In this document: piece by piece, positions 1 to 64,000 of the stretch | How positions within the stretch are numbered: the stretch's first letter is position 1 | Layout: the number at the start of each line of letters is the position of its first letter | Origin: Spirosoma fluviale | GTDB lineage: Bacteria; Bacteroidota; Bacteroidia; Cytophagales; Spirosomataceae | Reading direction: 5' to 3' | Assembly: GCF_900230225.1 (NCBI RefSeq) | Contig: NZ_OCNH01000003.1 | Span: 930,001 to 994,000, forward strand | DNA length: 64,000 nt | Notes under the pieces: generated by a model | What the model saw: only the letters and a program-made list of their open reading frames with translations | What the model was told of the DNA's origin: nothing | Database searches by the model: none | Translations under genes and position numbers: made by a program

Positions 1-449
1 ACAGTGTAGAGAACCCGTTTGTCGTCGCCATCTTCCCAGTACATCACCCCGCGCATCGGGTGAAACCGGGGTTTTGAATCAGGGTCGGCGAAAGGGTCGA
101 ATTGCCAGTGTTGTTTGCCCGTAGCAGCATCGACGGCAAAGAGTTTCAGCCGGGGCGAGGTTCCATACAGCACGCCTTTGACCACGATAGGCTGGCACTG
201 AATGTCCATCCCCCGCTGCGAGGTATCTTTGTTGTCGCCGGTATCGTAGCTCCAGGCCAGCTTCAGGTTCTTTACAGTCTGCGTATTGATCTGAGATAGT
301 TTCGAGTAGCGGTTTCCGGCATTATTGCCGCCATAAGTTGGCCAGTCGTCGTTGGGTGGCGACTGGTTTACTGGCTTTGTGTCGTCTTTCAGGGAGACAA
401 AACTTCCCAGAATGAGCAGACTGAATAGGGGTTTCAGGAATCTATTCAT
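1..449 (-). CDS. PQQ-dependent dehydrogenase (mGDH/quinate dehydrogenase type), 3' part beyond window
   Basis: Reading the minus strand from an ATG at 447-449 gives an open frame of about 150 codons that runs off the left edge. It starts with a hydrophobic Sec-type signal (MNRFLKPLFSLLILGSF). The start of a quinoprotein beta-propeller follows: DDWPTYGGNNAGNRYSKL, then a stretch on the INTQTVKNLKLAWSYDTGD pattern, then KLFAVDAATGKQHWQFDP. This is the characteristic first blade of membrane-type PQQ glucose/quinate dehydrogenases. Such enzymes oxidise aldoses or polyols in the periplasm and pass electrons to quinone or cytochrome c. The PQQ and Ca ligands lie outside the window, so the substrate cannot be read. 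It sits downstream of and co-oriented with the sugar-acid genes, which suits a role in making aldonates for the neighbouring dehydratases. That link is inference. Confidence 0.85.
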   Translation of the reverse strand, partial: MNRFLKPLFSLLILGSFVSLKDDTKPVNQSPPNDDWPTYGGNNAGNRYSKLSQINTQTVKNLKLAWSYDTGDNKDTSQRGMDIQCQPIVVKGVLYGTSPRLKLFAVDAATGKQHWQFDPFADPDSKPRFHPMRGVMYWEDGDDKRVLYT

Positions 450-470
450 GGATTTGTTGAATGTATTTAT

Positions 471-593
471 GTATCAGACAGCATCTCTGCTGTCTGGCCG
501 TCAGGCTAAAATGGACTACTTACCCCATTTCGATCTGGCTAGCTAGAGGTACTTTTTGCCTAACGGCCAGACAGCAGGGATGCTGCCTGATAC
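471..593. repeat. REP-like inverted repeat, copy A (40-nt arms)
   Basis: The arms lie at 471-510 and 554-593 and match at 36 of 40 positions. Each arm also contains an internal palindrome (GACAGCA...TGCTGTC). A second copy lies at 14130-14237 with different but mutually compensated bases. It fills most of the 450-651 gap between the PQQ gene and the mutarotase-like gene and could end transcription or act as a mobile REP element. No transposase is nearby. Confidence 0.85.
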
Positions 594-651
594 ACAGGCC
601 TGTTTCGGCTGAGTTGAGACGTCATGTAAACCTTTCGATACAGCGTTAGCT

Positions 652-1638
652 CTACTTCGCTTTCTCATAAAATTCGTACCGTATTTTCCAGGTCACTTCC
701 TTTCCGGGCGCTGCTTCCAGCCGGATGTACGGCTCCGGGCAGGAGGTGGTGGCACAGGCCCAGTAAACCAGTTTTTCCATGGGTTGATCGCTGGTGATGT
801 GGATACCCGCGCCCGTTTTCTGATTCTCGATGCGGATGTCGTAATCGGTAGCGGTGGGGCCGAAACCCTGAACGCCCGCCGTATACACATTTTCTTTTTT
901 CTCCAGATCACGGGCATACACGAACCGGTTGCCCTGCGGCAAAATGACACTCCCGAACCCTTTTCCTTCGGCCTTTACGGCATAGGGGAACAGAATTTCG
1001 ATGCCGGGGCCGGTAGGCTCTTTGTCGATGATGAAGAAATTATGGTCGTACACGCTCGTCTTGATGGGCAGCTTTCCCGTGTTTTTGAGGGTGTGTTCCA
1101 GTACCAGTTCCGGCTTTCCTTTTGTGAGCCTTACCGTTTTTCGATACCGATACCCGTAGCCCCCTGCATCGGTCAACTCGTGCGTAAAGTCGATGCGGTC
1201 TTTGTGCCGTTTGACCGTCCATTTGCCGTGGTCGGCCACTTCGTAATAAGTGGCAAAGGTATAGGGCTTGTCGGTGGATTTGCGCAGAGTGCCTACGCCA
1301 ATCTTCACGAAGGTATCACCGGGTTTGGCATCGGTGTAACCAAGGGGCGTAAACTCTTCGGCGGGGCCGTTGATGGCGTCGTGCATCTTCGGGTCGTAGT
1401 TCTCGAACCATTGATCCACGAAGGTATGGCCGTTGTAGGTCAGGCTCTTGAATGCCCCCGACCAGTCGAAGCGGGTCCCCTGATAGTACCCCTGCTGTTC
1501 ATCCGGCAGATAGAGCGTCGTCTGGATGACGCCATTCGACAAGTCAGCCTGCGGCCAGTCGGCCAGGGGTAAGGTCATGCTGCTGCTTAGGCCGATTAGG
1601 GTGAAAGCGGGGAGGAGGATTCGTTTCAGGTTGGTCAT
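652..1638 (-). CDS. Secreted galactose-mutarotase-fold protein of unknown function
   Basis: 328 residues with an N-terminal hydrophobic signal (about residues 1-26) and no lipobox cysteine. The mature part looks like an aldose-1-epimerase/mutarotase-type beta-sandwich: an N-terminal NGVIQTTLYLPDEQQGYYQG segment in which the protein meets its sugar ligand, a conserved-looking SVYDHNFF segment near residue 195, and a C-terminal YIRLEAAPGKEVTWKIRYEF strand. Related secreted proteins are common beside SusC/SusD loci in Bacteroidota and are usually annotated as hypothetical or aldose epimerase family. It is the last gene before the PQQ dehydrogenase and follows a SusD gene after a repeat-filled gap. 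Anomerisation of an incoming sugar before oxidation would fit, but the catalytic residues were not identified. Family assignment is moderate, function is inference. Confidence 0.55.
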   Translation of the reverse strand: MTNLKRILLPAFTLIGLSSSMTLPLADWPQADLSNGVIQTTLYLPDEQQGYYQGTRFDWSGAFKSLTYNGHTFVDQWFENYDPKMHDAINGPAEEFTPLGYTDAKPGDTFVKIGVGTLRKSTDKPYTFATYYEVADHGKWTVKRHKDRIDFTHELTDAGGYGYRYRKTVRLTKGKPELVLEHTLKNTGKLPIKTSVYDHNFFIIDKEPTGPGIEILFPYAVKAEGKGFGSVILPQGNRFVYARDLEKKENVYTAGVQGFGPTATDYDIRIENQKTGAGIHITSDQPMEKLVYWACATTSCPEPYIRLEAAPGKEVTWKIRYEFYEKAK

Positions 1639-1804
1639 GTGGGGTAGGGTGGAGTAGGTGGAGTAGGTGGAGTGAGTGAAAGTGGTGGAGTGAGTGGGAG
1701 TAAGTGTAATGAGTGGAAGTGGTGAGTGAGTTGTGCCAGTTTATGTACTTTCACTCACTCCACCATTTTCACTTACTCCACTATTTCCTACTCCACCACT
1801 TCAC
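1639..1804. repeat. Low-complexity imperfect inverted repeat (GTGGAGTA / TACTCCAC units)
   Basis: The left half is built from reiterated GGAGTAGGT, GGAGTGAGTG and similar purine-rich units. The right half (about 1748-1800) is their complement (CACTCACTCCACC, TACTCCACCAC). It fills the whole gap between the mutarotase-like gene and the SusD gene and can fold as one long imperfect hairpin. Confidence 0.7.
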
Positions 1805-3280
1805 TTAATTCAAATTCGGATTCAGCGACGTGTCGCTGTACGGCAGCGGGAACCAGTAATTGGCTTTTGTAATCGCCTTGATGGGTTGCAGGTCTTCGGG
1901 GCTTTTGGCCGCGTTAGCGGCTTCTACCCGTTCGAGCCGGACCAAGTCGAACCAGCGGGTACGCTCACAGGCGAACTCCCACGCCCGCTCCTCGACCACG
2001 GCGTCGGCAAACTGGCTGGCGGTCAGTCCGTCGGCGGAGGATAGGGCTTTCGTTCCGGCGGCCCGTCCCCGCAACCGCACCTGATTGAGGGCATCGTAAG
2101 CCGCCTGGTCGGGGCCACCGGTGCCGCGCGCTTTGGCTTCGGCATAGATGGTCAGCACGTGCGGGTAGCGCATCATGACGGAGGGCAGCGAAATACTCGA
2201 CGTTACGATGTTGCCTTTGATGTACCACTTCTGGTAGTACGGGTGCCGGGTCAGGCTCTGCTGCCACGGAATGGTGGTGGCACCAAGGCCGAACTGGGTA
2301 CGAAACGTTTTGTCCTTCCGTGGCCCTGCGGGGAAGGCGTTGAAGAAATTTAGCTCGGCAAACATATCATCCCAGCCGCCTTCTTCGCCCGGCATGGCCG
2401 TGTTGCCGTAGGTCGCATTTGCCGTGCCGCTACCGGCCGCAAAGCCACTGATCTGATAGACCGATTCGGGGATGATGGCCACCGCCGGGTCGTTTTCGAA
2501 GACGGCGGCAAAGGTGGGCATCAACTGAAAACCGTACAGGGCGCGGTTGTCGATGACCTCTTTGGCTTTGGCCGCTGCCAGATCATATTTGTCGGTTTGC
2601 TTCAACGGCCAGCCCGCCATCGTCAGGTATGCATCCGCCAGAAAAGCCTTCGCCGATCCTGCATTTGGCCGACCCGGATCGCGCCGGGTGTTGGGAAGCA
2701 TCGTTTCGGCTTTCTTCAGATCAGACACGATCAGATCATACACCTGCGCCACCGTCGACCTTTTGATAGTCAGCAAACTGTCCGAATACTCACCCGCCGT
2801 AATGAGCGGAATATTGCCGTAAAAGCGCGTCAGCCAGTAGTATGAAAAACCCCGGATAAAGTAGGCTTCACCCGCAATAATGTCAATCGTTGCCTTGGTG
2901 CCCACCGTTTTTGTGTAATTATTGATGACGTTGTTGGCCCCCTGGATGGCCTTGTAACAGCCATTATACACGGCCCCCGACCGCTGGTTGGTGGTCGACA
3001 CGTTGAACTGGTCGAACTCCCGCCAGTCGGCTTTGTTACTGGCCGGGTGGGTGGTCACGTCATCCGCCCCGAGCACAGCCCCATTGGCCGACGGGTGAAT
3101 GAATCCGTACGACCACTGGGAGCCCAGACCTTTGTAGGCACCCGTCAGAGCCGATTCCAGCCCGTCCTGCGTAGACAGTACGTTGGGGCCGTAGAGCAGG
3201 CCGGTGGTATCCTCATTGAGGTAATTTTTGCAGCCCATTGCCAGCGAGGCAGCGAGTAAACAGATCAATAGCTTTTTCAT
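1805..3280 (-). CDS. SusD/RagB family outer-membrane glycan-binding lipoprotein
   Basis: 491 residues with a lipoprotein signal ending in AMGC, lipidated at Cys17. The body carries SusD-type TPR-like segments (GAYKGLGSQWSYG, IAGEAYFIRGFSYYWLTRFYGNIPLI, AKAFLADAYLTMAGWPL) and the standard C-terminal ending in which FPLPYSDTSLNPNLN replaces the usual PIPQSEI-LNPNL. SusD proteins sit on the cell surface and cap the SusC barrel, binding the oligosaccharide or other nutrient to be imported. It lies 21 bp downstream of its SusC partner in one transcript. The cognate ligand is not readable from sequence, but the adjacent dehydratases suggest a sugar acid or acidic oligosaccharide. Length and motifs are normal for the family. 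Confidence 0.93.
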   Translation of the reverse strand: MKKLLICLLAASLAMGCKNYLNEDTTGLLYGPNVLSTQDGLESALTGAYKGLGSQWSYGFIHPSANGAVLGADDVTTHPASNKADWREFDQFNVSTTNQRSGAVYNGCYKAIQGANNVINNYTKTVGTKATIDIIAGEAYFIRGFSYYWLTRFYGNIPLITAGEYSDSLLTIKRSTVAQVYDLIVSDLKKAETMLPNTRRDPGRPNAGSAKAFLADAYLTMAGWPLKQTDKYDLAAAKAKEVIDNRALYGFQLMPTFAAVFENDPAVAIIPESVYQISGFAAGSGTANATYGNTAMPGEEGGWDDMFAELNFFNAFPAGPRKDKTFRTQFGLGATTIPWQQSLTRHPYYQKWYIKGNIVTSSISLPSVMMRYPHVLTIYAEAKARGTGGPDQAAYDALNQVRLRGRAAGTKALSSADGLTASQFADAVVEERAWEFACERTRWFDLVRLERVEAANAAKSPEDLQPIKAITKANYWFPLPYSDTSLNPNLN

Positions 3281-3301
3281 GTCAGCGAAGAGTTTATGGG
3301 C

Positions 3302-6292
3302 TTAAAAACCGAGGTTCAGGCCGATGGTGTATGTTTTTGAGTTAGGATAAGAGCCGTAGTCGATACCAATAGCCGTGTCCGTTGCGGAGCCAACGCTGCT
3401 CGATTCCGGGTCCGGGCCTTTGTATTTCGTGATGGTCAGCAGGTTTGTGGCGCTGAAGAACACCCGCGCATTGGCCTTGTTGCGGAGCACCGACGCGGGT
3501 AGATTGTACGACAGGCTCACGTTCTTGAGCCGGACGAAACTGCCATCTTCCAGGAATCGACTGGACTGGGTGAACGGCTGGTAGGTTCTCGTAAAGGCGG
3601 GCACGTCGGAGGTTTCGTTGCCCGGCCGGTAGTAATCCCGAACTTCAGCCAGGATGAACTGACGCGCATCGCCCGCACCCGAAAGCGCAGCCGCCCGCGT
3701 GTAATTGAGCTTGTCTACACCGAATACGCCGTTGAAGAAGACGTTCAATGTCAGGCCTTTGTAGCTGAAGGTGTTGTTCCAGCCGCCGGTTGCTTTCGGG
3801 AACGCCCGACCGATGATCTGGAAGTCGTCGGTGGTAATAGAGTTGTCGCCGTTGAGGTCCTGGTAATGCGGGTCGCCGGGAACACGGCCGAATCGGGCGG
3901 CCAGATCCGCTTCGTTGGGCTTGAACGTGCCGAGGTAATTGAGTCCCCAGTACGAACCGAGGGGTTGGCCGGGCATCAGCATGAACTCATTGGTGGTCGA
4001 CATACCCGCGCCCACGCCGGTACCGGTACCCAGCCGGGGTAGTCCACCCAGGCTGATGACCTGATTTTTCAGCGTCGAGAAGTTCAGGTTCGTTTCCCAA
4101 CGGAAGCCGCCTTTGTCGAAGGGCGTTCCGCCAAGCGATAATTCAACTCCTTTGTTCTCGATTTCGCCCACGTTGCGGGTCTGCGTACCGCCACCGGCAT
4201 AACTTGGTAAAGCGACATTCAGCAGCAGATCGGTCGTGTTTTTCTTGAAGTAATCGGCTTCGAAGCGCAGGCGTCCGCTGAAGAATTCCATCTCCAGACC
4301 AACGTCGGTCTGTTTGGTGGTTTCCCATTTGAGATTTCGGTTGCCTTGGTTGCCCTGAATCACCCCCGCCACAGCCGCCGTGTTGTTGAAGGCCACGAAG
4401 GTGGTGTTGTAGGGCGACAGCGTAGCGTAGGGATTGATGGCCTGACTGCCCGTCATGCCCCAGCTTCCGCGAAGTTTGAGGTTACTGAACACGTTCATTT
4501 TCTTGATGAACTCCTCTTCCGACAATCGCCAGCCCAGCGCCAGCGAGGGGAAAACGCTGTTCCGGTTCTCGGGGCTGAACTTCGACGAGCCATCCTGCCG
4601 AACGGCCGCCGTAACCAGATACTTGTCTTTGTAGGCGTAATTCACCCGGCCCAACAGCGAGAGCAGCGTCCATTTCTGAAAGCCGGAGCCTACCGAAGCC
4701 GCCGAGTTGCCGCCAATGTTGTTGTAGCCCAGTTGCGGAAAACGAAGCCCCGTAGCGGTGGCCGTAAAGTTGTTGTCCGTGAACTGCTGCGTTTCCAGCA
4801 CCGCCACCGCATTGATGGAGTGGTTGCCAAAGGCCACCGTATAGTTCAGCGAGTTCGTATTCTGCAAGGTCACCTGCTCGGATGAAAAGCGGCTGGCACT
4901 TGGGTTATTATTGGAAAGCCGTTGACCCGAAAAGTTCAGGTTCTGAGCGTTCAGGTAGTTGACGGCGTACTGCAAGTCCAGCGTAAGCCCTTTGATGGGA
5001 AGCTTGTAATTCAAGCCACCGTTGACGTTGATGGACGACCGGTCCAGATCAGCCGCCTGGTCGTAGAGGTAGTCAATTGGGTTCCGGTACACCGAGCCAA
5101 TGGGGTCGATAAAGGTAGGCTGCCCGTCGGCACCGTAAGCCGGGGTTGTGGGTGCCCACGCCACCGACTGAATAATGGCACCTCCCCCGTTGGTGTTGTG
5201 GTTTCTGGATTTGGTACCCCACAAATTCAGCCGGAGGGAAAGCTTGTCGTTGATCTGTGTATTCAGGTTGGTACGCAGAATATAGCGTTTGAAGCCGCTG
5301 TTTTCCACAATCCCGTTCTGGTTGACGTAGTTGCCGGAGATTAAAAACGTCGTTTTATCGCCACCGCCCGATACGGTGATCTGGTGCTGCTGTCCGCTGC
5401 CCGTTCGGAAAACGAGGTCCTGCCAGTCGGTGCCGCCGTTTTGTTTGAACTGGGCGATCTGGTCGGTGGTAAAGGGGAGATTGGAGCCGGTTGCCGTGGC
5501 GCGGGCATTCACAATTTCGGCGAATTCACCGGCGGGCAACACGTCGTAGGTTTTGATCACACTGGAGACGCTGCCCTGTCCTTCGTAATTTACTTTGATT
5601 CCCTTGGCCCCTTTTTTTGTCGTAATAATGACAACCCCATTCGCCCCGCGACTCCCGTAAATCGAGGTCGAAGCTGCATCTTTCAACACCTGAAGGGTTT
5701 CAATATCGCTGGGGTTTATGAAGTTAAAGTCCGCCCCCACAAAACCATCCACCACGTACAGCGGGTTGTTGCTCCCCAGCACCGAGTTGGCCCCCCGAAT
5801 CCGGATGCGGGCATCGCCACCGGGCGCTCCCGTTGCCTGGGTCACCTGTACCCCGGCCGCGCGGCCCTGCAACACCTGATCGATGCGCGTAACGGGCTGC
5901 TGGGCAAATTCCTTGGTGGAGATAGCCGTCAACGCGCCGGTAACGTCTGTTTTGCGTTGTGTACCATAGCCAACCACGACCACCTCGCTCAGCGTTTTCT
6001 GGTCTTCAGCCAGTTGAACGTTGACCACCTGGCGTCCGTCAATCGCTACGGTCTGACTCACGTAGCCAATGTTCGAAAACACCAGCTTCCCATTGCCCGG
6101 TGCATTCAGGGTAAAACTACCCGTCGCGTCGGTGGCCGTACCCAACGTGCTGCCGCTCACCTGAACGTTAACACCCGGCAGTCCCTGATTGTCCGGGCCG
6201 ATGACGATACCCGTGATTCTGGCGTTCTGCGCGAAGGCATAGCCCCGGCACAAAAGCAGCAGAAAAAAGAAAAGTTTTACATGGTTTTTCAT
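3302..6292 (-). CDS. SusC/RagA family TonB-linked outer-membrane transporter
   Basis: 996 residues. A signal peptide (about 1-21) is followed by a carboxypeptidase-D-like regulatory domain (about 25-100, GLPGVNVQVSGSTLGTATD). Next comes a TonB-dependent plug that opens with SEVVVVGYGTQRKTDVTGA and contains RIRGANSV-type and VLKDAASTSIYGSRGANGVV motifs, the SusC signature. The remainder is a 22-strand barrel ending in an aromatic residue (GLNLGF). It imports the ligand delivered by the SusD protein 21 bp downstream, powered by TonB/ExbBD. It is preceded on the same strand by the D-galactonate dehydratase-like gene with a 70-bp gap, so the dehydratase, SusC and SusD are probably co-transcribed. 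Confidence 0.95.
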   Translation of the reverse strand: MKNHVKLFFFLLLLCRGYAFAQNARITGIVIGPDNQGLPGVNVQVSGSTLGTATDATGSFTLNAPGNGKLVFSNIGYVSQTVAIDGRQVVNVQLAEDQKTLSEVVVVGYGTQRKTDVTGALTAISTKEFAQQPVTRIDQVLQGRAAGVQVTQATGAPGGDARIRIRGANSVLGSNNPLYVVDGFVGADFNFINPSDIETLQVLKDAASTSIYGSRGANGVVIITTKKGAKGIKVNYEGQGSVSSVIKTYDVLPAGEFAEIVNARATATGSNLPFTTDQIAQFKQNGGTDWQDLVFRTGSGQQHQITVSGGGDKTTFLISGNYVNQNGIVENSGFKRYILRTNLNTQINDKLSLRLNLWGTKSRNHNTNGGGAIIQSVAWAPTTPAYGADGQPTFIDPIGSVYRNPIDYLYDQAADLDRSSINVNGGLNYKLPIKGLTLDLQYAVNYLNAQNLNFSGQRLSNNNPSASRFSSEQVTLQNTNSLNYTVAFGNHSINAVAVLETQQFTDNNFTATATGLRFPQLGYNNIGGNSAASVGSGFQKWTLLSLLGRVNYAYKDKYLVTAAVRQDGSSKFSPENRNSVFPSLALGWRLSEEEFIKKMNVFSNLKLRGSWGMTGSQAINPYATLSPYNTTFVAFNNTAAVAGVIQGNQGNRNLKWETTKQTDVGLEMEFFSGRLRFEADYFKKNTTDLLLNVALPSYAGGGTQTRNVGEIENKGVELSLGGTPFDKGGFRWETNLNFSTLKNQVISLGGLPRLGTGTGVGAGMSTTNEFMLMPGQPLGSYWGLNYLGTFKPNEADLAARFGRVPGDPHYQDLNGDNSITTDDFQIIGRAFPKATGGWNNTFSYKGLTLNVFFNGVFGVDKLNYTRAAALSGAGDARQFILAEVRDYYRPGNETSDVPAFTRTYQPFTQSSRFLEDGSFVRLKNVSLSYNLPASVLRNKANARVFFSATNLLTITKYKGPDPESSSVGSATDTAIGIDYGSYPNSKTYTIGLNLGF

Positions 6293-6362
6293 AAGAGAAA
6301 AATTGATTGAGTAGGAGGAAATTAAGGGTATTGGTATTTGTTGTCTTATGTTAATTTTTTGA

Positions 6363-7610
6363 CTACCAGTCCACTACAGAGCCGTCGAGCGCATTGTACG
6401 ACTCCGGGTTTTTCCAGTCGTGACCAATCTTGTCTTTCATTTGGGCCTCGTCCAGTTCGACGCCCAGACCGGGACCTTGTGGGATCATGACCGTGCCGTC
6501 TTTCTGTAATTTGAAGGGGTTCTTTAAGTAGCCTTCGCCCAGCGACACTTGTTCCTGTACCAGGAAATTCGGTACACTGGCGGCCAGTTGCAGACCTACA
6601 GCCAGCGAGATCGGGCCCATCGGGTTGTGCGGGGCAATGGGAACGTAATACGCTTCGGCCATGCCCGCAATCAGTCGACCTTCCGTAATACCGCCCGCGT
6701 GGCAAAGGTCGGGTTGGACGATGCTGACGGCTTTCTTTTCCAGCAATTCGCGGAAGCCCCATTTGGTGAAAATCCGCTCCCCGGCGGCAATGGGCAGATG
6801 AGTGCCCCGCGCAATGTCGGCCAGTATGTCGACGTTCTGCGCCTGGCAGGGTTCCTCTACGAACATGGGCTGGTAGCGCTCCAGCTCCTTGATCAGAATC
6901 TTGGCCGTTTGGGGTGGAATACTGCCGTGGAAGTCGATAGCAATGTCCATATCGTCGCCCCCTGCCTGCCGTAGTTCAGCGAAATTGTTGATCGCATTTC
7001 GGACGAATCGTGGGTTTTCAACGATGTTGGCCGGGTCTTTTTTGAAGACACCCGTTTTAATGACGGTGTACCCTTCGGCCTTCCGTTTTTTGATATCCTC
7101 GCCCGAACTGGCCCGTCCATAGACACGCACCCGGTCGCGGGTGGGGCCGCCGAGAAGCTCATAGACCGGCACGTTCAGCAGTTTTCCTTTGATGTCCCAC
7201 AAGGCCTGGTCGATACCGCTGAGGGCACTGGTCAGGATGGGGCCACCCCGGTAGAAGGCATGACGGTAAATAGCCTGCCAATGGTGAACAATGTGGCGCG
7301 GGTCTTTGCCGATCAGATACGGCTCCACTTCTTTAATGGCCGTTTGGATGGTCAGCGCCCGGCCTTCCAGCAACGGTTCGCCCAGCCCCACAACGCCCAC
7401 GTCGGTATGGATTTTCAGGAAGATCCAGCGGGGCTTGACCAGAAAGGTTTCCAGCTTCGTAATCTTCACTTTACTGTAATCGGCAAAATGGCCCGGACTA
7501 GCGGCATAGGACGATTGCGGAAGCTTCAGGGCCGCTACGCCCGTCACGCCCAGCACCGACTGGATGGCCGACCGGCGGGACATGCCGGGTTTTTTGTTTG
7601 ATGATTTCAT
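6363..7610 (-). CDS. dgoD: Tat-exported D-galactonate dehydratase-like enolase-superfamily enzyme
   Basis: 415 residues. The N-terminus has a twin-arginine motif (MSRRSAIQ, residues 10-17), then a hydrophobic stretch and an alanine-rich cleavage region near residue 37, so export through Tat is predicted. The catalytic set is complete: Asp226 and His228 (IDFHG), Glu252 (VEEP), Glu278 (AAGERI), His328 (APHNP) and Glu353 (VQEQ). Their spacing (+2, +26, +52, +102, +127) is what is known for Escherichia coli DgoD. The lid and barrel motifs QPDLCHAGGITE and IAGMAEAYYVPIAPHNPMGP also match that subgroup. The family dehydrates D-galactonate to 2-keto-3-deoxygalactonate with Mg2+. E. coli DgoD is cytosolic; here the signal peptide argues for a periplasmic enzyme. 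The start chosen places the Tat motif ten residues in. Confidence 0.88.
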   Translation of the reverse strand: MKSSNKKPGMSRRSAIQSVLGVTGVAALKLPQSSYAASPGHFADYSKVKITKLETFLVKPRWIFLKIHTDVGVVGLGEPLLEGRALTIQTAIKEVEPYLIGKDPRHIVHHWQAIYRHAFYRGGPILTSALSGIDQALWDIKGKLLNVPVYELLGGPTRDRVRVYGRASSGEDIKKRKAEGYTVIKTGVFKKDPANIVENPRFVRNAINNFAELRQAGGDDMDIAIDFHGSIPPQTAKILIKELERYQPMFVEEPCQAQNVDILADIARGTHLPIAAGERIFTKWGFRELLEKKAVSIVQPDLCHAGGITEGRLIAGMAEAYYVPIAPHNPMGPISLAVGLQLAASVPNFLVQEQVSLGEGYLKNPFKLQKDGTVMIPQGPGLGVELDEAQMKDKIGHDWKNPESYNALDGSVVDW

Positions 7611-7663
7611 TTGGGTTTAGGGTATGAGAGTTACAGAAAAGACCACCGGCACCGGCCGCCCGG

Positions 7664-7750
7664 CCCAACCCCCTCCTTGAAAAAAGGAGGGGGTTTTGTA
7701 AAGGGATGCCCTTGTCCTAGCCCCCTCCTTTTTTCAAGGAGGGGGTTGGG
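7664..7750. repeat. Inverted repeat with 30-nt perfect arms, each arm self-palindromic
   Basis: The arms at 7664-7693 and 7721-7750 are exact complements. Each contains CCCCCTCC...GGAGGGGG separated by an A/T run, so each arm can also fold alone, and the loop holds AGGG...CCCT. It lies in the 230-bp gap between the ManD-like gene and the galactonate dehydratase-like gene and may separate two transcription units. Confidence 0.85.
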
Positions 7751-7840
7751 GGGTGGTGAAATGGGACCTTCCAACTGATGACACAAGGTTTTAAGAAACC
7801 CCGCTTGTCGGGTGCTTAAACCGACATCCACTCCACCAAC

Positions 7841-9196
7841 TTACGGCCTGATAATCGTCCCATCCATCTTGCGCACCTGCCAGTTCGACTTGGTACTGAT
7901 CGGGTATTTGGCGGCTTCCTTTTCGTTGATGTCGACACCCAAACCCGGTACTTCGTTGACTGACATGTACCCCTTGTTCATCGTGGGGCAACCGCTGAAA
8001 ACGGCCTGCGTCTTCTCCGAAAACTGCACCGCTTCCTGAATGCCGAAGTTCCATACAGCCAGGTCGATGTGCGCGTGGGCCGAGTGTCCCACCGGCGACA
8101 CATCGCCCGGTCCGTGCCAGGCGGTGCGGATGTTGAACCACTCGCCCAGCCGCGCTACCTTCATGGCCGGGGTGATCCCCCCGATCTGGGACACGTGTAT
8201 CCGGATAAAGTCGAACCACTGGTTGACCATCGGCTCTTTAAACTCGTTGATGTTGTTGAACAGTTCACCCATGGCGATGGGCACCGACGTAGCCTGGCGG
8301 AGGTTAGCGAACCATTTCATGTTCTCCGGCGAAAAGGGGTCTTCGATGAAGAAAGGCCGGTACTCCTCTACCTGCTTGATCATGTTGATGGCGTCGATGG
8401 GCTGAACGCGCTCATGAATGTCGTGGAGCAACTCGACCTCATCCCCGCACTGCTTGCGAACCACCTCAAACATCTTGGGGACCGACTTCAGGTAAAGCCG
8501 TTCGTTCATGTAATTGTCGGTCTCACCCCCAAAATTGGCGACTTTAAAGTCGGGCTTATCGGCGGTGGCGCCCACCGCTCCGTAGCCGCCCTGCTGAATA
8601 CGGATGTACTTGAAGCCCTGTTCCATGAACTTCTTGACACTATCGGCGGCTGCCTCCGGCGTGTTGCCGCCCGCGTGGGTGTAGCAGGGAATAGCAAAGC
8701 GCACCTTGCCGCCCAGCAGTTGATAAACCGGCATGTTGGCGCGTTTGCCTTTAATATCCCACAGCGCCTGGTCGAGACCGGAAAGCGCATTGTTGAGTAC
8801 TGGTCCGTTCCGCCAGTACGAACTCACATAAGCCGCCTGCCACATGTCTTCGATATTGTCGACGTCTTTCCCCACGCAAAACTCATTGAGGTAGGTATTA
8901 ACAGCGACGATGACAGTGGCCGCCCGTTGGGTGAAGGTGGCACAACCAAGCCCATACAGGCCGGGTTCAGTGGTTTCGACCTTCACCACAATCAGGTTCG
9001 AACCCTGGGGCGCGGTGGCAATAGCTTTTACGCTTTTGATCTTGATGGGTGCCAGCCCTTTGGCATACTGCGGAGTTCCCTGTTGTTCGCGGGCTTCGGC
9101 GGTGGAGATGCCGCCAAACAGGCTTAACAGTCCGGCCGATGAGCCGAAACCCAGCATTTTTAACGTGTCGCGACGACTTTGGTCAGGTTTATTCAT
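7841..9196 (-). CDS. Tat-exported ManD/RspA-type enolase-superfamily dehydratase
   Basis: 451 residues with a clear Tat signal: SRRDTLKMLGF at residues 7-17, a glycine/leucine-rich core and an AEA cleavage region near residue 35. The enolase-superfamily residues are Asp259 and His261 (LHDIHERVQP), Glu285 (IEDP), Glu311 (MGELF), His361 (WHGPGD) and Glu388 (FGIQE). These motifs are those of the mannonate dehydratase (ManD)/RspA subgroup, which converts D-mannonate, D-gluconate or related acids to 2-keto-3-deoxy acids. Pro363 follows the His-Gly pair; in this subgroup the residue there is Ala in efficient mannonate dehydratases and Pro in weak or gluconate-type ones (recalled, not checked). It lies 48 bp downstream of SusD in an apparent SusC-SusD-dehydratase operon. 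Confidence 0.87.
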   Translation of the reverse strand: MNKPDQSRRDTLKMLGFGSSAGLLSLFGGISTAEAREQQGTPQYAKGLAPIKIKSVKAIATAPQGSNLIVVKVETTEPGLYGLGCATFTQRAATVIVAVNTYLNEFCVGKDVDNIEDMWQAAYVSSYWRNGPVLNNALSGLDQALWDIKGKRANMPVYQLLGGKVRFAIPCYTHAGGNTPEAAADSVKKFMEQGFKYIRIQQGGYGAVGATADKPDFKVANFGGETDNYMNERLYLKSVPKMFEVVRKQCGDEVELLHDIHERVQPIDAINMIKQVEEYRPFFIEDPFSPENMKWFANLRQATSVPIAMGELFNNINEFKEPMVNQWFDFIRIHVSQIGGITPAMKVARLGEWFNIRTAWHGPGDVSPVGHSAHAHIDLAVWNFGIQEAVQFSEKTQAVFSGCPTMNKGYMSVNEVPGLGVDINEKEAAKYPISTKSNWQVRKMDGTIIRP

Positions 9197-9244
9197 GTGA
9201 GAAAAAGAAAGGTTAATAGGTTGTAAGTCTGATGTTTTGGGGGA

Positions 9245-10780
9245 CTACTTCTTATCCCACCACACCCGCGTATCCAGCGTGTTTGGCCCCTGCCGGGTGA
9301 TAGCTTCGTTCAGGTTTGCTGAGTTGACGACGATCTCGCTGTCCGGATAGGGCATACGCCGGATGAAGTCGCCCTTTACTTCGGAGCCGGGGTAGGGGTT
9401 TTTCTTTAGCGCGGGGAAGCCAGAGCGCCGGAAATTGGCGAAAGACTCGTTGCCATCCAGGAAGGTAGCGACCCAATATTGGGTGTTGATCAGCTCCAGC
9501 GCTTTGGCCGCGTCCAGCGGGTGTGTATCCAGATACACCTTTATATCGGCCTCCGGAACGGGTGATCCGTAGGATGCCATCTGTTCGAGATTAGCCCGGA
9601 TACCTTTGGCGTAATAGTCGGCCGCCGTACCTGTCACCCAGCCCCGAACGGCGGCTTCGGCCAGCAGGAGCTGCACCTGCGAATAGGTAATGTGAAACTC
9701 GGGCGCGTCCAGTTTCAAGACCGTGCTCAGGTTGACCTGGCTATAATCCCACAGGCTGGCTACTCCATTTTGGGCCAGTGTCGATGTAATGGATACGTCG
9801 TTGTAGCCCATCGGCATCCCGATTTGCACCTTTGGGTCAGACGAGGCACGGGCGGCTACCTGCTCCTGACCACCTTTGGCCCCTACATAACGTACGGCAA
9901 AAATGGGCAGCCGAGGGTCGTTATTATCTTTCAGGTAATTGACGAACGGAGCCGCTAGGTAGAAGTTGGTTTTTTCGCGGGCGGCTAAGTGGTTGGCAAT
10001 GTAGTTGTTGTAAATGGCCGTGTGCCGGATAATCGAGTTGTCGGCGTTGGATTGAAACACGCCCCCCGTTACCGCTTTCGTTACGTACGACTGTGCCGTG
10101 GCGGGATCGACTTTGGTTAACCGCATGGCCGCTCGAAGCATGAACGAGTAACCCAGTTTCTTCCACTTTACCGGGTCGCCACCGTATAGAATATCGGTGG
10201 TAACGGCGGGTTGGGTGGTTGTCAGGGCGGCCGATGCTTCCTCCAGTTCCTTCAGGATATCCTTGTAAATGGCCTGCTGAGCGTCGTATTTAGGCGAGAT
10301 GATCTCATTCGTGTAACCCTGTCCCGCTTCGAAATAAGGTATGTCGCCGTAGGTGTCGGTCAGGATCATGAAGATGTACGCTTTCCAGATGCGGGCCGCG
10401 TTGTAGGTATTGATTTGCAGGGGATCGCTCTTGGTCTGGTCCAGCACGGCGATCAACTGCTTCAATACATTGCGGTACATATTGACCCAAACCAGCGGGG
10501 TGTTGCCCCCGTTGATCTGATCGTAGTTGGCTCCCGACAGCGAGCTGCCGTAGGGCGTAATGATCTGTTGCACAATGCCGAAGTTGTACGTCAGCATACC
10601 CAGCGTGCCAAATCCGTCGAGGTAAGTGGTGCTGATGATGGCTTTGTTGAGCACCAGCGAAGGGGCCAGCGCCGTCGGGTTTACGCGGTTTGTGTTCAGT
10701 TCGGTGAACCCTTCGTCGCAACCTGAAAGCAGGCTCAGCGAAAGGACTAGGGCAAGTATATGTTTGAGATTTGTTTTCAT
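9245..10780 (-). CDS. SusD-like outer-membrane lipoprotein (SusD-like_2 type)
   Basis: 511 residues with a lipoprotein signal ending LLSGC, lipidated at Cys21. The mature start (DEGFTELNTNRVNPTALAPSLVLNKAI) is typical of the second SusD subfamily, in which 'NP-ALAPS-LL-A' patterns recur, and differs from the SusD protein at 1805-3280. Later segments such as IWKAYIFMILTDTYGDIPYFEAGQG and LLLAEAAVRGW form the helical TPR-like scaffold. It would cap the SusC barrel encoded 46 bp upstream and bind its ligand at the cell surface. The ManD-type dehydratase gene follows after 48 bp, so ligand capture, import and conversion are probably coexpressed. Confidence 0.92.
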   Translation of the reverse strand: MKTNLKHILALVLSLSLLSGCDEGFTELNTNRVNPTALAPSLVLNKAIISTTYLDGFGTLGMLTYNFGIVQQIITPYGSSLSGANYDQINGGNTPLVWVNMYRNVLKQLIAVLDQTKSDPLQINTYNAARIWKAYIFMILTDTYGDIPYFEAGQGYTNEIISPKYDAQQAIYKDILKELEEASAALTTTQPAVTTDILYGGDPVKWKKLGYSFMLRAAMRLTKVDPATAQSYVTKAVTGGVFQSNADNSIIRHTAIYNNYIANHLAAREKTNFYLAAPFVNYLKDNNDPRLPIFAVRYVGAKGGQEQVAARASSDPKVQIGMPMGYNDVSITSTLAQNGVASLWDYSQVNLSTVLKLDAPEFHITYSQVQLLLAEAAVRGWVTGTAADYYAKGIRANLEQMASYGSPVPEADIKVYLDTHPLDAAKALELINTQYWVATFLDGNESFANFRRSGFPALKKNPYPGSEVKGDFIRRMPYPDSEIVVNSANLNEAITRQGPNTLDTRVWWDKK

Positions 10781-10826
10781 GATTCCAGTCGTTTGGGTGT
10801 TGTCATCCTTAAGAATGACAGAGAAA

Positions 10827-13800
10827 TTAGAATCGGGCGTTGAGGTTAAAGCCTATGCTGCGGGTAGGCGGTAAGCCCGGCCAGAAATCCAGTCCAACGG
10901 CGTTGTCCGACGAAACCAGCACTTCCTCCGGGTCCATGTTCTCGGTCCATTTTTTGATGATCAGGACGTTGTTCGCCACTGCATTCAGCCGCAGACCTTT
11001 CAGGAAGAAACGCTGGGGCAGGATTTTATCGAAATCGTAGCCCAACGAGATCTGACGCAGTTTCCAAAACCCGGCATTGAATACAAAGTCTTCGTTGATA
11101 CCCAGCGGATTAATGGATTCGTAGAAGGGCTGGACGGCGGCTCTCGTCTGGTTGATCTCGCCGTTTGGATTGACCCCGTTGCCGATCACATACCCCACAT
11201 CCCGACCCGGTAAGGTCCGTTTCGACAAGCCGTGGCGCATGTAGTTGATGTTGCGGCCCGCAATCAGTTTATGGCCCAGCTTGAAGTCGATCAGTGCCGA
11301 CAGCACTATGCCCCGGTAGGTAAAGGTGTTGGTGATGCCGCCGAAATAGTTTGGCAGGGCATTCCCCACGTTTTTCAGGGTATTGTTCCGAAGCGGCATC
11401 CCGCTGTTGGCGTCGAACACCTGCCGACCCTGCGCATCCCGCAGGTAGGTGAAGGTGTACAACTGCCCGATTGGCTTGCCCACCACCTGATTGAGTGTCC
11501 GCCCACCGCCACTGCTGACGGTAATGACAGTGTCGTTGGGCGATAAGCCAAGTTTCAGCACTTTGGAGGTATTGTACGATACGTTGGCGCTGACATCCCA
11601 ACGGAAAGCAGGCGTCCGGACGGGCGAAAAGGTCAATAGCATCTCAAGTCCCTTGTTCATACTTCGGCCTACGTTGATCAGTTTGCTGGTGTACGACGAG
11701 GCATCGGAAACCTGAGCGGCCAGAATCTGATCGTCTGTTGTTTTGTGGTAGTAGGTAAAATCGAGGCCTATTTTATTGGCAAACAGCTTCAGCTCAAGCC
11801 CCACTTCTGCTTCCTGAATGCGGAGCGGGCGCAGGTTTTTGTTGGGAACAACCGTTGCATTGATGCCGCCCACGGGTACCAGCGCACCGGAAGGGTTCGG
11901 GAAGGAGTTGTTATCGACGGAGAAATACAGCGCGTTGGAGTAGGGGTCGACGTTGTCCGAGCCCACCTGCGCATAAGCCGCACGCAACTTTCCGAACGAC
12001 AGCCAGGCGGGCATGTTATCGAACGCCTGCGAGAACACAAAACTGCTCGTAACGGATGGGTACAGAATGCTCCGGTTGGAGGGAGCCAGCGTCGAGAACC
12101 AGTCATTGCGTGCGGTGGCGCTCAAAAACAGGAAGTCCTTGTAGGATACCGTAGCCGCCCCAAACACCGAGTTGATCTTTTTCTCCGCCAGACTGTAGAG
12201 CGGGTCTTTGATGCGGCCGTTCATGACGGTGTAGAGCCCCGGCTGCACAAAATCCTGCACCGTTACACTGTTGTAGTCGTTGCGGGCGTAGCGGTGGTTG
12301 CCGCCCAGCGTTACATCCACGCCGATGCTGCCAAACGTCTTGTTCATGCCGAGAATCAAGTCAAGGTTTCGTTCGGTATTCTGGCGGACATCCTGCGTGT
12401 AGGAGCCATTCACAAAACCCACCGGGGCGCGGGCAATGGGCGCGTACCCGTTCGGAATATTGTACTCCTGATTGCGCACGTAGAAATCCTGCGCCAGCCG
12501 GGCCTGCACGTACAGCCAGTCGGCGAACTGGTATTTCAGGGCAACGTTCCCGAACAGCCGACTGCGATTGACGTTCTCGAATTTGCGGCTCATGGAATAA
12601 TAGGGATTATTCCGAACCAGAAAACGCGAGAAAACGAACTCATCGCCGTTGGGCAAGGTCTGGTTTTCCCGTAAGGCCTGAAAAGGCATCGAGTTGGCCA
12701 GCGTGAAAATTACGGTCGATACGGACAGATCCTGGGTGTTTAGCTGGGGTGGATTGACGTTATTTTCCAGCGAATAGTTGATATTTCCCAGCGCTGTCAG
12801 TTTACTGGTAATGTTCTGCGTGAATCCCAGATTGATCACCTTGCGGTTGAAGGTGTTGTTTTCCATGATTCCCTTATTGTCGGTGTTGCCAAACGACAGG
12901 CTAAAACCGCCGTTCTGGCCGCTGTTCGATACGGTTACGGTATTGGTGAAATTGGTGCCGACGCGGTAAAACTGCCGCACCCGATTGCGTACCGGCTCAT
13001 AAGGCCAGGTTTCATTATCGAACAGAGTCTGCGTCATGCCCGGCTGGAATTTCTCGCCGAAACTCCACACGCCCGATGTTGGGTTGGCCGTTGTAGGTCG
13101 TCTGCCGCCTTCGCCCTGCCCGTATTCGTACTGAAAGTCCGTAAAGTCGAGGGGGGTATCGGTCGTGAAGTTGGTGTTGTAGGTAACGCCGAAGCCTTTC
13201 CCCGAGCCTTTACTTTTGGTCGTAATCATCACCACGCCATCTTTGGCGCGTGAGCCGTACAGAGCGGCAGCTGTAGCGCCTTTTAACACGGTCATCTCTT
13301 CAATATCGTCGGGGTTGATGCTGCTCAGACCATCGCCACCGTCCGAACTGTTGGAAGCCCGGTTGCCGAAATCGCCCCCCAGCGCGAAATTGGAATTGTC
13401 GATCGGGACACCGTTTACAACAATCAGCGGGTTATTCTGCCCGCTGAATGAGGATTGACCGCGGATGCGGATTTTGGCGGTTCCGGCGGGGCCTGTACCC
13501 ATGGATGTGATGTTGACACCGGCCATTTTGCCCTGTAACCCACTCATGAAATTGGGCGTCCGGTTCACGTTGATCTGTTCGGCATTGACCGTTGCGGTGG
13601 CGTACCCCAGCGTTTTGGCTTCCCGTTTGATCCCAAGGGCCGTTACCACCACTTCATCAATGGCTTTGGCATCTTCGGCCAGTTCTACGTTCACAACCGA
13701 GCGATTATTGACGGGTATTGTCTGGCTGACGTAGCTGATATACGAAAAAATCAGCGAGGCATTGGCGGGAGCATTAATGGCGTAATTGCCCGAGGCATCC

Positions 13801-13958
13801 GTCGCGGTGCCGATGGACGTCCCACTGACGAGGACGTTGACGCCTGGTAATGGCTGCTTGTCTGTACCGGTTACCTTACCGGTTATCCGGTTCGTCTGGG
13901 CATAGGCCAGACCGCAACTGAGAAGCAGACAACAAAGAAAGATTAGAGCTTTATTCAT
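10827..13958 (-). CDS. SusC/RagA family TonB-linked outer-membrane transporter
   Basis: 1043 residues with a signal peptide (about 1-20) and a carboxypeptidase-D-like regulatory domain (about 22-98, LPGVNVLVSGTSIGTATDASG). The TonB plug begins DEVVVTALGIKREAKTLGYA and includes KIRIRGQSSFSGQNNPLIVV and VLKGATAAALYGSRAKDGVV. A long barrel ends in the aromatic terminus NLNARF. The ALGIKR plug start marks a different SusC lineage from the VGYGTQ protein at 3302-6292, matching the different SusD type encoded next to it. It is first in the SusC-SusD-ManD operon. The gap upstream (13959-14331) holds a REP-like inverted repeat; no convincing promoter box was found there. Confidence 0.95.
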   Translation of the reverse strand: MNKALIFLCCLLLSCGLAYAQTNRITGKVTGTDKQPLPGVNVLVSGTSIGTATDASGNYAINAPANASLIFSYISYVSQTIPVNNRSVVNVELAEDAKAIDEVVVTALGIKREAKTLGYATATVNAEQINVNRTPNFMSGLQGKMAGVNITSMGTGPAGTAKIRIRGQSSFSGQNNPLIVVNGVPIDNSNFALGGDFGNRASNSSDGGDGLSSINPDDIEEMTVLKGATAAALYGSRAKDGVVMITTKSKGSGKGFGVTYNTNFTTDTPLDFTDFQYEYGQGEGGRRPTTANPTSGVWSFGEKFQPGMTQTLFDNETWPYEPVRNRVRQFYRVGTNFTNTVTVSNSGQNGGFSLSFGNTDNKGIMENNTFNRKVINLGFTQNITSKLTALGNINYSLENNVNPPQLNTQDLSVSTVIFTLANSMPFQALRENQTLPNGDEFVFSRFLVRNNPYYSMSRKFENVNRSRLFGNVALKYQFADWLYVQARLAQDFYVRNQEYNIPNGYAPIARAPVGFVNGSYTQDVRQNTERNLDLILGMNKTFGSIGVDVTLGGNHRYARNDYNSVTVQDFVQPGLYTVMNGRIKDPLYSLAEKKINSVFGAATVSYKDFLFLSATARNDWFSTLAPSNRSILYPSVTSSFVFSQAFDNMPAWLSFGKLRAAYAQVGSDNVDPYSNALYFSVDNNSFPNPSGALVPVGGINATVVPNKNLRPLRIQEAEVGLELKLFANKIGLDFTYYHKTTDDQILAAQVSDASSYTSKLINVGRSMNKGLEMLLTFSPVRTPAFRWDVSANVSYNTSKVLKLGLSPNDTVITVSSGGGRTLNQVVGKPIGQLYTFTYLRDAQGRQVFDANSGMPLRNNTLKNVGNALPNYFGGITNTFTYRGIVLSALIDFKLGHKLIAGRNINYMRHGLSKRTLPGRDVGYVIGNGVNPNGEINQTRAAVQPFYESINPLGINEDFVFNAGFWKLRQISLGYDFDKILPQRFFLKGLRLNAVANNVLIIKKWTENMDPEEVLVSSDNAVGLDFWPGLPPTRSIGFNLNARF

Positions 13959-14129
13959 TTGTAACAGAGATTTAGGGTAGCAGAATTGGTATTAAACTGT
14001 CCTTGAATATCAATGTATAATATTGATATAGTACTAATTTCTAGTTGCAATGAAATGAGTTACCCCAACCCTGTCATAAATCATATCTTGTAAGAACTTT
14101 CTAGTTTTCCGGCCTTGCTGGTGCTGTAC

Positions 14130-14237
14130 GTATCCGACAGCATCCCTGCTGTCGAGCCGTCAGGCTAAATCAGGCCGGTTAACTTTCAAGGGTCATTTTT
14201 AGCCTAGCGGCTCGACAGCAGGGATGCTGTCGGATAC
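14130..14237. repeat. REP-like inverted repeat, copy B (40-nt arms)
   Basis: The arms lie at 14130-14169 and 14198-14237 and match at 38 of 40 positions. They share the framework of copy A (471-593), but the CTGTC-TGG-CCG block of copy A is CTGTC-GAG-CCG here, and the change is compensated in the opposite arm. The rest of the 13959-14331 intergenic gap shows nothing else recognisable beyond AT-rich sequence upstream of the SusC start. Confidence 0.87.
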
Positions 14238-14331
14238 CCTAGTTAACCCTTACAAGATTAAGTTATTGACAGAGAACAGGCGTTACTTCATCAGGCTTTT
14301 AATCGATCTTCAGGTTGTATGAGAGGTATGC

Positions 14332-15573
14332 TTACCAGTTGTGGATGGCGCCATCGGGGCTTTTCAGGATTGGGTGAGGGAACTCGGTCTTTGCCGATAC
14401 CTCCAGTACAAACGTTGCTTTCTTGGGGTCGAATTTGACGCCTAAACCCGGCTCGGGGTTCAGATACAGTTTGCCGTTTTTGAAGTTTACGTAATCTTCG
14501 TTGAAATAAGCGGGTCGCTCGGGTTCGCCACCGCCCAGCTCCATCAGGCAGCGGGTGGGGCTGCTGGAGCCCAGAACGTGTACCAATGCCGCTGTAGACA
14601 GTGGCCCGGTGAAGTGCGGAATCATGCCTGCATAGTGCGTTTCGCACAAAGAGGCTATCTTTTTAAACTCCCCGATACCGCCGGTGTTGGGTAAGGTAAC
14701 CCGTGTGTAGTCGATCAGGCGCTGTTCAATGAACTCATTAATATCCCAGCGATCGCCAAACTGCTCGCCCACGGCAATGGGCACGGTTGTCATCTGGCGA
14801 ACGGTCTTATACACGGCCGGGTTTTCGGAGCGGACAATGTCCTCCACGAAATAAGGCTCCATGTTTTCCAGCGCTTTGCAGATTTTTAGCCCTTCGGTGG
14901 TATCGAAGCGCGTGTGCAAATCGATGGCCCATTTGCCGCCACCCCCCACGGCCCCGTCGATCCGCTTGCAGAGCTCAATCGTTTTCTTGGCGTTGTCGTA
15001 GAAGTCGAACGGTTGATCGCCGTTACCACCGGTTGGACCAATGCGGTAAGCGCGTAAACCGGCTTCTATGCAGTCTCTGGCGCGTTCTTCTTCGGTTTTG
15101 GCTTTGGAAGCCCGGAAGCCCGTAGCATAACATTCAACATAATCCCGCGTGGCCCCTCCCAGCAACTCGTAGACGGGAACACCCAGCGCTTTGCCCTTAA
15201 GGTCCCAGAGGGCCATTTCCAGCGCTCCGAGTGCGTGTAGTTTCTCGCGGCCCGGTGGATAAAACATACCCCGGTACACGTTTTGCCAGATGTGCTCGAT
15301 GCGAAACGGATTTTCACCGATCATCATCTGGGCGCACTGTTCGATCATGTCTTTTGATCCGCCCTCGCCGATGCCGATAATGCCGCCATCGGTGTAAATT
15401 TCAACGATACCGCGCGCCTGATTGAACAAAGGTTTATTATAGCCGGGGGCGCTGTAATACCTGATTTTCGTGATTTTAAGTTTCGGGGGTGCCTGCGCCA
15501 GACTCGTCGGCCAACCCGCCCAGAGAGCGGTTGAACCGACGAGCGCCGACTTGAGAAAGTTACGTCTTTCCAT
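14332..15573 (-). CDS. Tat-exported mandelate racemase/muconate lactonizing-type dehydratase
   Basis: 413 residues beginning MERRNFLKSALVG, a close match to the RRxFLK Tat consensus, with a likely cleavage near LAQA (residues 25-28). Enolase-superfamily residues are Asp218 and His220 (IDLHTRFD), Glu244 (FVEDI), Glu270 (VGEQF) and His320 (IPHFTGPLS). Their spacing is the same as in the galactonate dehydratase-like protein of this window (+2, +26, +52, +102). An Asp-His pair after the second barrel strand and a His late in the barrel are what acid-sugar dehydratases of this superfamily use. Substrate is not assigned: the 20s and 50s loops that decide it match no subgroup I recognise. A LacI-type palindrome lies 59 bp upstream of the start, so this gene is probably controlled by the adjacent LacI-family regulator. 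Confidence 0.85.
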   Translation of the reverse strand: MERRNFLKSALVGSTALWAGWPTSLAQAPPKLKITKIRYYSAPGYNKPLFNQARGIVEIYTDGGIIGIGEGGSKDMIEQCAQMMIGENPFRIEHIWQNVYRGMFYPPGREKLHALGALEMALWDLKGKALGVPVYELLGGATRDYVECYATGFRASKAKTEEERARDCIEAGLRAYRIGPTGGNGDQPFDFYDNAKKTIELCKRIDGAVGGGGKWAIDLHTRFDTTEGLKICKALENMEPYFVEDIVRSENPAVYKTVRQMTTVPIAVGEQFGDRWDINEFIEQRLIDYTRVTLPNTGGIGEFKKIASLCETHYAGMIPHFTGPLSTAALVHVLGSSSPTRCLMELGGGEPERPAYFNEDYVNFKNGKLYLNPEPGLGVKFDPKKATFVLEVSAKTEFPHPILKSPDGAIHNW

Positions 15574-15631
15574 AAAGTTAAGGGTAAGGAATCGTCAATT
15601 AAGGTTTAGGAAGTAATCAGTATAAGGATTC

Positions 15632-15647
15632 GCTTAATCGGTTAAGC
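15632..15647. promoter_or_regulatory. Candidate LacI-family operator upstream of the third dehydratase
   Basis: GCTTAATCGGTTAAGC has perfect 6-nt arms and the central CG expected for LacI-family operators. It shares the core TTAATCGRTTAAGCAA with the site at 16776-16787 in front of the lacI-type gene itself. Confidence 0.65.
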
Positions 15648-15659
15648 AACGGCATAAAA

Positions 15660-16700
15660 CTAAGTGATCAGGGTTTTGTGGGTTTTTGAGGAGGCTCGTT
15701 CGATCAATTCTGCTTTCATAAGTATCTGCTCGGGTTCAGTTGGTTTATGGGTTAATTTCTTTACTAATAATTCAACCGCCGTTTGGCCCAATAGCCCAAT
15801 AGGCTGCTTGATGTAGGTAATGGGGCAATGGTACAATTCAAATACCTCGGCTTGTCCGAAACTGACGATGGCAAGGTCGTCCGGCACCCTGACACCTAGT
15901 TTGTTTATGTATTTCAGTCCGCTTACGGCTAGGCTATAGGTGGCAAACAGCAGCGCGTCAACAGGTTGGTCAGTAGCCAGCATGGTATCGATGGCTGCTT
16001 TCACACCGGTGTCGATGGCGCTGATCTTTACCCGTTTCAACCAATGCTCATGTGCGTTTATTGGGTTATCCCGAAGTGCATCCTGATACCCTCTAATTCG
16101 TTCGTGCATGTGAAACATTTGCGAATCGTAGGCAATCATGCCAATGTGTTTGTACTGGTTTTTAACTAAATGAGTGGCTGCGTCATACGATGCTCTGTAA
16201 TGGTCGGTCGAAACGAAATCAGTCGGTATCTCCGGAAAATATCGGTCCAGCAGCACAAAAGGAATATGCCTGTCGTTCAGGGAGCGAATCTGATCCTCCG
16301 AATTTTCAGAGGAGACAATGATAAATCCATCGACCTGTCGGTTAATCAGCACCTCCAGTAAATCCCGCGACTTGCTGGCATTTTCATCTGAGCTACCAAT
16401 AATGACTGTATATCCGTTTCGTTTTGCTTCATCTTCAACCACCCGGGCAATATTGGCGAAGAACGGGTTCGATATATCGGCAATGACAAGGCCGATGGTA
16501 TGCGTTTTACCGCTTCGTAGACTCTTGGCCAGATGGCTCGGCTGGTAATTTAGCTCGGCGGCTATCTGCCTGACCTTCGTTGCTATTTCCTGTCCAACCC
16601 GACTTTCTTTTTCTTTGCCATTCAACACATAAGACACTAAAGCGGTGGAGACACCGGCTTTTTGGGCTATATCTTTTATAGACACCTTGGTCTTATTCAT
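15660..16700 (-). CDS. LacI-family transcriptional regulator of the sugar-acid locus
   Basis: 346 residues. The N-terminal helix-turn-helix (SIKDIAQKAGVSTALVSYVLNG, residues 7-28) and hinge (AAELNYQPSHLAKSLRSGKTHTIGLVI) are standard for the LacI/GalR family. The rest is a periplasmic-binding-protein-like effector domain (IADISNPFFANIARVVEDEA, VDGFIIVSS, FVLLDRYFPEIPTDFVSTDH). It should bind a sugar or sugar acid and release or engage operators. Two near-identical palindromes, at 15632-15647 before the third dehydratase and at 16776-16787 in its own promoter, point to autoregulation and control of that gene. Whether it also controls the SusC/SusD operons is open, since no matching site was found before them. 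The gene is divergent from punA. Confidence 0.92.
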   Translation of the reverse strand: MNKTKVSIKDIAQKAGVSTALVSYVLNGKEKESRVGQEIATKVRQIAAELNYQPSHLAKSLRSGKTHTIGLVIADISNPFFANIARVVEDEAKRNGYTVIIGSSDENASKSRDLLEVLINRQVDGFIIVSSENSEDQIRSLNDRHIPFVLLDRYFPEIPTDFVSTDHYRASYDAATHLVKNQYKHIGMIAYDSQMFHMHERIRGYQDALRDNPINAHEHWLKRVKISAIDTGVKAAIDTMLATDQPVDALLFATYSLAVSGLKYINKLGVRVPDDLAIVSFGQAEVFELYHCPITYIKQPIGLLGQTAVELLVKKLTHKPTEPEQILMKAELIERASSKTHKTLIT

Positions 16701-16764
16701 GCTTCATTTATGGGATTAGGCTACTCGGTTGGTGGGATAAGTAGAGCCCGGCAACATAATCAAA

Positions 16765-16792
16765 CAAATATAAAGTTAATCGATTAAGCAAA
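16765..16792 (-). promoter_or_regulatory. lacI-type gene promoter with embedded LacI operator
   Basis: On the minus strand TATATTTG (16765-16772) matches the Bacteroidota -7 box TAnnTTTG. The perfect 12-bp palindrome TTAATCGATTAA (16776-16787) lies between that box and a TTTG on the minus strand at 16789-16792. The spacing is short (16 bp), so the exact -33 box is unsure, but a bound repressor would block this promoter. Confidence 0.6.
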
Positions 16793-16934
16793 ACAAGAAC
16801 TATTATTATTTTTATTGAAATTTGTTTTATTATCAGATGACGCGTGTTCAGTAAGGAGCGGTATCTGCCCAGATTTTGCATTTTTATCCATCCTAAAGAA
16901 AACCAACTGGCTAGAAGATTAAGGCCGCAAGCCG

Positions 16935-16967
16935 TTACTTTGCGGGGAAAAATACCCTGCAAAGTAA
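16935..16967 (+). promoter_or_regulatory. Hairpin immediately upstream of the punA start codon
   Basis: TTACTTTGCGGGG and CCCTGCAAAGTAA (16955-16967) form 13-nt arms with one mismatch around a 7-nt A-rich loop, ending two bases before the punA ATG. It occupies the ribosome-binding region, so it could tune translation. The left arm also resembles a -7 box (TTACTTTG). Confidence 0.5.
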
Positions 16968-16969
16968 TC

Positions 16970-17785
16970 ATGCTCGAACAGATTCAGGAAACCGCTCAGT
17001 TTATTCAATCGAAAACAACCCTTCGTCCAGCCATTGGTATTATTCTCGGAACCGGCCTTGGCGCACTCGCCAATGAACTGGACATCGACACGACGATTCC
17101 CTACGAGTCCATTCCGCATTTTCCGCTCTCCACGGTTGAGTTTCATTCAGGTAAATTATTGTTTGCAACCCTGGCCGGCAAACCAGTGGTGGTCATGCAG
17201 GGGCGGTTCCACTACTACGAGGGCTACACCATGCAGCAGGTGACGTTCCCGGTGCGGGTAATGCACGCGCTGGGCATACAAACGCTGCTCGTTTCCAATG
17301 CGGCTGGCGGCATGAACCCGGCTTTCCAAACCAGCGACCTGATGGTGATCGACGACCATATCAGTTTGCTTTTGCCACAAAATCCGCTGATTTGCCCAAA
17401 CCCACCCATTTTTGGCGAGCGGTTCCCCGATATGAGTGAGCCGTACCGAAAATCATTGATCGACCTCGCTTTTTCGATTGCCGCCGAACTGGAAATTCCG
17501 CTCAAACGTGGCGTGTACGTAAGTGTAACGGGGCCGCAGTTAGAGACCCGCGCCGAATACCGAATGCTGCGGCAATGGGGTGCCGACGCGGTGGGTATGT
17601 CTACAGTGCCGGAAGTGATTGTGGCCAATCAACTCAGTATGGCCGTTTTCGGCGTGTCCGTCATTACGGATTTATGTTTCCCCGATACATTGGAAAAGGC
17701 AGAATTGGTTAAGATTCTGGCAGCCGCTGCACAGGCAGAGCCAAAACTAACGGCACTGATTCGGGAAATGGTTGGCCGCTTGTAA
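16970..17785 (+). CDS. punA: Purine nucleoside phosphorylase (PNP-I family)
   Basis: 271 residues from the ATG at 16970 ([15 protein letters not shown]). The frame is open further upstream to 16844, but that part has no family similarity and crosses a hairpin, so the internal start is preferred. Motifs of trimeric purine nucleoside phosphorylases are complete: GIILGTGLG (phosphate loop), [36 protein letters not shown] and [16 protein letters not shown]. The enzyme splits inosine, guanosine or their deoxy forms with phosphate to base and (deoxy)ribose-1-phosphate in the cytoplasm, feeding purine salvage. It is a single gene, divergent from the lacI-type gene and followed by a 169-bp gap. Confidence 0.94.
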
Positions 17786-17954
17786 AATGAACTATACGGT
17801 TTGAAGGGTATGCATTGCTTTGGCAGACTTGTTCGACCGTTTACAAACACTACGTGCGAAACACAACGAAAATCCCTATATTCCTTATGGATAGCCATCT
17901 GTAGCCAATTGGTAGCCCAGGCCCGTTCATTTTCTTCTGAAGATACATACTGAT

Positions 17955-19652
17955 ATGAAAACTGTTTTTCTGATTTTACTCCTGCCTCTGTTTCTGACCG
18001 CCATTTTCGTTAGTAAGCCTTCCTCCGTCTCCGTTTCGGAGACTGGCACAAGTATCGCCATGTGTGGGATTGATGCCAGCGGGCGCATAAACCAGATGGA
18101 AAACGGGAAGTTTATGGTTCCTCTGCCGGGTTGGGGAAATCACACGTATCCGATCGCTACCAAATCGGATAGTGCTCAGTTTTACTTCAACCAGGGCCTG
18201 ACAATGTATTACAGCTACCACATGAAAGAAGCGATGGCTTCGTTTAAAGAAGTAGCGCGTCAGGACCCGACCTGCCCGATGGCCTGGTGGGGACAGGCAC
18301 TGGCAGGAGGTCCTTATTACAATGCGGCCCATACCTACACCGTTCCCGCCGAGATGCCCACTATTCTGGCCCGCATGAACGAGCTGGCATCGAATGCCAA
18401 TACGAAAGAGAAACGGCTGATTCAGGTTATGAACACCCGATACGCCCCCGATGCAATTGGGGGAGATCGGAAAACGCTTAACCAGGCCTACGCATCGGCA
18501 ACTAAAGAACTAATCGCCGAATTTGACGATCCGGAAATCAAAATGCTGTATGTAGACGCCATTATGCTGATCCATGCCTGGGATTTCTGGACACCCGATG
18601 GAAACCCCAAAGCCTGGACGCCCGAAGTAGTCGACTTAACCGCCGACGTATTGAAAAAATACCCGGATCATCCGGCTGCCTTGCATTATCAAATCCATTT
18701 GACCGAAGCCTCCCGACTGCCCGGTGTGGCCCTAACCAGTGCCGATAAACTCAAAATACTGCTGCCGGGCGTTGCGCACATGGTCCATATGGCGAGTCAC
18801 GAATACCAGCGAAACGGCCTTTTTGAACAGGGCGTGCTGGTTAACGACAAAGCCGATGCCAATTTACGGGTCTATGATTCGCTGGCGGCTCATCTAAATT
18901 TGGTAAAGCATTCGCCCCATTATTTTGCCGTTCAAACCTATTGTGCACTGTCTGGCGGTATGTATGAAATTGGCTTAAAAGACGCCCTTCGTTGTCGTAA
19001 ATCCGTCTCGCCGGTAGCCGCGAATACCTACGATCAATACCTGTACATGTTGCCCTCGCTGACGCTGGTAAGACTGGGTAAATGGAACGAGATATTGGCG
19101 GCACCGAAACCGCAGAACGACTGGGCCTATGCCATGTTGCTGGATCATTTCTCGCGAGGTATGGCGCTGGTGGGACTTGGAAAAACGGCAGAAGCCCAAC
19201 AGGAACTAAAGCAGCTTCAGGAGCTATTAAATGACCCAATCCTTGAAAAGAGACGAATTCCTTTCAATGCGCCCCTGCCCGTAGCCCGCATGGCCGGACA
19301 TATTCTGGACGCTTCGCTACAGTTTGCTCAAAAGGCGTATGATCCGGCTTTTTCGGCCCTTCATCAGGCTATTGCCCTTGAAGATCAACTGATCTATACC
19401 GAACCCAGCGACTGGCCCTTACCGGCCCGGCAATTTTTGGGTGCTTATCTGCTTCAATTGAAGAAAGCGAAGGAAGCGGAAGCGGTATACCGCGAAGATC
19501 TGGCCCATCATCCGGCTAATGGCTGGTCGTTGGTAGGGCTTCATAAGGCGCTTACCCTTCAGGGAAAACGGACTGAATTGGCGCGGATCGAGGCTGGATA
19601 TAAAACCGCTTTTTCGAGGGCCGAGCGAATACCCGTATCGTCTGTTTATTGA
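17955..19652 (+). CDS. Secreted TPR-repeat protein of unknown function
   Basis: 565 residues with an N-terminal hydrophobic signal (about 1-20) lacking a lipobox. The body is helical with TPR-like units: SDSAQFYFNQGLTMYYSYHMKEAMASFKEVARQDPTCPMAWWG at about 73-115, a repeat near DHPAALHYQIHLTEASRLPG at 237-256, and C-terminal units (LKKAKEAEAVYREDLAHHPANGWSLVGLHKAL). Proteins with this 'FNQGL...EAMASF' opening are widespread in environmental Gram-negative bacteria and usually annotated only as tetratricopeptide repeat proteins. No catalytic motif is seen. Histidine-containing segments (VAHMVHMASHEYQRNG) may bind metal, which is speculation. It is a single gene ending before two hairpins. Confidence 0.75.
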   Translation: MKTVFLILLLPLFLTAIFVSKPSSVSVSETGTSIAMCGIDASGRINQMENGKFMVPLPGWGNHTYPIATKSDSAQFYFNQGLTMYYSYHMKEAMASFKEVARQDPTCPMAWWGQALAGGPYYNAAHTYTVPAEMPTILARMNELASNANTKEKRLIQVMNTRYAPDAIGGDRKTLNQAYASATKELIAEFDDPEIKMLYVDAIMLIHAWDFWTPDGNPKAWTPEVVDLTADVLKKYPDHPAALHYQIHLTEASRLPGVALTSADKLKILLPGVAHMVHMASHEYQRNGLFEQGVLVNDKADANLRVYDSLAAHLNLVKHSPHYFAVQTYCALSGGMYEIGLKDALRCRKSVSPVAANTYDQYLYMLPSLTLVRLGKWNEILAAPKPQNDWAYAMLLDHFSRGMALVGLGKTAEAQQELKQLQELLNDPILEKRRIPFNAPLPVARMAGHILDASLQFAQKAYDPAFSALHQAIALEDQLIYTEPSDWPLPARQFLGAYLLQLKKAKEAEAVYREDLAHHPANGWSLVGLHKALTLQGKRTELARIEAGYKTAFSRAERIPVSSVY

Positions 19653-19752
19653 TTTGTGGCCCTGACTGCCCTACCGCTTGATTGGTAAAATTACGTGAAT
19701 AATGACTGATATTGATAGCAGGTGTCTGATTTTCAAGTAGTAGTCTGGGTTG

Positions 19753-19845
19753 ATTTTTGTCATCCCGACGGCAGGAGGGATCTTCGGTAAATTGGAGTAG
19801 TTCGTCCCATCCGAAGATCCCTCCTGCCGTCGGGATGACAAAAAT
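19753..19845. repeat. Inverted repeat with 35-nt perfect arms
   Basis: The arms at 19753-19787 and 19811-19845 are exact complements around a 23-nt loop. The arm reads TGTCATCCCGACGGCAGGAG then GGATCTTCGG, with ATCCC...GGGAT self-complementary inside it. Elements of this wording (TGTCATCC...GGATCTTC) are a familiar intergenic repeat style in Bacteroidota genomes. It fills part of the 19653-20044 gap. Confidence 0.9.
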
Positions 19846-19890
19846 TAGCCTCGTTACAGCGGTTTACAAGCCATTATTCACGTTAAAATT

Positions 19891-19925
19891 GTACGATAGC
19901 GGACCCAACTTGTCCGCTATCGTAC
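19891..19925. terminator. Perfect 14-bp hairpin
   Basis: GTACGATAGCGGAC (19891-19904) pairs exactly with GTCCGCTATCGTAC (19912-19925) around a 7-nt loop. No T-run follows. It lies between the TPR gene and the next small secreted-protein gene and could be a terminator or a small repeat. Confidence 0.6.
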
Positions 19926-20044
19926 ATCCTGAAAAACGGCATCCTGAAATAAGTTATTGATTCCCAGTAAGATAATTCTATTGGCATACTTGTTGGCATT
20001 AAGTACGTGAACTTAAAAATCACGTAAAACAACAACATACTGCC

Positions 20045-20446
20045 ATGAACAACTCACTTACTTCCGCTTTCGCCAAAACAGTTGCCGCTCTTTTTTTTAG
20101 TGCTACACCTTTGTTAGCCAATCCAACCAACCCAACAAAACCGGCTTCCTTCGACGCCAGTGTTTATATCACCAAGACGAACAAGATCAAACTGGCCGTC
20201 GACAAGACACCCGTCGAGTCAGTCAGTATCCGCTTGCGTGAAGTTGGCCAAAGCAATTATCTGTTTACGCAACAAGTAGGCAAACGACAAACCCAGGCAC
20301 GTTTACAGTTGAACGTAGATGATCTGCCTGGTGGAACATACGAATTGGAAATCAGTTCGGCCAGTGGTGCCAGCATTGTTAAACAGGTGCAGCTTGGCAC
20401 AGCAACTCCGGTGGCAGCCCCACAACGCTTGGTTGCCATCAACTAG
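20045..20446 (+). CDS. Small secreted beta-sandwich-like protein, unknown
   Basis: 133 residues with a cleavable signal (MNNSLTSAFAKTVAALFFSATPLLA, cleavage near LLA-NP). The mature part, about 105 residues, has alternating strand patterns (KIKLAVDKTPVESVSIRLRE, ARLQLNVDDLPGGTYELEISS, ASIVKQVQLG). This resembles the short secretion-tail-like or DUF3244-like periplasmic proteins common in Cytophagales, where a GTYELEI strand is typical. No enzyme motif is present. It stands alone, with hairpins on both sides, convergent with the arsenic operon. A role in the envelope is likely but unproven. Confidence 0.65.
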   Translation: MNNSLTSAFAKTVAALFFSATPLLANPTNPTKPASFDASVYITKTNKIKLAVDKTPVESVSIRLREVGQSNYLFTQQVGKRQTQARLQLNVDDLPGGTYELEISSASGASIVKQVQLGTATPVAAPQRLVAIN

Positions 20447-20465
20447 CGGTAACAAACCCGTCCAA

Positions 20466-20532
20466 AGTCAACCCCTCAAGCAAATTAACCCCGAAGGGGT
20501 TGACTCTGGATATCCCCGGATGCAATCCGGGG
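20466..20532. terminator. Two consecutive hairpins between convergent genes
   Basis: AGTCAACCCC (20466-20475) pairs with GGGGTTGACT (20496-20505). CCCCGGA (20514-20520) then pairs with TCCGGGG (20526-20532). They lie between the small secreted-protein gene and the 3' end of acr3, which converge, so bidirectional termination is plausible. Confidence 0.55.
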
Positions 20533-20620
20533 CTCCGGGGGGGCGGGGTTTCCGGGGGCAAGTACCGAGCCGGTGGCTGGCCCAGGGTGTAGGTAGTTGT
20601 AGGTCAGCGACTGCCCCACG

Positions 20621-21685
20621 TCAGTTAAACTTCGGTTGTTGTTTCAGCGCAAAGTTGACCAGCAGGATCAACACCGGCACTTCGATAAGCGGCCCGATAA
20701 CGGCGGCAAAGGCCACACCGGAGTTGATGCCGAATACCGAAATCGCTACAGCGATGCCCAACTCGAAGTTATTGCCCGCGGCCGTAAAGGCGAGCGATGT
20801 ACTTTTCGGGTAGTCGGCCCCGGCGCGTTTTGCCAGATAGAAGGCAGCAAAAAACATAAGCCCAAAGTAGATAACCAGCGGCAGGGCAATCCGTAACACA
20901 TCGCCCGGTAATTCCAGCACCAGACGACCCTTCAGGCTGAACATTACTACGATGGTAAAGAGCAGCGCCACCAAGGTAATCGGGCTAATGGTGGGTAAGA
21001 AACGGCTTTCGTACCAGTGCTGGCCTTTCCAGCGGGTCAGTAACCAGCGGGACAACATACCCGCAATGAACGGAATGCCCAGATAAATGAACACACTCTC
21101 GGCGATTTGCCCGATGCTGATGTCGACCGCCATGCCCGGTAAACCAAACAGGGGTGGTAAGATTGTGACAAAGACGTAGGCGTAGACAGAATAGAAAAGT
21201 ACCTGAAAAACGCTGTTGAACGCAACCAGACCGGCCACATATTCTCGGTCGCCGAGGGCCAGATCGTTCCAGACAATCACCATGGCGATGCAACGCGCAA
21301 TACCGATCATGATCAGGCCGGTCATGTATTCCGGCTTGTCGGGCAGGAGCAGAACGGCCAGTGCAAACATCAATACCGGGCCGATGAGCCAGTTCTGTAC
21401 CAGCGAAAGAAGCAGGATTTTTCGGTTCCGGAATACCTGCGGCAACTGGTCATACCGGACTTTGGCCAGGGGCGGATACATCATCAGAACAAGGCCGATA
21501 GCCAGTGGAATATTGGTTGTTCCCTGTTGGTAGGCGTTCAGTGACTGCTCGATTTGCGGAAACAGATTCCCCAGCAGAATACCCAGTGCCATAGCCCCGA
21601 ATATCCAGAGAGTCAGGTAGCGATCCAGAAACGAAAGCTGTCGTTTATTGGGTTTGGGTTTGCCCGTTAATGTTTCTGTATTCAT
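20621..21685 (-). CDS. acr3: Arsenite efflux permease, Acr3 family
   Basis: 354 residues with about ten hydrophobic segments, the size and topology of Acr3 carriers (bile acid/arsenite transporter superfamily). Hallmarks are the N-terminal [65 protein letters not shown] with the essential cysteine, and [24 protein letters not shown] with the conserved glutamate. It expels As(OH)3 from the cytoplasm. It is the last gene of a five-gene minus-strand ars operon and overlaps arsC by 4 bp (ATGA), so translational coupling is likely. Family and role are firm; the symbol arsB is often used loosely for this family. Confidence 0.95.
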
Positions 21686-22107
21686 GCGCCTGCCGACTCG
21701 GTCAGCCGTTCGTTAATAAATTGCTTGCTATACTGTTTTATCTGGTCCCGAACCACCCGAAACTGTGCCAGTCGCTCGCTTTCCGGGGCGTGGGAAGGGT
21801 CGGTAAAACTGTGGTGAATCATCTCCGCCGTCGATGGGAAATAGGGGCATTGCTCGCGGGCGTTGTCGCAAACAGTAATGACGTAGTCGATGGGACTATT
21901 CAGGTATTCATCGACGTGATTGGATGTGTGGTGCGAAATGTCGACACCATCTTCGGCCATTACCTGAGTTGCCAGCGGATTGACACCGTGGGGAGCCACC
22001 CCGGCGCTGTAGACGGTAGCGCGATCACCAGCGAAATACTGAAGGTAGCCATGAGCCATTTGCGACCGGGCCGAATTGCCCGTGCAGAGTACTAGAATCG
22101 TTTTCAT
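21682..22107 (-). CDS. arsC: Arsenate reductase, low-molecular-weight phosphatase type
   Basis: 141 residues. The P-loop CTGNSARS (Cys8 to Ser15) gives the CX5R signature of low-molecular-weight protein tyrosine phosphatases. Two further cysteines, Cys80 and Cys87 in [10 protein letters not shown], are seven residues apart, as are Cys82 and Cys89 in the thioredoxin-coupled Staphylococcus ArsC. Arsenate attacked by Cys8 would be released as arsenite through a Cys8-Cys80-Cys87 relay and recycled by thioredoxin. The product is exported by the Acr3 permease whose gene overlaps this one by 4 bp. It may also have weak phosphatase activity. Confidence 0.92.
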
Positions 22108-22118
22108 CTTGTTTGGGG

Positions 22119-22610
22119 TTAATCAATGCCTACTTGTGTACTGCGTCGTTCGAGCAGTAAAATATCCCGCCAGATACCGGCGCGTTTGCCAATGCGTTCG
22201 TGGTAGCCAACTTCGCGGAAGCCGCAACGTTTATGCAAGGCTATGCTGGCTACGTTTTCGCGTAAAATGCTCGCCTGGAGCGTCCAGAGACTCTTTTCTT
22301 CGCTCTCGCCAATCAGTTGGTTCAGGAGCCGTTGCCCGACACCTTTGCCCCGGTGGGCGGTATCAATGTAAAGGCTCACTTCGGCTACGCCAGAGAATAT
22401 GCACCGGCCCGATACGGCCGTGAGCAGGGCGTACCCAATCACGTCACCGTCTTCAACAGCGACTAACTGCGGGGAGACCATGTACGAAGTTGCCATGGTT
22501 TCGGGCGAGGGAGCCTGCGTTTCCATGGTGGCATTGCCCGTGTTGATGCCTTGCTGGTAAATAGCGGCCATGGCAGGCCAGTCGGTTGGTTGTACAGTTC
22601 GGATTTGCAT
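22119..22610 (-). CDS. arsN: GNAT N-acetyltransferase, ArsN-like
   Basis: 163 residues from the ATG at 22608-22610 (MQIRTVQPTDWPAMAAIYQQGI). The frame is open to 22664, but that extension lies across a hairpin and has no family match, so the shorter form is used. The protein is a phosphinothricin acetyltransferase-like GNAT: TGNATMETQAPSPETM near residues 25-40, then the acetyl-CoA loop YIDTAHRGKGVGQRLLNQLI (Q/RxxGxG/A) and IALHKRCGFREVGYHERIGK. Such enzymes in ars operons acetylate arsinothricin or related organoarsenicals (ArsN1) and confer resistance. The operon position between arsC and arsM supports this, but phosphinothricin or another amine substrate is possible. Confidence 0.75.
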   Translation of the reverse strand: MQIRTVQPTDWPAMAAIYQQGINTGNATMETQAPSPETMATSYMVSPQLVAVEDGDVIGYALLTAVSGRCIFSGVAEVSLYIDTAHRGKGVGQRLLNQLIGESEEKSLWTLQASILRENVASIALHKRCGFREVGYHERIGKRAGIWRDILLLERRSTQVGID

Positions 22611-22613
22611 GAT

Positions 22614-22673
22614 GTAACGCGGGTGGGAACCCGCAATTTTTAACTGGAAATCGCGGGTTCCCACCCGCGTTAC
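22614..22673. repeat. Inverted repeat with 21-nt perfect arms inside the ars operon
   Basis: GTAACGCGGGTGGGAACCCG plus one C (22614-22634) is the exact complement of 22653-22673. Each arm contains GCGGGT...ACCCGC. It sits between the arsM 3' end and the arsN-like start and may attenuate read-through into arsN-arsC-acr3. Confidence 0.85.
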
Positions 22674-22716
22674 GCGTTTCGGCTCCTCAAAACCGACACC
22701 ATAGGGACCACGCCCA

Positions 22717-23613
22717 TTAACAGCAACCGCTGCCGGGTTCGCAACGGGTGGCCGCGCTTTTTGTCAGGTCGGCGAGTTGAACACGAGGTTTGACGGGTGC
22801 CGCTGGTTTCTCGGCGTAAGCGGTCAGGCTAACGATACCCGTGCCGGATTGACGGAAGGATGCTATTTCGTCGGTCGTCATGTAGTTGGCCAGTAGTTCA
22901 TCGGGCAGGAAAATGGGCTTCTGCTTTTGGAGCGTCAGGTTGGTGAAACCAGCTTCCTGAATCAGGCCCAGGTAAACGTCCTGCTGAATAGCCCCCGAAA
23001 CGCAACCCGCATACAGTTCGGCCGCCTTGAGTAAGTTGGCAGGCAAATCACCGTCGAGTACAATATCTGAAATGCTGAAATGTCCGCCGGTTTTGAGCAC
23101 GCGCCAAATTTCGGAAATGACGTTTTTCTTGTTGGGTACCAGATTCAGCACGCAGTTCGACACGATAACATCGGCCGTGTTATCGGCTACGGGCATTTTC
23201 TCAATATCGCCGAACCGAAATTCAACATTGTTGTAGCCGAGTGTATCGGCATTTTTACGGGCGCGGCTAATCATGGCTTCCGTGAAATCAATACCAATGA
23301 CCTTACCGGTTGGGCCCGCTTCATGACGAGCTACGAAACAATCGTTTCCAGCCCCCGAACCAAGATCAATAATCGTATCGCCGGGTTTGATTTGCGCAAA
23401 CTGGGTTGGTAAACCACAGCCCAGGCCGAGATCGGCATCGGCTACATAACCGGCTAACTGGCTATAGTCATCAGCCATGATGGCCGGATTATCAGTAGGT
23501 GAGCAGCAACTCGTGGCCCCACAACAGGAGGCTTCGTTATACGCTTTCGATTGGCTGGCGATCTGCCCGTAAGCCTCCCGGACAACGGTTTTCAACTGAT
23601 CATCGGTTTGCAT
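22717..23613 (-). CDS. arsM: Arsenite S-adenosylmethionine methyltransferase
   Basis: 298 residues from the ATG at 23611-23613 (MQTDDQLKTVVREAYGQIA). An upstream in-frame start at 23700 would overlap the operator and the arsR end and is rejected. The class I SAM-binding motif is IIDLGSGAGNDCFVA, followed by VIGIDFTEAMISRARKNA and FRFGDIEKMPV. Arsenic-binding cysteines are visible in GLGCGLP, SNCVLNLV and YAGCVSGA, with a cysteine-rich N-terminus (SCCGATSCC) and C-terminus (CEPGSGCC). The family methylates As(III) stepwise to mono-, di- and trimethyl arsenicals. It is the second gene of the operon, separated from arsR by a hairpin and an ArsR-type palindrome. Confidence 0.94.
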   Translation of the reverse strand: MQTDDQLKTVVREAYGQIASQSKAYNEASCCGATSCCSPTDNPAIMADDYSQLAGYVADADLGLGCGLPTQFAQIKPGDTIIDLGSGAGNDCFVARHEAGPTGKVIGIDFTEAMISRARKNADTLGYNNVEFRFGDIEKMPVADNTADVIVSNCVLNLVPNKKNVISEIWRVLKTGGHFSISDIVLDGDLPANLLKAAELYAGCVSGAIQQDVYLGLIQEAGFTNLTLQKQKPIFLPDELLANYMTTDEIASFRQSGTGIVSLTAYAEKPAAPVKPRVQLADLTKSAATRCEPGSGCC

Positions 23614-23626
23614 AGTTGTATACGTT

Positions 23627-23644
23627 AATTGTAATATTACGATT
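23627..23644. promoter_or_regulatory. Second ArsR-type operator, upstream of arsM
   Basis: AATTGTAATATTACGATT shares GTAATATTACGAT with the perfect palindrome before arsR (24051-24066) and is itself palindromic except for one pair. It begins 14 bp upstream of the arsM ATG, which suggests direct control of arsM as well as read-through from arsR. Confidence 0.65.
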
Positions 23645-23664
23645 GATTTAGGTAAGAGTTGGCT

Positions 23665-23693
23665 GTAGTGCCGACCGTCCCGGTCGGCACTAC
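23665..23693 (-). terminator. Perfect 13-bp hairpin directly after arsR
   Basis: GTAGTGCCGACCG (23665-23677) pairs exactly with CGGTCGGCACTAC (23681-23693) across a 3-nt loop. It abuts the arsR stop codon at 23694-23696. It could partly terminate arsR transcripts and so lower expression of the downstream genes, or protect the arsR mRNA end. Confidence 0.7.
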
Positions 23694-24023
23694 TCAGCAA
23701 CAGCTTTTTTCAACGATAACCGAGTCAAATACCTTCCCGAACAACTGGCGGGCTTCTTGCCAGACAACTTCATCGATGCAGTAACAAACCCGGGGCGGGT
23801 CAATACTGCCCTGGATGATGCCTATGCGCTTCAATTCTTTCAGGTGCTGCGAAACAGTAGCCTGAGCCAGCGGTAACTCATCGACAATGTCGCCACATAC
23901 ACAGGCTTTCTTTTGGGCCAGTAGTTGCAGAATGGCAACCCGGGCCGGATGCGCAAAGGCTTTGGCCAGATCAGCAACGCGGTTCTGCTGGTCTGTAAAG
24001 ACTTCGGTTTTTGTCAATCCCAT
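23694..24023 (-). CDS. arsR: ArsR/SmtB-family arsenic-responsive repressor
   Basis: 109 residues. It has the winged-helix core of the family ([46 protein letters not shown]). The ACVCGDI segment is the ELCVCDL-type metal box with two cysteines, and the C-terminus ends KSCC, giving a further pair of thiols. Apo-protein binds the operator; As(III) or Sb(III) releases it. Two palindromes, at 24051-24066 and 23627-23644, are the likely targets. The start [13 protein letters not shown] is the usual one for this Bacteroidota group. A -7 box lies only 4 bp upstream of the ATG, so the message may be leaderless. Confidence 0.94.
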
Positions 24024-24027
24024 GCGG

Positions 24028-24066
24028 CAAAGGTAAGTAGAATATTTGTAATCGTAATATTACGAT
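24028..24066 (-). promoter_or_regulatory. ars operon promoter and ArsR operator
   Basis: The minus strand reads TACCTTTG at 24028-24035, an exact TAnnTTTG -7 box. ATCGTAATATTACGAT (24051-24066), a perfect 16-bp palindrome, covers the place where the -33 box should be. Bound ArsR would therefore occlude the promoter. The box ends 4 bp before the arsR start codon. Confidence 0.75.
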
Positions 24067-24117
24067 GATTATTTTTTACGCTTTCCTAAGCTGTTTTCCA
24101 CAAAAGGAAGGAAAGAT

Positions 24118-24948
24118 TTAAAAATGATAATTAAGTGTTAATCCTTTCTGGCCGGATGCTGAAAAGAAAGGCTCCAGAGCTACCGCTTTCGATTTTTTTA
24201 TACGTTTATGAAGTTCAGGAATGAGGATGCCCGAAGCGGCCCCAACCGCAAATCCGAGCATGACATCGGTCTTAAAATGTTTACCCGCTTCCATTCGGTT
24301 ATAGGCAACCAGCGCCGGTGGGACACTTACCAATGTAAAAATGCCGACCCGTTTCCAGCCTTTGATACGGTGGTAATCCGTGAAAACCTTGGCCAGAAAA
24401 AACGTGGCTGTCGAACTGAACGACACATGACCGCTGTAGAAGGAGTTACTTTTGGCAACCCCGACTTTTGTTTCCAGCGGCACATCAGGGTTGTAGGTAA
24501 ACGGTCTGGCCCGCCGAACGGAATAGGCCGAGGCAAAATAGATCGCGTTATCGACGGCATGCGTCACGACGTACAGAGTTAGCAGATCAAGCCAGTCCTT
24601 CCGGATTCGCTTGTCAGCCATCAACAGCAGTGGACTAAGGATGGATACATTCAGAAAAAGGTCTGACCTTTTTTGAGCCCGGTCATAGTTCGCTGGATTA
24701 TTGAAGATAACCGACCGGTCGAAGGCATTGACAGAGTTCGGGTCAAGATGAACAACGTCGGCCTGATCGAAGGCAGCCACACGATCCAGTTGTTTGAAGC
24801 CCAGCGCCGATACGCCGATAAAGACCAGCGAGCCGCCCCCTTCGTAGGGTAAGTTTACGTTATAGATTTTTTGAGTTGTGGTATCAGTCTGGCCAAATAC
24901 GTTCGTTAGACATACCAGCCAGAAGACGAGTATACTGAGCAATTTCAT
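24118..24948 (-). CDS. PAP2-family membrane phosphatase
   Basis: 276 residues from the ATG at 24946-24948 (MKLLSILVFWLVCLTNVFG, a signal peptide). A longer frame to 25014 adds 22 non-hydrophobic residues and is not favoured. The three PAP2 motifs are present: VRRARPF, SFYSGHVSF (SGH) and YNRMEAGKHFKTDVMLG (R...H...D). The enzyme class removes phosphate from lipid or undecaprenyl diphosphates at the outer face of the membrane, via a histidine nucleophile. A few hydrophobic segments surround the motifs. Its true substrate is unknown. It follows the kinase-like gene at 25019-25564 on the same strand, with a gap of 70 bp. Confidence 0.85.
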   Translation of the reverse strand: MKLLSILVFWLVCLTNVFGQTDTTTQKIYNVNLPYEGGGSLVFIGVSALGFKQLDRVAAFDQADVVHLDPNSVNAFDRSVIFNNPANYDRAQKRSDLFLNVSILSPLLLMADKRIRKDWLDLLTLYVVTHAVDNAIYFASAYSVRRARPFTYNPDVPLETKVGVAKSNSFYSGHVSFSSTATFFLAKVFTDYHRIKGWKRVGIFTLVSVPPALVAYNRMEAGKHFKTDVMLGFAVGAASGILIPELHKRIKKSKAVALEPFFSASGQKGLTLNYHF

Positions 24949-25018
24949 AAGCAGAATACATTGAGTAAGTGTTCTTCTGCAAAGATGATAGTCTGTTTCG
25001 TATTTCCCCTGCACCAGG

Positions 25019-25564
25019 TTACTGGCCAGCCTGATCGAGAACGCGTGCCCGACTCGTTTGCGGCAGACTCTTTAAAAATGTTTTTAACTGCCTGGGCTGT
25101 TTGAAGATCAGAACGGTACGGTTATCGTGGTGTTCGTTGATTCGCTTCAGTACCTGCGGTCGATTAATGTATTTGTAAGTTAAAATCCAGCCCAGAAAAC
25201 GCCAGTCCACTTTTTCCGGGCAACCGGGGCTCATATCGGGGCGGCTTTTGCCCCGGTAGGTGATAAACCGTTTGATTACGCGCCGAAGGCAAAGCAAAAC
25301 GGGAAAATCCAGAAAAATAATGGTGTCAGCAGCTTGAAAACGCAGACTCATGGTCGCGTTGTAATTTCCGTCGATGATCCAGCTGGACTGATTCGTCAGT
25401 TGGTTTAACACCACAACTTCTTCTGCTTTGGAAATCATTTTCCAGCCCGGTTTCCAGAACTGGGCATCAAGATGAATAACAGGCAAGTGAAGTACTTCGC
25501 CAAGCTGCCGGGCCAATGTGGATTTGCCTGCACCTCCACAACCGACAATAACGATCTTTCTCAT
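25019..25564 (-). CDS. Small P-loop kinase (topology modulation/adenylate kinase-like)
   Basis: 181 residues opening MRKIVIVGCGGAGKSTLARQLGEVL, with a Walker A loop at residues 8-16. It continues with LPVIHLDAQFWKPGW, SSWIIDGNYNATMSLRFQAADTIIFLDFP and LRRVIKRF, the pattern of FlaR/'topology modulation' proteins related to adenylate and shikimate kinases. Such proteins bind ATP and probably phosphorylate a small nucleotide or metabolite; the acceptor is not known. It may be co-transcribed with the downstream PAP2 gene. No regulator is adjacent. Confidence 0.8.
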   Translation of the reverse strand: MRKIVIVGCGGAGKSTLARQLGEVLHLPVIHLDAQFWKPGWKMISKAEEVVVLNQLTNQSSWIIDGNYNATMSLRFQAADTIIFLDFPVLLCLRRVIKRFITYRGKSRPDMSPGCPEKVDWRFLGWILTYKYINRPQVLKRINEHHDNRTVLIFKQPRQLKTFLKSLPQTSRARVLDQAGQ

Positions 25565-25902
25565 TCCCTCAATCCTCCTTTACATACTGTTTTAGAATTC
25601 TTTATCAGAAACCGACATTTCGTCGGCGTATCCTTGTTGTACCCCTATATAAATGCGGCTGGGCATCGGTTATACTTGTTATTCATTTTGACTTCTGTAG
25701 ATGGATTTCTGTGCTACTTAATCAGCCAGAATACAGCAGTGGAGGTTCAACGAGATAGCTGCTAAAATGGTAATATAAGCACCAGACGCCACACTCGCCT
25801 GTTTAACCCATCAATTTACCAGTATTGCAGGAAAAGCCTGTTAATTGACACAGTATTGATTCTTTAGACTTGTCTTTAGACTAGGAAAGTACAGGAAGGA
25901 TG

Positions 25903-25925
25903 TAAATTTGTACTCTCTACATTTG
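25903..25925 (+). promoter_or_regulatory. Candidate lutABC promoter boxes
   Basis: Two exact TAnnTTTG boxes, TAAATTTG (25903-25910) and TACATTTG (25918-25925), precede lutA by 85 and 62 bp. No matching TTTG was found 19-21 bp upstream of either. The rest of the 25565-25987 gap shows nothing recognisable. Confidence 0.4.
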
Positions 25926-25987
25926 TCGTAAGAAGTCGCCCCTGTTTGCCCGCTCTACGCAGGGAAATTGCCTAGTCTGAATAGCAC

Positions 25988-26725
25988 ATGAAAGTTGGCC
26001 TGTTTATTCCTTGTTATATTGATCAATTTTATCCCAACGTGGCTATTGCTACGCTGAAGTTGTTGGAAAAAGTAGGCTGCGAAGTAGCGTATCCACTCCA
26101 GCAAACCTGTTGCGGGCAGCCGATGGCCAACTCCGGGTTTGAGCATCTGACGGGAGGCTGTAACGAGAATTTCGTCCGTAATTTTGCTGACTTTGATTAC
26201 ATCGTTTCCCCATCGGGAAGTTGTACGCTGCACATAAAACACCACCTTCATTCGACCAACGAAGAGGCCGCAACCGGCATCCGCTCCCGGATTTACGAAC
26301 TGACGGAGTTTCTGACGGATGTGCTGAACGTGACGGCATTAGACGCCACTTTTCCGTATAAAGTTGGGTTACACCAGAGTTGCCACGGCCAGCGTGGACT
26401 GCATTTGGCCCAGATGTCGGAACTAGTGGTTTCGCCACCTTTTTCGAAGCCGGTGCAGTTGCTCAATCTGGTCAATGGCATTGAGCTGATCCAGCTCGAC
26501 CGGCGCGATGAATGCTGCGGATTTGGCGGTACGTTCTGCGTGACCGAAGAAGCCGTTTCAGTAAAAATGGGTAAAGATCGCGTGGCCGATCACCTGCGCC
26601 ACGGCGTTAATTACATCACCGGTGTCGACGTGTCCTGCCTGATGCACATGGAAGGCATTTTGAAACGGGCAAACTCCGCCGTGAAAGTCAAACACATTGC
26701 TGAGATTTTAACGGCTACGTTATAG
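25988..26725 (+). CDS. lutA: L-lactate utilisation protein LutA
   Basis: 245 residues. It has two cysteine-rich CCG-type motifs, QQTCCGQPMANSG near residue 40 and RRDECCGFGGTFCV near residue 175, plus SGSCTLHIKHH and HQSCHGQRGLH. This is the heterodisulfide-reductase-D-like Fe-S oxidoreductase fold of LutA/YkgE. With LutB and LutC it oxidises L-lactate to pyruvate in the cytoplasm using iron-sulfur electron transfer instead of a flavin enzyme. It is first in a lutABC operon, with a 24-bp gap to lutB. No FadR/GntR-type regulator is visible beside it. Confidence 0.93.
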   Translation: MKVGLFIPCYIDQFYPNVAIATLKLLEKVGCEVAYPLQQTCCGQPMANSGFEHLTGGCNENFVRNFADFDYIVSPSGSCTLHIKHHLHSTNEEAATGIRSRIYELTEFLTDVLNVTALDATFPYKVGLHQSCHGQRGLHLAQMSELVVSPPFSKPVQLLNLVNGIELIQLDRRDECCGFGGTFCVTEEAVSVKMGKDRVADHLRHGVNYITGVDVSCLMHMEGILKRANSAVKVKHIAEILTATL

Positions 26726-26749
26726 AAACAGCTCAATCAACAATACTCA

Positions 26750-28129
26750 ATGAACAAGCAACTTATTTTAGACCACGCCGACGCAGCCGTTGAGTTCAAT
26801 AAGAACGAAGCGAAAGTCGATTGGCACGACGAAACCCTCTGGTTCGTACGCACCAAACGCGACCGGGCCGTTGCTCAGATACCCGAGTGGGAGCAACTGC
26901 GGGAAGCAGCTTCGCAGATAAAAAACCATGTGCTGTCCAACATGCACGATCTGCTGATCCAGTTTGAAGAAAACGCCATCCGCAATGGCATCAAGATTCA
27001 CTGGGCGGCCGATGGCGACGAACACAATGCCATCGTCCTCGACATCATAAAACAGGCGGGTGCTACCCGAATGGTCAAGTCGAAGTCGATGCTGACCGAA
27101 GAATGCCACCTGAACAAATACCTGATCGATAACGGTATTGAGGTGATTGACAGTGACTTGGGCGAACGAATCGTGCAGATGCGTAATGAACCACCGTCCC
27201 ACATTGTGCTGCCCGCCATTCACCTGACCAAGGCCGAAGTAGGGGAGACCTTCCACGAGCACCTGGGCACCGACAAAGGTGCCACCGATCCGCAATACCT
27301 GACCGAAGCCGCCCGGCAACACCTGCGCGAAACCTTTCTGACGCGCAAAGTGGCTCTTACGGGTGTTAACTTCGCCATTGCCGAAACCGGCGGGTTTGTG
27401 GTCTGTACCAACGAAGGCAATGCCGATATGGGCGCCCACCTGGCCGATGTACACATTGCGGCAATGGGTTTCGAAAAGATCATTCCCCGCGCTGAACACT
27501 TAGGCGTTTTCCTGCGGCTGCTGGCCCGCTCCGCAACCGGACAGCCCATCACGACGTTCTCTAGCCATTTCCACCGGCCAAGGCCGGGGCAGGAGATGCA
27601 CATCGTTATTGTCGATAATGGCCGCAGCCGCCAACTGGGGCGACCCGATTTCCGAAATTCACTCAAGTGCATCCGGTGTGCGGCCTGTTTAAATACGTGT
27701 CCCGTTTACCGACGGTCGGGTGGTTTCAGCTACCACAGTGCCGTTGCTGGCCCCATCGGGTCCATTCTGGCACCGAATCTGGATATGAAGAAGAACGCCG
27801 ATCTGCCGTTTGCTTCAACACTTTGTGGCTCATGTTCCAACGTGTGTCCGGTTAAGATCGATATTCACGACCAGCTCTACAAGTGGCGGCAGGTGCTGAT
27901 GCGGGAAGGGTATGGTCCGGGTAGTAAGACCGTTGCCATGAAGGCAATGGCAACGGTGCTGGAATCGCCCCGTTTGTACCGGATGGCGGGTAAAGTAGGG
28001 CGGGGGGTACTGCGATTCGCTCCGATTACCGTTGAGAACGGCCTTAATCCGTGGTATAACCAGCGCGAAATGCCTGAGCCTCCTGCCGAAAGTTTCCACG
28101 ACTGGTACGTTAACCACAAAAAAGCATGA
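26750..28129 (+). CDS. lutB: L-lactate utilisation iron-sulfur protein LutB
   Basis: 459 residues. The N-terminal part is the LUD domain (about 50-290), containing TKAEVGETFHEHLGTDKGATDPQYL and LTGVNFAIAETGGFVVCTNEGNADMG. The C-terminal part carries two ferredoxin-type clusters: CIRCAACLNTCPVYRRSGG near 305 and CGSCSNVCPVKIDIHDQLY near 360. The layout is that of LutB/YkgF. The ATGA at its end (28126-28129) overlaps lutC, so the two are translationally coupled. A DUF3390-like tail follows the second cluster (YGPGSKTVAMKAMATVLESPRLYRMAGK), as usual. Confidence 0.94.
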   Translation: MNKQLILDHADAAVEFNKNEAKVDWHDETLWFVRTKRDRAVAQIPEWEQLREAASQIKNHVLSNMHDLLIQFEENAIRNGIKIHWAADGDEHNAIVLDIIKQAGATRMVKSKSMLTEECHLNKYLIDNGIEVIDSDLGERIVQMRNEPPSHIVLPAIHLTKAEVGETFHEHLGTDKGATDPQYLTEAARQHLRETFLTRKVALTGVNFAIAETGGFVVCTNEGNADMGAHLADVHIAAMGFEKIIPRAEHLGVFLRLLARSATGQPITTFSSHFHRPRPGQEMHIVIVDNGRSRQLGRPDFRNSLKCIRCAACLNTCPVYRRSGGFSYHSAVAGPIGSILAPNLDMKKNADLPFASTLCGSCSNVCPVKIDIHDQLYKWRQVLMREGYGPGSKTVAMKAMATVLESPRLYRMAGKVGRGVLRFAPITVENGLNPWYNQREMPEPPAESFHDWYVNHKKA

Positions 28130-28710
28130 CCACCCGCGACCAGATGCTGGCCAGTATCAAGGCGAATCAGCCTGCCATGCGGCCCATTCCCGCTCAGTTT
28201 ACGTTTACGTCGGTTTACCCCGACCTGACGCAGCAGTTTATTGACATACTCACGTTTGTGGGTGGAGCTGCCCTTATCGTGCCGGACTTTGCCGCTATCC
28301 GGGCTTCGTTGCAGACGCAGTTTCCAAATATGACAAGCGTGGCGACAACATGCGATGAACTGGCCGACCTCGCCGATGTGACCATGAATGTCAGTGACCC
28401 GCACGAGTTGTCGGGGCTCAATCTAGCTATTATCGAAGGGCCGCTGGCCGTAGCTGAGAATGCGGCTATCTGGGTCGATGAGCGCCAGCTGCCCCAACGG
28501 GTAGCGCCCATGATTACGCAATATCTGGTGATTATCATCCGGCAGTCGACCATTGTGCCCAACATGCACGATGCCTACAAACTGTTGAAAGTCGATGAAA
28601 CGGGCTTCGGTACGTTCATTTGCGGCCCGTCGAAAACCGCCGATATAGAGCAGAGCCTGGTGATTGGTGCCCACGGTGCCCGGTCGTTGATGGTGTATAT
28701 ACTTCCCTGA
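28126..28710 (+). CDS. lutC: L-lactate utilisation protein LutC (LUD domain)
   Basis: 194 residues forming one LUD domain. Typical segments are VTMNVSDPHELSGLNLAIIEGPLAVAENAAIWVDE and LVIIIRQSTIVPNMHDAYKLL, ending FGTFICGPSKTADIEQSLVIGAHGARSLMVYILP. The GPSKTADIEQ-LV-GAHG-R motif is diagnostic of LutC/YkgG. It completes the lactate oxidation complex. It starts inside the lutB stop (4-bp overlap), and its last codons and stop lie within a 16-bp-arm hairpin that probably ends the operon. Confidence 0.94.
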   Translation: MTTRDQMLASIKANQPAMRPIPAQFTFTSVYPDLTQQFIDILTFVGGAALIVPDFAAIRASLQTQFPNMTSVATTCDELADLADVTMNVSDPHELSGLNLAIIEGPLAVAENAAIWVDERQLPQRVAPMITQYLVIIIRQSTIVPNMHDAYKLLKVDETGFGTFICGPSKTADIEQSLVIGAHGARSLMVYILP

Positions 28711-28726
28711 TATACACCATCAACGA
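28684..28726. terminator. Bidirectional terminator hairpin between lutC and the MDR gene
   Basis: TCGTTGATGGTGTATA (28684-28699) pairs exactly with 28711-28726 across an 11-nt loop that holds the lutC stop codon. The left arm encodes the last residues of LutC. The neighbouring genes converge here. Confidence 0.8.
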
Positions 28727-28759
28727 CGGATTTACCCGTTGTCAGCTTTACTACATCAA

Positions 28760-29773
28760 TCAGAGCGAAATCACCAGTTTTCCAATCGTTGTGCCCGACT
28801 CAAGCTGCGCGTGGGCTTGTTTCAGCGTATCGGCCGACAGGCCATGCAGGGTTTGCGTAAGCGTCGTTTCCAGCACCCCTTCGTCCAGCAGGTCGGCCAC
28901 TCGGTTCAGAATGTGGTGCTGTTCAATCATATCGTCGGTCTGGAAGGTAGAGCGGGTGAACATCAATTCCCACGAAAAAGTGACGCTTTTGCTTTTGAGC
29001 TTGTTCAGCACAACAGGTGCCGCACTACCGGTAATGGAGGCAATGTGTCCCTGGGGTTTGATGAGCTCGGCCAGGGTATCCCAATAAGCGTTGGTGTCCA
29101 CAAAGTCGACAATGTAGTCGACGTACTGAAAACCGGCGTTCCGCACTTCGTCGACGAGATTACGGTGATTGACGACCAGATCGGCACCCATTTTCTGGCA
29201 CCACTCAACCGTTTCGGGGCGCGATGCGGTGGCGATGACGTGCAGACCTAGCAGTTTTTTTGCCAGTTGAATAGCAATGGACCCCACGCCCCCGGCCCCA
29301 CCGATGATGAGCAGGGTCTTGTTCCGGTCACGTTCAGGCGAGAGCCGCATCCGGTCAAAGAAAATCTCCCAGGCGGTCAGGGCAGTCAGCGGAATGGCGG
29401 CTGCGGCTTCATCCGATAAGCTGGTTGGCTTCCGGCCCACGATCCGCTCGTCAATGACCTGGTATTCGGCGTTGCTGCCCGATTTGGTAATATCGCCGGC
29501 GTAGTACACCGCGTCGCCCACTTTGAACAGCGTGACCTCACTGCCGACGGCTTCTACCACGCCCGATGCATCCCAGCCAATGATTTTGGCCTGTTCCAGC
29601 ACCGTATCCTTCGCCGAGTTCTGCCGGATCTTAAAATCCACCGGATTGACCGATATGGCGTTCACCTTTACCAGCAAGTCATGAGGACCCGGAGCGGGTT
29701 TGTCGATGTCGACGTCAATAAAACTCGTGGCTTCTGAGATGGGGAGTGATGTCTTGAATCCTACTGCTTTCAT
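28760..29773 (-). CDS. Zinc-binding-type MDR alcohol dehydrogenase/quinone oxidoreductase
   Basis: 337 residues of the medium-chain dehydrogenase/reductase superfamily. The N-terminal GroES-like domain reads KVNAISVNPVDFKIRQNSA and IIGWDASGVVEAVGSEVTLFKVGDAVYYAG. The NADP-binding site is LLIIGGAGGVGSIAIQLAKKL, near residue 150. The catalytic zinc ligands of true alcohol dehydrogenases are not evident, so it belongs to the YogA/zinc-binding alcohol dehydrogenase family, quinone or enone reductase-like. Such enzymes reduce reactive carbonyls with NADPH. It is followed by a truncated short-chain dehydrogenase, another reductase, which may once have formed a unit with it. Confidence 0.87.
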   Translation of the reverse strand: MKAVGFKTSLPISEATSFIDVDIDKPAPGPHDLLVKVNAISVNPVDFKIRQNSAKDTVLEQAKIIGWDASGVVEAVGSEVTLFKVGDAVYYAGDITKSGSNAEYQVIDERIVGRKPTSLSDEAAAAIPLTALTAWEIFFDRMRLSPERDRNKTLLIIGGAGGVGSIAIQLAKKLLGLHVIATASRPETVEWCQKMGADLVVNHRNLVDEVRNAGFQYVDYIVDFVDTNAYWDTLAELIKPQGHIASITGSAAPVVLNKLKSKSVTFSWELMFTRSTFQTDDMIEQHHILNRVADLLDEGVLETTLTQTLHGLSADTLKQAHAQLESGTTIGKLVISL

Positions 29774-29796
29774 ATCTGGTTTACGTTAATGCCTTC

Positions 29797-30000
29797 TTAT
29801 TGGCCGTGTGCGGCTGTGCTCACTTCGTTCCAGGCTTCCCAGGTTGCCAGCCGTTGTTCATAAACGGCTTTGACGGTTGGGTAGCCAATTTTCCCCAAAA
29901 GTAAGCGAAGTGGTGGCTCCAGCGCATCGACCAGTCGGAAAAGTGCGTCGCCAAGAGAGATGCCTGGTCGTGTGGGCAACCTATTCTCCATTTTGGTCAA
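29797..30000 (-). pseudogene. C-terminal remnant of a short-chain dehydrogenase/reductase
   Basis: Only 67 codons remain. The readable part, FRLVDALEPPLRLLLGKIGY then TVKAVYEQRLATWEAWNEVS, is the usual last helix and tail of classical SDR enzymes (PPLRLLLG...W--VS). The Rossmann motif and the YxxxK site are missing. The region just upstream is only a hairpin and the ctpA end. It is therefore best read as the 3' end of an SDR gene whose first roughly 230 codons have been deleted. Whether the remnant is translated is unknown. Confidence 0.6.
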
Positions 30001-30011
30001 TGCATCAACCC

Positions 30012-30061
30012 CCGGATACTAGAAACGCCAACTCATCTGAGCTGGCGTTTCTAGTATCCGG
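30012..30061. terminator. Perfect 19-bp hairpin after ctpA
   Basis: The arms 30012-30030 and 30043-30061 are exact complements (core GGATACTAGAAACGCCA) with a 12-nt loop. They sit between the ctpA stop and the SDR remnant, both on the minus strand, and probably end ctpA transcription. No strong T-run follows. Confidence 0.7.
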
Positions 30062-30074
30062 TTTAAGCAGTTTA

Positions 30075-31748
30075 CTATTTGCCTTTCAAAATCGTGCCGT
30101 ATCGGGGCATGTCTTTGAACAGATCAAGGGCTGCTTTCATTTCGGGATCAGTAGCGAACGACGCTTCTTTCAGACCCTTTTGCAGGTAATAATGACCCGC
30201 AATTTCCTGTTCCACCAGCGTTTTTAACTCAGGCTTGAAGGTGTTCAGGTCGGCATCTTTGCTGTGCGACATTTTAGTTTTCAACGATTTCAACTGGTTC
30301 TGAATCTGGTCGAAGTATTTTTCTTTCCGGGCCGATGCTTCGAGGGTACCGAGGTCTTTCTCTACCTGCGTCGTATAGTCGTATTCTTTATCGCCGAGCC
30401 ACTTCGTGAACTCACTGTATTCGGCATCGGTCAGGCGGAATTCGCGGGCGGGTTTAATGCTCGCGTGCTCGTGACGGTATTTGACGGCATAGTCGAAAAT
30501 CAGGCCTTTATTAGTCAGGCTCAACGCAACCGGCGAGGGCGTCTGTGCTTCCACGACAATATCGGGCAATACGCCACCTCCGTCGTACACCACCCGGCCC
30601 GCCTTGGTCTTGAACGCGGTTTTCAGCGAGTCCGGAATCTTGCCAACACTGCCGTCTGCATTGCGGTGGCTGTAGTCGATGGCCTGAATGCACCGGCCGC
30701 TGGGAATATAGTATTTGGCCGTTGTGATTTTCAACTTCGTATTGAACGACAATTCACGTGTGGTCTGCACCAGTCCTTTTCCATAGGTCCGCTGCCCGAT
30801 CAATACGCCCCGGTCGTAATCCTGAATAACCCCCGATACGATCTCGGCGGCCGATGCGCTGTGGCTGTTCGTCAACACAACGATGGGTATATCGAGGTCG
30901 AGGGGTGGGTTCATGGCGGTGTAGGTCTTGTTCCACTCCGTCACTTTCCCTTTGGTCGTCACTACTTCCGAATCTTTCGGGATGAAAATATTCGAGATGT
31001 CGATGGCCATATTGAGTAGTCCACCGGGATTTTCACGAACGTCGAGGATGAGTTTTTTCATCCCTTTACCCTTTAGTTCCTGATAGGCGGTCCGTACTTC
31101 GCGCGAAGCCGTGGCCGTAAAATCTTTGAGGTCGATGTACCCGACTTCGTCCGACACCATGCCGTAGTATGGCACATTGGTCATTTTAACCACATCCCGG
31201 ATCACGCTGAGGTCGAGTGGGGCTTTTTGTCCGTACCGACTAACGGTCAGTTTCACGGCCGTGTTGTTCTGCCCTTTCAGCAGTTTGCCGGGATCGAGTG
31301 GTCCGCCATCGCGGTCTTTACGGCTTTTCAGATCGACACCGTCTACTTTAAGTACTTCGTCGCCGATTTGAAGCCCCGATTTTTCGGCGGGGGTGCCTTC
31401 ATACACCATCAGCACAATGCTTTTACCCTGCCGTTGCCCAATGAGCGCCCCAATGCCGTTGTAGCGGCCGGTGGTCATGGTCATGTAGTCCTCAATTTCG
31501 TCTTCGGCGAAGAAGTTTGTGTACGGGTCGAGGGCTTTCAGCATGGCGTCGATGCTGGTTTTGACCATGCGGTTCGGGTTCACCTCATCTACGTAATAGA
31601 GATTGAGTTCCTTGAACAGCGTGGCGTAAATGTCCAGGTTGCGGGCTATCTCGAAAAACCGGTCGTCGGTTTTAAACGAAAAGAAGCCAATACCCCCCGC
31701 TACAAGAACCGAGGAGGCTAACAGGGTAAGTCGTTTAGAGAAGCGCAT
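30075..31748 (-). CDS. ctpA: C-terminal processing protease, S41 family
   Basis: 557 residues. An N-terminal membrane anchor or signal (about 1-24) precedes a PDZ domain (about 85-165, GIGALIGQRQGKSIVLMVYEGTPAEKSGLQIGDEVL). The S41 catalytic core follows, with YIDLKDF, LILDVRENPGGLL and NSHSASAAEIVSGVIQDYDRG. Ser299 and Lys324, 25 residues apart as in E. coli Prc, form the expected Ser-Lys dyad. The protease trims or degrades periplasmic proteins from their C-termini. The C-terminal extension of about 150 residues is common in Bacteroidota copies. It follows rpmH and rnpA on the same strand, with repeats in each gap. Confidence 0.93.
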   Translation of the reverse strand: MRFSKRLTLLASSVLVAGGIGFFSFKTDDRFFEIARNLDIYATLFKELNLYYVDEVNPNRMVKTSIDAMLKALDPYTNFFAEDEIEDYMTMTTGRYNGIGALIGQRQGKSIVLMVYEGTPAEKSGLQIGDEVLKVDGVDLKSRKDRDGGPLDPGKLLKGQNNTAVKLTVSRYGQKAPLDLSVIRDVVKMTNVPYYGMVSDEVGYIDLKDFTATASREVRTAYQELKGKGMKKLILDVRENPGGLLNMAIDISNIFIPKDSEVVTTKGKVTEWNKTYTAMNPPLDLDIPIVVLTNSHSASAAEIVSGVIQDYDRGVLIGQRTYGKGLVQTTRELSFNTKLKITTAKYYIPSGRCIQAIDYSHRNADGSVGKIPDSLKTAFKTKAGRVVYDGGGVLPDIVVEAQTPSPVALSLTNKGLIFDYAVKYRHEHASIKPAREFRLTDAEYSEFTKWLGDKEYDYTTQVEKDLGTLEASARKEKYFDQIQNQLKSLKTKMSHSKDADLNTFKPELKTLVEQEIAGHYYLQKGLKEASFATDPEMKAALDLFKDMPRYGTILKGK

Positions 31749-31756
31749 AGGAACTT

Positions 31757-31848
31757 TTGAATGAAGAATGTCTAATGAAGAATGTCTAATGAATTCTGAA
31801 GAATTTACTGGTCATGTTCTTCATTCTACATTTTCCATTCTACATTTT
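31757..31848. repeat. Low-complexity imperfect inverted repeat between rnpA and ctpA
   Basis: GAATGAAGAATGTCTAAT is reiterated on the left, and complementary TTCTTCATTCTACATT units lie on the right (31816-31848). The right part supplies the last Met codon and the stop codon of rnpA. Confidence 0.65.
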
Positions 31849-32220
31849 CTGTAAAGCTAATTTCATACCTTTTTCTATCTCTTCAAACGAAATTATTTGT
31901 TTGGCGGTATAAAGAAAGGCAATGGTAGCGGGTGGCGCGCTGGCTGGTCTGAAAAGTGCCTTGTTCAGGCGGTAGGCTTCCCGGACGCGTCGCTTGATCT
32001 GGTTGCGGTCGACGGCGCGTTTGAACATGCGTTTGGGAACGGTAATGACAATGGCGGGCAGAAGCGGCTCGCTGTCCGGACCCGGTTCGGGCTGGGGAAT
32101 ATAGAGCACCCGAAACGGAAAAAGGTAGAACGTCCGCACGGAAGTACTACCTTTTTTAAATAATTCACCAAGAATCTTTTTGCTGCAAAGACGTTCGGAT
32201 TTCAGGAAGGTTTGCGGCAT
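31840..32220 (-). CDS. rnpA: Ribonuclease P protein component
   Basis: 126 residues, starting MPQTFLKSERLCSKKILGELFKKG. The RNR motif RNQIKRRVREAYRLNK near residues 78-93 identifies the RNase P protein, which binds the 5' leader of pre-tRNA and stabilises the catalytic RNA. It follows rpmH by 88 bp, the near-universal rpmH-rnpA order, but the gap is longer than usual and filled by an imperfect inverted repeat. The C-terminal codons run into another repeat, so the tail may vary between relatives. Confidence 0.95.
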   Translation of the reverse strand: MPQTFLKSERLCSKKILGELFKKGSTSVRTFYLFPFRVLYIPQPEPGPDSEPLLPAIVITVPKRMFKRAVDRNQIKRRVREAYRLNKALFRPASAPPATIAFLYTAKQIISFEEIEKGMKLALQKM

Positions 32221-32221
32221 G

Positions 32222-32312
32222 AATCAGTGGTTAGTCAGTAGTGATTAGTAGCCAGAAACAAAGCCTGCTGAGAACAGCGACGAATCACCAGCCACTAATG
32301 ACTAGTCACTAA
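32222..32312. repeat. Imperfect inverted repeat in the rpmH-rnpA gap
   Basis: Left units GGTTAGTCAGTAGTGATTAG face right units CACTAATGACTAGTCACTAA. The right end supplies the rpmH stop codon (32309-32311). The wording is close to that of the repeat at 63556-63684 between the hydrogenase genes. Confidence 0.7.
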
Positions 32313-32476
32313 ATTTTAAAGCGGTCGCCTTTTTTCTCGTCAGAGACAGTCAACTTGTGGCGGCCTTTGGCACGACGGCGAGCCAAAACCTGACGGCCAT
32401 TGGCAGTAGCCATCCGCTCGCGGAAGCCGTGTTTGTTTTTACGCTTCCGGTTCGATGGTTGGTACGTTCTTTTCAT
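32309..32476 (-). CDS. rpmH: 50S ribosomal protein L34
   Basis: 55 residues. The sequence opens [20 protein letters not shown] and continues [20 protein letters not shown] with KLTVSD, a perfect L34 signature. The ATG is at 32474-32476. The usual length is 44-52 residues; the Bacteroidota extension (here [11 protein letters not shown]) is normal. It has a textbook Bacteroidota promoter at 32519-32550 and heads the rpmH-rnpA pair. Confidence 0.97.
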
Positions 32477-32518
32477 GATATATAATCCCTAAAACCTTTA
32501 TTTTTCCAAATGAGTCCG

Positions 32519-32550
32519 CAAAGATAGGAGAATGCCTGAGTTTTTCCAAA
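32519..32550 (-). promoter_or_regulatory. rpmH promoter (TTTG-N20-TATCTTTG)
   Basis: On the minus strand TTTG (32547-32550), 20 bp and TATCTTTG (32519-32526) match the Bacteroidota housekeeping sigma consensus TTTG-N19-21-TAnnTTTG exactly. The 5' leader to the rpmH ATG would be about 37 nt. Confidence 0.85.
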
Positions 32551-32619
32551 CCTGATTTCAGAAAAACGATTTGACTGACTGATAGTTACTTTTGTACGAC
32601 TTATCTTGTCATTACCCGT

Positions 32620-34206
32620 ATGCGCTATCGTCTGTCTGCTGACCCCGTTCATCCCCATTATATTGCCGTTGACGCTCATCTAACCGATATTTCAACACCA
32701 AACGTTGAGCTTCAGTTGCCCGCCTGGCGTCCGGGACGCTATGAATTACAGCAGTTTGCGAAAAATATCCAGCGGTTAGAAATTGTCGACAAAGCCGGTA
32801 AACCACTGCTTTTCCGAAAAATTACCAAAGACCGCTGGCGGGTACAGACGGATGGCGTGAACGAACTTACCGTTCGGTATACCTATTACGCGCTCCTGCC
32901 AACGCCCAACCAGCTTAATGCCGGGAGCAGCTTTATCAGCGAGACGCTGCTGTACGTTAACCCGGTAAACCTATGCCTGTATGCTGAAGGGCGCATCTCG
33001 GAGCCCTGTACGCTGGAACTGGCCATTCCCGACAGCTGGACCGTTGCCTGTGGCCTGACTCAAGCCCCGTCCGAACAACCCAATATACGTACGCTGCTGG
33101 CCACCGACTTTTACGAACTGGTCGATTGTCCGCTCATAGCCGCCCCGGTCATTCAGGATATTCCCTATACCGTTGGCGATACGGCTTTTCACGTCTGGAT
33201 TCAGGGCGGTCGGCGGACGGATGGAAATCCGACTTTCGATGCCGACCGGATTGTGACCGATTTCCGGCGTTTTTCGGAGAAGCAGATTGAACTCTACGGC
33301 GAGTTTCCCGAGAAGGATTACCATTTTCTGACGCTCATTCTGCCCGTTCCGTGTTATCATGGCGTTGAACACCGCAACTCAACGGTGCTCACACTCGGGC
33401 CAAACGATGAGGGAGAGGGACTGTACCAGGATTTGCTGGGCGTCTCGTCGCACGAATTGTTCCATACCTGGAACATTATCCGCATCCGCCCCACCGAACT
33501 GCTTCCGTACGATTTTACGAAGGAGAATTATTTTACGACCTGTTTTGTGGCGGAGGGCGTAACGACCTATTACGGGGATTTGATGCTTCGGCAATCGGGC
33601 GTATTTACCGACGAAGCGTATCTAAAAGAGTTACAGGTGTTAATGAAGCGCCATTTCGAGAATAACGGGCGGGCGTTCCAGTCCCTTACCGAATCGTCCT
33701 GGGATTTGTGGCTCGATGGTTACGAAAAGGGCGTCCCCGACCGGAAAGTGTCGGTTTACCACAAAGGAGCTATTGCAGCCCTGATTCTCGATCTGCACAT
33801 TCGCCAGCTAACCGACCACACCCGCTCGCTGGACGATGTGATGCGGGTAATGTGGCAGCGTTTCGGCAAACCGTTCGTTGGCTATACGCTGGACGATTAC
33901 CGCGCCGTAACCGAAGCCATTGCAGGCGAGTCCCTTGACTGGTATTATGCGGTATGTATCTTTGGCAATCAGCCGCTTGAACCCCTGCTGAATAAGTATC
34001 TGGCGTGGGTTGGCCTGCTGATCGCCTATGAAGAACCTACTCCCGACCAACCGGGCGGCATTCGCTTGCTGGAAATCGACAGTAAAGAAGGCCGTCGGCA
34101 AAGAGCGCGGTGGTTTGGTCAGTCCATGGTTGAAGAGCCCGTTTCAGAAGGTCATGTGCATCCCGTACCCGAGGGAAAACTGGGCAAAAATGTAGTTGCG
34201 AAATGA
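32620..34206 (+). CDS. M61-family zinc aminopeptidase
   Basis: 528 residues. The N-terminal beta domain (MRYRLSADPVHPHYIAVDAHL, LQLPAWRPGRYELQQFAKNI) and the thermolysin-like core with SSHELFHTWNIIRIRPTEL near residue 280 (HExxH) and FVAEGVTTYYGDLM about 30 residues later (third zinc ligand Glu) match M61 glycyl aminopeptidases. No signal peptide is present. Many M61 members end in a PDZ domain; here the protein stops soon after LLEIDSKEG, so the PDZ is short or missing. A -7 box TACTTTTG lies at 32587-32594. The gene overlaps the MNT gene by 4 bp. Confidence 0.9.
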   Translation: MRYRLSADPVHPHYIAVDAHLTDISTPNVELQLPAWRPGRYELQQFAKNIQRLEIVDKAGKPLLFRKITKDRWRVQTDGVNELTVRYTYYALLPTPNQLNAGSSFISETLLYVNPVNLCLYAEGRISEPCTLELAIPDSWTVACGLTQAPSEQPNIRTLLATDFYELVDCPLIAAPVIQDIPYTVGDTAFHVWIQGGRRTDGNPTFDADRIVTDFRRFSEKQIELYGEFPEKDYHFLTLILPVPCYHGVEHRNSTVLTLGPNDEGEGLYQDLLGVSSHELFHTWNIIRIRPTELLPYDFTKENYFTTCFVAEGVTTYYGDLMLRQSGVFTDEAYLKELQVLMKRHFENNGRAFQSLTESSWDLWLDGYEKGVPDRKVSVYHKGAIAALILDLHIRQLTDHTRSLDDVMRVMWQRFGKPFVGYTLDDYRAVTEAIAGESLDWYYAVCIFGNQPLEPLLNKYLAWVGLLIAYEEPTPDQPGGIRLLEIDSKEGRRQRARWFGQSMVEEPVSEGHVHPVPEGKLGKNVVAK

Positions 34207-34535
34207 AAGATGTAGCAATAAACCTGGATGCATTAACTGCCGAGTTTAAGCAGGCGATGCAGGAATTGTACGGTGAACGACTGGCAAAAGTCATTTTATA
34301 TGGCTCCTATGCCCGTGGTGACTTTCAGCCCGAATCAGACGTAGATTTCATGGTTGTTTTGAAAGACCGTGAGCTGAAGAGACTGCAGGAAATAGAAAGG
34401 ACAACGGATGTTGTCCTGCGTCTTTTCGATAAATATGGTCGATTAATTTCGTTCATGCCAACCACCGAAGAAACGTATACATCGAATGATTTTTTGTTTT
34501 ATCGCAACATTCGGCGCGAAGGCAGGCAGCTATGA
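34203..34535 (+). CDS. MNT-type minimal nucleotidyltransferase (antitoxin-like)
   Basis: 110 residues. The motif VILYGSYARGDFQPESDVDFMVVL is the GSxxxG...DxD site of minimal nucleotidyltransferases. In MNT/HEPN modules the MNT partner AMPylates the HEPN RNase toxin and neutralises it. Its start is inside the M61 stop (ATGA overlap), and it ends over the start of a short HEPN-like frame at 34532, again with a 4-bp overlap. The intact MNT with a truncated partner suggests a decayed or reduced module. It could also serve the M61 operon for some unrelated reason. Confidence 0.8.
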   Translation: MKDVAINLDALTAEFKQAMQELYGERLAKVILYGSYARGDFQPESDVDFMVVLKDRELKRLQEIERTTDVVLRLFDKYGRLISFMPTTEETYTSNDFLFYRNIRREGRQL

Positions 34536-34708
34536 AAGAAGAAGTTAGAGTCCTTATGGGGAGGATTCCTGCTTCATACAGAGGCTTACTTACATGGGAA
34601 AACGATTACAGATTGAGCTGGCGCATGGCCCATGCCTTGCACCAGCCTAGTATCTTCACTTACTTTCCTGCTTTACTAAAAAAACTTTATCGAGTACCTT
34701 CATGCTAA
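34532..34708 (+). pseudogene. Decayed HEPN-domain partner of the MNT gene
   Basis: 58 codons starting ATG at 34532 (MKEEVRVLMGRIPASYRGLL). The MKEEVR-L start and the DYRLSWRMAHALHQ stretch recall the first helices of HEPN/DUF86 proteins (normally about 130 residues, with DY-AVSRAYYAMFH). The RX4-6H active site is not preserved with confidence, and the frame ends inside the next gene. It is best read as a remnant. The resemblance is short, so confidence is limited. Confidence 0.45.
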
Positions 34709-35796
34709 AACGTTTGCCTTTTCTTTTCCTGCTACTCCCGAGTCTGCTTCTGGCGCAGGCTAGACCCGAGAAACCCTGGATGCTTGGCCCCTTTTATAAG
34801 GAGAATGCATTCAACCCCATTTTAAGCGCCAAAGCCACAACAGAATTTTACTGCCCAATCCGGCAAAAGCTGGTACGTTGGGAAGAGAAAGACGTGTATA
34901 ACCCGGCCACGGTGGTGCGGGGCAATAAAGTGTATATGCTCTACCGGGCCGAAGATACCGTTCGGGTTGTGGGCGGCACGTCGAGGTTGGGGCTGGCCGT
35001 GAGCACCGATGGTATTCATTTCAAACGGATGCCCAAGCCGGTTTTTTACCCCGACAATGACCCCATGAAGGTATATGAATGGGAGGGTGGTTGCGAAGAC
35101 CCACGAGTGGTGGAAAGCCCCAACGGTGTGTATGTGATGACCTATACTTCCTACGACGGCGACAAGGCCCGGCTCTGCGTAGCCACCTCGCGGGACCTGA
35201 TGAAGTGGAATAAACAAGGATTGATTTTTGGCGATGCCGAGAACGGAAAGTACCGGAATAGCTGGTCGAAATCGGGCGCTATTGTCTGCAAACGAATCGG
35301 TAGCCGACTGGTTGCGCAGAAAATCAACGGAAAATACTGGATGTACTGGGGCGACCAACCGCAGCTTCGGGTGGCTACGTCGGATGATCTGCTGCACTGG
35401 ACACCCCTCGAAACCGCTGCGGGGCAACCCATTGTAGCGGCTGAGTCGCGGAAAGGGAAGCACGACGTGCGGCTGATTGAGCCCGGCCCGTTTGCCATGC
35501 TGACGCCCAACGGTATCCTGCTGATCTACAACGGTATGAACGACGCCAAAAACGGGGATAAAAACCTGGCCGAAGGTGCTTATGCCGGCGGCCAACTCCT
35601 GTTCGACGCCAACGACCCCGCCAAATTACTCGACCGGTCAGAGAACTACTTTATTAAGCCCGACCAGCCTTACGAAATGCTGGGACAGGTGAATCAGGTA
35701 TGTTTTCTGGAGGGTATGGTGCCCTTTCGGGGTAAGTGGTTTTTGTATTACGGCACGGCTGACTCGAAAATTGGTGTAGCCGTAGCGAAACAGTAA
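34702..35796 (+). CDS. Secreted GH130-like glycoside phosphorylase/mannosidase
   Basis: 364 residues with a Sec signal (MLKRLPFLFLLLPSLLLAQA). The five-bladed propeller motifs DVYNPATVVRGNKVYMLYRAED, LGLAVSTDGIHF, WEGGCEDPRVVE and LLIYNGMND are those of GH130, whose EDPR loop carries a key acidic residue. Family members phosphorolyse or hydrolyse beta-mannosides such as Man-beta-1,4-GlcNAc or beta-1,2-mannan. A periplasmic location suggests a mannosidase-type member, because phosphorylases need cytoplasmic phosphate. It stands alone but could complement the N-glycan enzymes at 52-59 kb. Its stop codon lies in a terminator palindrome. Confidence 0.8.
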   Translation: MLKRLPFLFLLLPSLLLAQARPEKPWMLGPFYKENAFNPILSAKATTEFYCPIRQKLVRWEEKDVYNPATVVRGNKVYMLYRAEDTVRVVGGTSRLGLAVSTDGIHFKRMPKPVFYPDNDPMKVYEWEGGCEDPRVVESPNGVYVMTYTSYDGDKARLCVATSRDLMKWNKQGLIFGDAENGKYRNSWSKSGAIVCKRIGSRLVAQKINGKYWMYWGDQPQLRVATSDDLLHWTPLETAAGQPIVAAESRKGKHDVRLIEPGPFAMLTPNGILLIYNGMNDAKNGDKNLAEGAYAGGQLLFDANDPAKLLDRSENYFIKPDQPYEMLGQVNQVCFLEGMVPFRGKWFLYYGTADSKIGVAVAKQ

Positions 35797-35844
35797 ATGA
35801 GGTTGATGGCGCGAGGCCGGAGCCTCGCGCCATCAACCTCATTT
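35795..35844. terminator. Bidirectional terminator with 23-bp perfect arms
   Basis: The arms 35795-35817 and 35822-35844 are exact complements around the tetraloop CGGA. The GH130 stop (35794-35796) and the stop of the convergent DUF389 gene (35843-35845) both overlap the arms. Confidence 0.85.
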
Positions 35845-36769
35845 AAGCCACAGGTCGGCGGTGATGAAAGAGTTGCTGCTTTCCCCAGAACACCAGACCG
35901 CAGGACAACAGGATCAGCAGTATATCGAAGCCGAAGCGTTGCAAACCTTCTGCAGCCAGATCGTAGCGGCCACACGCCAGGCCTATCCCGATCATGGCGG
36001 CTGCATTGATAATGACCATAGCGATCAATGCACCAGCTATGACGCTCTTGCGAAAGGACGATAAAATGATGGCTCCGGCCAGTGTGCCGCAAATGGAAAG
36101 CAAGGTGTCGGCAGGGGAGGGGTGTGCCAAATGGTGAACTTCTTCGCTGGCTGCAAACTGGCTGGCATTGGTTTCGCCCAGAAATTGTAAAAACAGGAAT
36201 GTCAGTGTCGATGCTGCAATCAGGATGGAGTAGCCAACGAGGGTCGACTTGAAGGCTCGTGCTAATACCAGCCAGCGACGTAGCACTACCGCTAAGGCCA
36301 TACCGGCAATCGGTTCGAAACCGGGAGCAATAATGGCGGCTGCCACAAATGGCATGATCTGACGCGTTGGCTCCGAGACAATGCCAATGGTTGCCATGAT
36401 GCCGCCCAATCCCATCAGTATCATAAAATTGGAGGTGATACGACCCTGATGGCGCATCCCGGTTTCTATTTCTTCCCAGATAGCCTCGTCGGCATCGTTC
36501 TCCAGTTTCTGGGCTTGATTGGGCTCGATGATGCTTTCCGTCAGCGCCGTGCTAACCATATAGGGCGAGTCGCCACAACATTCGGCCAGTGCCCGTAGTA
36601 CTTTGTCGGACCCAGTATTGAGCAATTGTACCGATATAGCGTCGCCTACCGGTTTATGGGAACTGCCGGGATAAAAGGCGACGCCTATTACCTCCTCAAT
36701 GGCAAGCAGGTGGGTTAATACAGCGGCTGTTTTATCGGTAGATAGTTGAATCTGAAACGAACGATGCAT
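35843..36769 (-). CDS. DUF389 integral membrane protein
   Basis: 308 residues. A soluble N-terminal region (about 1-100) is followed by roughly six membrane segments, beginning at ITSNFMILMGLGGIMATIGIV. Then come IMPFVAAAIIAPGFEPIAGMALAVVLRRW and LSICGTLAGAIILSSF. This is the DUF389/TIGR00341 arrangement of uncharacterised membrane proteins. The APGFEPIAGMALA loop is a conserved feature. Function is unknown. It converges on the GH130 gene and is divergent from the amidase gene across a 111-bp gap. Confidence 0.75.
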   Translation of the reverse strand: MHRSFQIQLSTDKTAAVLTHLLAIEEVIGVAFYPGSSHKPVGDAISVQLLNTGSDKVLRALAECCGDSPYMVSTALTESIIEPNQAQKLENDADEAIWEEIETGMRHQGRITSNFMILMGLGGIMATIGIVSEPTRQIMPFVAAAIIAPGFEPIAGMALAVVLRRWLVLARAFKSTLVGYSILIAASTLTFLFLQFLGETNASQFAASEEVHHLAHPSPADTLLSICGTLAGAIILSSFRKSVIAGALIAMVIINAAAMIGIGLACGRYDLAAEGLQRFGFDILLILLSCGLVFWGKQQLFHHRRPVA

Positions 36770-36880
36770 AGGACAGGGGATGTAACAATCTAACCGAAGG
36801 TGTTTCCTAAATGTTTGTTACGGGGTTCTGACTATAGCGTCCGAAAGAGTAGTATATTTCGCAAAACCCCCGGCTTATCT

Positions 36881-38410
36881 ATGCAAACGTCACGCCCACA
36901 AACCCTGTCTTTCGAGGAATACGTTAAACACGATGCCACATCGCTGGCTGAACTGGTAAGTAACGGCGACGTTACGCCCGCCGAACTGCTGGAAACGGCC
37001 ATTGCGCGGGCCGAAGCAGTCAATCCGCAGCTAAACGCCATCGTGACGCCCCTGTTCGATAAGGGTCGCGACATGGCGAATCAACTGCCGGAGAATGGTG
37101 CCTTTCGTGGTGTGCCTTTTCTGCTGAAAGATTTGGAGCTGGAGTGGGCCGGAACACCGCTGAAATCGGGTTCCGCAGGCTACAAAAATTACGTTTCCCC
37201 AACCGACAGCGAAACGGTGAAGCGCTTTAAAGCGGCCGGGCTCGTCTTTTTCGGCAAAACCAATACCCCTGAATTCGGTCTGACGCCGTATACGGAGTCG
37301 ACGCTTTACGGCCCGGCTCATAACCCCTGGAAACTGACGCACTCGCCGGGTGGTTCGAGTGGCGGGTCGGCAGCAGCGGTGGCGGCTGGTATCGTACCCG
37401 CTGCATCGGGTTCGGATGGGGGCGGTTCGATCCGAATTCCGGCTTCCTGCTGCGGCCTTTTTGGGCTAAAGCCTTCCCGTGGTCGGATTACACTGGGGCC
37501 GGGTTTCGGCGAGTTGTGGAACGGGGCGGTAACGGGCCATTCGCTCACCCGCAGCGTTCGTGACAGTGCCCGCCTGCTGGATGTTATTGCGGGTGGTCCG
37601 ACGTATCGGTCATTGCCGGGTGAGCCGTATGGCATTGCGCCACCCGAGCGCCCTTACAGTGAAGAAGTTGGCCGGGAGCCGGGTAAGCTACGAATCGCGT
37701 TCTCGACGCAGGCATTGATGCCCGGGCAAGTTATTGATCCTGAATGTATCAAAGCCGTGCAGGAGGCCGCCCGCCTGCTCGAAAGCCTGGGGCACTCGCT
37801 GGAAGAAGTGCCCTTACCGTACGAGAAAAGCATCATTACCGAAGGTTTTTTTGTGCCCGTACTCAGCGAAACCGGGGCAACACTTCGGGAACTGGAGGCT
37901 TATCTGGGCCGTGCTGCCCGGCGCGGGGATGTAGAACTCAATACCTGGGCACAGGCCCGGCTTGCCGAGGGGTTCTCATCGGCTGATGTGGCTTTCCAGA
38001 AACGGCGCTGGAACACTCTCAACCGAAGTATGGGGCAGCTACACGCAACGTATGACCTGTTTCTGACGCCTACCTTACCACAGCCGCCCATTGCCATTGG
38101 TGCCTTTCAAAACTCACTGGCGGAGCAGCGTCTCATGAAACTGGTGGATTCCTTCGGTGGCCTGAAATACCTGAAAGGCAGCAAAACGATAAACGATCTG
38201 GCCGAACGGCTGCTGGGCTACATCTCCTACACGGTCGTGACAAACATGACCGGCCAGCCGTCGATGTCGGTGCCGCTGCATTGGTCGGCAGACGACCTGC
38301 CCATCGGGGTGATGTTTGCCGCCAAACTGGGCGACGAAGCAACCCTATTCCGGTTAGCGGGTCAGCTGGAGCAGGCAAAACCCTGGTTCGACAAGCGCCC
38401 GAGTTTATGA
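36881..38410 (+). CDS. Amidase signature family enzyme
   Basis: 509 residues from the ATG at 36881 (MQTSRPQTLSFEEYVKHDATS). The frame is open to a GTG at 36800, but that extension is not amidase-like. The signature region holds LLKDLELEWAGTPLKSGSAGYKNY (catalytic Lys), then SPGGSSGGSAAAVAAGIVPAASGSDGGGSIRIPASCCGLFGLKPSRGR with the cis-Ser and nucleophilic Ser. The family cleaves carboxamides; substrates include short amides, peptides or cyclic imides, not readable here. No signal peptide is present, so it is cytoplasmic. It converges on the histidine kinase gene. Confidence 0.9.
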   Translation: MQTSRPQTLSFEEYVKHDATSLAELVSNGDVTPAELLETAIARAEAVNPQLNAIVTPLFDKGRDMANQLPENGAFRGVPFLLKDLELEWAGTPLKSGSAGYKNYVSPTDSETVKRFKAAGLVFFGKTNTPEFGLTPYTESTLYGPAHNPWKLTHSPGGSSGGSAAAVAAGIVPAASGSDGGGSIRIPASCCGLFGLKPSRGRITLGPGFGELWNGAVTGHSLTRSVRDSARLLDVIAGGPTYRSLPGEPYGIAPPERPYSEEVGREPGKLRIAFSTQALMPGQVIDPECIKAVQEAARLLESLGHSLEEVPLPYEKSIITEGFFVPVLSETGATLRELEAYLGRAARRGDVELNTWAQARLAEGFSSADVAFQKRRWNTLNRSMGQLHATYDLFLTPTLPQPPIAIGAFQNSLAEQRLMKLVDSFGGLKYLKGSKTINDLAERLLGYISYTVVTNMTGQPSMSVPLHWSADDLPIGVMFAAKLGDEATLFRLAGQLEQAKPWFDKRPSL

Positions 38411-38444
38411 GTTTTGTTTTGAGACGGATAGATCAAACGCCGTT

Positions 38445-40499
38445 TTAAGCTACGGGAAGGTAAATATGGAAGGTGGTGCCTTTGTTAGCCTGGCTCGTTG
38501 CTGTAATAAATCCCCCATGATTGAGCACTACTTTTTCGCAGATCGCCAACCCGATACCCGTTCCCGCAAATTCACTCTGGCTGTGTAATCGCTGGAAGAC
38601 CTGGAAGATCCGGTCGAGGTATTTTTCATCAAAACCAATTCCATTGTCAGACACGTCGATGCGGTGATATGTCCGGGCTGAGCGGGTGGGTTTAATTTTT
38701 AGCGGTAAGTCAACGGCCTGAACCGTATCGGCTGTTACCTGAATCTGGGGTGATACATCGGGTCGACGAAACTTAAGCGCGTTATGCAGCAGGTTTTGGA
38801 AAAGCTGTTCCAGTTGGGTTGGGTCGCCAACTACAGTTGGCATTGGGTCAATCTGAATGACCGCAGCTGTTTCCTGAATAAGTAGCTCCAAATTAGTTAG
38901 AACGAGGTTGATAATCCGGTCGAGGGATACCTGCTTTATGGTTTCCGTTCGGGTAGAGATGCGGGAAAAACTGAGTAAATCGCGAATCAGCGTAGACATC
39001 CGTCGGGCTGCCGTCTGTATGCGCTCCAGGTATGCTAATTCTTCTTTGGATGAGGTGTTGCCGTACTGAATCCGTAATAAATCACTGAACTGTTGGATTT
39101 TACGCAGCGGTTCCTGTAAATCGTGGCTGGCAACATAAGCGAACTTTTCCAGATTTTCGTTTGAGCGGCTAAGCAGCTGATTTGATTCGATCAACTCTTC
39201 GTTGGACGCTGCCAGTTCTTCATTGGTTGCTGCTAATTCTTCATTAATGGTCGCCAGTTCTTCGTTCGCCGATTTTAGTTCTTCGGTGCGTTCCTCGACT
39301 TGTTTCTCCAGAGCCAATTGTATATTTCGCTGAGCGGTTACATCCTGGGCTGTTCCACTCAGAACGGCAGGTTTGCCATCGAGGTCATAGAACACCTGCC
39401 CCTGTGCGTGGATGATTCGTACCTGACCCGTGAGCCGGTTAATGATTGGGTGTTCATTCTGGTAAAAACCGGATGAGCCGGGCTTGATAGCAGCGGCAAT
39501 GGCAGTCGTAACGGACTGTTTGACATCATTGGGCAGCGGGTTGAATGCTTCGTCGATTTGCTTGGTGGCACTGGAAAAGCCAAGCCAATGCATGAACCGT
39601 TCCGAATAAGTGAAAACGCCTGTGTCAATATCCATGCTCCAGGTAGCCAGTTCGGCCAGCTCGATAGCGCCCCGGAGGGAGGCTTCCCGGACTTTAAGCT
39701 GCAGCTGAGCCGTTATCTCGTCGGTAATTTCCCGGGCGGTGCCGTAGAAAATAGACGGTTTTTCGGCGGTATCGTAATAATACGTACCCAGCACCCGAAC
39801 CCAGTGGATGCTGCCATCAGCCCAAATGAAACGGGCTTCATACTGTAGCTTCCCGGTTTTTAAGGCCACCTGATAAGCCGCATCGCGGATAGCCAGATCT
39901 TCCGGATGTAAGTGTTCGATAAAAAAAGCACGGCTGAGCAGTGTGCTATCTGTCCCGGTCATGATTTTGGCCAGTAACGGAGAATAATCCAGGTGGTCGT
40001 CTGCCAGCCGTACGCTGAACCAGCCCGTATTGCTCCCTTCGAGGGCTAGTTTAGCCAGTCGCTCCGACGTTTTAAACTGATCCTGTATGTGGACGATCTC
40101 CGTAATGTTTTGGGCCATACCCGAAAATCGATAGGCTCTGCCCTGTTCATCGAGGAACGCCCTGCCCTCACAGCGTAACCAGCGCAGGTGATCGCTGCCA
40201 GCGTCCACTACCCGAAAGTCGACTCTAAAATGGCCGTTAGATACCGAATTCAAACTCCATCGGACGGCCTCGACTACTTGACTTTGGTCGCCCGGGTGAA
40301 TGTGCTCTACTACCTGATCGAATGGTATAAAGCCATCCCCGGTTGCCCCGAATAGCTTTTTAGTGTAGTCGTCCCAGGTTACCAGTTGGTTAACAGGGTC
40401 AAAATGCCAGGTGCCAATCTCTGCGGCCTGCAGCGCAAAAGACAATCGCTCATATTCAGCTTTGCTATCGGGGTAAACAGTTTTTTGCTCCTTGGTCAT
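38445..40499 (-). CDS. Three-PAS hybrid-free sensor histidine kinase
   Basis: 684 residues. Three PAS/PAC modules are visible at roughly 15-130, 140-265 and 270-390, with no membrane segments, so it should be a soluble sensor. A long signalling helix with a tandem heptad repeat (ELATINEELAATNEELAASN and so on, about 400-445) links to HisKA. There, FAYVASHDLQEPLRKIQQF supplies the phospho-accepting His. The ATPase carries NALKFRRPD, DNGIGFDEKYLDRIFQVF and GTGIGLAICEKVVLNHGG. No receiver domain or partner regulator is adjacent. PAS domains may sense light, redox or small ligands; the cofactor is unknown. Confidence 0.9.
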   Translation of the reverse strand: MTKEQKTVYPDSKAEYERLSFALQAAEIGTWHFDPVNQLVTWDDYTKKLFGATGDGFIPFDQVVEHIHPGDQSQVVEAVRWSLNSVSNGHFRVDFRVVDAGSDHLRWLRCEGRAFLDEQGRAYRFSGMAQNITEIVHIQDQFKTSERLAKLALEGSNTGWFSVRLADDHLDYSPLLAKIMTGTDSTLLSRAFFIEHLHPEDLAIRDAAYQVALKTGKLQYEARFIWADGSIHWVRVLGTYYYDTAEKPSIFYGTAREITDEITAQLQLKVREASLRGAIELAELATWSMDIDTGVFTYSERFMHWLGFSSATKQIDEAFNPLPNDVKQSVTTAIAAAIKPGSSGFYQNEHPIINRLTGQVRIIHAQGQVFYDLDGKPAVLSGTAQDVTAQRNIQLALEKQVEERTEELKSANEELATINEELAATNEELAASNEELIESNQLLSRSNENLEKFAYVASHDLQEPLRKIQQFSDLLRIQYGNTSSKEELAYLERIQTAARRMSTLIRDLLSFSRISTRTETIKQVSLDRIINLVLTNLELLIQETAAVIQIDPMPTVVGDPTQLEQLFQNLLHNALKFRRPDVSPQIQVTADTVQAVDLPLKIKPTRSARTYHRIDVSDNGIGFDEKYLDRIFQVFQRLHSQSEFAGTGIGLAICEKVVLNHGGFITATSQANKGTTFHIYLPVA

Positions 40500-40805
40500 T
40501 GGAGTACTTGCAAAAAGATATTGTCAGTTAACCTCATGTGATAATGTAAGGTTTATCGAACCATAAATCAATAATAGTCTAAAGGGTAGTGTAGTGATCG
40601 GGTAGAGAAATCGTAGCCTCATCGGTAATAATCGTTTCTGTCAGGCTAATTTTATATAAATACTTATTTCAATAAATTCATGCAAATTTACTCTACTATA
40701 GCTCTGTATTTAGTAGTCTTTGTTCATTATCAAGTGAATACAATTTTATTGTAAGCTTATAGGAATAGAATATCATTCTTTCGCTAACCCGTTAATTAAG
40801 TTTTT
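40500..40805. other. AT-rich divergent intergenic region
   Basis: The 306-bp gap between the histidine kinase and the DUF4907-like gene is AT-rich with a TTTG at 40719-40722 and no exact TAnnTTTG box beyond it. It should hold promoters for both directions, but none can be placed reliably. Confidence 0.3.
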
Positions 40806-41168
40806 ATGAAAAAAATCGTCTTTTTAATTTACGCTCTTGGCTTATCCTTTACGGTCTTGGCCCAGCAGTACGAACCTGTAAATCCAGCGAAAGATAAACT
40901 CGATTACCAGGGGTACACCATCCGGTTGATGCCGTCCAGAGAGGGGTCGTACGGGTACAGTATACTGAAAGGCAAAGCGGTTGTTGCGCATCAACTGCAT
41001 AATCCGTTCTCGATGGCACCCGTGGGCCTGCGACGAAAAGAAGACGTCTATAAAGTAGCCAAGTGGCAGATCGAACAAGTGCAGACCGGGAAATCCGGGA
41101 CCGACATCTTTGCCAAACCACTACCCACCAGTGTCGCTCAGACGCTACAGATAAAAAGCCAACAGTAA
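40806..41168 (+). CDS. Small secreted DUF4907-like protein
   Basis: 120 residues with a Sec signal (MKKIVFLIYALGLSFTVLAQ). The mature part has GYTIRLMPSREGSYGYSILKGKAVVAHQLHNPFSMAPVGLRRKEDVYKVAKWQ, the pattern of DUF4907. This family occurs beside secreted repeat proteins in Cytophagales and has no known function. It lies 22 bp upstream of the delta-60 protein gene and is probably co-transcribed with it, which suggests a joint surface role. Confidence 0.7.
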   Translation: MKKIVFLIYALGLSFTVLAQQYEPVNPAKDKLDYQGYTIRLMPSREGSYGYSILKGKAVVAHQLHNPFSMAPVGLRRKEDVYKVAKWQIEQVQTGKSGTDIFAKPLPTSVAQTLQIKSQQ

Positions 41169-41190
41169 TCAGCTCTATCTACCAACTCGC

Positions 41191-44100
41191 ATGAAAAAGA
41201 TTTACCTTTTATTTTTTTTAGGAAGTTTAATTGGAAATGTAAAGGGTCAAAGTGGAACCCTCGACCCTTCTTTCGGAAAAAACGGTACGCAAACGACTGC
41301 TCTTCCGATTAATATTTTGCAGGAGCAGGCTGTAAAAGTATTACCTCTGACCAGCGGAATGTATGTTGTTACGCGGATCAACAGCGCCGTTGCTGTAGCG
41401 AAGTATCTGGCCAACGGTGCCATCGATTCGTCCTATGGCCTGAACGGGTATTCGGTTGCGGTCGACGGTTTGGGGCTTGATGCGATTATGCAGAACGACG
41501 GTAAAGTTATTGTCGTAACATCCTCGTCTGTTATTCGCTATACAACAAACGGTACGCTGGACAATTCATTCAGCAGTGATGGTATCCAGACCGTTCCTTC
41601 GTCTTCGATCGCTTTGCGATCTGTTACTATTCAGGGCGATAAAATCGTTGTGGCTGCCAGCCGTACCTCGTTCAGCGAGGGCGATTTTGCGGTGCTTCGC
41701 TACAACACCGATGGATCGCCGGATACCAGCTTCAGTGAAGATGGCCTGCAAACGACCGATTTTGGCCAGTTTACCAGAGATAATGGTTCTGCACTTGTTG
41801 TACAGGGCGATAAAATTCTGGTTGCCGGTACCAGCAATGGGTATCTGGCTCTTGCCCGTTATAATACAGATGGTTCGCCGGACACCAGCTTCAGTCAGGA
41901 TGGGAAGGTCACGTATGATAATCTGTCATTTTCGCCCGCTCAGTCGGTAGCCATTCTGGGAAACAAAATTTTGGTGCCGGGCGGAGTGGCCAACGATTTT
42001 GCAGTGGTTCGTTACAACTCGGATGGTACGCTGGACACAACTTTTGGTACATCCGGGGTGCTCACAACGGATATGGGTGATCAGTTTAATGAGTCGGCGC
42101 GGTTAATTACGATCCAGGGCGATAAGTTTGTGCTGACGGGCAACACGAACAACGGCCTGGGGGTTGTACGATACAATAGCGACGGCTCGCTGGATACCAG
42201 TTTTGGGAATAACGGTAAAGTAACGACCCGTTTCGACGGTGTTGATTTCGTCAGTCCCGAATCGGTTGCACTTCAGGGCGACAAACTTCTGGTAGCAGGA
42301 TACGTCTACACCTTCGCGCAATCGAGCGCTTATGATGTGGCGCTGGTGCGGTATAACGCCAACGGCTCGCTCGATACCAGCCTGAGTGACGATGGGAAGC
42401 TCATCAGTTTTTTCCCCTATGCCCGCACCTATTTTACCAGCTCCGTTGTTCAGCCCGATGGCAAAGTCGTAGCCGCAGGGTATACATTTATGAACCTGCC
42501 CGGCTCCCTGAGCGATGTCTTCGTTGTGGTCCGCTATAATACGGATGGTACCCTGGACAGGACATTCAGTGACGATGGCATACAAACGACCGATTTCGGA
42601 CCGGGTTCTCAATCCACAGCGAATGCCGTTATGCTTCAGGGAAACAAGATTGTGCTGGCGGGTTATTCCTACAACTCGGACAACAACAACAACACGGATT
42701 TTGCCGTGGCCCGCTACAATGCCGACGGTACGCCGGACAACACATTTAGTGACGATGGCAAACAACTGACCGATTTAGGGCCTGCGTCCAATGATTTCGG
42801 GCAGCTCGTCATCAGTCAGGGCGATAAAATTGTGGTGGCTGGTTACTCTTATAATTATGAAACAGGCATGAGCATCACACTAACCCGTTATAATGCGAAT
42901 GGCTCGCTGGATAACACGTTTAGCAGTGATGGCATACAGACAACCAACTTTGGCGACGCTGGGATAACTACCGGCGCCCTGGCGCTCCAGGGCGATAAAC
43001 TTCTTCTGGCAGGCACCAGCTACAATTTGCAAACCAGCACCCTCGGATTTCTGCTGGCCCGTTATAATGCGGATGGTTCACTCGATACGGGTTTTGGCGA
43101 TACGGGTATTGTCACTACGGATTTTGGGCCCGGATCAACGGTTTTTGCTAAGTTCATCTGGGTTCAGAGCGACCGAATCTTAGTTGCCGGGTACCAGGGC
43201 AACGATACTCAGGTGGCAATGGCCCGCTATAAGCTGGATGGAACACTGGATAACAGTTTCGGTCAGAACGGTAAGCGACTAAGTCCGTTTCCGAACGGAG
43301 CGACGACGTATATAACGGCTATGGTGGGCCAGGACGACGGGAAGTTTATTGTGGGAGGAAATACAACAGACCCCGCTACCTACCGACAGACCTTTGCGCT
43401 GGCCCGCTATAATCCGGATGGCTCGCTGGATACCGGCTTTACCGGGAGCACTCCCTCCGCCGATAACAGCACATCTTATTACCTGCAGGCACTGAGCACA
43501 AGAGGAAATCGGCTTTACGCGGTTGGCTATCGGCAGTCATCCTTTTTTAATGGCTTTGGACTTGGGGCTATGAGCGAAGGGGTAGTGTCTGCTTATAAAC
43601 TCGAAACGAACGTAAGTGTATCGTGTCCAGCCAGTAAAACAGTGCTGGCCGATCAGGGTATTTGTGGAGCCGTTGTAAAAGACATCGATCCCATAGGGGC
43701 TAGTTCACAAACTAAATACATCTTATCGGGTGCTACAAAGGGTAGTAATGTAGGGAGTGCCAGCGGTAAAACGTTCGGTATAGGCGCTACAGTTGTCACG
43801 TATACGCAGGCTAGTGAGCCTTCCAAAACCTGTTCCTTTACCGTAACCGTTGTTGATCGGCAGGCACCCACCATAACGGGTCTTTCGGTTAGTCCGAACA
43901 ACCTATGGCCAGCCAATCACAAGATGGTGGATGTGACGCTTACGTACAACGTGCTGGATAACTGCAAAGCAACTGCCGTGGTATCGGTATCCAGTAATGA
44001 ACCCCAAACCGGAGCCGACGACGATACTCCCGAAGACTGGCAGATTGTTGACGCCAATCATCTGAAAATCAGGGCCGAGCGGGCCGGTAACGGAAACGGG

Positions 44101-44493
44101 CGAATCTATACCATCACCCTAACGGCTACGGATGCGTCGGGTAACAAGACGGTGCAAACGACGCAGGTAACCGTACCCAAAAATAACTCGGGCCGGGTAG
44201 GAGCCGACGAACTAAGCGTACTGGAAGAGGGTGAAGGCGTCGATGGATTGATGGTGAAGGTCATGCCGAACCCATCGTCGAGCTATTTTACCGTACTCAC
44301 CAAACGGGCTATGGCCAGTGTCCTGACCATGCGGGTGTCTGATCTTCAGGGACGGATGATGCAGGTTCTGGATAACGTACCGGCCAACGGAACGATGCAG
44401 TTGGGGCATACCTATGCGCCGGGTGCCTACGTACTTACGGTAATCGACGGATCAAAGAAAGTAACGGTTAAGCTGCTTAAGCTAGCGGAATAA
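41191..44493 (+). CDS. Delta-60 repeat protein with HYR domain and T9SS sorting tail
   Basis: 1100 residues with a Sec signal (about 1-20). Thirteen copies of a motif like RYNTDGSLDTSFSDDGKQTT are visible over residues 40-760, spaced 50-65 residues, with partners such as LQGDKILVAGYS; this is the delta-60 repeat and would fold as a propeller. A HYR-type domain follows (CPASKTVLADQGICGAVV, then CSFTVTVVDRQAPTI). The C-terminus carries the type A sorting domain of the type IX secretion system (VMPNPSSSYFTV ... GAYVLTVIDGSKKVTVKLLK). The protein should be exported and anchored on or released from the cell surface. Binding partner unknown. Repeats differ in sequence, so copy number may vary between strains. 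Confidence 0.9.
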   Translation: MKKIYLLFFLGSLIGNVKGQSGTLDPSFGKNGTQTTALPINILQEQAVKVLPLTSGMYVVTRINSAVAVAKYLANGAIDSSYGLNGYSVAVDGLGLDAIMQNDGKVIVVTSSSVIRYTTNGTLDNSFSSDGIQTVPSSSIALRSVTIQGDKIVVAASRTSFSEGDFAVLRYNTDGSPDTSFSEDGLQTTDFGQFTRDNGSALVVQGDKILVAGTSNGYLALARYNTDGSPDTSFSQDGKVTYDNLSFSPAQSVAILGNKILVPGGVANDFAVVRYNSDGTLDTTFGTSGVLTTDMGDQFNESARLITIQGDKFVLTGNTNNGLGVVRYNSDGSLDTSFGNNGKVTTRFDGVDFVSPESVALQGDKLLVAGYVYTFAQSSAYDVALVRYNANGSLDTSLSDDGKLISFFPYARTYFTSSVVQPDGKVVAAGYTFMNLPGSLSDVFVVVRYNTDGTLDRTFSDDGIQTTDFGPGSQSTANAVMLQGNKIVLAGYSYNSDNNNNTDFAVARYNADGTPDNTFSDDGKQLTDLGPASNDFGQLVISQGDKIVVAGYSYNYETGMSITLTRYNANGSLDNTFSSDGIQTTNFGDAGITTGALALQGDKLLLAGTSYNLQTSTLGFLLARYNADGSLDTGFGDTGIVTTDFGPGSTVFAKFIWVQSDRILVAGYQGNDTQVAMARYKLDGTLDNSFGQNGKRLSPFPNGATTYITAMVGQDDGKFIVGGNTTDPATYRQTFALARYNPDGSLDTGFTGSTPSADNSTSYYLQALSTRGNRLYAVGYRQSSFFNGFGLGAMSEGVVSAYKLETNVSVSCPASKTVLADQGICGAVVKDIDPIGASSQTKYILSGATKGSNVGSASGKTFGIGATVVTYTQASEPSKTCSFTVTVVDRQAPTITGLSVSPNNLWPANHKMVDVTLTYNVLDNCKATAVVSVSSNEPQTGADDDTPEDWQIVDANHLKIRAERAGNGNGRIYTITLTATDASGNKTVQTTQVTVPKNNSGRVGADELSVLEEGEGVDGLMVKVMPNPSSSYFTVLTKRAMASVLTMRVSDLQGRMMQVLDNVPANGTMQLGHTYAPGAYVLTVIDGSKKVTVKLLKLAE

Positions 44494-44556
44494 TCGGTCC
44501 ATCGGCTGGTTAGTACGCATCAATACTCGTCGTCTTAAGCGGCTGTTGGAGAGGTC

Positions 44557-44608
44557 AATCAGGCAAGGGGAAGACTCTATTTAGCAGGGATCTTCCCCTT
44601 GCCTGATT
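44557..44608. terminator. Perfect 18-bp terminator hairpin between convergent genes
   Basis: AATCAGGCAAGGGGAAGA (44557-44574) pairs exactly with 44591-44608, and a T-run (GTTTTT) follows at once on the plus strand. It ends the delta-60 gene and, in the other direction, the GNAT gene. Confidence 0.85.
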
Positions 44609-44613
44609 GTTTT

Positions 44614-45150
44614 TCAGGGCTGATAATCAAGTGATTTTCTCATCATCACGTCTATCTGTTCATCGTCCCCCATTTTGAAAATGTGTTTGTCAAAGGCAAC
44701 AAAACCATTCTTTTCGTAGAATTTTATTGCTTTGGGATTCGCTTCCCATACGCCTAGCCAGAGAGATGATTTTTCCTGACGTTGCGCTATCTCCAGGGCT
44801 TTTTCGTAAAGGAGCTGGCCAACTTTTTTGCCATGATACGCACTTTTCACATAGATGCGTTCTATTTCGAGGGAGGTTTCATCCTGTAGCTCGGTCTGTG
44901 CTTTGCCAAGATTCACTTTTAAATAGCCGATAGCCTTCTCGCCTTCCCAGGCAACGAAGAATAACGAATGCGGATTACTTAACTCTGATTTTACCTTTTC
45001 GTCACTAAAGTTCTCTTCCAGATATTTTTTCATATCTGTCTCTGTATTGCTGGGCGCGAAGGTTTCAAAAAAGGTTTCCCGTCCGATTAGTTGCACCGCT
45101 TTAAAGTCTTCAGTATAAACCTGGTGTATTTGTATTTGCTTCATTGCCAT
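44614..45150 (-). CDS. GNAT-family N-acetyltransferase
   Basis: 178 residues. The acetyl-CoA loop is ERIYVKSAYHGKKVGQLLYEKALEIA (near residues 93-118), with FFVAWEGEKAIGYLKVNLG before it and NPKAIKFYEKNGFVAFDKHIFKMG after it. The start is MAMKQIQIHQVYTED. Enzymes of this layout acetylate small amines (spermidine, amino acids or antibiotics); no substrate can be assigned. It is a single gene between two hairpins. Confidence 0.88.
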   Translation of the reverse strand: MAMKQIQIHQVYTEDFKAVQLIGRETFFETFAPSNTETDMKKYLEENFSDEKVKSELSNPHSLFFVAWEGEKAIGYLKVNLGKAQTELQDETSLEIERIYVKSAYHGKKVGQLLYEKALEIAQRQEKSSLWLGVWEANPKAIKFYEKNGFVAFDKHIFKMGDDEQIDVMMRKSLDYQP

Positions 45151-45177
45151 CGTTTGGTAATGGGCAAACTTACTGAT

Positions 45178-45207
45178 AAAACCGGACTACGATTGTAGTC
45201 CGGTTTT
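45178..45207 (-). terminator. Terminator of the alpha/beta hydrolase gene
   Basis: AAAACCGGACTAC (45178-45190) pairs with 45195-45207 around a 4-nt loop. On the minus strand it is followed by a short U-run, the form of an intrinsic terminator. Confidence 0.75.
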
Positions 45208-45243
45208 GTTAAAATGGCTAGTCCAATTGGCAATAACCTGTCA

Positions 45244-46065
45244 TCAGGAATTGATAAAGGCCAGCAGATCAGCGTTAATGGTTGCTGCTTCGGTGGTGGG
45301 CATGCCGTGCGGAAAGCCTGGGTATGAAATCAGCTTACCGTGTTTTAACAACTTTACCGCCTTGGCTCCGGCAATTGCAAAGGGTACGATCTGGTCGTCT
45401 TCGCCGTGCAGAACCAGTACGGGCACATCCACACTTTTGAGGTCTTCCGTAAAGTCGGTCTCCGAAAAGGCTTTGATGCCATCATGATGGGCTTTTATGC
45501 TCCCCATCATGCCCTGCCGCCACCAGTTATCCCGAATGCCCTGCGATACATTGGCGCCTTCCCGATTATAACCATAAAATGGAAGGGTAAAGTCCTGAAA
45601 ATACTGGGGCCGGTGAGTAGCCGTACCTTCGCGTATTTCATCGAATACCGACATTGGAATACCGTCCGGATTGGTTTCGGTCTGGACCATGAGCGGGGTT
45701 ACGGCACTGATCAGCACCGCCTTGGCTACCCGGCCCTGGCCATGTTTGGCTACGTACCGAATCACTTCACCGCCCCCGGTTGAGTGGCCAATGTGGATCG
45801 CATCCTTTAAATCGAGGAACTGGGTAAGCTCCGCCACATCGGCCACATAGGTATCCATGTCATGCCCTTCGGAGGTTTGGGATGACCGGCCATGCCCTCG
45901 TCGGTCATGGGCAATCACGCGAAATCCTTTTTCTACAAAAAACATCAGTTGCGTATCCCAATCGTCGCTCGAGAGCGGCCATCCGTGATGAAAAACGATT
46001 GGCTGGCCTGTTCCCCAGTCTTTGTAGTAAATCTCGGTACCGTCACTTACTGTGATCTTGCTCAT
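45244..46065 (-). CDS. Alpha/beta hydrolase, non-heme chloroperoxidase-like
   Basis: 273 residues. The oxyanion loop is VFHHGWPLSSDDWD, the nucleophile elbow GHSTGGGEVIRYVAKHG (Ser near residue 95), the acid is in VPVLVLHGEDDQIVP and the catalytic His in YPGFPHGMPTT. These are the motifs of the cofactor-free haloperoxidase/esterase group. The enzyme acts as an esterase or perhydrolase in the cytoplasm; halogenation is a side reaction. No signal peptide is present. It is monocistronic with its own terminator. Confidence 0.9.
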   Translation of the reverse strand: MSKITVSDGTEIYYKDWGTGQPIVFHHGWPLSSDDWDTQLMFFVEKGFRVIAHDRRGHGRSSQTSEGHDMDTYVADVAELTQFLDLKDAIHIGHSTGGGEVIRYVAKHGQGRVAKAVLISAVTPLMVQTETNPDGIPMSVFDEIREGTATHRPQYFQDFTLPFYGYNREGANVSQGIRDNWWRQGMMGSIKAHHDGIKAFSETDFTEDLKSVDVPVLVLHGEDDQIVPFAIAGAKAVKLLKHGKLISYPGFPHGMPTTEAATINADLLAFINS

Positions 46066-46396
46066 GTTAGTTGGCGTTAAGTATTGATACTAAATTGAAA
46101 GAGATAGGTCATTGATTTTGCCAGAACAAACCTACGGCGGGAAGGGCCGGAGAGCGCGGTATAAATGGACGGGATTACAGTAAAAAGAGGAGATTCTAAC
46201 CGCCCCGAACCAGTCTACAATTACTGTCTATCAGCTGGTTGACTCCCAGGGCTAACCCAATAGTAAAAATACGGGCATCATGCAGGCTGGCTATACCTGT
46301 TTTTGTATATGAGGCTGATAGTTTCTTCAAACAATTTGAGTAACGATCTCTTTATAGATTAAAATAAGATTAAAATCGTGCCAATATAATTTTAAT

Positions 46397-46561
46397 TATT
46401 TTTGTAAGTCATTCAAATTCAGTGGGCTATCATAGGGAGGCCGCAAAACAGAATAGGTGTTTTGACGAGCCGATTCCGTTGTAACCCGGAGCAGGGTTGG
46501 TGGCGCAAACTTAGTTAATCGTCAATAAAAGCAATTTCGTAGCTGATCGCATCAAAAATTT
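46397..46561 (+). promoter_or_regulatory. Promoter and long leader of the TerC gene
   Basis: TATTTTTG (46397-46404) is an exact -7 box, giving a leader of roughly 150 nt before the TerC start. It can fold: CAAAACA/TGTTTTG around 46446-46475 and ACCCGG/CAGGGTT around 46495. TerC genes often follow the yybP-ykoY manganese riboswitch, but its diagnostic loops are not seen here. The rest of the 46066-46396 gap shows nothing recognisable. Confidence 0.4.
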
Positions 46562-47269
46562 ATGAGTTTTGCGGACAATCTGGTTCCATTAATTACGCTC
46601 ATTGCCCTGGAGGTAATTCTGGGCATCGACAACATTATTTTCATTTCCATACTGGCCGACAAACTGCCGGTTGAGCAGCGCGACCGGTTGCGCTACTGGG
46701 GACTGGGCCTGGCCATGGTCATGAGGCTGGCCCTGCTGGCAGTCTTATCCTGGATTCTGCAACTGGATCAAACCCTGTTTACCATCGGGACGATTGATTT
46801 TAGTGGTAAAGACCTGATTCTACTGGCAGGAGGGCTTTTCTTGCTGTATAAAAGCACCAAAGAAATTTACCACAAGGCCGAAGTGGGCAACGACGCCAAC
46901 GCACCCGACACCACCAAATCAACCTTCCGGGACCTGTTGATTCAGGTGCTCATTCTGGATATGGTCTTTTCTGTCGACTCGATCATCACCGCTGTTGGCA
47001 TGGTCGATCAGCTTTGGGTCATGTATACGGCTGTTGTCGTTACGGTAGGGGTTATGCTCGTGGCTTCCAAACCGATCGCTTCGTTTATCAGCAAACACCC
47101 CTCGTTCAAAATTTTAGCGCTGTGTTTCCTGCTCATCATCGGTATGTCGCTGGTGGCCGAAGGGCTTCATTTTGCTATTCCCAAAGGCTATATCTATTTC
47201 TCCATGGCCTTTGCTTTTCTGGTGGACTTCATTCAGTTAAAAACCGTACGCCCAGCAAAAACAGAATGA
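46562..47269 (+). CDS. TerC-family integral membrane protein
   Basis: 235 residues with about seven hydrophobic helices. The opening LVPLITLIALEVILGIDNIIFISILADKL and VLILDMVFSVDSIITAVGM contain the conserved GxDN and FSxDS acidic residues typical of TerC/Alx/YceF transporters. Family members move manganese or calcium across the cytoplasmic membrane and take part in tellurite resistance or metal loading of exported proteins. Its stop overlaps the next start (ATGA), so the following two secreted proteins are probably expressed with it. Confidence 0.92.
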   Translation: MSFADNLVPLITLIALEVILGIDNIIFISILADKLPVEQRDRLRYWGLGLAMVMRLALLAVLSWILQLDQTLFTIGTIDFSGKDLILLAGGLFLLYKSTKEIYHKAEVGNDANAPDTTKSTFRDLLIQVLILDMVFSVDSIITAVGMVDQLWVMYTAVVVTVGVMLVASKPIASFISKHPSFKILALCFLLIIGMSLVAEGLHFAIPKGYIYFSMAFAFLVDFIQLKTVRPAKTE

Positions 47270-47835
47270 AGACTATTTTAGCCCTTGCCTTTACATTCCT
47301 GGTTTTACCCTGTTTTGGGCAACAAAAGTATGAACGAGAATACAGGATTAAGTCCGGGGCCGTTCCACAAAAAGCCGCCCGCTTTATCAACGAGGTATTC
47401 AACCAGACAACCATTCACTGGTATGGCGAAGAAAGCTTAACGGGAACGACCATCGAGGCCAAACTGAAGTCGGGAGGAAAGCGATACAGTATCGAATTTG
47501 ACCTGTCGGGCAAGATTCAGGACGTTGAAATACAGCGCCGTTTTAACCAAATTCCTGCCCAGACCCGGAAAACACTGAGCGAGGGATTGAACCAGAAGTT
47601 TGATCGGTTCTCCGTGGTGAAAACGCAGTTGCAATGGACCGCCAGCCAGGATGACCTAAAAACGGCCATTCTGACCGACAAGCTGCCCTCCTCCGTTCAA
47701 ATCCGGTACGAGTTGATTCTGAAAGCCCGAAAGAATCGTTCCGCCAACTATTACGAAGTGCTGTGTGAACAGAACGGAGCGATCGTCAGCATTCACCAGT
47801 TGGTACAGCGTAACACGAATAACCTGATTTACTGA
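47266..47835 (+). CDS. Secreted PepSY-like protein, unknown
   Basis: 189 residues from the ATG at 47266, which overlaps the TerC stop (a longer frame upstream lies in TerC). A Sec signal (MKTILALAFTFLVLPCFGQQ) is followed by alpha/beta segments such as IEAKLKSGGKRYSIEFDLSGKIQDVEIQ. That pattern is reminiscent of PepSY/BLP-type domains, but not close enough to name. Function unknown. It sits between TerC and a DUF2490-like protein, each overlapping by 1-4 bp, so the three are translationally coupled. Confidence 0.7.
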   Translation: MKTILALAFTFLVLPCFGQQKYEREYRIKSGAVPQKAARFINEVFNQTTIHWYGEESLTGTTIEAKLKSGGKRYSIEFDLSGKIQDVEIQRRFNQIPAQTRKTLSEGLNQKFDRFSVVKTQLQWTASQDDLKTAILTDKLPSSVQIRYELILKARKNRSANYYEVLCEQNGAIVSIHQLVQRNTNNLIY

Positions 47836-48518
47836 TGGGTAAAGGTTTCTTTGTTACGTTTATGCTGCTTTTTATCACCCTGGCGGCCGTCGCTCAGGAC
47901 CGGTACGTAGCGGGTACGCTCCCTCAGCTAAACATTAATTTTTCGCTGCCGAAGAAGTTCAGGCTCAACACAAAGCTCGAATCCCGTCAGCTATTTGCTG
48001 AACGCGGGCCAAACGAGTCGACCAGCAACCGGTTTCGGTATGAGCGAACCGATCTGGCCCTGGTGCTTACGAAAAAATCGTCCCTTAACTCAACCCTGGG
48101 TGGCGGGTATTTGATCCGGCTCGAAGACAATCAACTCATCCATCGGCTGATCCAGCAAGCAAATCTGGTCAACGATCTTGGCTTGATTACCGTTGCGCAC
48201 CGGCTTGTTCTCGACGAGACATTCCGACCGGACGAACCCGTAGAAGTTAGACTTAGGTACCGGCTTAGTCTGGAAAAAGCCCTGAACGGCCAACGGGTTG
48301 ACCCTAACGAAATGTACCTAAGGTTTAACAATGAGTATCTGGGGATTTGGGCACCCAACCGAACCGATTTGGAAATTCGCGCTTCATTTGCGGTGGGTTA
48401 CAATGCTCTTAATGGCAATAAAATTGAGTTGGGTGCTGAGTACCGGGTGAATGAGTTTGACCAGTCCAGTCAGGCGCACCAATACTGGGCAACTGTTAGC
48501 TGGTTTATCAATATCTAG
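47835..48518 (+). CDS. DUF2490-like outer-membrane protein
   Basis: 227 residues with a Sec signal (about 1-20). The strands alternate (LNTKLESRQLFAERGPN, RFRYERTDLALVLTKKSS, GGGYLIRLEDNQLIHRL) and the end is aromatic (YWATVSWFINI), consistent with a small outer-membrane beta-barrel of the DUF2490 type. Function unknown. The start codon shares one base with the previous stop (TGATG). Confidence 0.7.
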   Translation: MGKGFFVTFMLLFITLAAVAQDRYVAGTLPQLNINFSLPKKFRLNTKLESRQLFAERGPNESTSNRFRYERTDLALVLTKKSSLNSTLGGGYLIRLEDNQLIHRLIQQANLVNDLGLITVAHRLVLDETFRPDEPVEVRLRYRLSLEKALNGQRVDPNEMYLRFNNEYLGIWAPNRTDLEIRASFAVGYNALNGNKIELGAEYRVNEFDQSSQAHQYWATVSWFINI

Positions 48519-48577
48519 AGAGCTACCTGCTTGCCCGAAGCCTGATCAGACTGCAAAGAACAACTTCATGGTGAAAC

Positions 48578-49165
48578 CTAGACAGGGGACAATGTCTGAT
48601 AACTGCCATCAGGCTTGAAAATTATGATCAGGCTTCCTCCGTTTCCTCCTGAGATCCGTCTGACTCCCCCACTCATCTTACGGTTCGTAAATGGCATAAC
48701 ATTATCCGTCCAGCGCGTTTTTAGTGTGGAACGCGGGTAGACACGGTCGCCGATAATCTGTTCCAGACACTGGTTCAGCGCGTTTTTGTCGCTGGTTGCC
48801 GTTTTGATGGTCCTTCGTGAATCGGCGTCAAAAACCAGGATAATATCTCCTTGGAACGAGGCAAACTGGCTGGGTGGATTATCCTTATAATGATCGTCAA
48901 TAGCGGGTGACAGCAACCAGCATAAATTTCCTTCTTCGTTTTGATACTGGCTAAGCAGAACAATTCCTTTGTCGTTGTTCCAATAGTTGTTCCGCACACA
49001 ACTACTGATGAAGTTGGATAGGAGTTGCCGCTTCGTTTCATCGGTATCCAGCTTAACCTGTTTGACTGCACTGCAGGGAGGGGGATATCCCGACTGTGCC
49101 TTCGAAAAGGAAATGAGTAGCCCTATGTTCAGGAGAAAGGCAGTCCAATGTATAGCCCGTTTCAT
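48578..49165 (-). CDS. Secreted protein of unknown function
   Basis: 195 residues with a Sec signal (MKRAIHWTAFLLNIGLLISFSKAQ). The mature part has three cysteines (PPCSAVKQ, SSCVRN, GNLCW) and a glycine-rich C-terminus (RKMSGGVRRISGGNGGSLIIIF). I do not recognise a family. It is convergent with the DUF2490-like gene and is followed by a long gap with repeat-like sequence. Confidence 0.55.
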   Translation of the reverse strand: MKRAIHWTAFLLNIGLLISFSKAQSGYPPPCSAVKQVKLDTDETKRQLLSNFISSCVRNNYWNNDKGIVLLSQYQNEEGNLCWLLSPAIDDHYKDNPPSQFASFQGDIILVFDADSRRTIKTATSDKNALNQCLEQIIGDRVYPRSTLKTRWTDNVMPFTNRKMSGGVRRISGGNGGSLIIIFKPDGSYQTLSPV

Positions 49166-49488
49166 ACCACCGAGTTTTTTTATCAGTAAACGTTACGTCA
49201 AACGAAGCTATTGCTAAAAGAGACAAGCCGTTTGCAAATGCCCTGCCTGCGGGCAGACCCGTTCGACATCGCAGCTGCGAACCGACACCAGCAGTTGCCT
49301 TCGGAGTAACGCCTTTTTTTATCATTTTTTTGGAAGGGGGGACCCGGCCAGTCGGTTCGGTTGTCTTCTGGGTAATTAATGCCCATTCGTTGATGAATTG
49401 GCTATTCGGTTCGTGAGCGGCTTCCCCGTTTATGAACGACTAACCAGCAACGGGTGTCCAACTACAACCTGAAAAGTGATAGAACGCA
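49166..49488. other. Intergenic region flanking the scar zone
   Basis: No gene is supported in this 323-bp gap. A GC-rich block at about 49230-49320 (CTGCCTGCGGGCAG and surroundings, with a small palindrome) looks like a dispersed repeat by style, but no second copy is in the window. Confidence 0.3.
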
Positions 49489-49781
49489 ATGACAATATCG
49501 CTACCGAAGAGAATACGATTCCTGTGTCTTTTTGTCGTCGCCATGTCGGTGCTGATAACGGGTGAGGCCCACAAGCGAACGAATCTGCCCGTTACCACCA
49601 ACAAAAAAGCGGCCATCATCATTAAAGGAAAAGTGACGGCGCAGGAAGACCGGATGGCGCTGCCCGGCGTCAATATCAGCATTAAAGGCACCACCGTGGG
49701 TACGACCACGGATGCCGACGGGAACTACTCGATCAGTGTGCCTTCGAAAGAAAACACGCTGATCTTCTCATTTCGGGGCTA
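49489..49781 (+). pseudogene. SusC N-terminal fragment fused to a regulator remnant
   Basis: About 97 codons of a SusC/TonB-receptor start: a signal-like hydrophobic stretch, then IIIKGKVTAQEDRMALPGVN and ISIKGTTVGTTTDADGNYSI, the carboxypeptidase-D-like domain up to LIFSFRGYG. The similarity stops there; the frame continues 10 codons into unrelated sequence and ends at 49812. The plug and barrel are absent. At the break the DNA turns into a LytTR response regulator in another frame. Confidence 0.8.
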
Positions 49782-49787
49782 TGGCAG

Positions 49788-50378
49788 AGCTTCGATATTT
49801 TTGGCCGGGTAGCGGTACGCTGTCCGGTTGTTTTCACGACCGCTTATGATGAATATGCCCTGAAAGCGTTTCAGGTGCATAGCGTCGATTACCTGCTCAA
49901 GCCTGTCGACGACACGGCCCTGCGCCGGAGTTTGAGCAAGTTTCGGCAGATGCAGCAACTTTACGGCACGGCCAGCCCCACCCTCGACCTGCGCGACTTG
50001 CTGGTTACACTGCGCCCGTCTGCCAGTATTACTTCCGATTACCGCGAGCGGTTTCTGCTCAAACAGGGAACGCGGCTGTTGCCCGTGGAGGTATCCGATA
50101 TGGCTTACTTCTTCACCCGCGACCGGCTGACGTTTGTGCGAACCTGGGATGGCCGGGATTTGCTGATGGATTACACGCTGGACGAGCTGGCCCAGAAACT
50201 GAATCCGCAGCATTTCTTCCGCGCCAACCGGCAGTTTATTGTCCAGATCAAAGCCGTGGGGCGGGTACACCTGCACTTCAACGGTCGGCTGAAACTCGAT
50301 CTGAAGCCGGTCATTACCGACGACGTATACATCAGCCGTGAGCGTGCCAGCGAATTTCGGGTGTGGATGGGCGAGTAA
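49788..50378 (+). pseudogene. LytTR response regulator lacking its phosphorylation half
   Basis: From 49788 the frame reads SFDIFGRVAVRCPVVFTTAY, then DEYALKAFQVHSVDYLLKPV, the last third of a receiver domain, then a complete LytTR DNA-binding domain (RFLLKQGTRLLPVEVSDMAYFFTRDRLTF, ending about 50375). The first roughly 60 residues, including the phospho-accepting Asp, are gone. No ATG lies at the junction; an internal GTG at 49875 could start a protein with an intact DNA-binding domain. It is probably inactive. Confidence 0.8.
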
Positions 50379-50463
50379 AAACAGGTGATCTGGCCAAACG
50401 CTTAGCCAAAAAGCAGTATATTGACCAGCTAACGAACTACAAGCCAACTTTTACAAACACAGC

Positions 50464-51782
50464 ATGAAGAAAGTAGTACCCACCTGTTTTATCGGATTAT
50501 TGACGGTTTTTCTCTTTCCTGTCCATAACACACAGGCGCAGGATCTGGAACCGGGTAAAGTTGCCAACGTGCAAGTCCAGTACACAAAGGAGATCGACCA
50601 GTTAGCCAAAAACAAGCAGATTCAAAAGGCGTTTCAGTTCATTGTCGCCCAAAACAAACGGAACCGCGATGAATTGATTAAACTCACCGAAATTCCGGCT
50701 CCGCCCTTTCTGGAAGAAAAACGGGGGGTCGAGTTTGCCGCGATGCTGAAAGAAGCGGGTGCCGACTCGGTCTGGACCGATAAGGTGGGTAACGTACTTG
50801 CTCTTCGAAAAGGTAAACAAAGCAAGCGTACGGTGGCCCTCGATGGTCACCTGGATACGGTATTTCCGGCCGAAACAGACGTTCGGGTAAAAGCGAAAGG
50901 AGATACGCTCTTCGCACCGGGCATTGGCGACGATACGCGCGGGCTGGTGGCCGTAGTGGCGGTGCTGCGGGCATTGGAAGATGCCAACATCGAAACCCAG
51001 TCTGATGTGCTGTTTATTGGCTCAGTGGGCGAAGAGGGGCTGGGCGACTTACGCGGTGTAAAACACCTCTTTAGCAATCAAAGCCGCCGAATCGACTCCT
51101 GGATTTCGATTGAAGCAGGAGCCATGGGACGCGCCAGCAACATGGGCCTGGGGTCTAACCGCTACCGGATCACGTTCAAAGGCCCCGGCGGGCATTCGTG
51201 GGGAGCTTTCGGTCTGGCAAACCCCCAACATGCGCTGGGTTCCGCCATCCACTACTTTTCGAAAGCGGCCGACAAATTCACCCGTACCGGTGCCCGAACC
51301 AGCTTCAACGTGGGCCGTATTGGCGGGGGAACGTCCGTTAACTCCATTCCCTTTTCGTCCTGGATGGAAGTGGACATGCGTTCCGAAATTCCGGAGAACC
51401 TCGTGCTGATTGATTCGCTGCTGAAATCGTCTGTTCAGAAAGCGCTCGAAGAACATAACCAGATGCGCCGGTCGGGGCCAGCTTTGACCGTTGACTTTGA
51501 GCGAATAGGGGAGCGCCCTTCCGGTGAGTTACCCGAAACGCTCCCGCTGGTGCAGCGATCCATGGCTGCCATTGCCCATTTTGGTGAATCGCCTAAAATT
51601 GGACGCGGTTCTACGAACGGAAACATTCCCATCTCAAAAGGGATTCCGGCGGTTACCATCGGTCAGGGGGGACTAACGGGAGGCACGCTCTCAATGAGTG
51701 GTGGCTTGATAAGGATGCTTATAAGGCGATTCAGGCCGCGCTGCTGACGCTGGTGGCCGAAGCAGGCATGGTAAAACCCTGA
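50464..51782 (+). pseudogene. M20-family metallopeptidase with a C-terminal frameshift
   Basis: The first frame (50464-51747) has a Sec signal and the M20 di-zinc site: VALDGHLDTVFP, GIGDDTRGL, GSVGEEGLGD and SIEAG. Near 51666-51684 the reading frame changes. In the +2 frame the sequence continues HALNEWWLDKDAYKAIQAAL to a stop at 51780-51782, the normal end of the family. In that frame lies the last zinc-ligand His. A run of six G at 51666-51671 is the likely site: a seventh G restores ...GGTNGRHALNEWW. As read, the protein ends with a wrong 25-residue tail and lacks the ligand. Confidence 0.8.
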
Positions 51783-51797
51783 TTTATCGTTTCCTGG

Positions 51798-51977
51798 TCA
51801 GACAAAACGGTATACTCCCGTCTTTGACGTAAGCGGGGGCGAGGAGGCCGGTTGATCGGGAAAGTCCTGTTGCTGACCCACCAGTGATAAAGCAGCTACG
51901 GAGGCACTGCTTTTCAGGAAGTGACGACGTAGTTTTTCGCAGTTTCTCAGAAATTCTTGGAGATAAGTTAATCCGGC
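51798..51977 (-). pseudogene. Remnant with a Tat-type signal peptide
   Basis: The minus strand has an open stretch ending at 51798-51800. It reads LRRHFLKSSASVAALSLVGQ, then about 27 residues and a stop. RRHFLKSSA is a good Tat motif, but no start codon in frame is obvious and no mature domain follows. It may be the 5' remnant of an exported enzyme gene lost in the scar zone. The rest of 51783-52116 holds only a -7 box TATTTTTG at 52062-52069, likely for the GH29 gene. Confidence 0.35.
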
Positions 51978-52116
51978 TGGCCCCTACGCTGTCCGTAATG
52001 GCCTACTTATGTCCATGGACGTTCAAAAAAGATTATCCGTGAAATACTATCGGGAAACGGGTATTTTTGCAGTAATCCGTTTGGTATTACCCCAATTCCC
52101 CAATATCCTCTAAACT

Positions 52117-54183
52117 ATGCGTCGACTTACACTCCTTGCTGTTTTCGTTAGTTTTTCACTTGTATCATTAGCCCAGACACCCGCCCCGTATGGTGCCGTT
52201 CCGTCGGCCCGTCAGCTTGCGTGGCATAAGCTCAAGTACTACGCCTTCGTTCATTTCAATATGAACACCTTCACCAATGAAGAGTGGGGGCATGGCACCG
52301 AAACCCCCGACCAATTCAACCCAACCCAACTCGATTGTCGGCAGTGGGCTAAAGTAGCGAAAGAAGCGGGTATGGAAGGGATTGTGATCACGGCCAAACA
52401 CCACGATGGCTTCTGCCTGTGGCCGTCGAAATACGCCGAACACTCGGTCAAAAACAGCAAATGGCGTGATGGGAAGGGCGATGTTTTGAAGGATTTATCG
52501 GAAGCCTGTAAAGAGTACGGCCTTAAGTTCGGTGTGTACCTGTCGCCCTGGGACCGTAACCACCCCGCCTACGGTACGCCGGAATACAACGAGGTATTCA
52601 AGAAAACCCTTCAGGAAGTGTTGACCCAGTACGGCGACGTATTTGAGGTCTGGTTCGACGGGGCAAATGGCGAAGGGCCGAACGGCAAAAAGCAGGTCTA
52701 TGACTGGCCCGGATTCATCGAGACGGTGCGAAAATACCAGCCCAACGCCGTTATCTTCAGCGATGCCGGTCCCGACATTCGATGGGTGGGCAACGAAGAC
52801 GGGTACGCGGGCGAAACCAACTGGAGCACCCTCAACCGCGATAAAGTTTACCCCGCTTACCCGAATTACTGGGAGTTGACGCTGGGTCATGAAGATGGCA
52901 CGCACTGGGTGCCTACCGAAGTGAACTGCTCCATCCGGCCGGGCTGGTACTACCACGCCAGCGAAGACAACAAAGTTAAATCACTGGAACACCTGGTCGA
53001 TATCTATTACAGCTCCATCGGGCGAAACGGCAACTGGCTCCTCAATCTGCCCGTCGACCGGCGGGGGCTGGTGCATGAAAACGATGTAAAGCAGCTCATG
53101 GCGCTGAAAGCGTATACCGACAAGGCCACGCATAACCTCGCCGGGGGCAAAAAGATCACCAGCAACAGCGTCTTCAGCAAGGCTCCTACTTTTGCCGCCA
53201 GCAACGTGCTCGATAACAGCCGGGATACCTACTGGGCTGCTGCTGAAGGCGCAAAACAGGCGACTCTCGACATTGACCTGGGCAAACCCACAACCCTGAA
53301 CCGCCTGCTGATTGAGGAATACATTGCGCTGGGGCAACGCGTGAAGAAGTTTTCGGTGGCAGCCTGGCAAAAAGATAGCTATCAGACCATTGCCAGCGGA
53401 ACGACCATCGGCAACCGGCGTATTCTGCGCTTCCCGACCGTAACGACCAGCAAAATCCGGGTGACCATCGACGAGTCGAAAGCGAGCCCGCTGATCCGGC
53501 ACATCGAAATGTACAACGCGCCCGAGTTGATCGTAACGCCCGTTATCAGCCGGAATAAAGAGGGCATGGTGACGATTGCCTGTCCGAAAACGACCGATCC
53601 GGTCATTACCTACACCCTCGATGGCTCGGAGCCCACGGCTCAAAGTCAGCGGTTTACCCAGGCCGTTGCCTTGCCGCAGGGTGGGGTGGTAAAAGCCCGC
53701 GCTTTCGTGGACAACATGAAAAAGGCGAGCAGCCCCGTAACGACCGAGTTTGATATCAGTTCCGCAAAATGGACGGTTATCTCAACCGGCGACGCATCGC
53801 CCAAAAAAGAAGCTGCCCGGCTGATCGACGGCAACGCGGACACCTTCTGGCAGCAACGCAAACAGCCCGAAAATCCGACATCGGTGGTGCTGGATTTAGG
53901 CGAGTCATTACCCTTGAAAGGATTCACGTACATGCCTCGTCAGGATGGGAAAAAGACGGGTATTGTGTATCGGTATGCCGTTTCGGTGAGTGAGGACGGC
54001 AAAACGTGGACCGGGCCGATCAGTCAGGGTGCGTTCAACAACATTAACAATAACCCCGTTGGGCAGGCGATTCGCTTCGACAAGCCTCAAACGGCCCGGT
54101 TCCTAAAGTTCGACGCTCTGGAAACAACCGAGGCCAGCGACGCCACTGTTTCCATTGCCGAGCTGGGTGTACTGACCCGCTGA
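52117..54183 (+). CDS. GH29 alpha-L-fucosidase with C-terminal carbohydrate-binding modules
   Basis: 688 residues with a Sec signal (about 1-20). The GH29 barrel (about 25-350) has HFNMNTFTNEEWGHGTE, AKHHDGFCLWPS and EVWFDGANGEG, with the nucleophile Asp181. Next come a discoidin-like (F5/8C) domain (about 350-470), a chitobiase C-terminal-like segment (PVITYTLDGSEPTAQSQ, about 490-540) and a second discoidin-like domain to the end. It removes alpha-linked fucose from glycans outside the cytoplasm. It is first in a GH29-GH20 unit (24-bp gap). Fucose linkage preference is not readable. Confidence 0.92.
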   Translation: MRRLTLLAVFVSFSLVSLAQTPAPYGAVPSARQLAWHKLKYYAFVHFNMNTFTNEEWGHGTETPDQFNPTQLDCRQWAKVAKEAGMEGIVITAKHHDGFCLWPSKYAEHSVKNSKWRDGKGDVLKDLSEACKEYGLKFGVYLSPWDRNHPAYGTPEYNEVFKKTLQEVLTQYGDVFEVWFDGANGEGPNGKKQVYDWPGFIETVRKYQPNAVIFSDAGPDIRWVGNEDGYAGETNWSTLNRDKVYPAYPNYWELTLGHEDGTHWVPTEVNCSIRPGWYYHASEDNKVKSLEHLVDIYYSSIGRNGNWLLNLPVDRRGLVHENDVKQLMALKAYTDKATHNLAGGKKITSNSVFSKAPTFAASNVLDNSRDTYWAAAEGAKQATLDIDLGKPTTLNRLLIEEYIALGQRVKKFSVAAWQKDSYQTIASGTTIGNRRILRFPTVTTSKIRVTIDESKASPLIRHIEMYNAPELIVTPVISRNKEGMVTIACPKTTDPVITYTLDGSEPTAQSQRFTQAVALPQGGVVKARAFVDNMKKASSPVTTEFDISSAKWTVISTGDASPKKEAARLIDGNADTFWQQRKQPENPTSVVLDLGESLPLKGFTYMPRQDGKKTGIVYRYAVSVSEDGKTWTGPISQGAFNNINNNPVGQAIRFDKPQTARFLKFDALETTEASDATVSIAELGVLTR

Positions 54184-54207
54184 TTTTCCTCACATAGATT
54201 TAATCGA

Positions 54208-56490
54208 ATGCAAATCAAACCGTTCGTTTTCATAGTCGGGCTTAGTTTGCTGATTACCAGTCATGGTCAATCGCAAACACCCGATCAATATCCCATTATC
54301 CCGTATCCAACTTCGCTCGTGCCGGGTCAGGGACAGTTTACTATCACCTCCAAAACCGCACTGGTTGTACAGGATGGCCGATTTGTCAACGAAGCCAGGC
54401 AACTACAACTGTTACTGAAACCAGCGGTAGGTAAGCCATTGCCCACGAGTGGGGGCACCGCGCAGATTGTGCTCAACTACGACCCGTCCATCACGGCCCC
54501 GGAAGGGTATCAACTTACCATCACGCCCAGGGCAGTAACCTTATCGGCTAAAGAGCCGGTGGGGATGTTTCGGGCCATTCAGACCATCCGGCAGTTGTTG
54601 CCGGTGAGCATCGAGCAAAAAAAGGCGACTGGTGCGCTAACCCTCCCGGCGGTGCAAATCCGCGACCAGCCCGCCTATGCCTGGCGGGGTATGCACCTCG
54701 ACGTGTCGCGGCACTTTTTCTCGATGGATTACCTGCACAAATTCGTTGACCTGCTGGCTCTTTACAAGTTCAATAAATTTCACCTGCACCTCACCGACGA
54801 TCAGGGCTGGCGGCTGGAGATAAAGGCATATCCCAAACTAACCAGCGAAGGTGCCTGGCGGACGTTTAACAATCAGGATTCGGTGGTGCTGAAACGGGCC
54901 GCCACAAACCCCGACTTCAACCTGCCGAAGCAATACCTGCGGCAGAAAGAGGGGAAAACGCAGTACGGCGGGTTCTATACCCAAGACCAGATGCGAGAAC
55001 TCATTGCGTACGCAACCGCCCGTCATATCGAGATTATTCCGGAAATCGACATGCCCGGTCACCTGACGGCGGCCATTAGGGCGTACCCGTTTCTGAGTTG
55101 TACGGGGCAGGAAGGCTGGGGCAAAACGTTTTCGGTGCCCATCTGCCCCTGCAACGAACCTACCTACACCTTTACCGAAACCGTGCTGAGCGAAGTGGCC
55201 GCGCTGTTTCCAAGCCAGTACATGCACATCGGGGCCGACGAAGTGGAGAAATCGACCTGGGCGCAGTCGACGGCCTGTCAGACGTTGATGAAGCGGGAAG
55301 GAATCAACAGCGTGGAAGAACTGCAAAGTTATTTCGTACACCGAACCGAGAAATTCCTGCTGTCGAAAGGGAAAAAGCTGATGGTCTGGGACGACGCGCT
55401 GGAAGGCGGACTGGCACCATCGGCCACGGTCATGTACTGGCGCAGTTGGGTGGCCGACGCACCTGTAAAAGCGGTTCGGAATGGGAATTCGGTGGTGATG
55501 ACGCCCGTTAATACCCTCTATTTCGATGTGCTGCCCGATAAGAATTCGCTCGCGAATGTCTACCAGTTTAACCCCGTTCCGGCCGGATTAACCCCCGCCG
55601 AAGCGACATCCATTCAGGGCGCTCAGGCCAACACCTGGACGGAGTATATCCCGTCCGAAAATCGGGTCGATTATATGGTGATGCCCCGCATGACGGCATT
55701 GGCCGAACGACTATGGACCAATCAGAGTCAATACGACGCCTACCGGCAGCGCCTGAACCGGCACTACCCGCGTCTGGATGCGCTGGAGGTGCATTACCGT
55801 GTGCCCGATCTGAGCGGCTTTGCCGAAGAGAACGTATTTACAGACCAGATCGCCCTGCACATTCGCAAACCAACGGATAATCTGGTTGTTCGTTACACCA
55901 TCGATGGCAGTTTGCCGGATGCTGCGTCGGTGGTGCTGCCCGAGTCGTTGCTGATCAGTCAGCCGACGACGGTGAAGCTGGCGGCTTTCACAAACAGTGG
56001 CTTACAGGGCGATGTGTATACACTAAAGTATCAGTCGCAATCCCTGGCGGAGCCGGTGCCGGTATCGTCCGTTAAAGCCGGGCTGATGAGTACCTATGTG
56101 AAGGGACAATTCAGGAACATAGCCGCCATGTTAAAGGCAACGGCTTCCGATTCGGTTGTGGTGAATCAGGTAAAAGTGCCGGACATGGCCACAGCGGGTG
56201 GTTTCGGGGTTCGGTTCCGGGGCTATATAACCGTTCCGGCTACAGGTATTTACAGTTTTTTTCTGGTTGCGGATGATGGGGGCGTGCTGCGCATTGCCAA
56301 CCGAACGGTCATCGACAACGATGGCAATCACGGTCCTATCGAAAAAAGCGGACAGGTGGCGCTGAAGCAGGGCACGCATCCCTTCGCCCTCGACTTTATC
56401 GAAGCGGGTGGGGGCTACACGCTGAAGCTATTCTACAGCCGTGACGGTGCCGAACCACAACCCGTACCAGCCAACTGGTTCGGGCATTGA
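54208..56490 (+). CDS. GH20 beta-N-acetylhexosaminidase with PA14 domain
   Basis: 760 residues with a Sec signal (about 1-20). An N-terminal GH20b domain (about 25-150) precedes the catalytic barrel. HLHLTDDQGWRLEIKAYPKL and EIDMPGHLTAAIRAYP lead to HIGADEVEKSTW, where Asp344-Glu345 is the substrate-assisted catalytic pair. A chitobiase C-terminal-like segment (YTIDGSLPDAASVV, about 575) and a PA14 domain (about 610-750, GVRFRGYITVPATGIYSFFLVADDGG) follow. It removes terminal GlcNAc or GalNAc. It probably shares a transcript with the fucosidase. Confidence 0.94.
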   Translation: MQIKPFVFIVGLSLLITSHGQSQTPDQYPIIPYPTSLVPGQGQFTITSKTALVVQDGRFVNEARQLQLLLKPAVGKPLPTSGGTAQIVLNYDPSITAPEGYQLTITPRAVTLSAKEPVGMFRAIQTIRQLLPVSIEQKKATGALTLPAVQIRDQPAYAWRGMHLDVSRHFFSMDYLHKFVDLLALYKFNKFHLHLTDDQGWRLEIKAYPKLTSEGAWRTFNNQDSVVLKRAATNPDFNLPKQYLRQKEGKTQYGGFYTQDQMRELIAYATARHIEIIPEIDMPGHLTAAIRAYPFLSCTGQEGWGKTFSVPICPCNEPTYTFTETVLSEVAALFPSQYMHIGADEVEKSTWAQSTACQTLMKREGINSVEELQSYFVHRTEKFLLSKGKKLMVWDDALEGGLAPSATVMYWRSWVADAPVKAVRNGNSVVMTPVNTLYFDVLPDKNSLANVYQFNPVPAGLTPAEATSIQGAQANTWTEYIPSENRVDYMVMPRMTALAERLWTNQSQYDAYRQRLNRHYPRLDALEVHYRVPDLSGFAEENVFTDQIALHIRKPTDNLVVRYTIDGSLPDAASVVLPESLLISQPTTVKLAAFTNSGLQGDVYTLKYQSQSLAEPVPVSSVKAGLMSTYVKGQFRNIAAMLKATASDSVVVNQVKVPDMATAGGFGVRFRGYITVPATGIYSFFLVADDGGVLRIANRTVIDNDGNHGPIEKSGQVALKQGTHPFALDFIEAGGGYTLKLFYSRDGAEPQPVPANWFGH

Positions 56491-56494
56491 TGTA

Positions 56495-56567
56495 TGTATG
56501 TCTGGGCCAAGCTCCAGCTTGGCCATCGACTTGTAACGGCCAGGCTGGAGCTTGGCCCAGACATACA
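56495..56567. repeat. Inverted repeat with self-palindromic arms after the GH20 gene
   Basis: The arms at 56495-56524 and 56538-56567 match at 29 of 30 positions; each contains GGCCAAGCT...AGCTTGGCC. It probably terminates the GH29-GH20 transcript. Confidence 0.85.
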
Positions 56568-56623
56568 GTGGTGTCAGCTTGAAAAAGCTACGTTGTATAG
56601 GTAGCTCTGGCATAGGCCAACTA

Positions 56624-56782
56624 GCCCTGTAAGGGCGGCCTGTCGATAGGTATGAGCGCCCATGCCTTGCCTGAAGCGCCGTAGGTGCGACCTATATGAA
56701 CTGAACTGGATCAGGTCGCACCTACGGCGCTTTCCAGATATATAATTCGCTCTTTTCTATTGACAGGTCGCCCATACAGGGC
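56624..56782. repeat. Two nested inverted repeats before the GH92 gene
   Basis: An outer pair (56624-56644 with 56762-56782, 19 of 21 matching) ends in a T-run. It encloses a perfect 19-nt pair (56675-56693 with 56713-56731) whose arms contain AGGT...ACCT. Together with 56495-56567 they fill the 56491-56878 gap. Confidence 0.85.
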
Positions 56783-56878
56783 TTTTTTGTAAGGAAAAGA
56801 GTTTACAACGTAGGTTGAAGAACCCTACATCACAACTACCCCACACCACTACATTACAAAGCCAATTCTAAGAACTTT

Positions 56879-59173
56879 ATGCGCTTATCCTCTTTGCATT
56901 CAACCGTCAACTACCTCTCTTCGCTAACCCTCGCTGTTGGGTTATTGCTACCGTTAGCCGGTAGAAGTCAGTCGACTACCGTTCCCAAAGCGGCAACCGG
57001 CCTGACCCGTTACGTCGACCCATTTATTGGAACGGGGTTTCACGGACACGTTTTCATGGGAGCCAATGTACCGTTCGGGGCCGTTCAGCTTGGGCCTACC
57101 CAGATGTCGCAGGGGTGGGACTGGTGTTCGGGCTACCATTATTCTGACTCCCTGATTGTCGGGTTTGCGCATACGCACCTCAACGGAACGGGCATCGGCG
57201 ATCTGGGCGATGTACAGATCATGCCCACAACCGGGCCTGTCAAGCTCAGCCGGGGCAACACTAAAGACAGCCAGAGCGGCTACGCATCCCGCTTTTCGCA
57301 TACGCAGGAAACGGCTCGGCCGGGCTACTACGCCGTAAAACTACAGCGGTACAACATCGACGTTGCGTTGACGGCTACCGAGCGGGTGGGGCTGCATCAG
57401 TACACCTTCCCCAGAAGCAGCGACGCCCACATTGTAATCGACCTGGGCGAAGGCGTGGGCGATAGACCCATCGAAACCTATCTGGAGAAGCTGAATGATT
57501 CCACCCTCGTCGGCTACCGTTTTTCCAAAGGCTGGGCTCCCGACCAGCGGCTTTATTTCGCCATTATTTTTGCCAAACCCATTCAGCAACTAGCGCTCTA
57601 TACCGACCAGACTCCGGCAACGGGCACATCAGCAAAAAGCAATCGGGTGAAGGGCGTGGTGAGTTTCGCTACTCAGGCCAACGAAAAGGTGCTCGTGAAG
57701 GTCGGCATTTCGCCTGTTAGCTCCGTTAATGCGCTGGCTAACATTCGGGCTGAGCTACCACACTGGAATTTTGCGAAAGTGGCGCAGGATGCCGATGCGG
57801 CCTGGAACCGGGAGTTGAACAAAATTTCGGTCAAGACGAAAGATCAGAACCGGCTGAAAATCTTTTACACCGCCCTGTTTCATACGCAGGTAGCCCCGTC
57901 GCTGTTCAACGATCACAACGGCGATTATCGCGGTACGGACAAGCAGGTGTATCCGAAGGCTTCGTTCAAAAACATGACGACGTTTTCGCTCTGGGACACC
58001 TACCGGAGTGCCCACCCGCTGTTCACGCTGACCCAGCCCCGGCGCGTGGCCGACATGATCAATTCCATGCTGGCCATCTTCGATCAGCAGGGAAAACTGC
58101 CCGTCTGGCATCTGGTGGGTAACGAAACGAACACCATGCCCGGTAACGGCGCCATGCCCGTTATTGCCGATGCCTGTCTGAAAGGCATTGCCGGTATCGA
58201 CGTCAATCGGGCCTTCAATGCTATGAAGACAAGCGCCATGCTGGACGAACGGGGGCTGAAATTCGTAAAGTCGACAGGCTATATCCCTGCTGATACCCTG
58301 GTGGAGAGTGTAGCCAGAGGACTCGAATACGCCATTGATGACTGGGCTCTTGCGCAGGTAGCGAAGAAGCTGGGGAAAGAGACCGACTATGCCTATTTCA
58401 GCAAGCGGGCCAAGGCCTACCAGCAGTATTTCGATCCGAAAATCCGGTTCATGCGCGGGCGCGTGTCGGACAACGAACGCCGGACGCCCTTCAGTCCGCT
58501 GGTATCCCGGCACATGAAAGATGATTTTGCCGAAGGCAACAGCTGGCAATACACCTGGCTGGTGCCTCACGATGTGGAAGGTCTGATTTCGCTATTCTCG
58601 GGCGAGAAAGCGTTCACGCAGAAGCTGGACTCTCTGTTTGTGGTCCACGGCGACATGGGCAGCGAAGCCTCCAACGATATTACCGGATTGATCGGGCAAT
58701 ATGCGCACGGCAACGAGCCAAGTCACCACATCACCTACCTGTATGGGTATGTGGGTCAGCCCTGGAAAACGGCGGATAAGGTGCGTTATATCCTCGATAG
58801 TCTGTACACCACCCGACCCGACGGTCTGATTGGCAATGAAGACGTGGGGCAGATGTCGGCCTGGTACGTGCTCTCGGCTATGGGTTTTTACCCGGTCAAC
58901 CCGGCCAATGGGGCCTATGTATTTGGCAGCCCGGTCTTTGATGACGTTACGCTCAATCTGGAAAACGGCAAATCGTTTCAGATAAAAACGGTCAACAACA
59001 GCGCCAGGAACCGGTACATCAAGCGCATCCTGCTGAATGGAAAACCGTATACCAACGCTTATTTGCTCCACCAGACCATCCTGAACGGCGGAACGCTGAC
59101 CATCGACATGGACAATAAACCAAGCGCCAGTTGGGGCATCCGACCCGAAGATCGGGCCAGGTCGGTGTATTGA
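56879..59173 (+). CDS. GH92 alpha-mannosidase
   Basis: 764 residues with a Sec signal (about 1-31). The N-terminal GH92 sandwich opens TRYVDPFIGTGFHGHVFMGANVPFG and QLGPTQMSQGWDWCSGYHYSD with TGIGDLGDVQIMP. The catalytic (alpha/alpha)6 domain includes SLWDTYRSAHPLFTLTQP and GNEDVGQMSAWYVLSAMGFYPV, with the acid/base residues. Calcium-dependent GH92 enzymes trim alpha-1,2- or alpha-1,3-linked mannose from N-glycans, outside the cytoplasm. With GH20 and GH29 upstream it makes a set that could remove outer fucose, GlcNAc and mannose. Confidence 0.95.
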   Translation: MRLSSLHSTVNYLSSLTLAVGLLLPLAGRSQSTTVPKAATGLTRYVDPFIGTGFHGHVFMGANVPFGAVQLGPTQMSQGWDWCSGYHYSDSLIVGFAHTHLNGTGIGDLGDVQIMPTTGPVKLSRGNTKDSQSGYASRFSHTQETARPGYYAVKLQRYNIDVALTATERVGLHQYTFPRSSDAHIVIDLGEGVGDRPIETYLEKLNDSTLVGYRFSKGWAPDQRLYFAIIFAKPIQQLALYTDQTPATGTSAKSNRVKGVVSFATQANEKVLVKVGISPVSSVNALANIRAELPHWNFAKVAQDADAAWNRELNKISVKTKDQNRLKIFYTALFHTQVAPSLFNDHNGDYRGTDKQVYPKASFKNMTTFSLWDTYRSAHPLFTLTQPRRVADMINSMLAIFDQQGKLPVWHLVGNETNTMPGNGAMPVIADACLKGIAGIDVNRAFNAMKTSAMLDERGLKFVKSTGYIPADTLVESVARGLEYAIDDWALAQVAKKLGKETDYAYFSKRAKAYQQYFDPKIRFMRGRVSDNERRTPFSPLVSRHMKDDFAEGNSWQYTWLVPHDVEGLISLFSGEKAFTQKLDSLFVVHGDMGSEASNDITGLIGQYAHGNEPSHHITYLYGYVGQPWKTADKVRYILDSLYTTRPDGLIGNEDVGQMSAWYVLSAMGFYPVNPANGAYVFGSPVFDDVTLNLENGKSFQIKTVNNSARNRYIKRILLNGKPYTNAYLLHQTILNGGTLTIDMDNKPSASWGIRPEDRARSVY

Positions 59174-59268
59174 GGGCGGCTGTAGAACAAACCTGACAAT
59201 AGGTATTAAATCAACTTGGCGGGCTTTGATTGTCTTCTAATGGCTCATCTAACCAACGCCACAACTAA

Positions 59269-60165
59269 ATGCGTAACAATCGTATGATAAAAGTAATGTT
59301 TCTGTTTTTTCTGACCCTTCTTGGGTTCTCGTCGGTGAGAGCTGAGGTTATCAGTGATTCTGTACTGATTGAGGGCCACTATCGGTCGTTTCATTACAAC
59401 AATGTTCCCGCAGCGTCGGTCAATCGGTCGGGGCTGATTTTTGTGCTGCATGGGTCCGGGGGGGATGGTAAAAGGTTGATGAAGGCCGCTGCGAAGATGG
59501 AGCAACAGGCCAATGCCGAGAATATGCTGGTCATTTACCCGGATGGCTACAAACGGTACTGGAACGAATGCCGGAAAGCCTCTCCGGCGGAGGCCAACGT
59601 CGAAAATGTCAATGAGCAGGCATTCTTCGAGGGAATGATTCAGTACTTCGCGAAACGGTGTAAGATTAACCGGAACCATGTGTTTGCCGTGGGTACTTCC
59701 GGCGGAGGGCATATGGCCTATAAACTGGCCCTGACCATGCCGCGTACGTTTCGGGCCATCACGGCCATCATCGCCAATTTGCCCGATACAACCAATCTTG
59801 ACTGTACGCCATCCGGCAAAGCCGTGCCGGTTATGATCGTCAACGGCACACTGGATAAGACAAATCCGTACGAGGGTGGCGTTGTCGTTCTGGGCAAAAA
59901 CATGACTATGGGGGCCGTTCGCTCCACCGACCGTACGCTGGCGTACTGGGCCGAACTGGCTCGGTATAAAGGCAGACCAACTCAGGAGAACCTGCCTGAT
60001 ACCGACCCCGCCGACGGTAAAACCATCGAACGGTACACCTATAAAGAAAAGGGAAAGCCCGAAATTGTGCTTTTAAAGGTGATTGGCGGAAAACACGACT
60101 ACCCCAACGATATTGACGTCCATGTAGAGGCCCTGCGGTTTTTTATGCGGCAGGTAATTGACTAG
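59269..60165 (+). CDS. Secreted esterase of the PHB-depolymerase/feruloyl-esterase (LpqC) type
   Basis: 298 residues, start at 59269 or at the second Met (59284); both leave a hydrophobic signal. The alpha/beta-hydrolase motifs are FVLHGSGGDGKRLMKAAAKMEQQA (oxyanion), FAVGTSGGGHMAYKLAL (nucleophile Ser in GTSGG) and a late GGKHDYP (His). Such enzymes cleave ester bonds on polysaccharide decorations or polyhydroxybutyrate. Placement directly after the glycosidases suggests deacetylation or deferuloylation of a glycan, an inference only. Confidence 0.82.
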   Translation: MRNNRMIKVMFLFFLTLLGFSSVRAEVISDSVLIEGHYRSFHYNNVPAASVNRSGLIFVLHGSGGDGKRLMKAAAKMEQQANAENMLVIYPDGYKRYWNECRKASPAEANVENVNEQAFFEGMIQYFAKRCKINRNHVFAVGTSGGGHMAYKLALTMPRTFRAITAIIANLPDTTNLDCTPSGKAVPVMIVNGTLDKTNPYEGGVVVLGKNMTMGAVRSTDRTLAYWAELARYKGRPTQENLPDTDPADGKTIERYTYKEKGKPEIVLLKVIGGKHDYPNDIDVHVEALRFFMRQVID

Positions 60166-60268
60166 TTTCGTGGTACCAAACCGGCGACCGGCGTTCCGGC
60201 GTTCCGGTTCGGAGTGGAGTCAACAGGGATAAGCCCGGCCAGAACGGTCGGTACGACAATTCAGTATA

Positions 60269-61291
60269 ATGCAAATTGGCATAGATAGTTTCGCGGCCAA
60301 AGGCCGACAGGAGGGGAGCCCGTCCATCAACAGTGATGCGGCTTCATTGAATCAGCTACTCGACCGAATTGAGCGGGCCGATCAGGTGGGGCTGGCTGTT
60401 TTTGGTATTGGCGAACACCACCGCCCGGAATTTCTCGACTCTGCCCCTACGCTGATTCTGGCCGCTGCCGCAGCCCGAACCCGCCAAATTCGGCTGACCA
60501 GCGCCGTAACGGTGTTGAGTGCTGCCGATCCCGTTCGCGTATTTCAGCAGTTTTCTACCCTTGACCTTATTTCCAACGGGCGGGCCGAACTCGTGGTTGG
60601 GCGTGGTTCCTTTACGGAAGCTTTTCCGCTGTTTGGCCTGAAACTTAAGGATTACGATGCGCTTTTCTCAGAAAAGCTCGACTTGCTGCTCGCCATTCGG
60701 GATAATGAGTTCGTTACCTGGTCGGGGCAGTTCCGCCCGGCCCTCAACGGAGAGGGGATTTACCCAAGACCCATCCAAAACCCATTACCCATCTGGCTGG
60801 GCGTTGGCGGAACTCCGCAGTCGTTCGTGCGGGCCGGTATGCTGGGACTGCCGCTTATGGTAGCGGTAATTGGGGGCGAAACCCACCGTTTCCGGCCCCT
60901 GGTTGACCTGTATCGGGAAGCGGGTCGGCGGGCGGGTCATTCGCCGGAGCAGCTACAGGTAGGACTTCACTCGCTGGGGTACGTAGCTGCCACCACCGAA
61001 GGCGCTATGGCTGATTTTTATCCGGGCTATGCCGCAACGTTCACTAAAATTGGCCGGGAGCGGGGATGGCCACCCGTCACGAAGGCACATTTCGACGCGT
61101 TGGCAGGTAAGCAGGGTGCTTTGCTGGTGGGTAGCCCCGAAGAAGTGGCGCAAAAGATTTTACGGCATAGTGAGGCTCTGGGCGGGATTTCGAGGGTTAC
61201 GTTTCAGATGGACAGCGCGGAGTTATCGCACGAAAAACTTATGTCGTCCATCGAATTGCTTGGAACGCATGTGAGGCCGCTACTTCAATAG
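60269..61291 (+). CDS. LLM-class flavin-dependent oxidoreductase
   Basis: 340 residues. The luciferase-like barrel has ADQVGLAVFGIGEHHRPEF, RTRQIRLTSAVTVLSAADPVRVFQQFSTLDLIS, RAELVVGRGSF and a late SPEEVAQKILRH. This group uses FMNH2 to oxidise small organic molecules (monooxygenase activity on alkanesulfonates, aldehydes or others). The substrate is unknown. It has no signal peptide. It is followed by a small hypothetical protein and a TetR regulator, with which it may form a unit. Confidence 0.9.
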   Translation: MQIGIDSFAAKGRQEGSPSINSDAASLNQLLDRIERADQVGLAVFGIGEHHRPEFLDSAPTLILAAAAARTRQIRLTSAVTVLSAADPVRVFQQFSTLDLISNGRAELVVGRGSFTEAFPLFGLKLKDYDALFSEKLDLLLAIRDNEFVTWSGQFRPALNGEGIYPRPIQNPLPIWLGVGGTPQSFVRAGMLGLPLMVAVIGGETHRFRPLVDLYREAGRRAGHSPEQLQVGLHSLGYVAATTEGAMADFYPGYAATFTKIGRERGWPPVTKAHFDALAGKQGALLVGSPEEVAQKILRHSEALGGISRVTFQMDSAELSHEKLMSSIELLGTHVRPLLQ

Positions 61292-61374
61292 TTTTTTACG
61301 GAAAAAGTGGCTTTAACGCACAGATCATTATACATTCGTTCTAACGAACTCAGGATCAACCTTGCTTAAGCGTT

Positions 61375-61734
61375 ATGAAGCCACTCTTTACTATGGACAA
61401 GGCGGCTTATGCCAACCTGCTTACGGGTCTCAATAGCCTCCACTTTACGGAGCGGAAAGGAAACCTGACCGATTTTCGGCTGTATTACGATGATTTGTGG
61501 TTGTCGGATACAGCGGTGATCGAGAACCTGCGTCTGCACCGGGGGGAGTGGGAGGTGGAGTTGATCTTTGCGCATACGGCTAATCCCCTTAAGTTCATCA
61601 AACGACGGATCACCTCGCATTCCTGTCCAAAACGGGCCGCGCAGCAAGCGCATTTTATGCGTCGGTTAGCGGCCAAAGACCAGCGTGGTACGCTCTCCGT
61701 CTCGGCCGATCAATTGAATACCTGCCTGAATTAA
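61375..61734 (+). CDS. Small hypothetical protein next to a TetR gene
   Basis: 119 residues, no signal, no recognised family. It reads like a globular alpha/beta protein (LHFTERKGNLTDFRLYYDDLW, RGEWEVELIFAHTANPLKFIKRRITSH) with one Cys in SHSCPKRAAQQ. It ends 6 bp before the TetR start, so the two are probably coexpressed. The codon use is like its neighbours. A regulatory or flavin-partner role is speculation. Confidence 0.55.
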   Translation: MKPLFTMDKAAYANLLTGLNSLHFTERKGNLTDFRLYYDDLWLSDTAVIENLRLHRGEWEVELIFAHTANPLKFIKRRITSHSCPKRAAQQAHFMRRLAAKDQRGTLSVSADQLNTCLN

Positions 61735-61740
61735 TCAACT

Positions 61741-62361
61741 ATGACGCTTTCGACCAAGGAACGCATTCTGAACGCATCCGTCCGGCTCTTCAATGAGTAC
61801 GGAGTCGATGCCGTGCGGCTCCAGCAGATAGCCGAGGAAATTGGCATCAGCGTCGGGAATTTAGCGTACCATTTCAAGACGAAAGACGCGATCATCGAAT
61901 CGGTTTATGAACAGGTGCTCGATGAGTTTGCCCATATTTTTCGCCAGTACCTTCAGGCTCCCGAGCTGGCGGCATTCGACCAGCAGATAAGCCTCTACTA
62001 CCAATTCTTCCGAAATTATCAATTCTATCTGGCGGAGTTTTTCAAGACGAATTCCGAGCAAACGACGCAGCAGATTCAATGGCAGCGGGCGGTGAATAAA
62101 ATGCTCATGCAACTGCGTAGCTGGCTCGATTTTCATGTGCAGCGACGTGTTATCCGGCCCGAAACCAGCCGGGGGCAGTATGACCAACTGGCTCAGTCGC
62201 TCTGGATGACGCTGGTTTTCCTGCCTGTATTCTCTGCCATGCGCGGCAATGCAGTGGATGAACGGCTCTACAAACAATCGGTTTGGGAACACCTGAAACC
62301 CTATCTTACCGAAGAGGGCATCTACGAATTCGAAACACTGGTTTTGCCAACACTGGCCTGA
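61741..62361 (+). CDS. TetR/AcrR-family transcriptional regulator
   Basis: 206 residues. The TetR helix-turn-helix is KERILNASVRLFNEYGVDAVRLQQIAEEIGISVGNLAYHFKTKDAIIESVYEQ (about 6-58). The C-terminal ligand domain is helical with no recognisable pocket motif. It could regulate the upstream 119-residue gene and LLM gene, or the divergent-looking hydrogenase promoter 120 bp downstream. Two AT-rich palindromes there are candidates for its site but could belong to another regulator. Confidence 0.9.
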   Translation: MTLSTKERILNASVRLFNEYGVDAVRLQQIAEEIGISVGNLAYHFKTKDAIIESVYEQVLDEFAHIFRQYLQAPELAAFDQQISLYYQFFRNYQFYLAEFFKTNSEQTTQQIQWQRAVNKMLMQLRSWLDFHVQRRVIRPETSRGQYDQLAQSLWMTLVFLPVFSAMRGNAVDERLYKQSVWEHLKPYLTEEGIYEFETLVLPTLA

Positions 62362-62484
62362 TGCCGTCGAGTATCCTCCATTACGTATAAGTTTTTCCTC
62401 CTACAGTTAAAAAATCAACTTCTCACCTGATTGCGCTCATTCCGTTCGGGTGACGTAAAACAAACCTTGCTTTATTGTTAAAAA

Positions 62485-62542
62485 GAATTAGAAAAAATTT
62501 TCTAATTCAGAATTATAATTATATTTGTACTTCTTATAATTC
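62485..62542 (+). promoter_or_regulatory. Hydrogenase operon promoter with two inverted repeats
   Basis: TATATTTG (62520-62527) is an exact -7 box. Upstream, GAATTAGAA-N6-TTCTAATTC (62485-62508) covers the expected -33 position. GAATTATAA (62510-62518) and TTATAATTC (62534-62542) flank the -7 box. Both have perfect 9-nt arms and look like repressor or activator operators. Confidence 0.6.
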
Positions 62543-62574
62543 AAAAATTCCGAACCCTTACACCCCCGTTTCGC

Positions 62575-63555
62575 ATGGCTAATGTATTATGGCTTCAGGG
62601 AGGAGCGTGCAGTGGCAACACGATGTCGTTCCTGAATGCTGAGGAACCCACGGTTGTCGATTTAGTAACCGATTTTGGTGTCAACATCCTCTGGCACCCG
62701 TCTATTGGCCTTGAGATTGGCGATCAGGTAACGCACCTGCTCAACGATATTGTCAGCGGCCGTACGCAGTGCGACATTCTTGTCTATGAAGGCAGTATCA
62801 TTCAGGGGCCGCATGGCACAGGAACCATGAACTACTTTGCGGATCGCCCCATGCAGGACTGGGTTCGGGATTTGTCGAAAGTAGTTGGTTATGTGGTCGC
62901 CATTGGCGATTGTGCTACCTGGGGTGGTATTCCGGCCGTGGCTCCCAACCCCAGCGAATCGACCGGAATGCAGTTTCTGAAAAAGGCCAAAGGTGGTTTC
63001 CTGGGCTCCGATTATGTATCGAAAGGGGGGCTGCCCGTTATCAATATACCTGGCTGCCCGGCTCACCCCGACTGGATTACGCAGATTCTGGTTGCCATTG
63101 CTACCGGCCGTATCGGCGATGTTCTGCTGGATGATTTCCACCGGCCCAAAACGTTCTTTACGGACTTCGTGCAAACGGGTTGCCCCAACGTGATTAGTTT
63201 CGCTCAGAAAGTTGACGGCGGATTTGGTAAGCGGGGCGGGTGTTTGTTCTACGAAGTGGGTTGCCGGGGTCCCATGACCCGCGCCAGTTGCAACCGGATT
63301 CTGTGGAACCGGCAATCGAGCAAAACCCGCGCCAATCACCCTTGTTTAGGTTGTACGGAGCCGGGCTTTCCCCACCATGATCTGGAGAAAGGCAGTGTCT
63401 TCAAAACGATGCATTACCTCGGTTTCCTGCCCAAAGAAGTACCCACCGGTACATCGAAATTAGGCTACTATTTACGGGCTGGTTTCGAGAAAGTCGTTTC
63501 AGGCAGTGAGCGCATGGTTGGCGTCGATCAACCTCAGTTTTCTTCATCTAAGTAG
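62575..63555 (+). CDS. hhyS: [NiFe]-hydrogenase small subunit, actinobacterial-type (group 1h)
   Basis: 326 residues, no Tat signal. VLWLQGGACSGNTMSFLNAE carries Cys12, but Asn15 stands where the second Cys of the usual CxxC proximal-cluster motif should be. NAEEPTVVDLVTDFGVNILWHPS follows. Other cluster ligands are in AIGDCATWGG, NIPGCPAHPDW, VQTGCPN, GGCLFYEVGCRGPMTRASCN and NHPCLGCTEPGFP. The Asn replacement and absent signal peptide are what is known for group 1h (formerly group 5) hydrogenases, where three Cys and one Asp hold the proximal cluster and which oxidise atmospheric H2. The large subunit follows at 63686. The symbol follows Streptomyces naming. Confidence 0.85.
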   Translation: MANVLWLQGGACSGNTMSFLNAEEPTVVDLVTDFGVNILWHPSIGLEIGDQVTHLLNDIVSGRTQCDILVYEGSIIQGPHGTGTMNYFADRPMQDWVRDLSKVVGYVVAIGDCATWGGIPAVAPNPSESTGMQFLKKAKGGFLGSDYVSKGGLPVINIPGCPAHPDWITQILVAIATGRIGDVLLDDFHRPKTFFTDFVQTGCPNVISFAQKVDGGFGKRGGCLFYEVGCRGPMTRASCNRILWNRQSSKTRANHPCLGCTEPGFPHHDLEKGSVFKTMHYLGFLPKEVPTGTSKLGYYLRAGFEKVVSGSERMVGVDQPQFSSSK

Positions 63556-63684
63556 TTAGTGGTGAGTGGTTATTAGGGTATTGGTGATTAGTTAGATACG
63601 CACGAATAGCGCATCCCAATAACTAATGACGAATAACTCAGTAACCATTAACCAATCACCATTCACGAATTACCAATAACCAAA
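63556..63684. repeat. Imperfect inverted repeat between hydrogenase subunit genes
   Basis: TTAGTGGTGAGTGGTTATTA-type units on the left face AATAACTAATGACGAATAAC and CCATTAACCAATCACCATTC on the right. It fills the whole intercistronic gap and resembles the rpmH-rnpA repeat (32222-32312). Confidence 0.7.
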
Positions 63685-63685
63685 C

Positions 63686-64000
63686 ATGGCAACGCAGAAA
63701 GAACTAAACATTTCGCCGGTTGGGCGGGTCGAGGGCGACCTCGATGTGAAGGTATATATGGAAGACGGAGTCGTAACGCGGGCGCACACACAGGCTGCCA
63801 TGTTCCGGGGCTTCGAGAAAATTATGGAGGGCAAAGACCCGCAGGCGGGTTTGATCGTAACGCCCCGTATTTGCGGCATCTGCGGTGGTTCCCACCTGTA
63901 CTGTGCCTCGTCGGCGCTGGACACGGCCTGGAAAACAACCCTGCCGCCTAACGCGCTGCTGCTGCGGGCCATTGGTCAGGCTACCGAAACGATACAAAGT
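63686..64000 (+). CDS. hhyL: [NiFe]-hydrogenase large subunit, 3' part beyond window
   Basis: 105 codons are in the window, from the ATG at 63686. NISPVGRVEGDLDVKVYMED is the usual start. RICGICGGSHLYC holds the L1 motif with the first cysteine pair (RxCGxCxxxH) that binds nickel. FRGFEKIMEGKDP matches group 1h. The second nickel ligand pair near the C-terminus lies outside. It is co-oriented with the small subunit and separated by a repeat. Maturation genes would be expected to the right. Confidence 0.93.
   Translation, partial: MATQKELNISPVGRVEGDLDVKVYMEDGVVTRAHTQAAMFRGFEKIMEGKDPQAGLIVTPRICGICGGSHLYCASSALDTAWKTTLPPNALLLRAIGQATETIQS

Follow-up and report, generated by a model that had tools for sequence, protein, structure and literature searches.

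A Spirosoma fluviale locus that may split a De Ley-Doudoroff pathway between periplasm and cytoplasm

Introduction

In the De Ley-Doudoroff pathway as encoded by E. coli dgo, a galactonate-type dehydratase, a 2-keto-3-deoxygalactonate kinase, a KDPG/KDPGal-type aldolase and an MFS transporter are brought together in one locus. In its known versions, dehydration is an intracellular step. In the periplasmic PQQ glucose dehydrogenase routes, a PQQ beta-propeller enzyme oxidises the aldose on the outer side of the inner membrane, and in the Gcd routes of Pseudomonas and E. coli it is the aldonate or ketoaldonate that is imported. Carbohydrate oxidation followed by further chemistry has also been proposed for the periplasm in the putative 3-ketoglycoside route of LacABC and DUF1080 proteins, in Caulobacter and Bacteroidetes, which uses different enzymes and products from those considered here and for which the excerpted text mentions no dehydratase (PMC9007349). 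In the Bacteroidota carbohydrate locus of Zobellia, DauA-D, an enolase-superfamily enzyme feeds KDGal to a kinase; because the monosaccharide D-AnG is produced in the periplasm and then taken up by the bacterium, the later steps presumably take place inside the cell, and the excerpted text mentions neither a PQQ enzyme nor a Tat signal (PMC5698469).

Here we analyse a 64,000-nucleotide stretch of Spirosoma fluviale DNA (the window) holding a locus that combines traits of these systems. Like dgo, it brings together the four functions listed above, and like the PQQ routes it encodes a putative aldose oxidase of the PQQ beta-propeller type. Unlike dgo, it has dehydratases with Tat-type starts and further includes a PQQ dehydrogenase and SusCD pairs. 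Dehydration, like oxidation, appears to occur outside the inner membrane, in contrast to both the known pathway versions and the Gcd routes. The initial annotation of the window knew of no described system of such a form; consistent with this, our search of the open-licence literature found no description of such a periplasmic-dehydration system.

Results

The locus extends beyond the window

The genes of the locus are listed in Table 1. The run is cut by the window edge, and genes for a DgoK-type kinase, a KDPG-type aldolase and an MFS transporter come after the PQQ dehydrogenase gene. The stop of the latter lies 22 bases from the kinase start, taken at the ATG that orthologues use (the genes overlap, by 14 bases, only if the kinase is read from its first TTG), and the kinase and aldolase genes overlap by 4. 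No lactonase was noticed at the locus on inspection by eye.

Table 1. Genes of the locus. Positions are those of the window unless preceded by a locus handle (L number).
Feature	Position	Strand	Profile evidence or remark
LacI-family regulator, first gene of run	15660..16700	-	PF00356 52.2 bits, PF13377 99.5
E3, Tat-type enolase-superfamily dehydratase (MERRNFLKSALVG)	14332..15573	-	MR_MLE_C 138.9 bits
SusC-type outer-membrane transporter 2	10827..13958	-	TIGR04056 625.7 bits, cut-off 368.25
SusD-type lipoprotein 2	9245..10780	-	PF12771 286.3 bits
E2, Tat-type ManD-subgroup-like dehydratase (QSRRDTLKMLG)	7841..9196	-	NF043051 395.1 bits, cut-off 550
E1, Tat-type galactonate-dehydratase homologue (MSRRSAIQSVLG)	6363..7610	-	NF010624 446.2 bits, cut-off 311
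SusC-type outer-membrane transporter 1	3302..6292	-	TIGR04056 888.8 bits, cut-off 368.25
SusD-type lipoprotein 1	1805..3280	-	PF14322 97.1, PF07980 78.5 bits
Secreted protein, aldose-1-epimerase (mutarotase) fold	652..1638	-	
PQQ dehydrogenase, N-terminal 149 of 752 residues inside window	3..449	-	PF01011, PF13442
PQQ dehydrogenase, whole gene	L142:4191-6449		continues past window edge
DgoK-type kinase	L002:17161-18204		outside window; PF05035 201.4 bits, cut-off 25
KDPG-type aldolase	L002:16517-17164		outside window; TIGR01182 182.5 bits, cut-off 156.05
MFS transporter	L002:15058-16353		outside window; TIGR00893 240.9, cut-off 395

In its heading, the initial annotation proposed that every enzyme of the locus is extracytoplasmic. 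This proved wrong: the kinase and the aldolase, which belong to the locus, are probably cytosolic by family, and Tat-like starts (defined below) were found in 0/36 kinases and 0/38 aldolases. Because these two genes and the MFS gene were found beyond the window edge, we read the locus as a split pathway. With a probability of about two in three, it encodes a De Ley-Doudoroff pathway divided between compartments, with periplasmic oxidation and dehydration, keto-acid import, and cytosolic phosphorylation and cleavage. A sugar or a sugar acid would pass the outer membrane via SusC/SusD pairs, and the secreted mutarotase-fold protein and the periplasmic PQQ dehydrogenase with its built-in cytochrome c would oxidise aldoses to aldonolactones, handing electrons to the respiratory chain. 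The three dehydratases (E1 of galactonate-dehydratase type, E2 ManD-subgroup-like and E3 unassigned) would fold in the cytoplasm, leave via the Tat system and convert aldonates to 2-keto-3-deoxyaldonates. An ACS-family MFS proton symporter would then move the keto acid, not the aldonate, across the inner membrane, where the cytosolic kinase and aldolase would turn it into pyruvate and glyceraldehyde 3-phosphate.

The dehydratases carry conserved twin-arginine starts

The three enolase-superfamily ORFs with N-terminal RR motifs described by the initial annotation were recovered from the sequence: RR lies at residues 12–13 (E1), 8–9 (E2) and 3–4 (E3), and a hydrophobic stretch is present in all three. 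We defined a Tat-like start by a rule of our own, RR plus a hydrophobic stretch at the N-terminus, and scored homologues of at least 50% identity; these came from 80 loci, the best 80 of at least 562 relatives, so the set leans to close homologues. Such starts were found in 74/80 E1, 45/50 E2 and 53/54 E3 homologues and in 4/334 ORFs of other families at the same loci. The six E1 exceptions comprise four with the motif by eye (L057, L092, L093, L095) and two with a broken frame (L044, L065), which are omitted from the E1 alignment; one of the five E2 exceptions has the motif by eye and four are cut or broken, and the single E3 exception is a fragment. In the aligned close E1 homologues, R13 is present in 79/79 rows and R12 in 78/79, the sole exception (L094) being a trimmed sequence that has RR when the rule is applied to the untrimmed ORF. 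By contrast, 13/13 cytosolic-type galactonate dehydratases (11 from loci of the phylum, one from Sinorhizobium and one from E. coli) are gapped at positions 1–19, that is, they lack the extension; L133 is absent from these rows for its over-long ORF yet counts among the 12 cytosolic-type loci inspected below.

Our rule and the conserved RR thus uphold the predicted Tat signals, but the curated Tat profiles do not. E1 gave no match, E2 reached 17.0 bits with TIGR02811 (cut-off 48.45), and E3 scored 17.0 with PF10518 (cut-off 22.7) and 13.1 with TIGR01409 (cut-off 16.7). An enolase-superfamily relative in locus L048 does pass TIGR01409 (19.4 bits, cut-off 16.7).

Are the extensions working export signals? 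If they are not, or if the proteins start downstream, the locus would encode an ordinary cytosolic De Ley-Doudoroff pathway, as the sub-threshold profiles and the lack of the extension in the aligned cytosolic-type relatives might suggest. In E1, moreover, codons 19, 22 and 48 are GTG, and codon 48, where the mature domain begins, might conceivably initiate a cytosolic form. However, RR is retained in the 79 rows although its surroundings vary, start-like codons are absent between 14 and 70 in E2 and between 1 and 49 in E3, the locus MFS is not DgoT-like (see below), and a signal-bearing oxidase gene directly precedes the kinase gene. We therefore regard a cytosolic pathway as very improbable and predict from the N-termini that E1–E3 would be exported in vivo. 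TatC is present in the genome (211.9 bits), but because it occurs in 391/395 sampled genomes of the phylum, its presence is weakly informative and useless as a co-occurrence test.

The genome encodes 13 MR_MLE_C proteins, of which seven begin with an RR motif; none of the other six reaches the galactonate or ManD cut-off. Since the genome also holds two IlvD/EDD-family proteins, a cytosolic enzyme from a different family could conceivably dehydrate aldonates.

The dehydratases retain the catalytic residues

E1, E2 and E3 all match MR_MLE_N and MR_MLE_C above gathering. Alignment with E. coli DgoD and one cytosolic-type GalD bore out the full Asp-x-His/Glu/Glu/His set claimed for them, D/H/E/E/H being invariant across these sequences. 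In E1, D226/H228/E252/E278/H328/E353 correspond to DgoD D183/H185/E209/E235/H285/E310, which we take to be its catalytic residues; in E3 the set is D218/H220/E244/E270/H320.

E1 exceeds the cut-off of the curated galactonate dehydratase (GalD/DgoD) equivalog, with 446 bits versus 676 for a cytosolic-type relative, and differs from the cytosolic type at 12 fixed positions, including Asn for Cys beside the catalytic His. Given this lower score and these differences, its substrate may be other than D-galactonate. In a quick tree with two outgroup rows on very long branches, a single branch (support 86) sets the Tat type apart. When plasmids were searched with E1, only relatives under 60% identity came up. 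Assignment of E2 as the D-mannonate dehydratase ManD equivalog was rejected, its profile scores lying below both ManD-type cut-offs; its nearest solved sequences are 3t6c, 4ihc and 3tw9. E3 matches 13 NCBIfam models, all of them below cut-off.

The exported dehydratases could instead act on uronate- or oligosaccharide-derived acids (e.g., aldobionic or anhydro-sugar acids), not on simple aldonates. The 12 fixed differences and the two SusCD pairs are consistent with this, as is a related enzyme in Zobellia, described in the excerpted text as a 3,6-anhydro-D-galactonate cycloisomerase (PMC5698469), whose structure 5olc came up as a distant match. Contrarily, E1 lies above the galactonate-dehydratase cut-off and the presence of DgoK and aldolase in the operon suggests that KDGal or KDG is the product, so we hold such substrates to be quite unlikely.

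A PQQ dehydrogenase accompanies about half of the Tat-type loci

A cytochrome c domain is inserted in the PQQ dehydrogenase, whose N-terminus is signal-like and whose 602-residue part outside the window matches the beta-propeller PF01011 with 489.6 bits. Against the curated membrane-bound subfamily TIGR03074 it scores 462.9 bits (cut-off 832.65), the match running from profile position 145. By family, it would act on aldoses. A pqqC search found no match in the genome, nor in any of 14 control genomes; PQQ scavenging is plausible, because PQQ biosynthesis genes are absent from Bacteroidota encoding the importer PqqU, according to the excerpted text of PMC12124388. In the mutarotase-fold protein, H71, H86, H199, E249 and E302 occupy some of the columns that do not vary across 14 aligned rows.

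The pairing of Tat-type enolase enzymes with a PQQ dehydrogenase, proposed as a feature to look for in relatives, is borne out in part. Of the 80 Tat-GalD loci (the best of at least 562), 53 have 8 kb on both sides, and in 27 of these a PQQ dehydrogenase lies within 8 kb, versus 0/12 cytosolic-type loci (12 of the 16 genomes with the cytosolic type were taken; relatedness is uncorrected). Because the remaining 26/53 lack the dehydrogenase and 22/53 lack DgoK (35% identity) within that distance, the complete route is not seen in many relatives. Homologues of SusC 2 and SusC 1 lie within 8 kb in 38/53 and 25/53 loci, respectively, and one of the LacI-family regulator in 37/53 Tat-GalD loci at least 19 kb long. 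The same arrangement also occurs in other genera. Loci of Larkinella retain E3, SusCD, E1, DgoK, DgoA and MFS without PQQ dehydrogenase, and in two that were inspected (L023, L026) molybdenum aldehyde-oxidoreductase genes adjoin the regulator. Those of L023 are PaoABC-like, under the Pao cut-offs, and the Fe-S subunit has an RR start.

Is oxidation then part of the route? Alternatively, the PQQ dehydrogenase could be an optional side branch, ready-made aldonates or sugar acids being scavenged and dehydrated in the periplasm before the keto acid is imported. The 26 loci without the dehydrogenase and the Larkinella arrangement are what such scavenging predicts, and no glycoside hydrolase was noticed by eye in the gene run. 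On the other hand, (i) the dehydrogenase and kinase genes lie close together here, and in 19 of the 27 relative loci having both the kinase ORF starts within 150 bases of the dehydrogenase end; (ii) a second PQQ dehydrogenase in the same genome adjoins a Tat-type 90% paralogue of E2 (L138); and (iii) the Larkinella molybdenum enzyme could replace the PQQ dehydrogenase. We consider a scavenging route unlikely and retain oxidation as a step of the split pathway.

The inner-membrane transporter lacks the galactonate hydroxyl contacts of DgoT

What crosses the inner membrane? The locus MFS falls below the cut-off of the DgoT-type model TIGR00893. As E. coli reference we used a plasmid copy beside dgoD, annotated only "MFS transporter", which we call DgoT on account of its position and the agreement of all ten contact residues looked up in the excerpted text of PMC6532931 with the published numbering. 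MFS proteins beside cytosolic-type GalD (3 loci) are 51–53% identical to it, and those of the 6 Tat loci compared are 24–27% identical (a second MFS in L125, at 23%, was left out of the count, and L135 of the MFS set seems to duplicate the L021 record). Elsewhere in the S. fluviale genome, another RR-bearing enolase protein adjoins an MFS 51% identical to that of the locus. The DgoT carboxylate and proton residues Y44, D46, R47, Y79, R126 and E133 are retained in 30/30 Tat-locus rows. In contrast, Q164, Q264, S370 and N393, given as the galactonate hydroxyl contacts of DgoT (PMC6532931, excerpted text), are replaced in all ungapped rows (29, 28, 23 and 21, respectively). The replacement of S370 by Thr is a mild change. 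These alterations suggest a changed substrate but not which one; a keto acid moving inward would fit the split pathway. The adjoining kinase and aldolase, the distinct transporter and the recurrence in other genera all support the core of the initial interpretation, a periplasmic passage from aldose through aldonate to 2-keto-3-deoxy acid of which only the product crosses the inner membrane.

Discussion

A family model alone names E1 a galactonate dehydratase and is silent on its compartment. The split pathway accounts for the missing DgoT-like transporter, yields a defined candidate keto-deoxy acid importer and makes it testable why 7/13 MR_MLE_C proteins have an RR start. If it holds, the dehydration step of a classic sugar pathway would be relocated across the inner membrane, and the compound transported would be neither a sugar nor an aldonate but a keto-deoxy acid.

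A wider and more tentative reading, to which we give somewhat less than even odds, is a general module for periplasmic sugar-acid dehydration in several phyla. Varied aldose oxidases (PQQ dehydrogenase, or the PaoABC-like molybdenum enzyme of Larkinella) would be combined with Tat dehydratases of two folds, the enolase superfamily and UxuA, and with an ACS/MFS clade of 2-keto-3-deoxyaldonate importers. Were this so, the first two steps of aldose use would run on the periplasmic face, close to the respiratory chain, and only the committed keto acid would enter the cell, making aldose use selfish. A UxuA bearing RR is found in Daejeonella (L048). Elsewhere in the S. fluviale genome, another RR-bearing enolase protein adjoins an MFS 51% identical to that of the locus.

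A probable compartment-split sugar-acid locus

We favour, with roughly two chances in three, a reading of the locus as a compartment-split De Ley-Doudoroff pathway: sugar oxidation would occur in the periplasm, sugar-acid dehydration would likewise be periplasmic and the keto-deoxy acid would then be imported. The component families are all known. The initial annotation knew no described system of this form, and we too found no description of the arrangement, or of the transport step it implies, in the open-licence literature searched.

Features of the locus and of related loci (window, 930001-994000 of contig 10; genome size, 7.8 Mb)
Feature	Position	Strand	Assignment
Locus, first to last gene	16700 down to left window edge	(-)	LacI, E3, SusC/SusD, E2, E1, SusC/SusD, mutarotase-fold protein, PQQ dehydrogenase start
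E3	14332-15573	(-)	enolase superfamily
E2	7841-9196	(-)	enolase superfamily
E1	6363-7610	(-)	enolase superfamily
Kinase	beyond window edge		DGOK family, PF05035, 201.4 bits
Aldolase	beyond window edge		KDPG-type, TIGR01182, 182.5 bits (cut-off 156.05)
MFS transporter	beyond window edge		in a run with kinase and aldolase
Two proteins 3' of transporter	L002:12825-14969		3-hydroxyacyl-CoA-dehydrogenase-like; M19 dipeptidase-like
DgaE-related PLP enzyme	L002:2835-4058 (same contig, outside window)		TIGR01437, 178 bits (cut-off 385.3)
E2 paralogue, second PQQ dehydrogenase, SusC/SusD-like pair	L138:9223-12907 (same genome, contig 13)
RR-starting enolase-superfamily run	L048:3935-15054 (Daejeonella MAG)
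RR-starting protein	L141:8206-9642 (same genome, contig 7)		MR_MLE_C, weak (51.3 bits); no good NCBIfam fit

Read past the window edge, the whole PQQ dehydrogenase gene encodes a beta-propeller protein of 752 residues into which a cytochrome c domain is inserted. The mutarotase-fold protein of the locus has a signal-like N-terminus. The kinase starts 22 bases after the PQQ dehydrogenase stop when the ATG used by its orthologues is taken (a mechanical TTG start would instead give a 14-base overlap), and the kinase and aldolase genes overlap by 4 bases. The kinase ORF begins at most 150 bases from the PQQ dehydrogenase end in 19 of the 27 relatives having both. The two genes 3' of the transporter follow at gaps of 88 and 69 bases. 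The DgaE-related PLP enzyme lies near another SusC/SusD-like pair and starts MLNRRSLIKRLS, a Tat-like start on a further enzyme of sugar-acid type.

Twin-arginine starts are conserved among homologues

The initial annotation gave all three dehydratases a twin-arginine signal. The galactonate-dehydratase homologue E1, the ManD-subgroup-like E2 and the putative dehydratase E3 all carry RR followed by a hydrophobic stretch, a putative Tat signal. By one rule, this start was found in 74/80 E1, 45/50 E2 and 53/54 E3 homologues and in 4/334 other ORFs of the same loci; the homologues without it are over-extended, cut or broken frames. The E1 set holds the 80 highest-ranking among at least 562 homologues; the closest named relative among the matches listed is a Spirosoma MAG (L017, 97%). 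In an alignment of galactonate dehydratases, 79 of the Tat type and 13 of the cytosolic type, R13 was present in 79/79 Tat-type rows and R12 in 78/79, the single exception being a row trimmed by script, and positions 1-19 were gapped in all 13 cytosolic-type rows. The Tat-type rows, among them MAGs labelled as Acidobacteria, Planctomycetota, Omnitrophota and Verrucomicrobia genera, formed one side of a branch with support 86 in a quick tree.

Conservation of RR across homologues favours the Tat assignment. Against it stand the curated Tat profiles, which gave no match to E1 and weak matches, below cut-off, to E2 and E3. One enolase-superfamily relative, in L048, does clear TIGR01409 (19.4 bits; cut-off 16.7). 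E1 has a GTG at codon 48, from which a shorter protein could start.

The genome holds 13 MR_MLE_C proteins, seven with an RR start and six without, and none of the latter six reached the galactonate or ManD cut-off. The genome also holds two IlvD/EDD-family proteins, and therefore a cytosolic aldonate dehydratase from another family may be present.

Tat-type and cytosolic-type loci differ in gene content

Among 395 sampled genomes of the phylum, 19 encode an E1-like protein (E 1e-60); three, this genome included, are of Tat type (identity at least 85%), and the other 16 stand at 39-51%. In 12 loci fetched from these 16 genomes, no dehydratase had a Tat-like extension; an aldolase-like ORF was found in 8/12, DgoK in 7/12 and a DgoT-like MFS in 3/12.

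Counting only Tat-type loci with 8 kb on either side, this PQQ dehydrogenase occurs in 27/53, whereas tblastn found it in 0/12 cytosolic-type loci (Fisher p = 0.0008, kinship between loci ignored). The remaining 26/53 have none within 8 kb, and 22/53 have no kinase at 35% identity; thus, Spirosoma, Dyadobacter and Runella, along with a small number of others, show the full route most clearly.

What does the MFS transporter carry? The transporter contrast runs the same way as that of the PQQ dehydrogenase: the E. coli DgoT copy is 51-53% identical to the MFS of the three cytosolic-type loci but 24-27% identical to that of the six Tat loci compared, which share 71-80% identity with one another. 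In DgoT, the carboxylate is reported to be held by Arg47, Tyr79 and Tyr44, and the hydroxyl contacts to be Gln164, Gln264, Ser370 and Asn393 (PMC6532931). The carboxylate and proton-coupling residues are conserved in 30/30 Tat-locus rows. In contrast, among ungapped rows, Gln164 is replaced by Thr in 28 and Ala in 1 of 29, Gln264 by Lys in 28/28, Ser370 by Thr in 23/23 and Asn393 by Gly in 21/21. This pattern of kept and replaced residues therefore predicts a carrier for a sugar acid other than galactonate; from the operon, we infer that this substrate is a 2-keto-3-deoxy acid.

The arrangement recurs

In L138, an E2 paralogue (90%) adjoins the second PQQ dehydrogenase (63%) and the SusC/SusD-like pair, an independent pairing of an E2-type dehydratase with a PQQ dehydrogenase. 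Also elsewhere in this genome, a further RR-bearing enolase protein adjoins an MFS 51% identical to that of the locus. The PQQ gene is absent from the Larkinella loci. L023 and L026, the pair examined over their whole length, have genes for a molybdenum aldehyde oxidoreductase at their left ends, next to the LacI regulator and divergent from it. Those of L023, the only ones profiled, are PaoABC-like: they best matched PaoA and PaoC, under cut-offs, and their Fe-S subunit has an RR start. In the Daejeonella run, a SusC/SusD pair is followed by five RR-starting enolase-superfamily proteins and an RR-bearing UxuA (PF03786), together with one further enolase protein matching TIGR01409.
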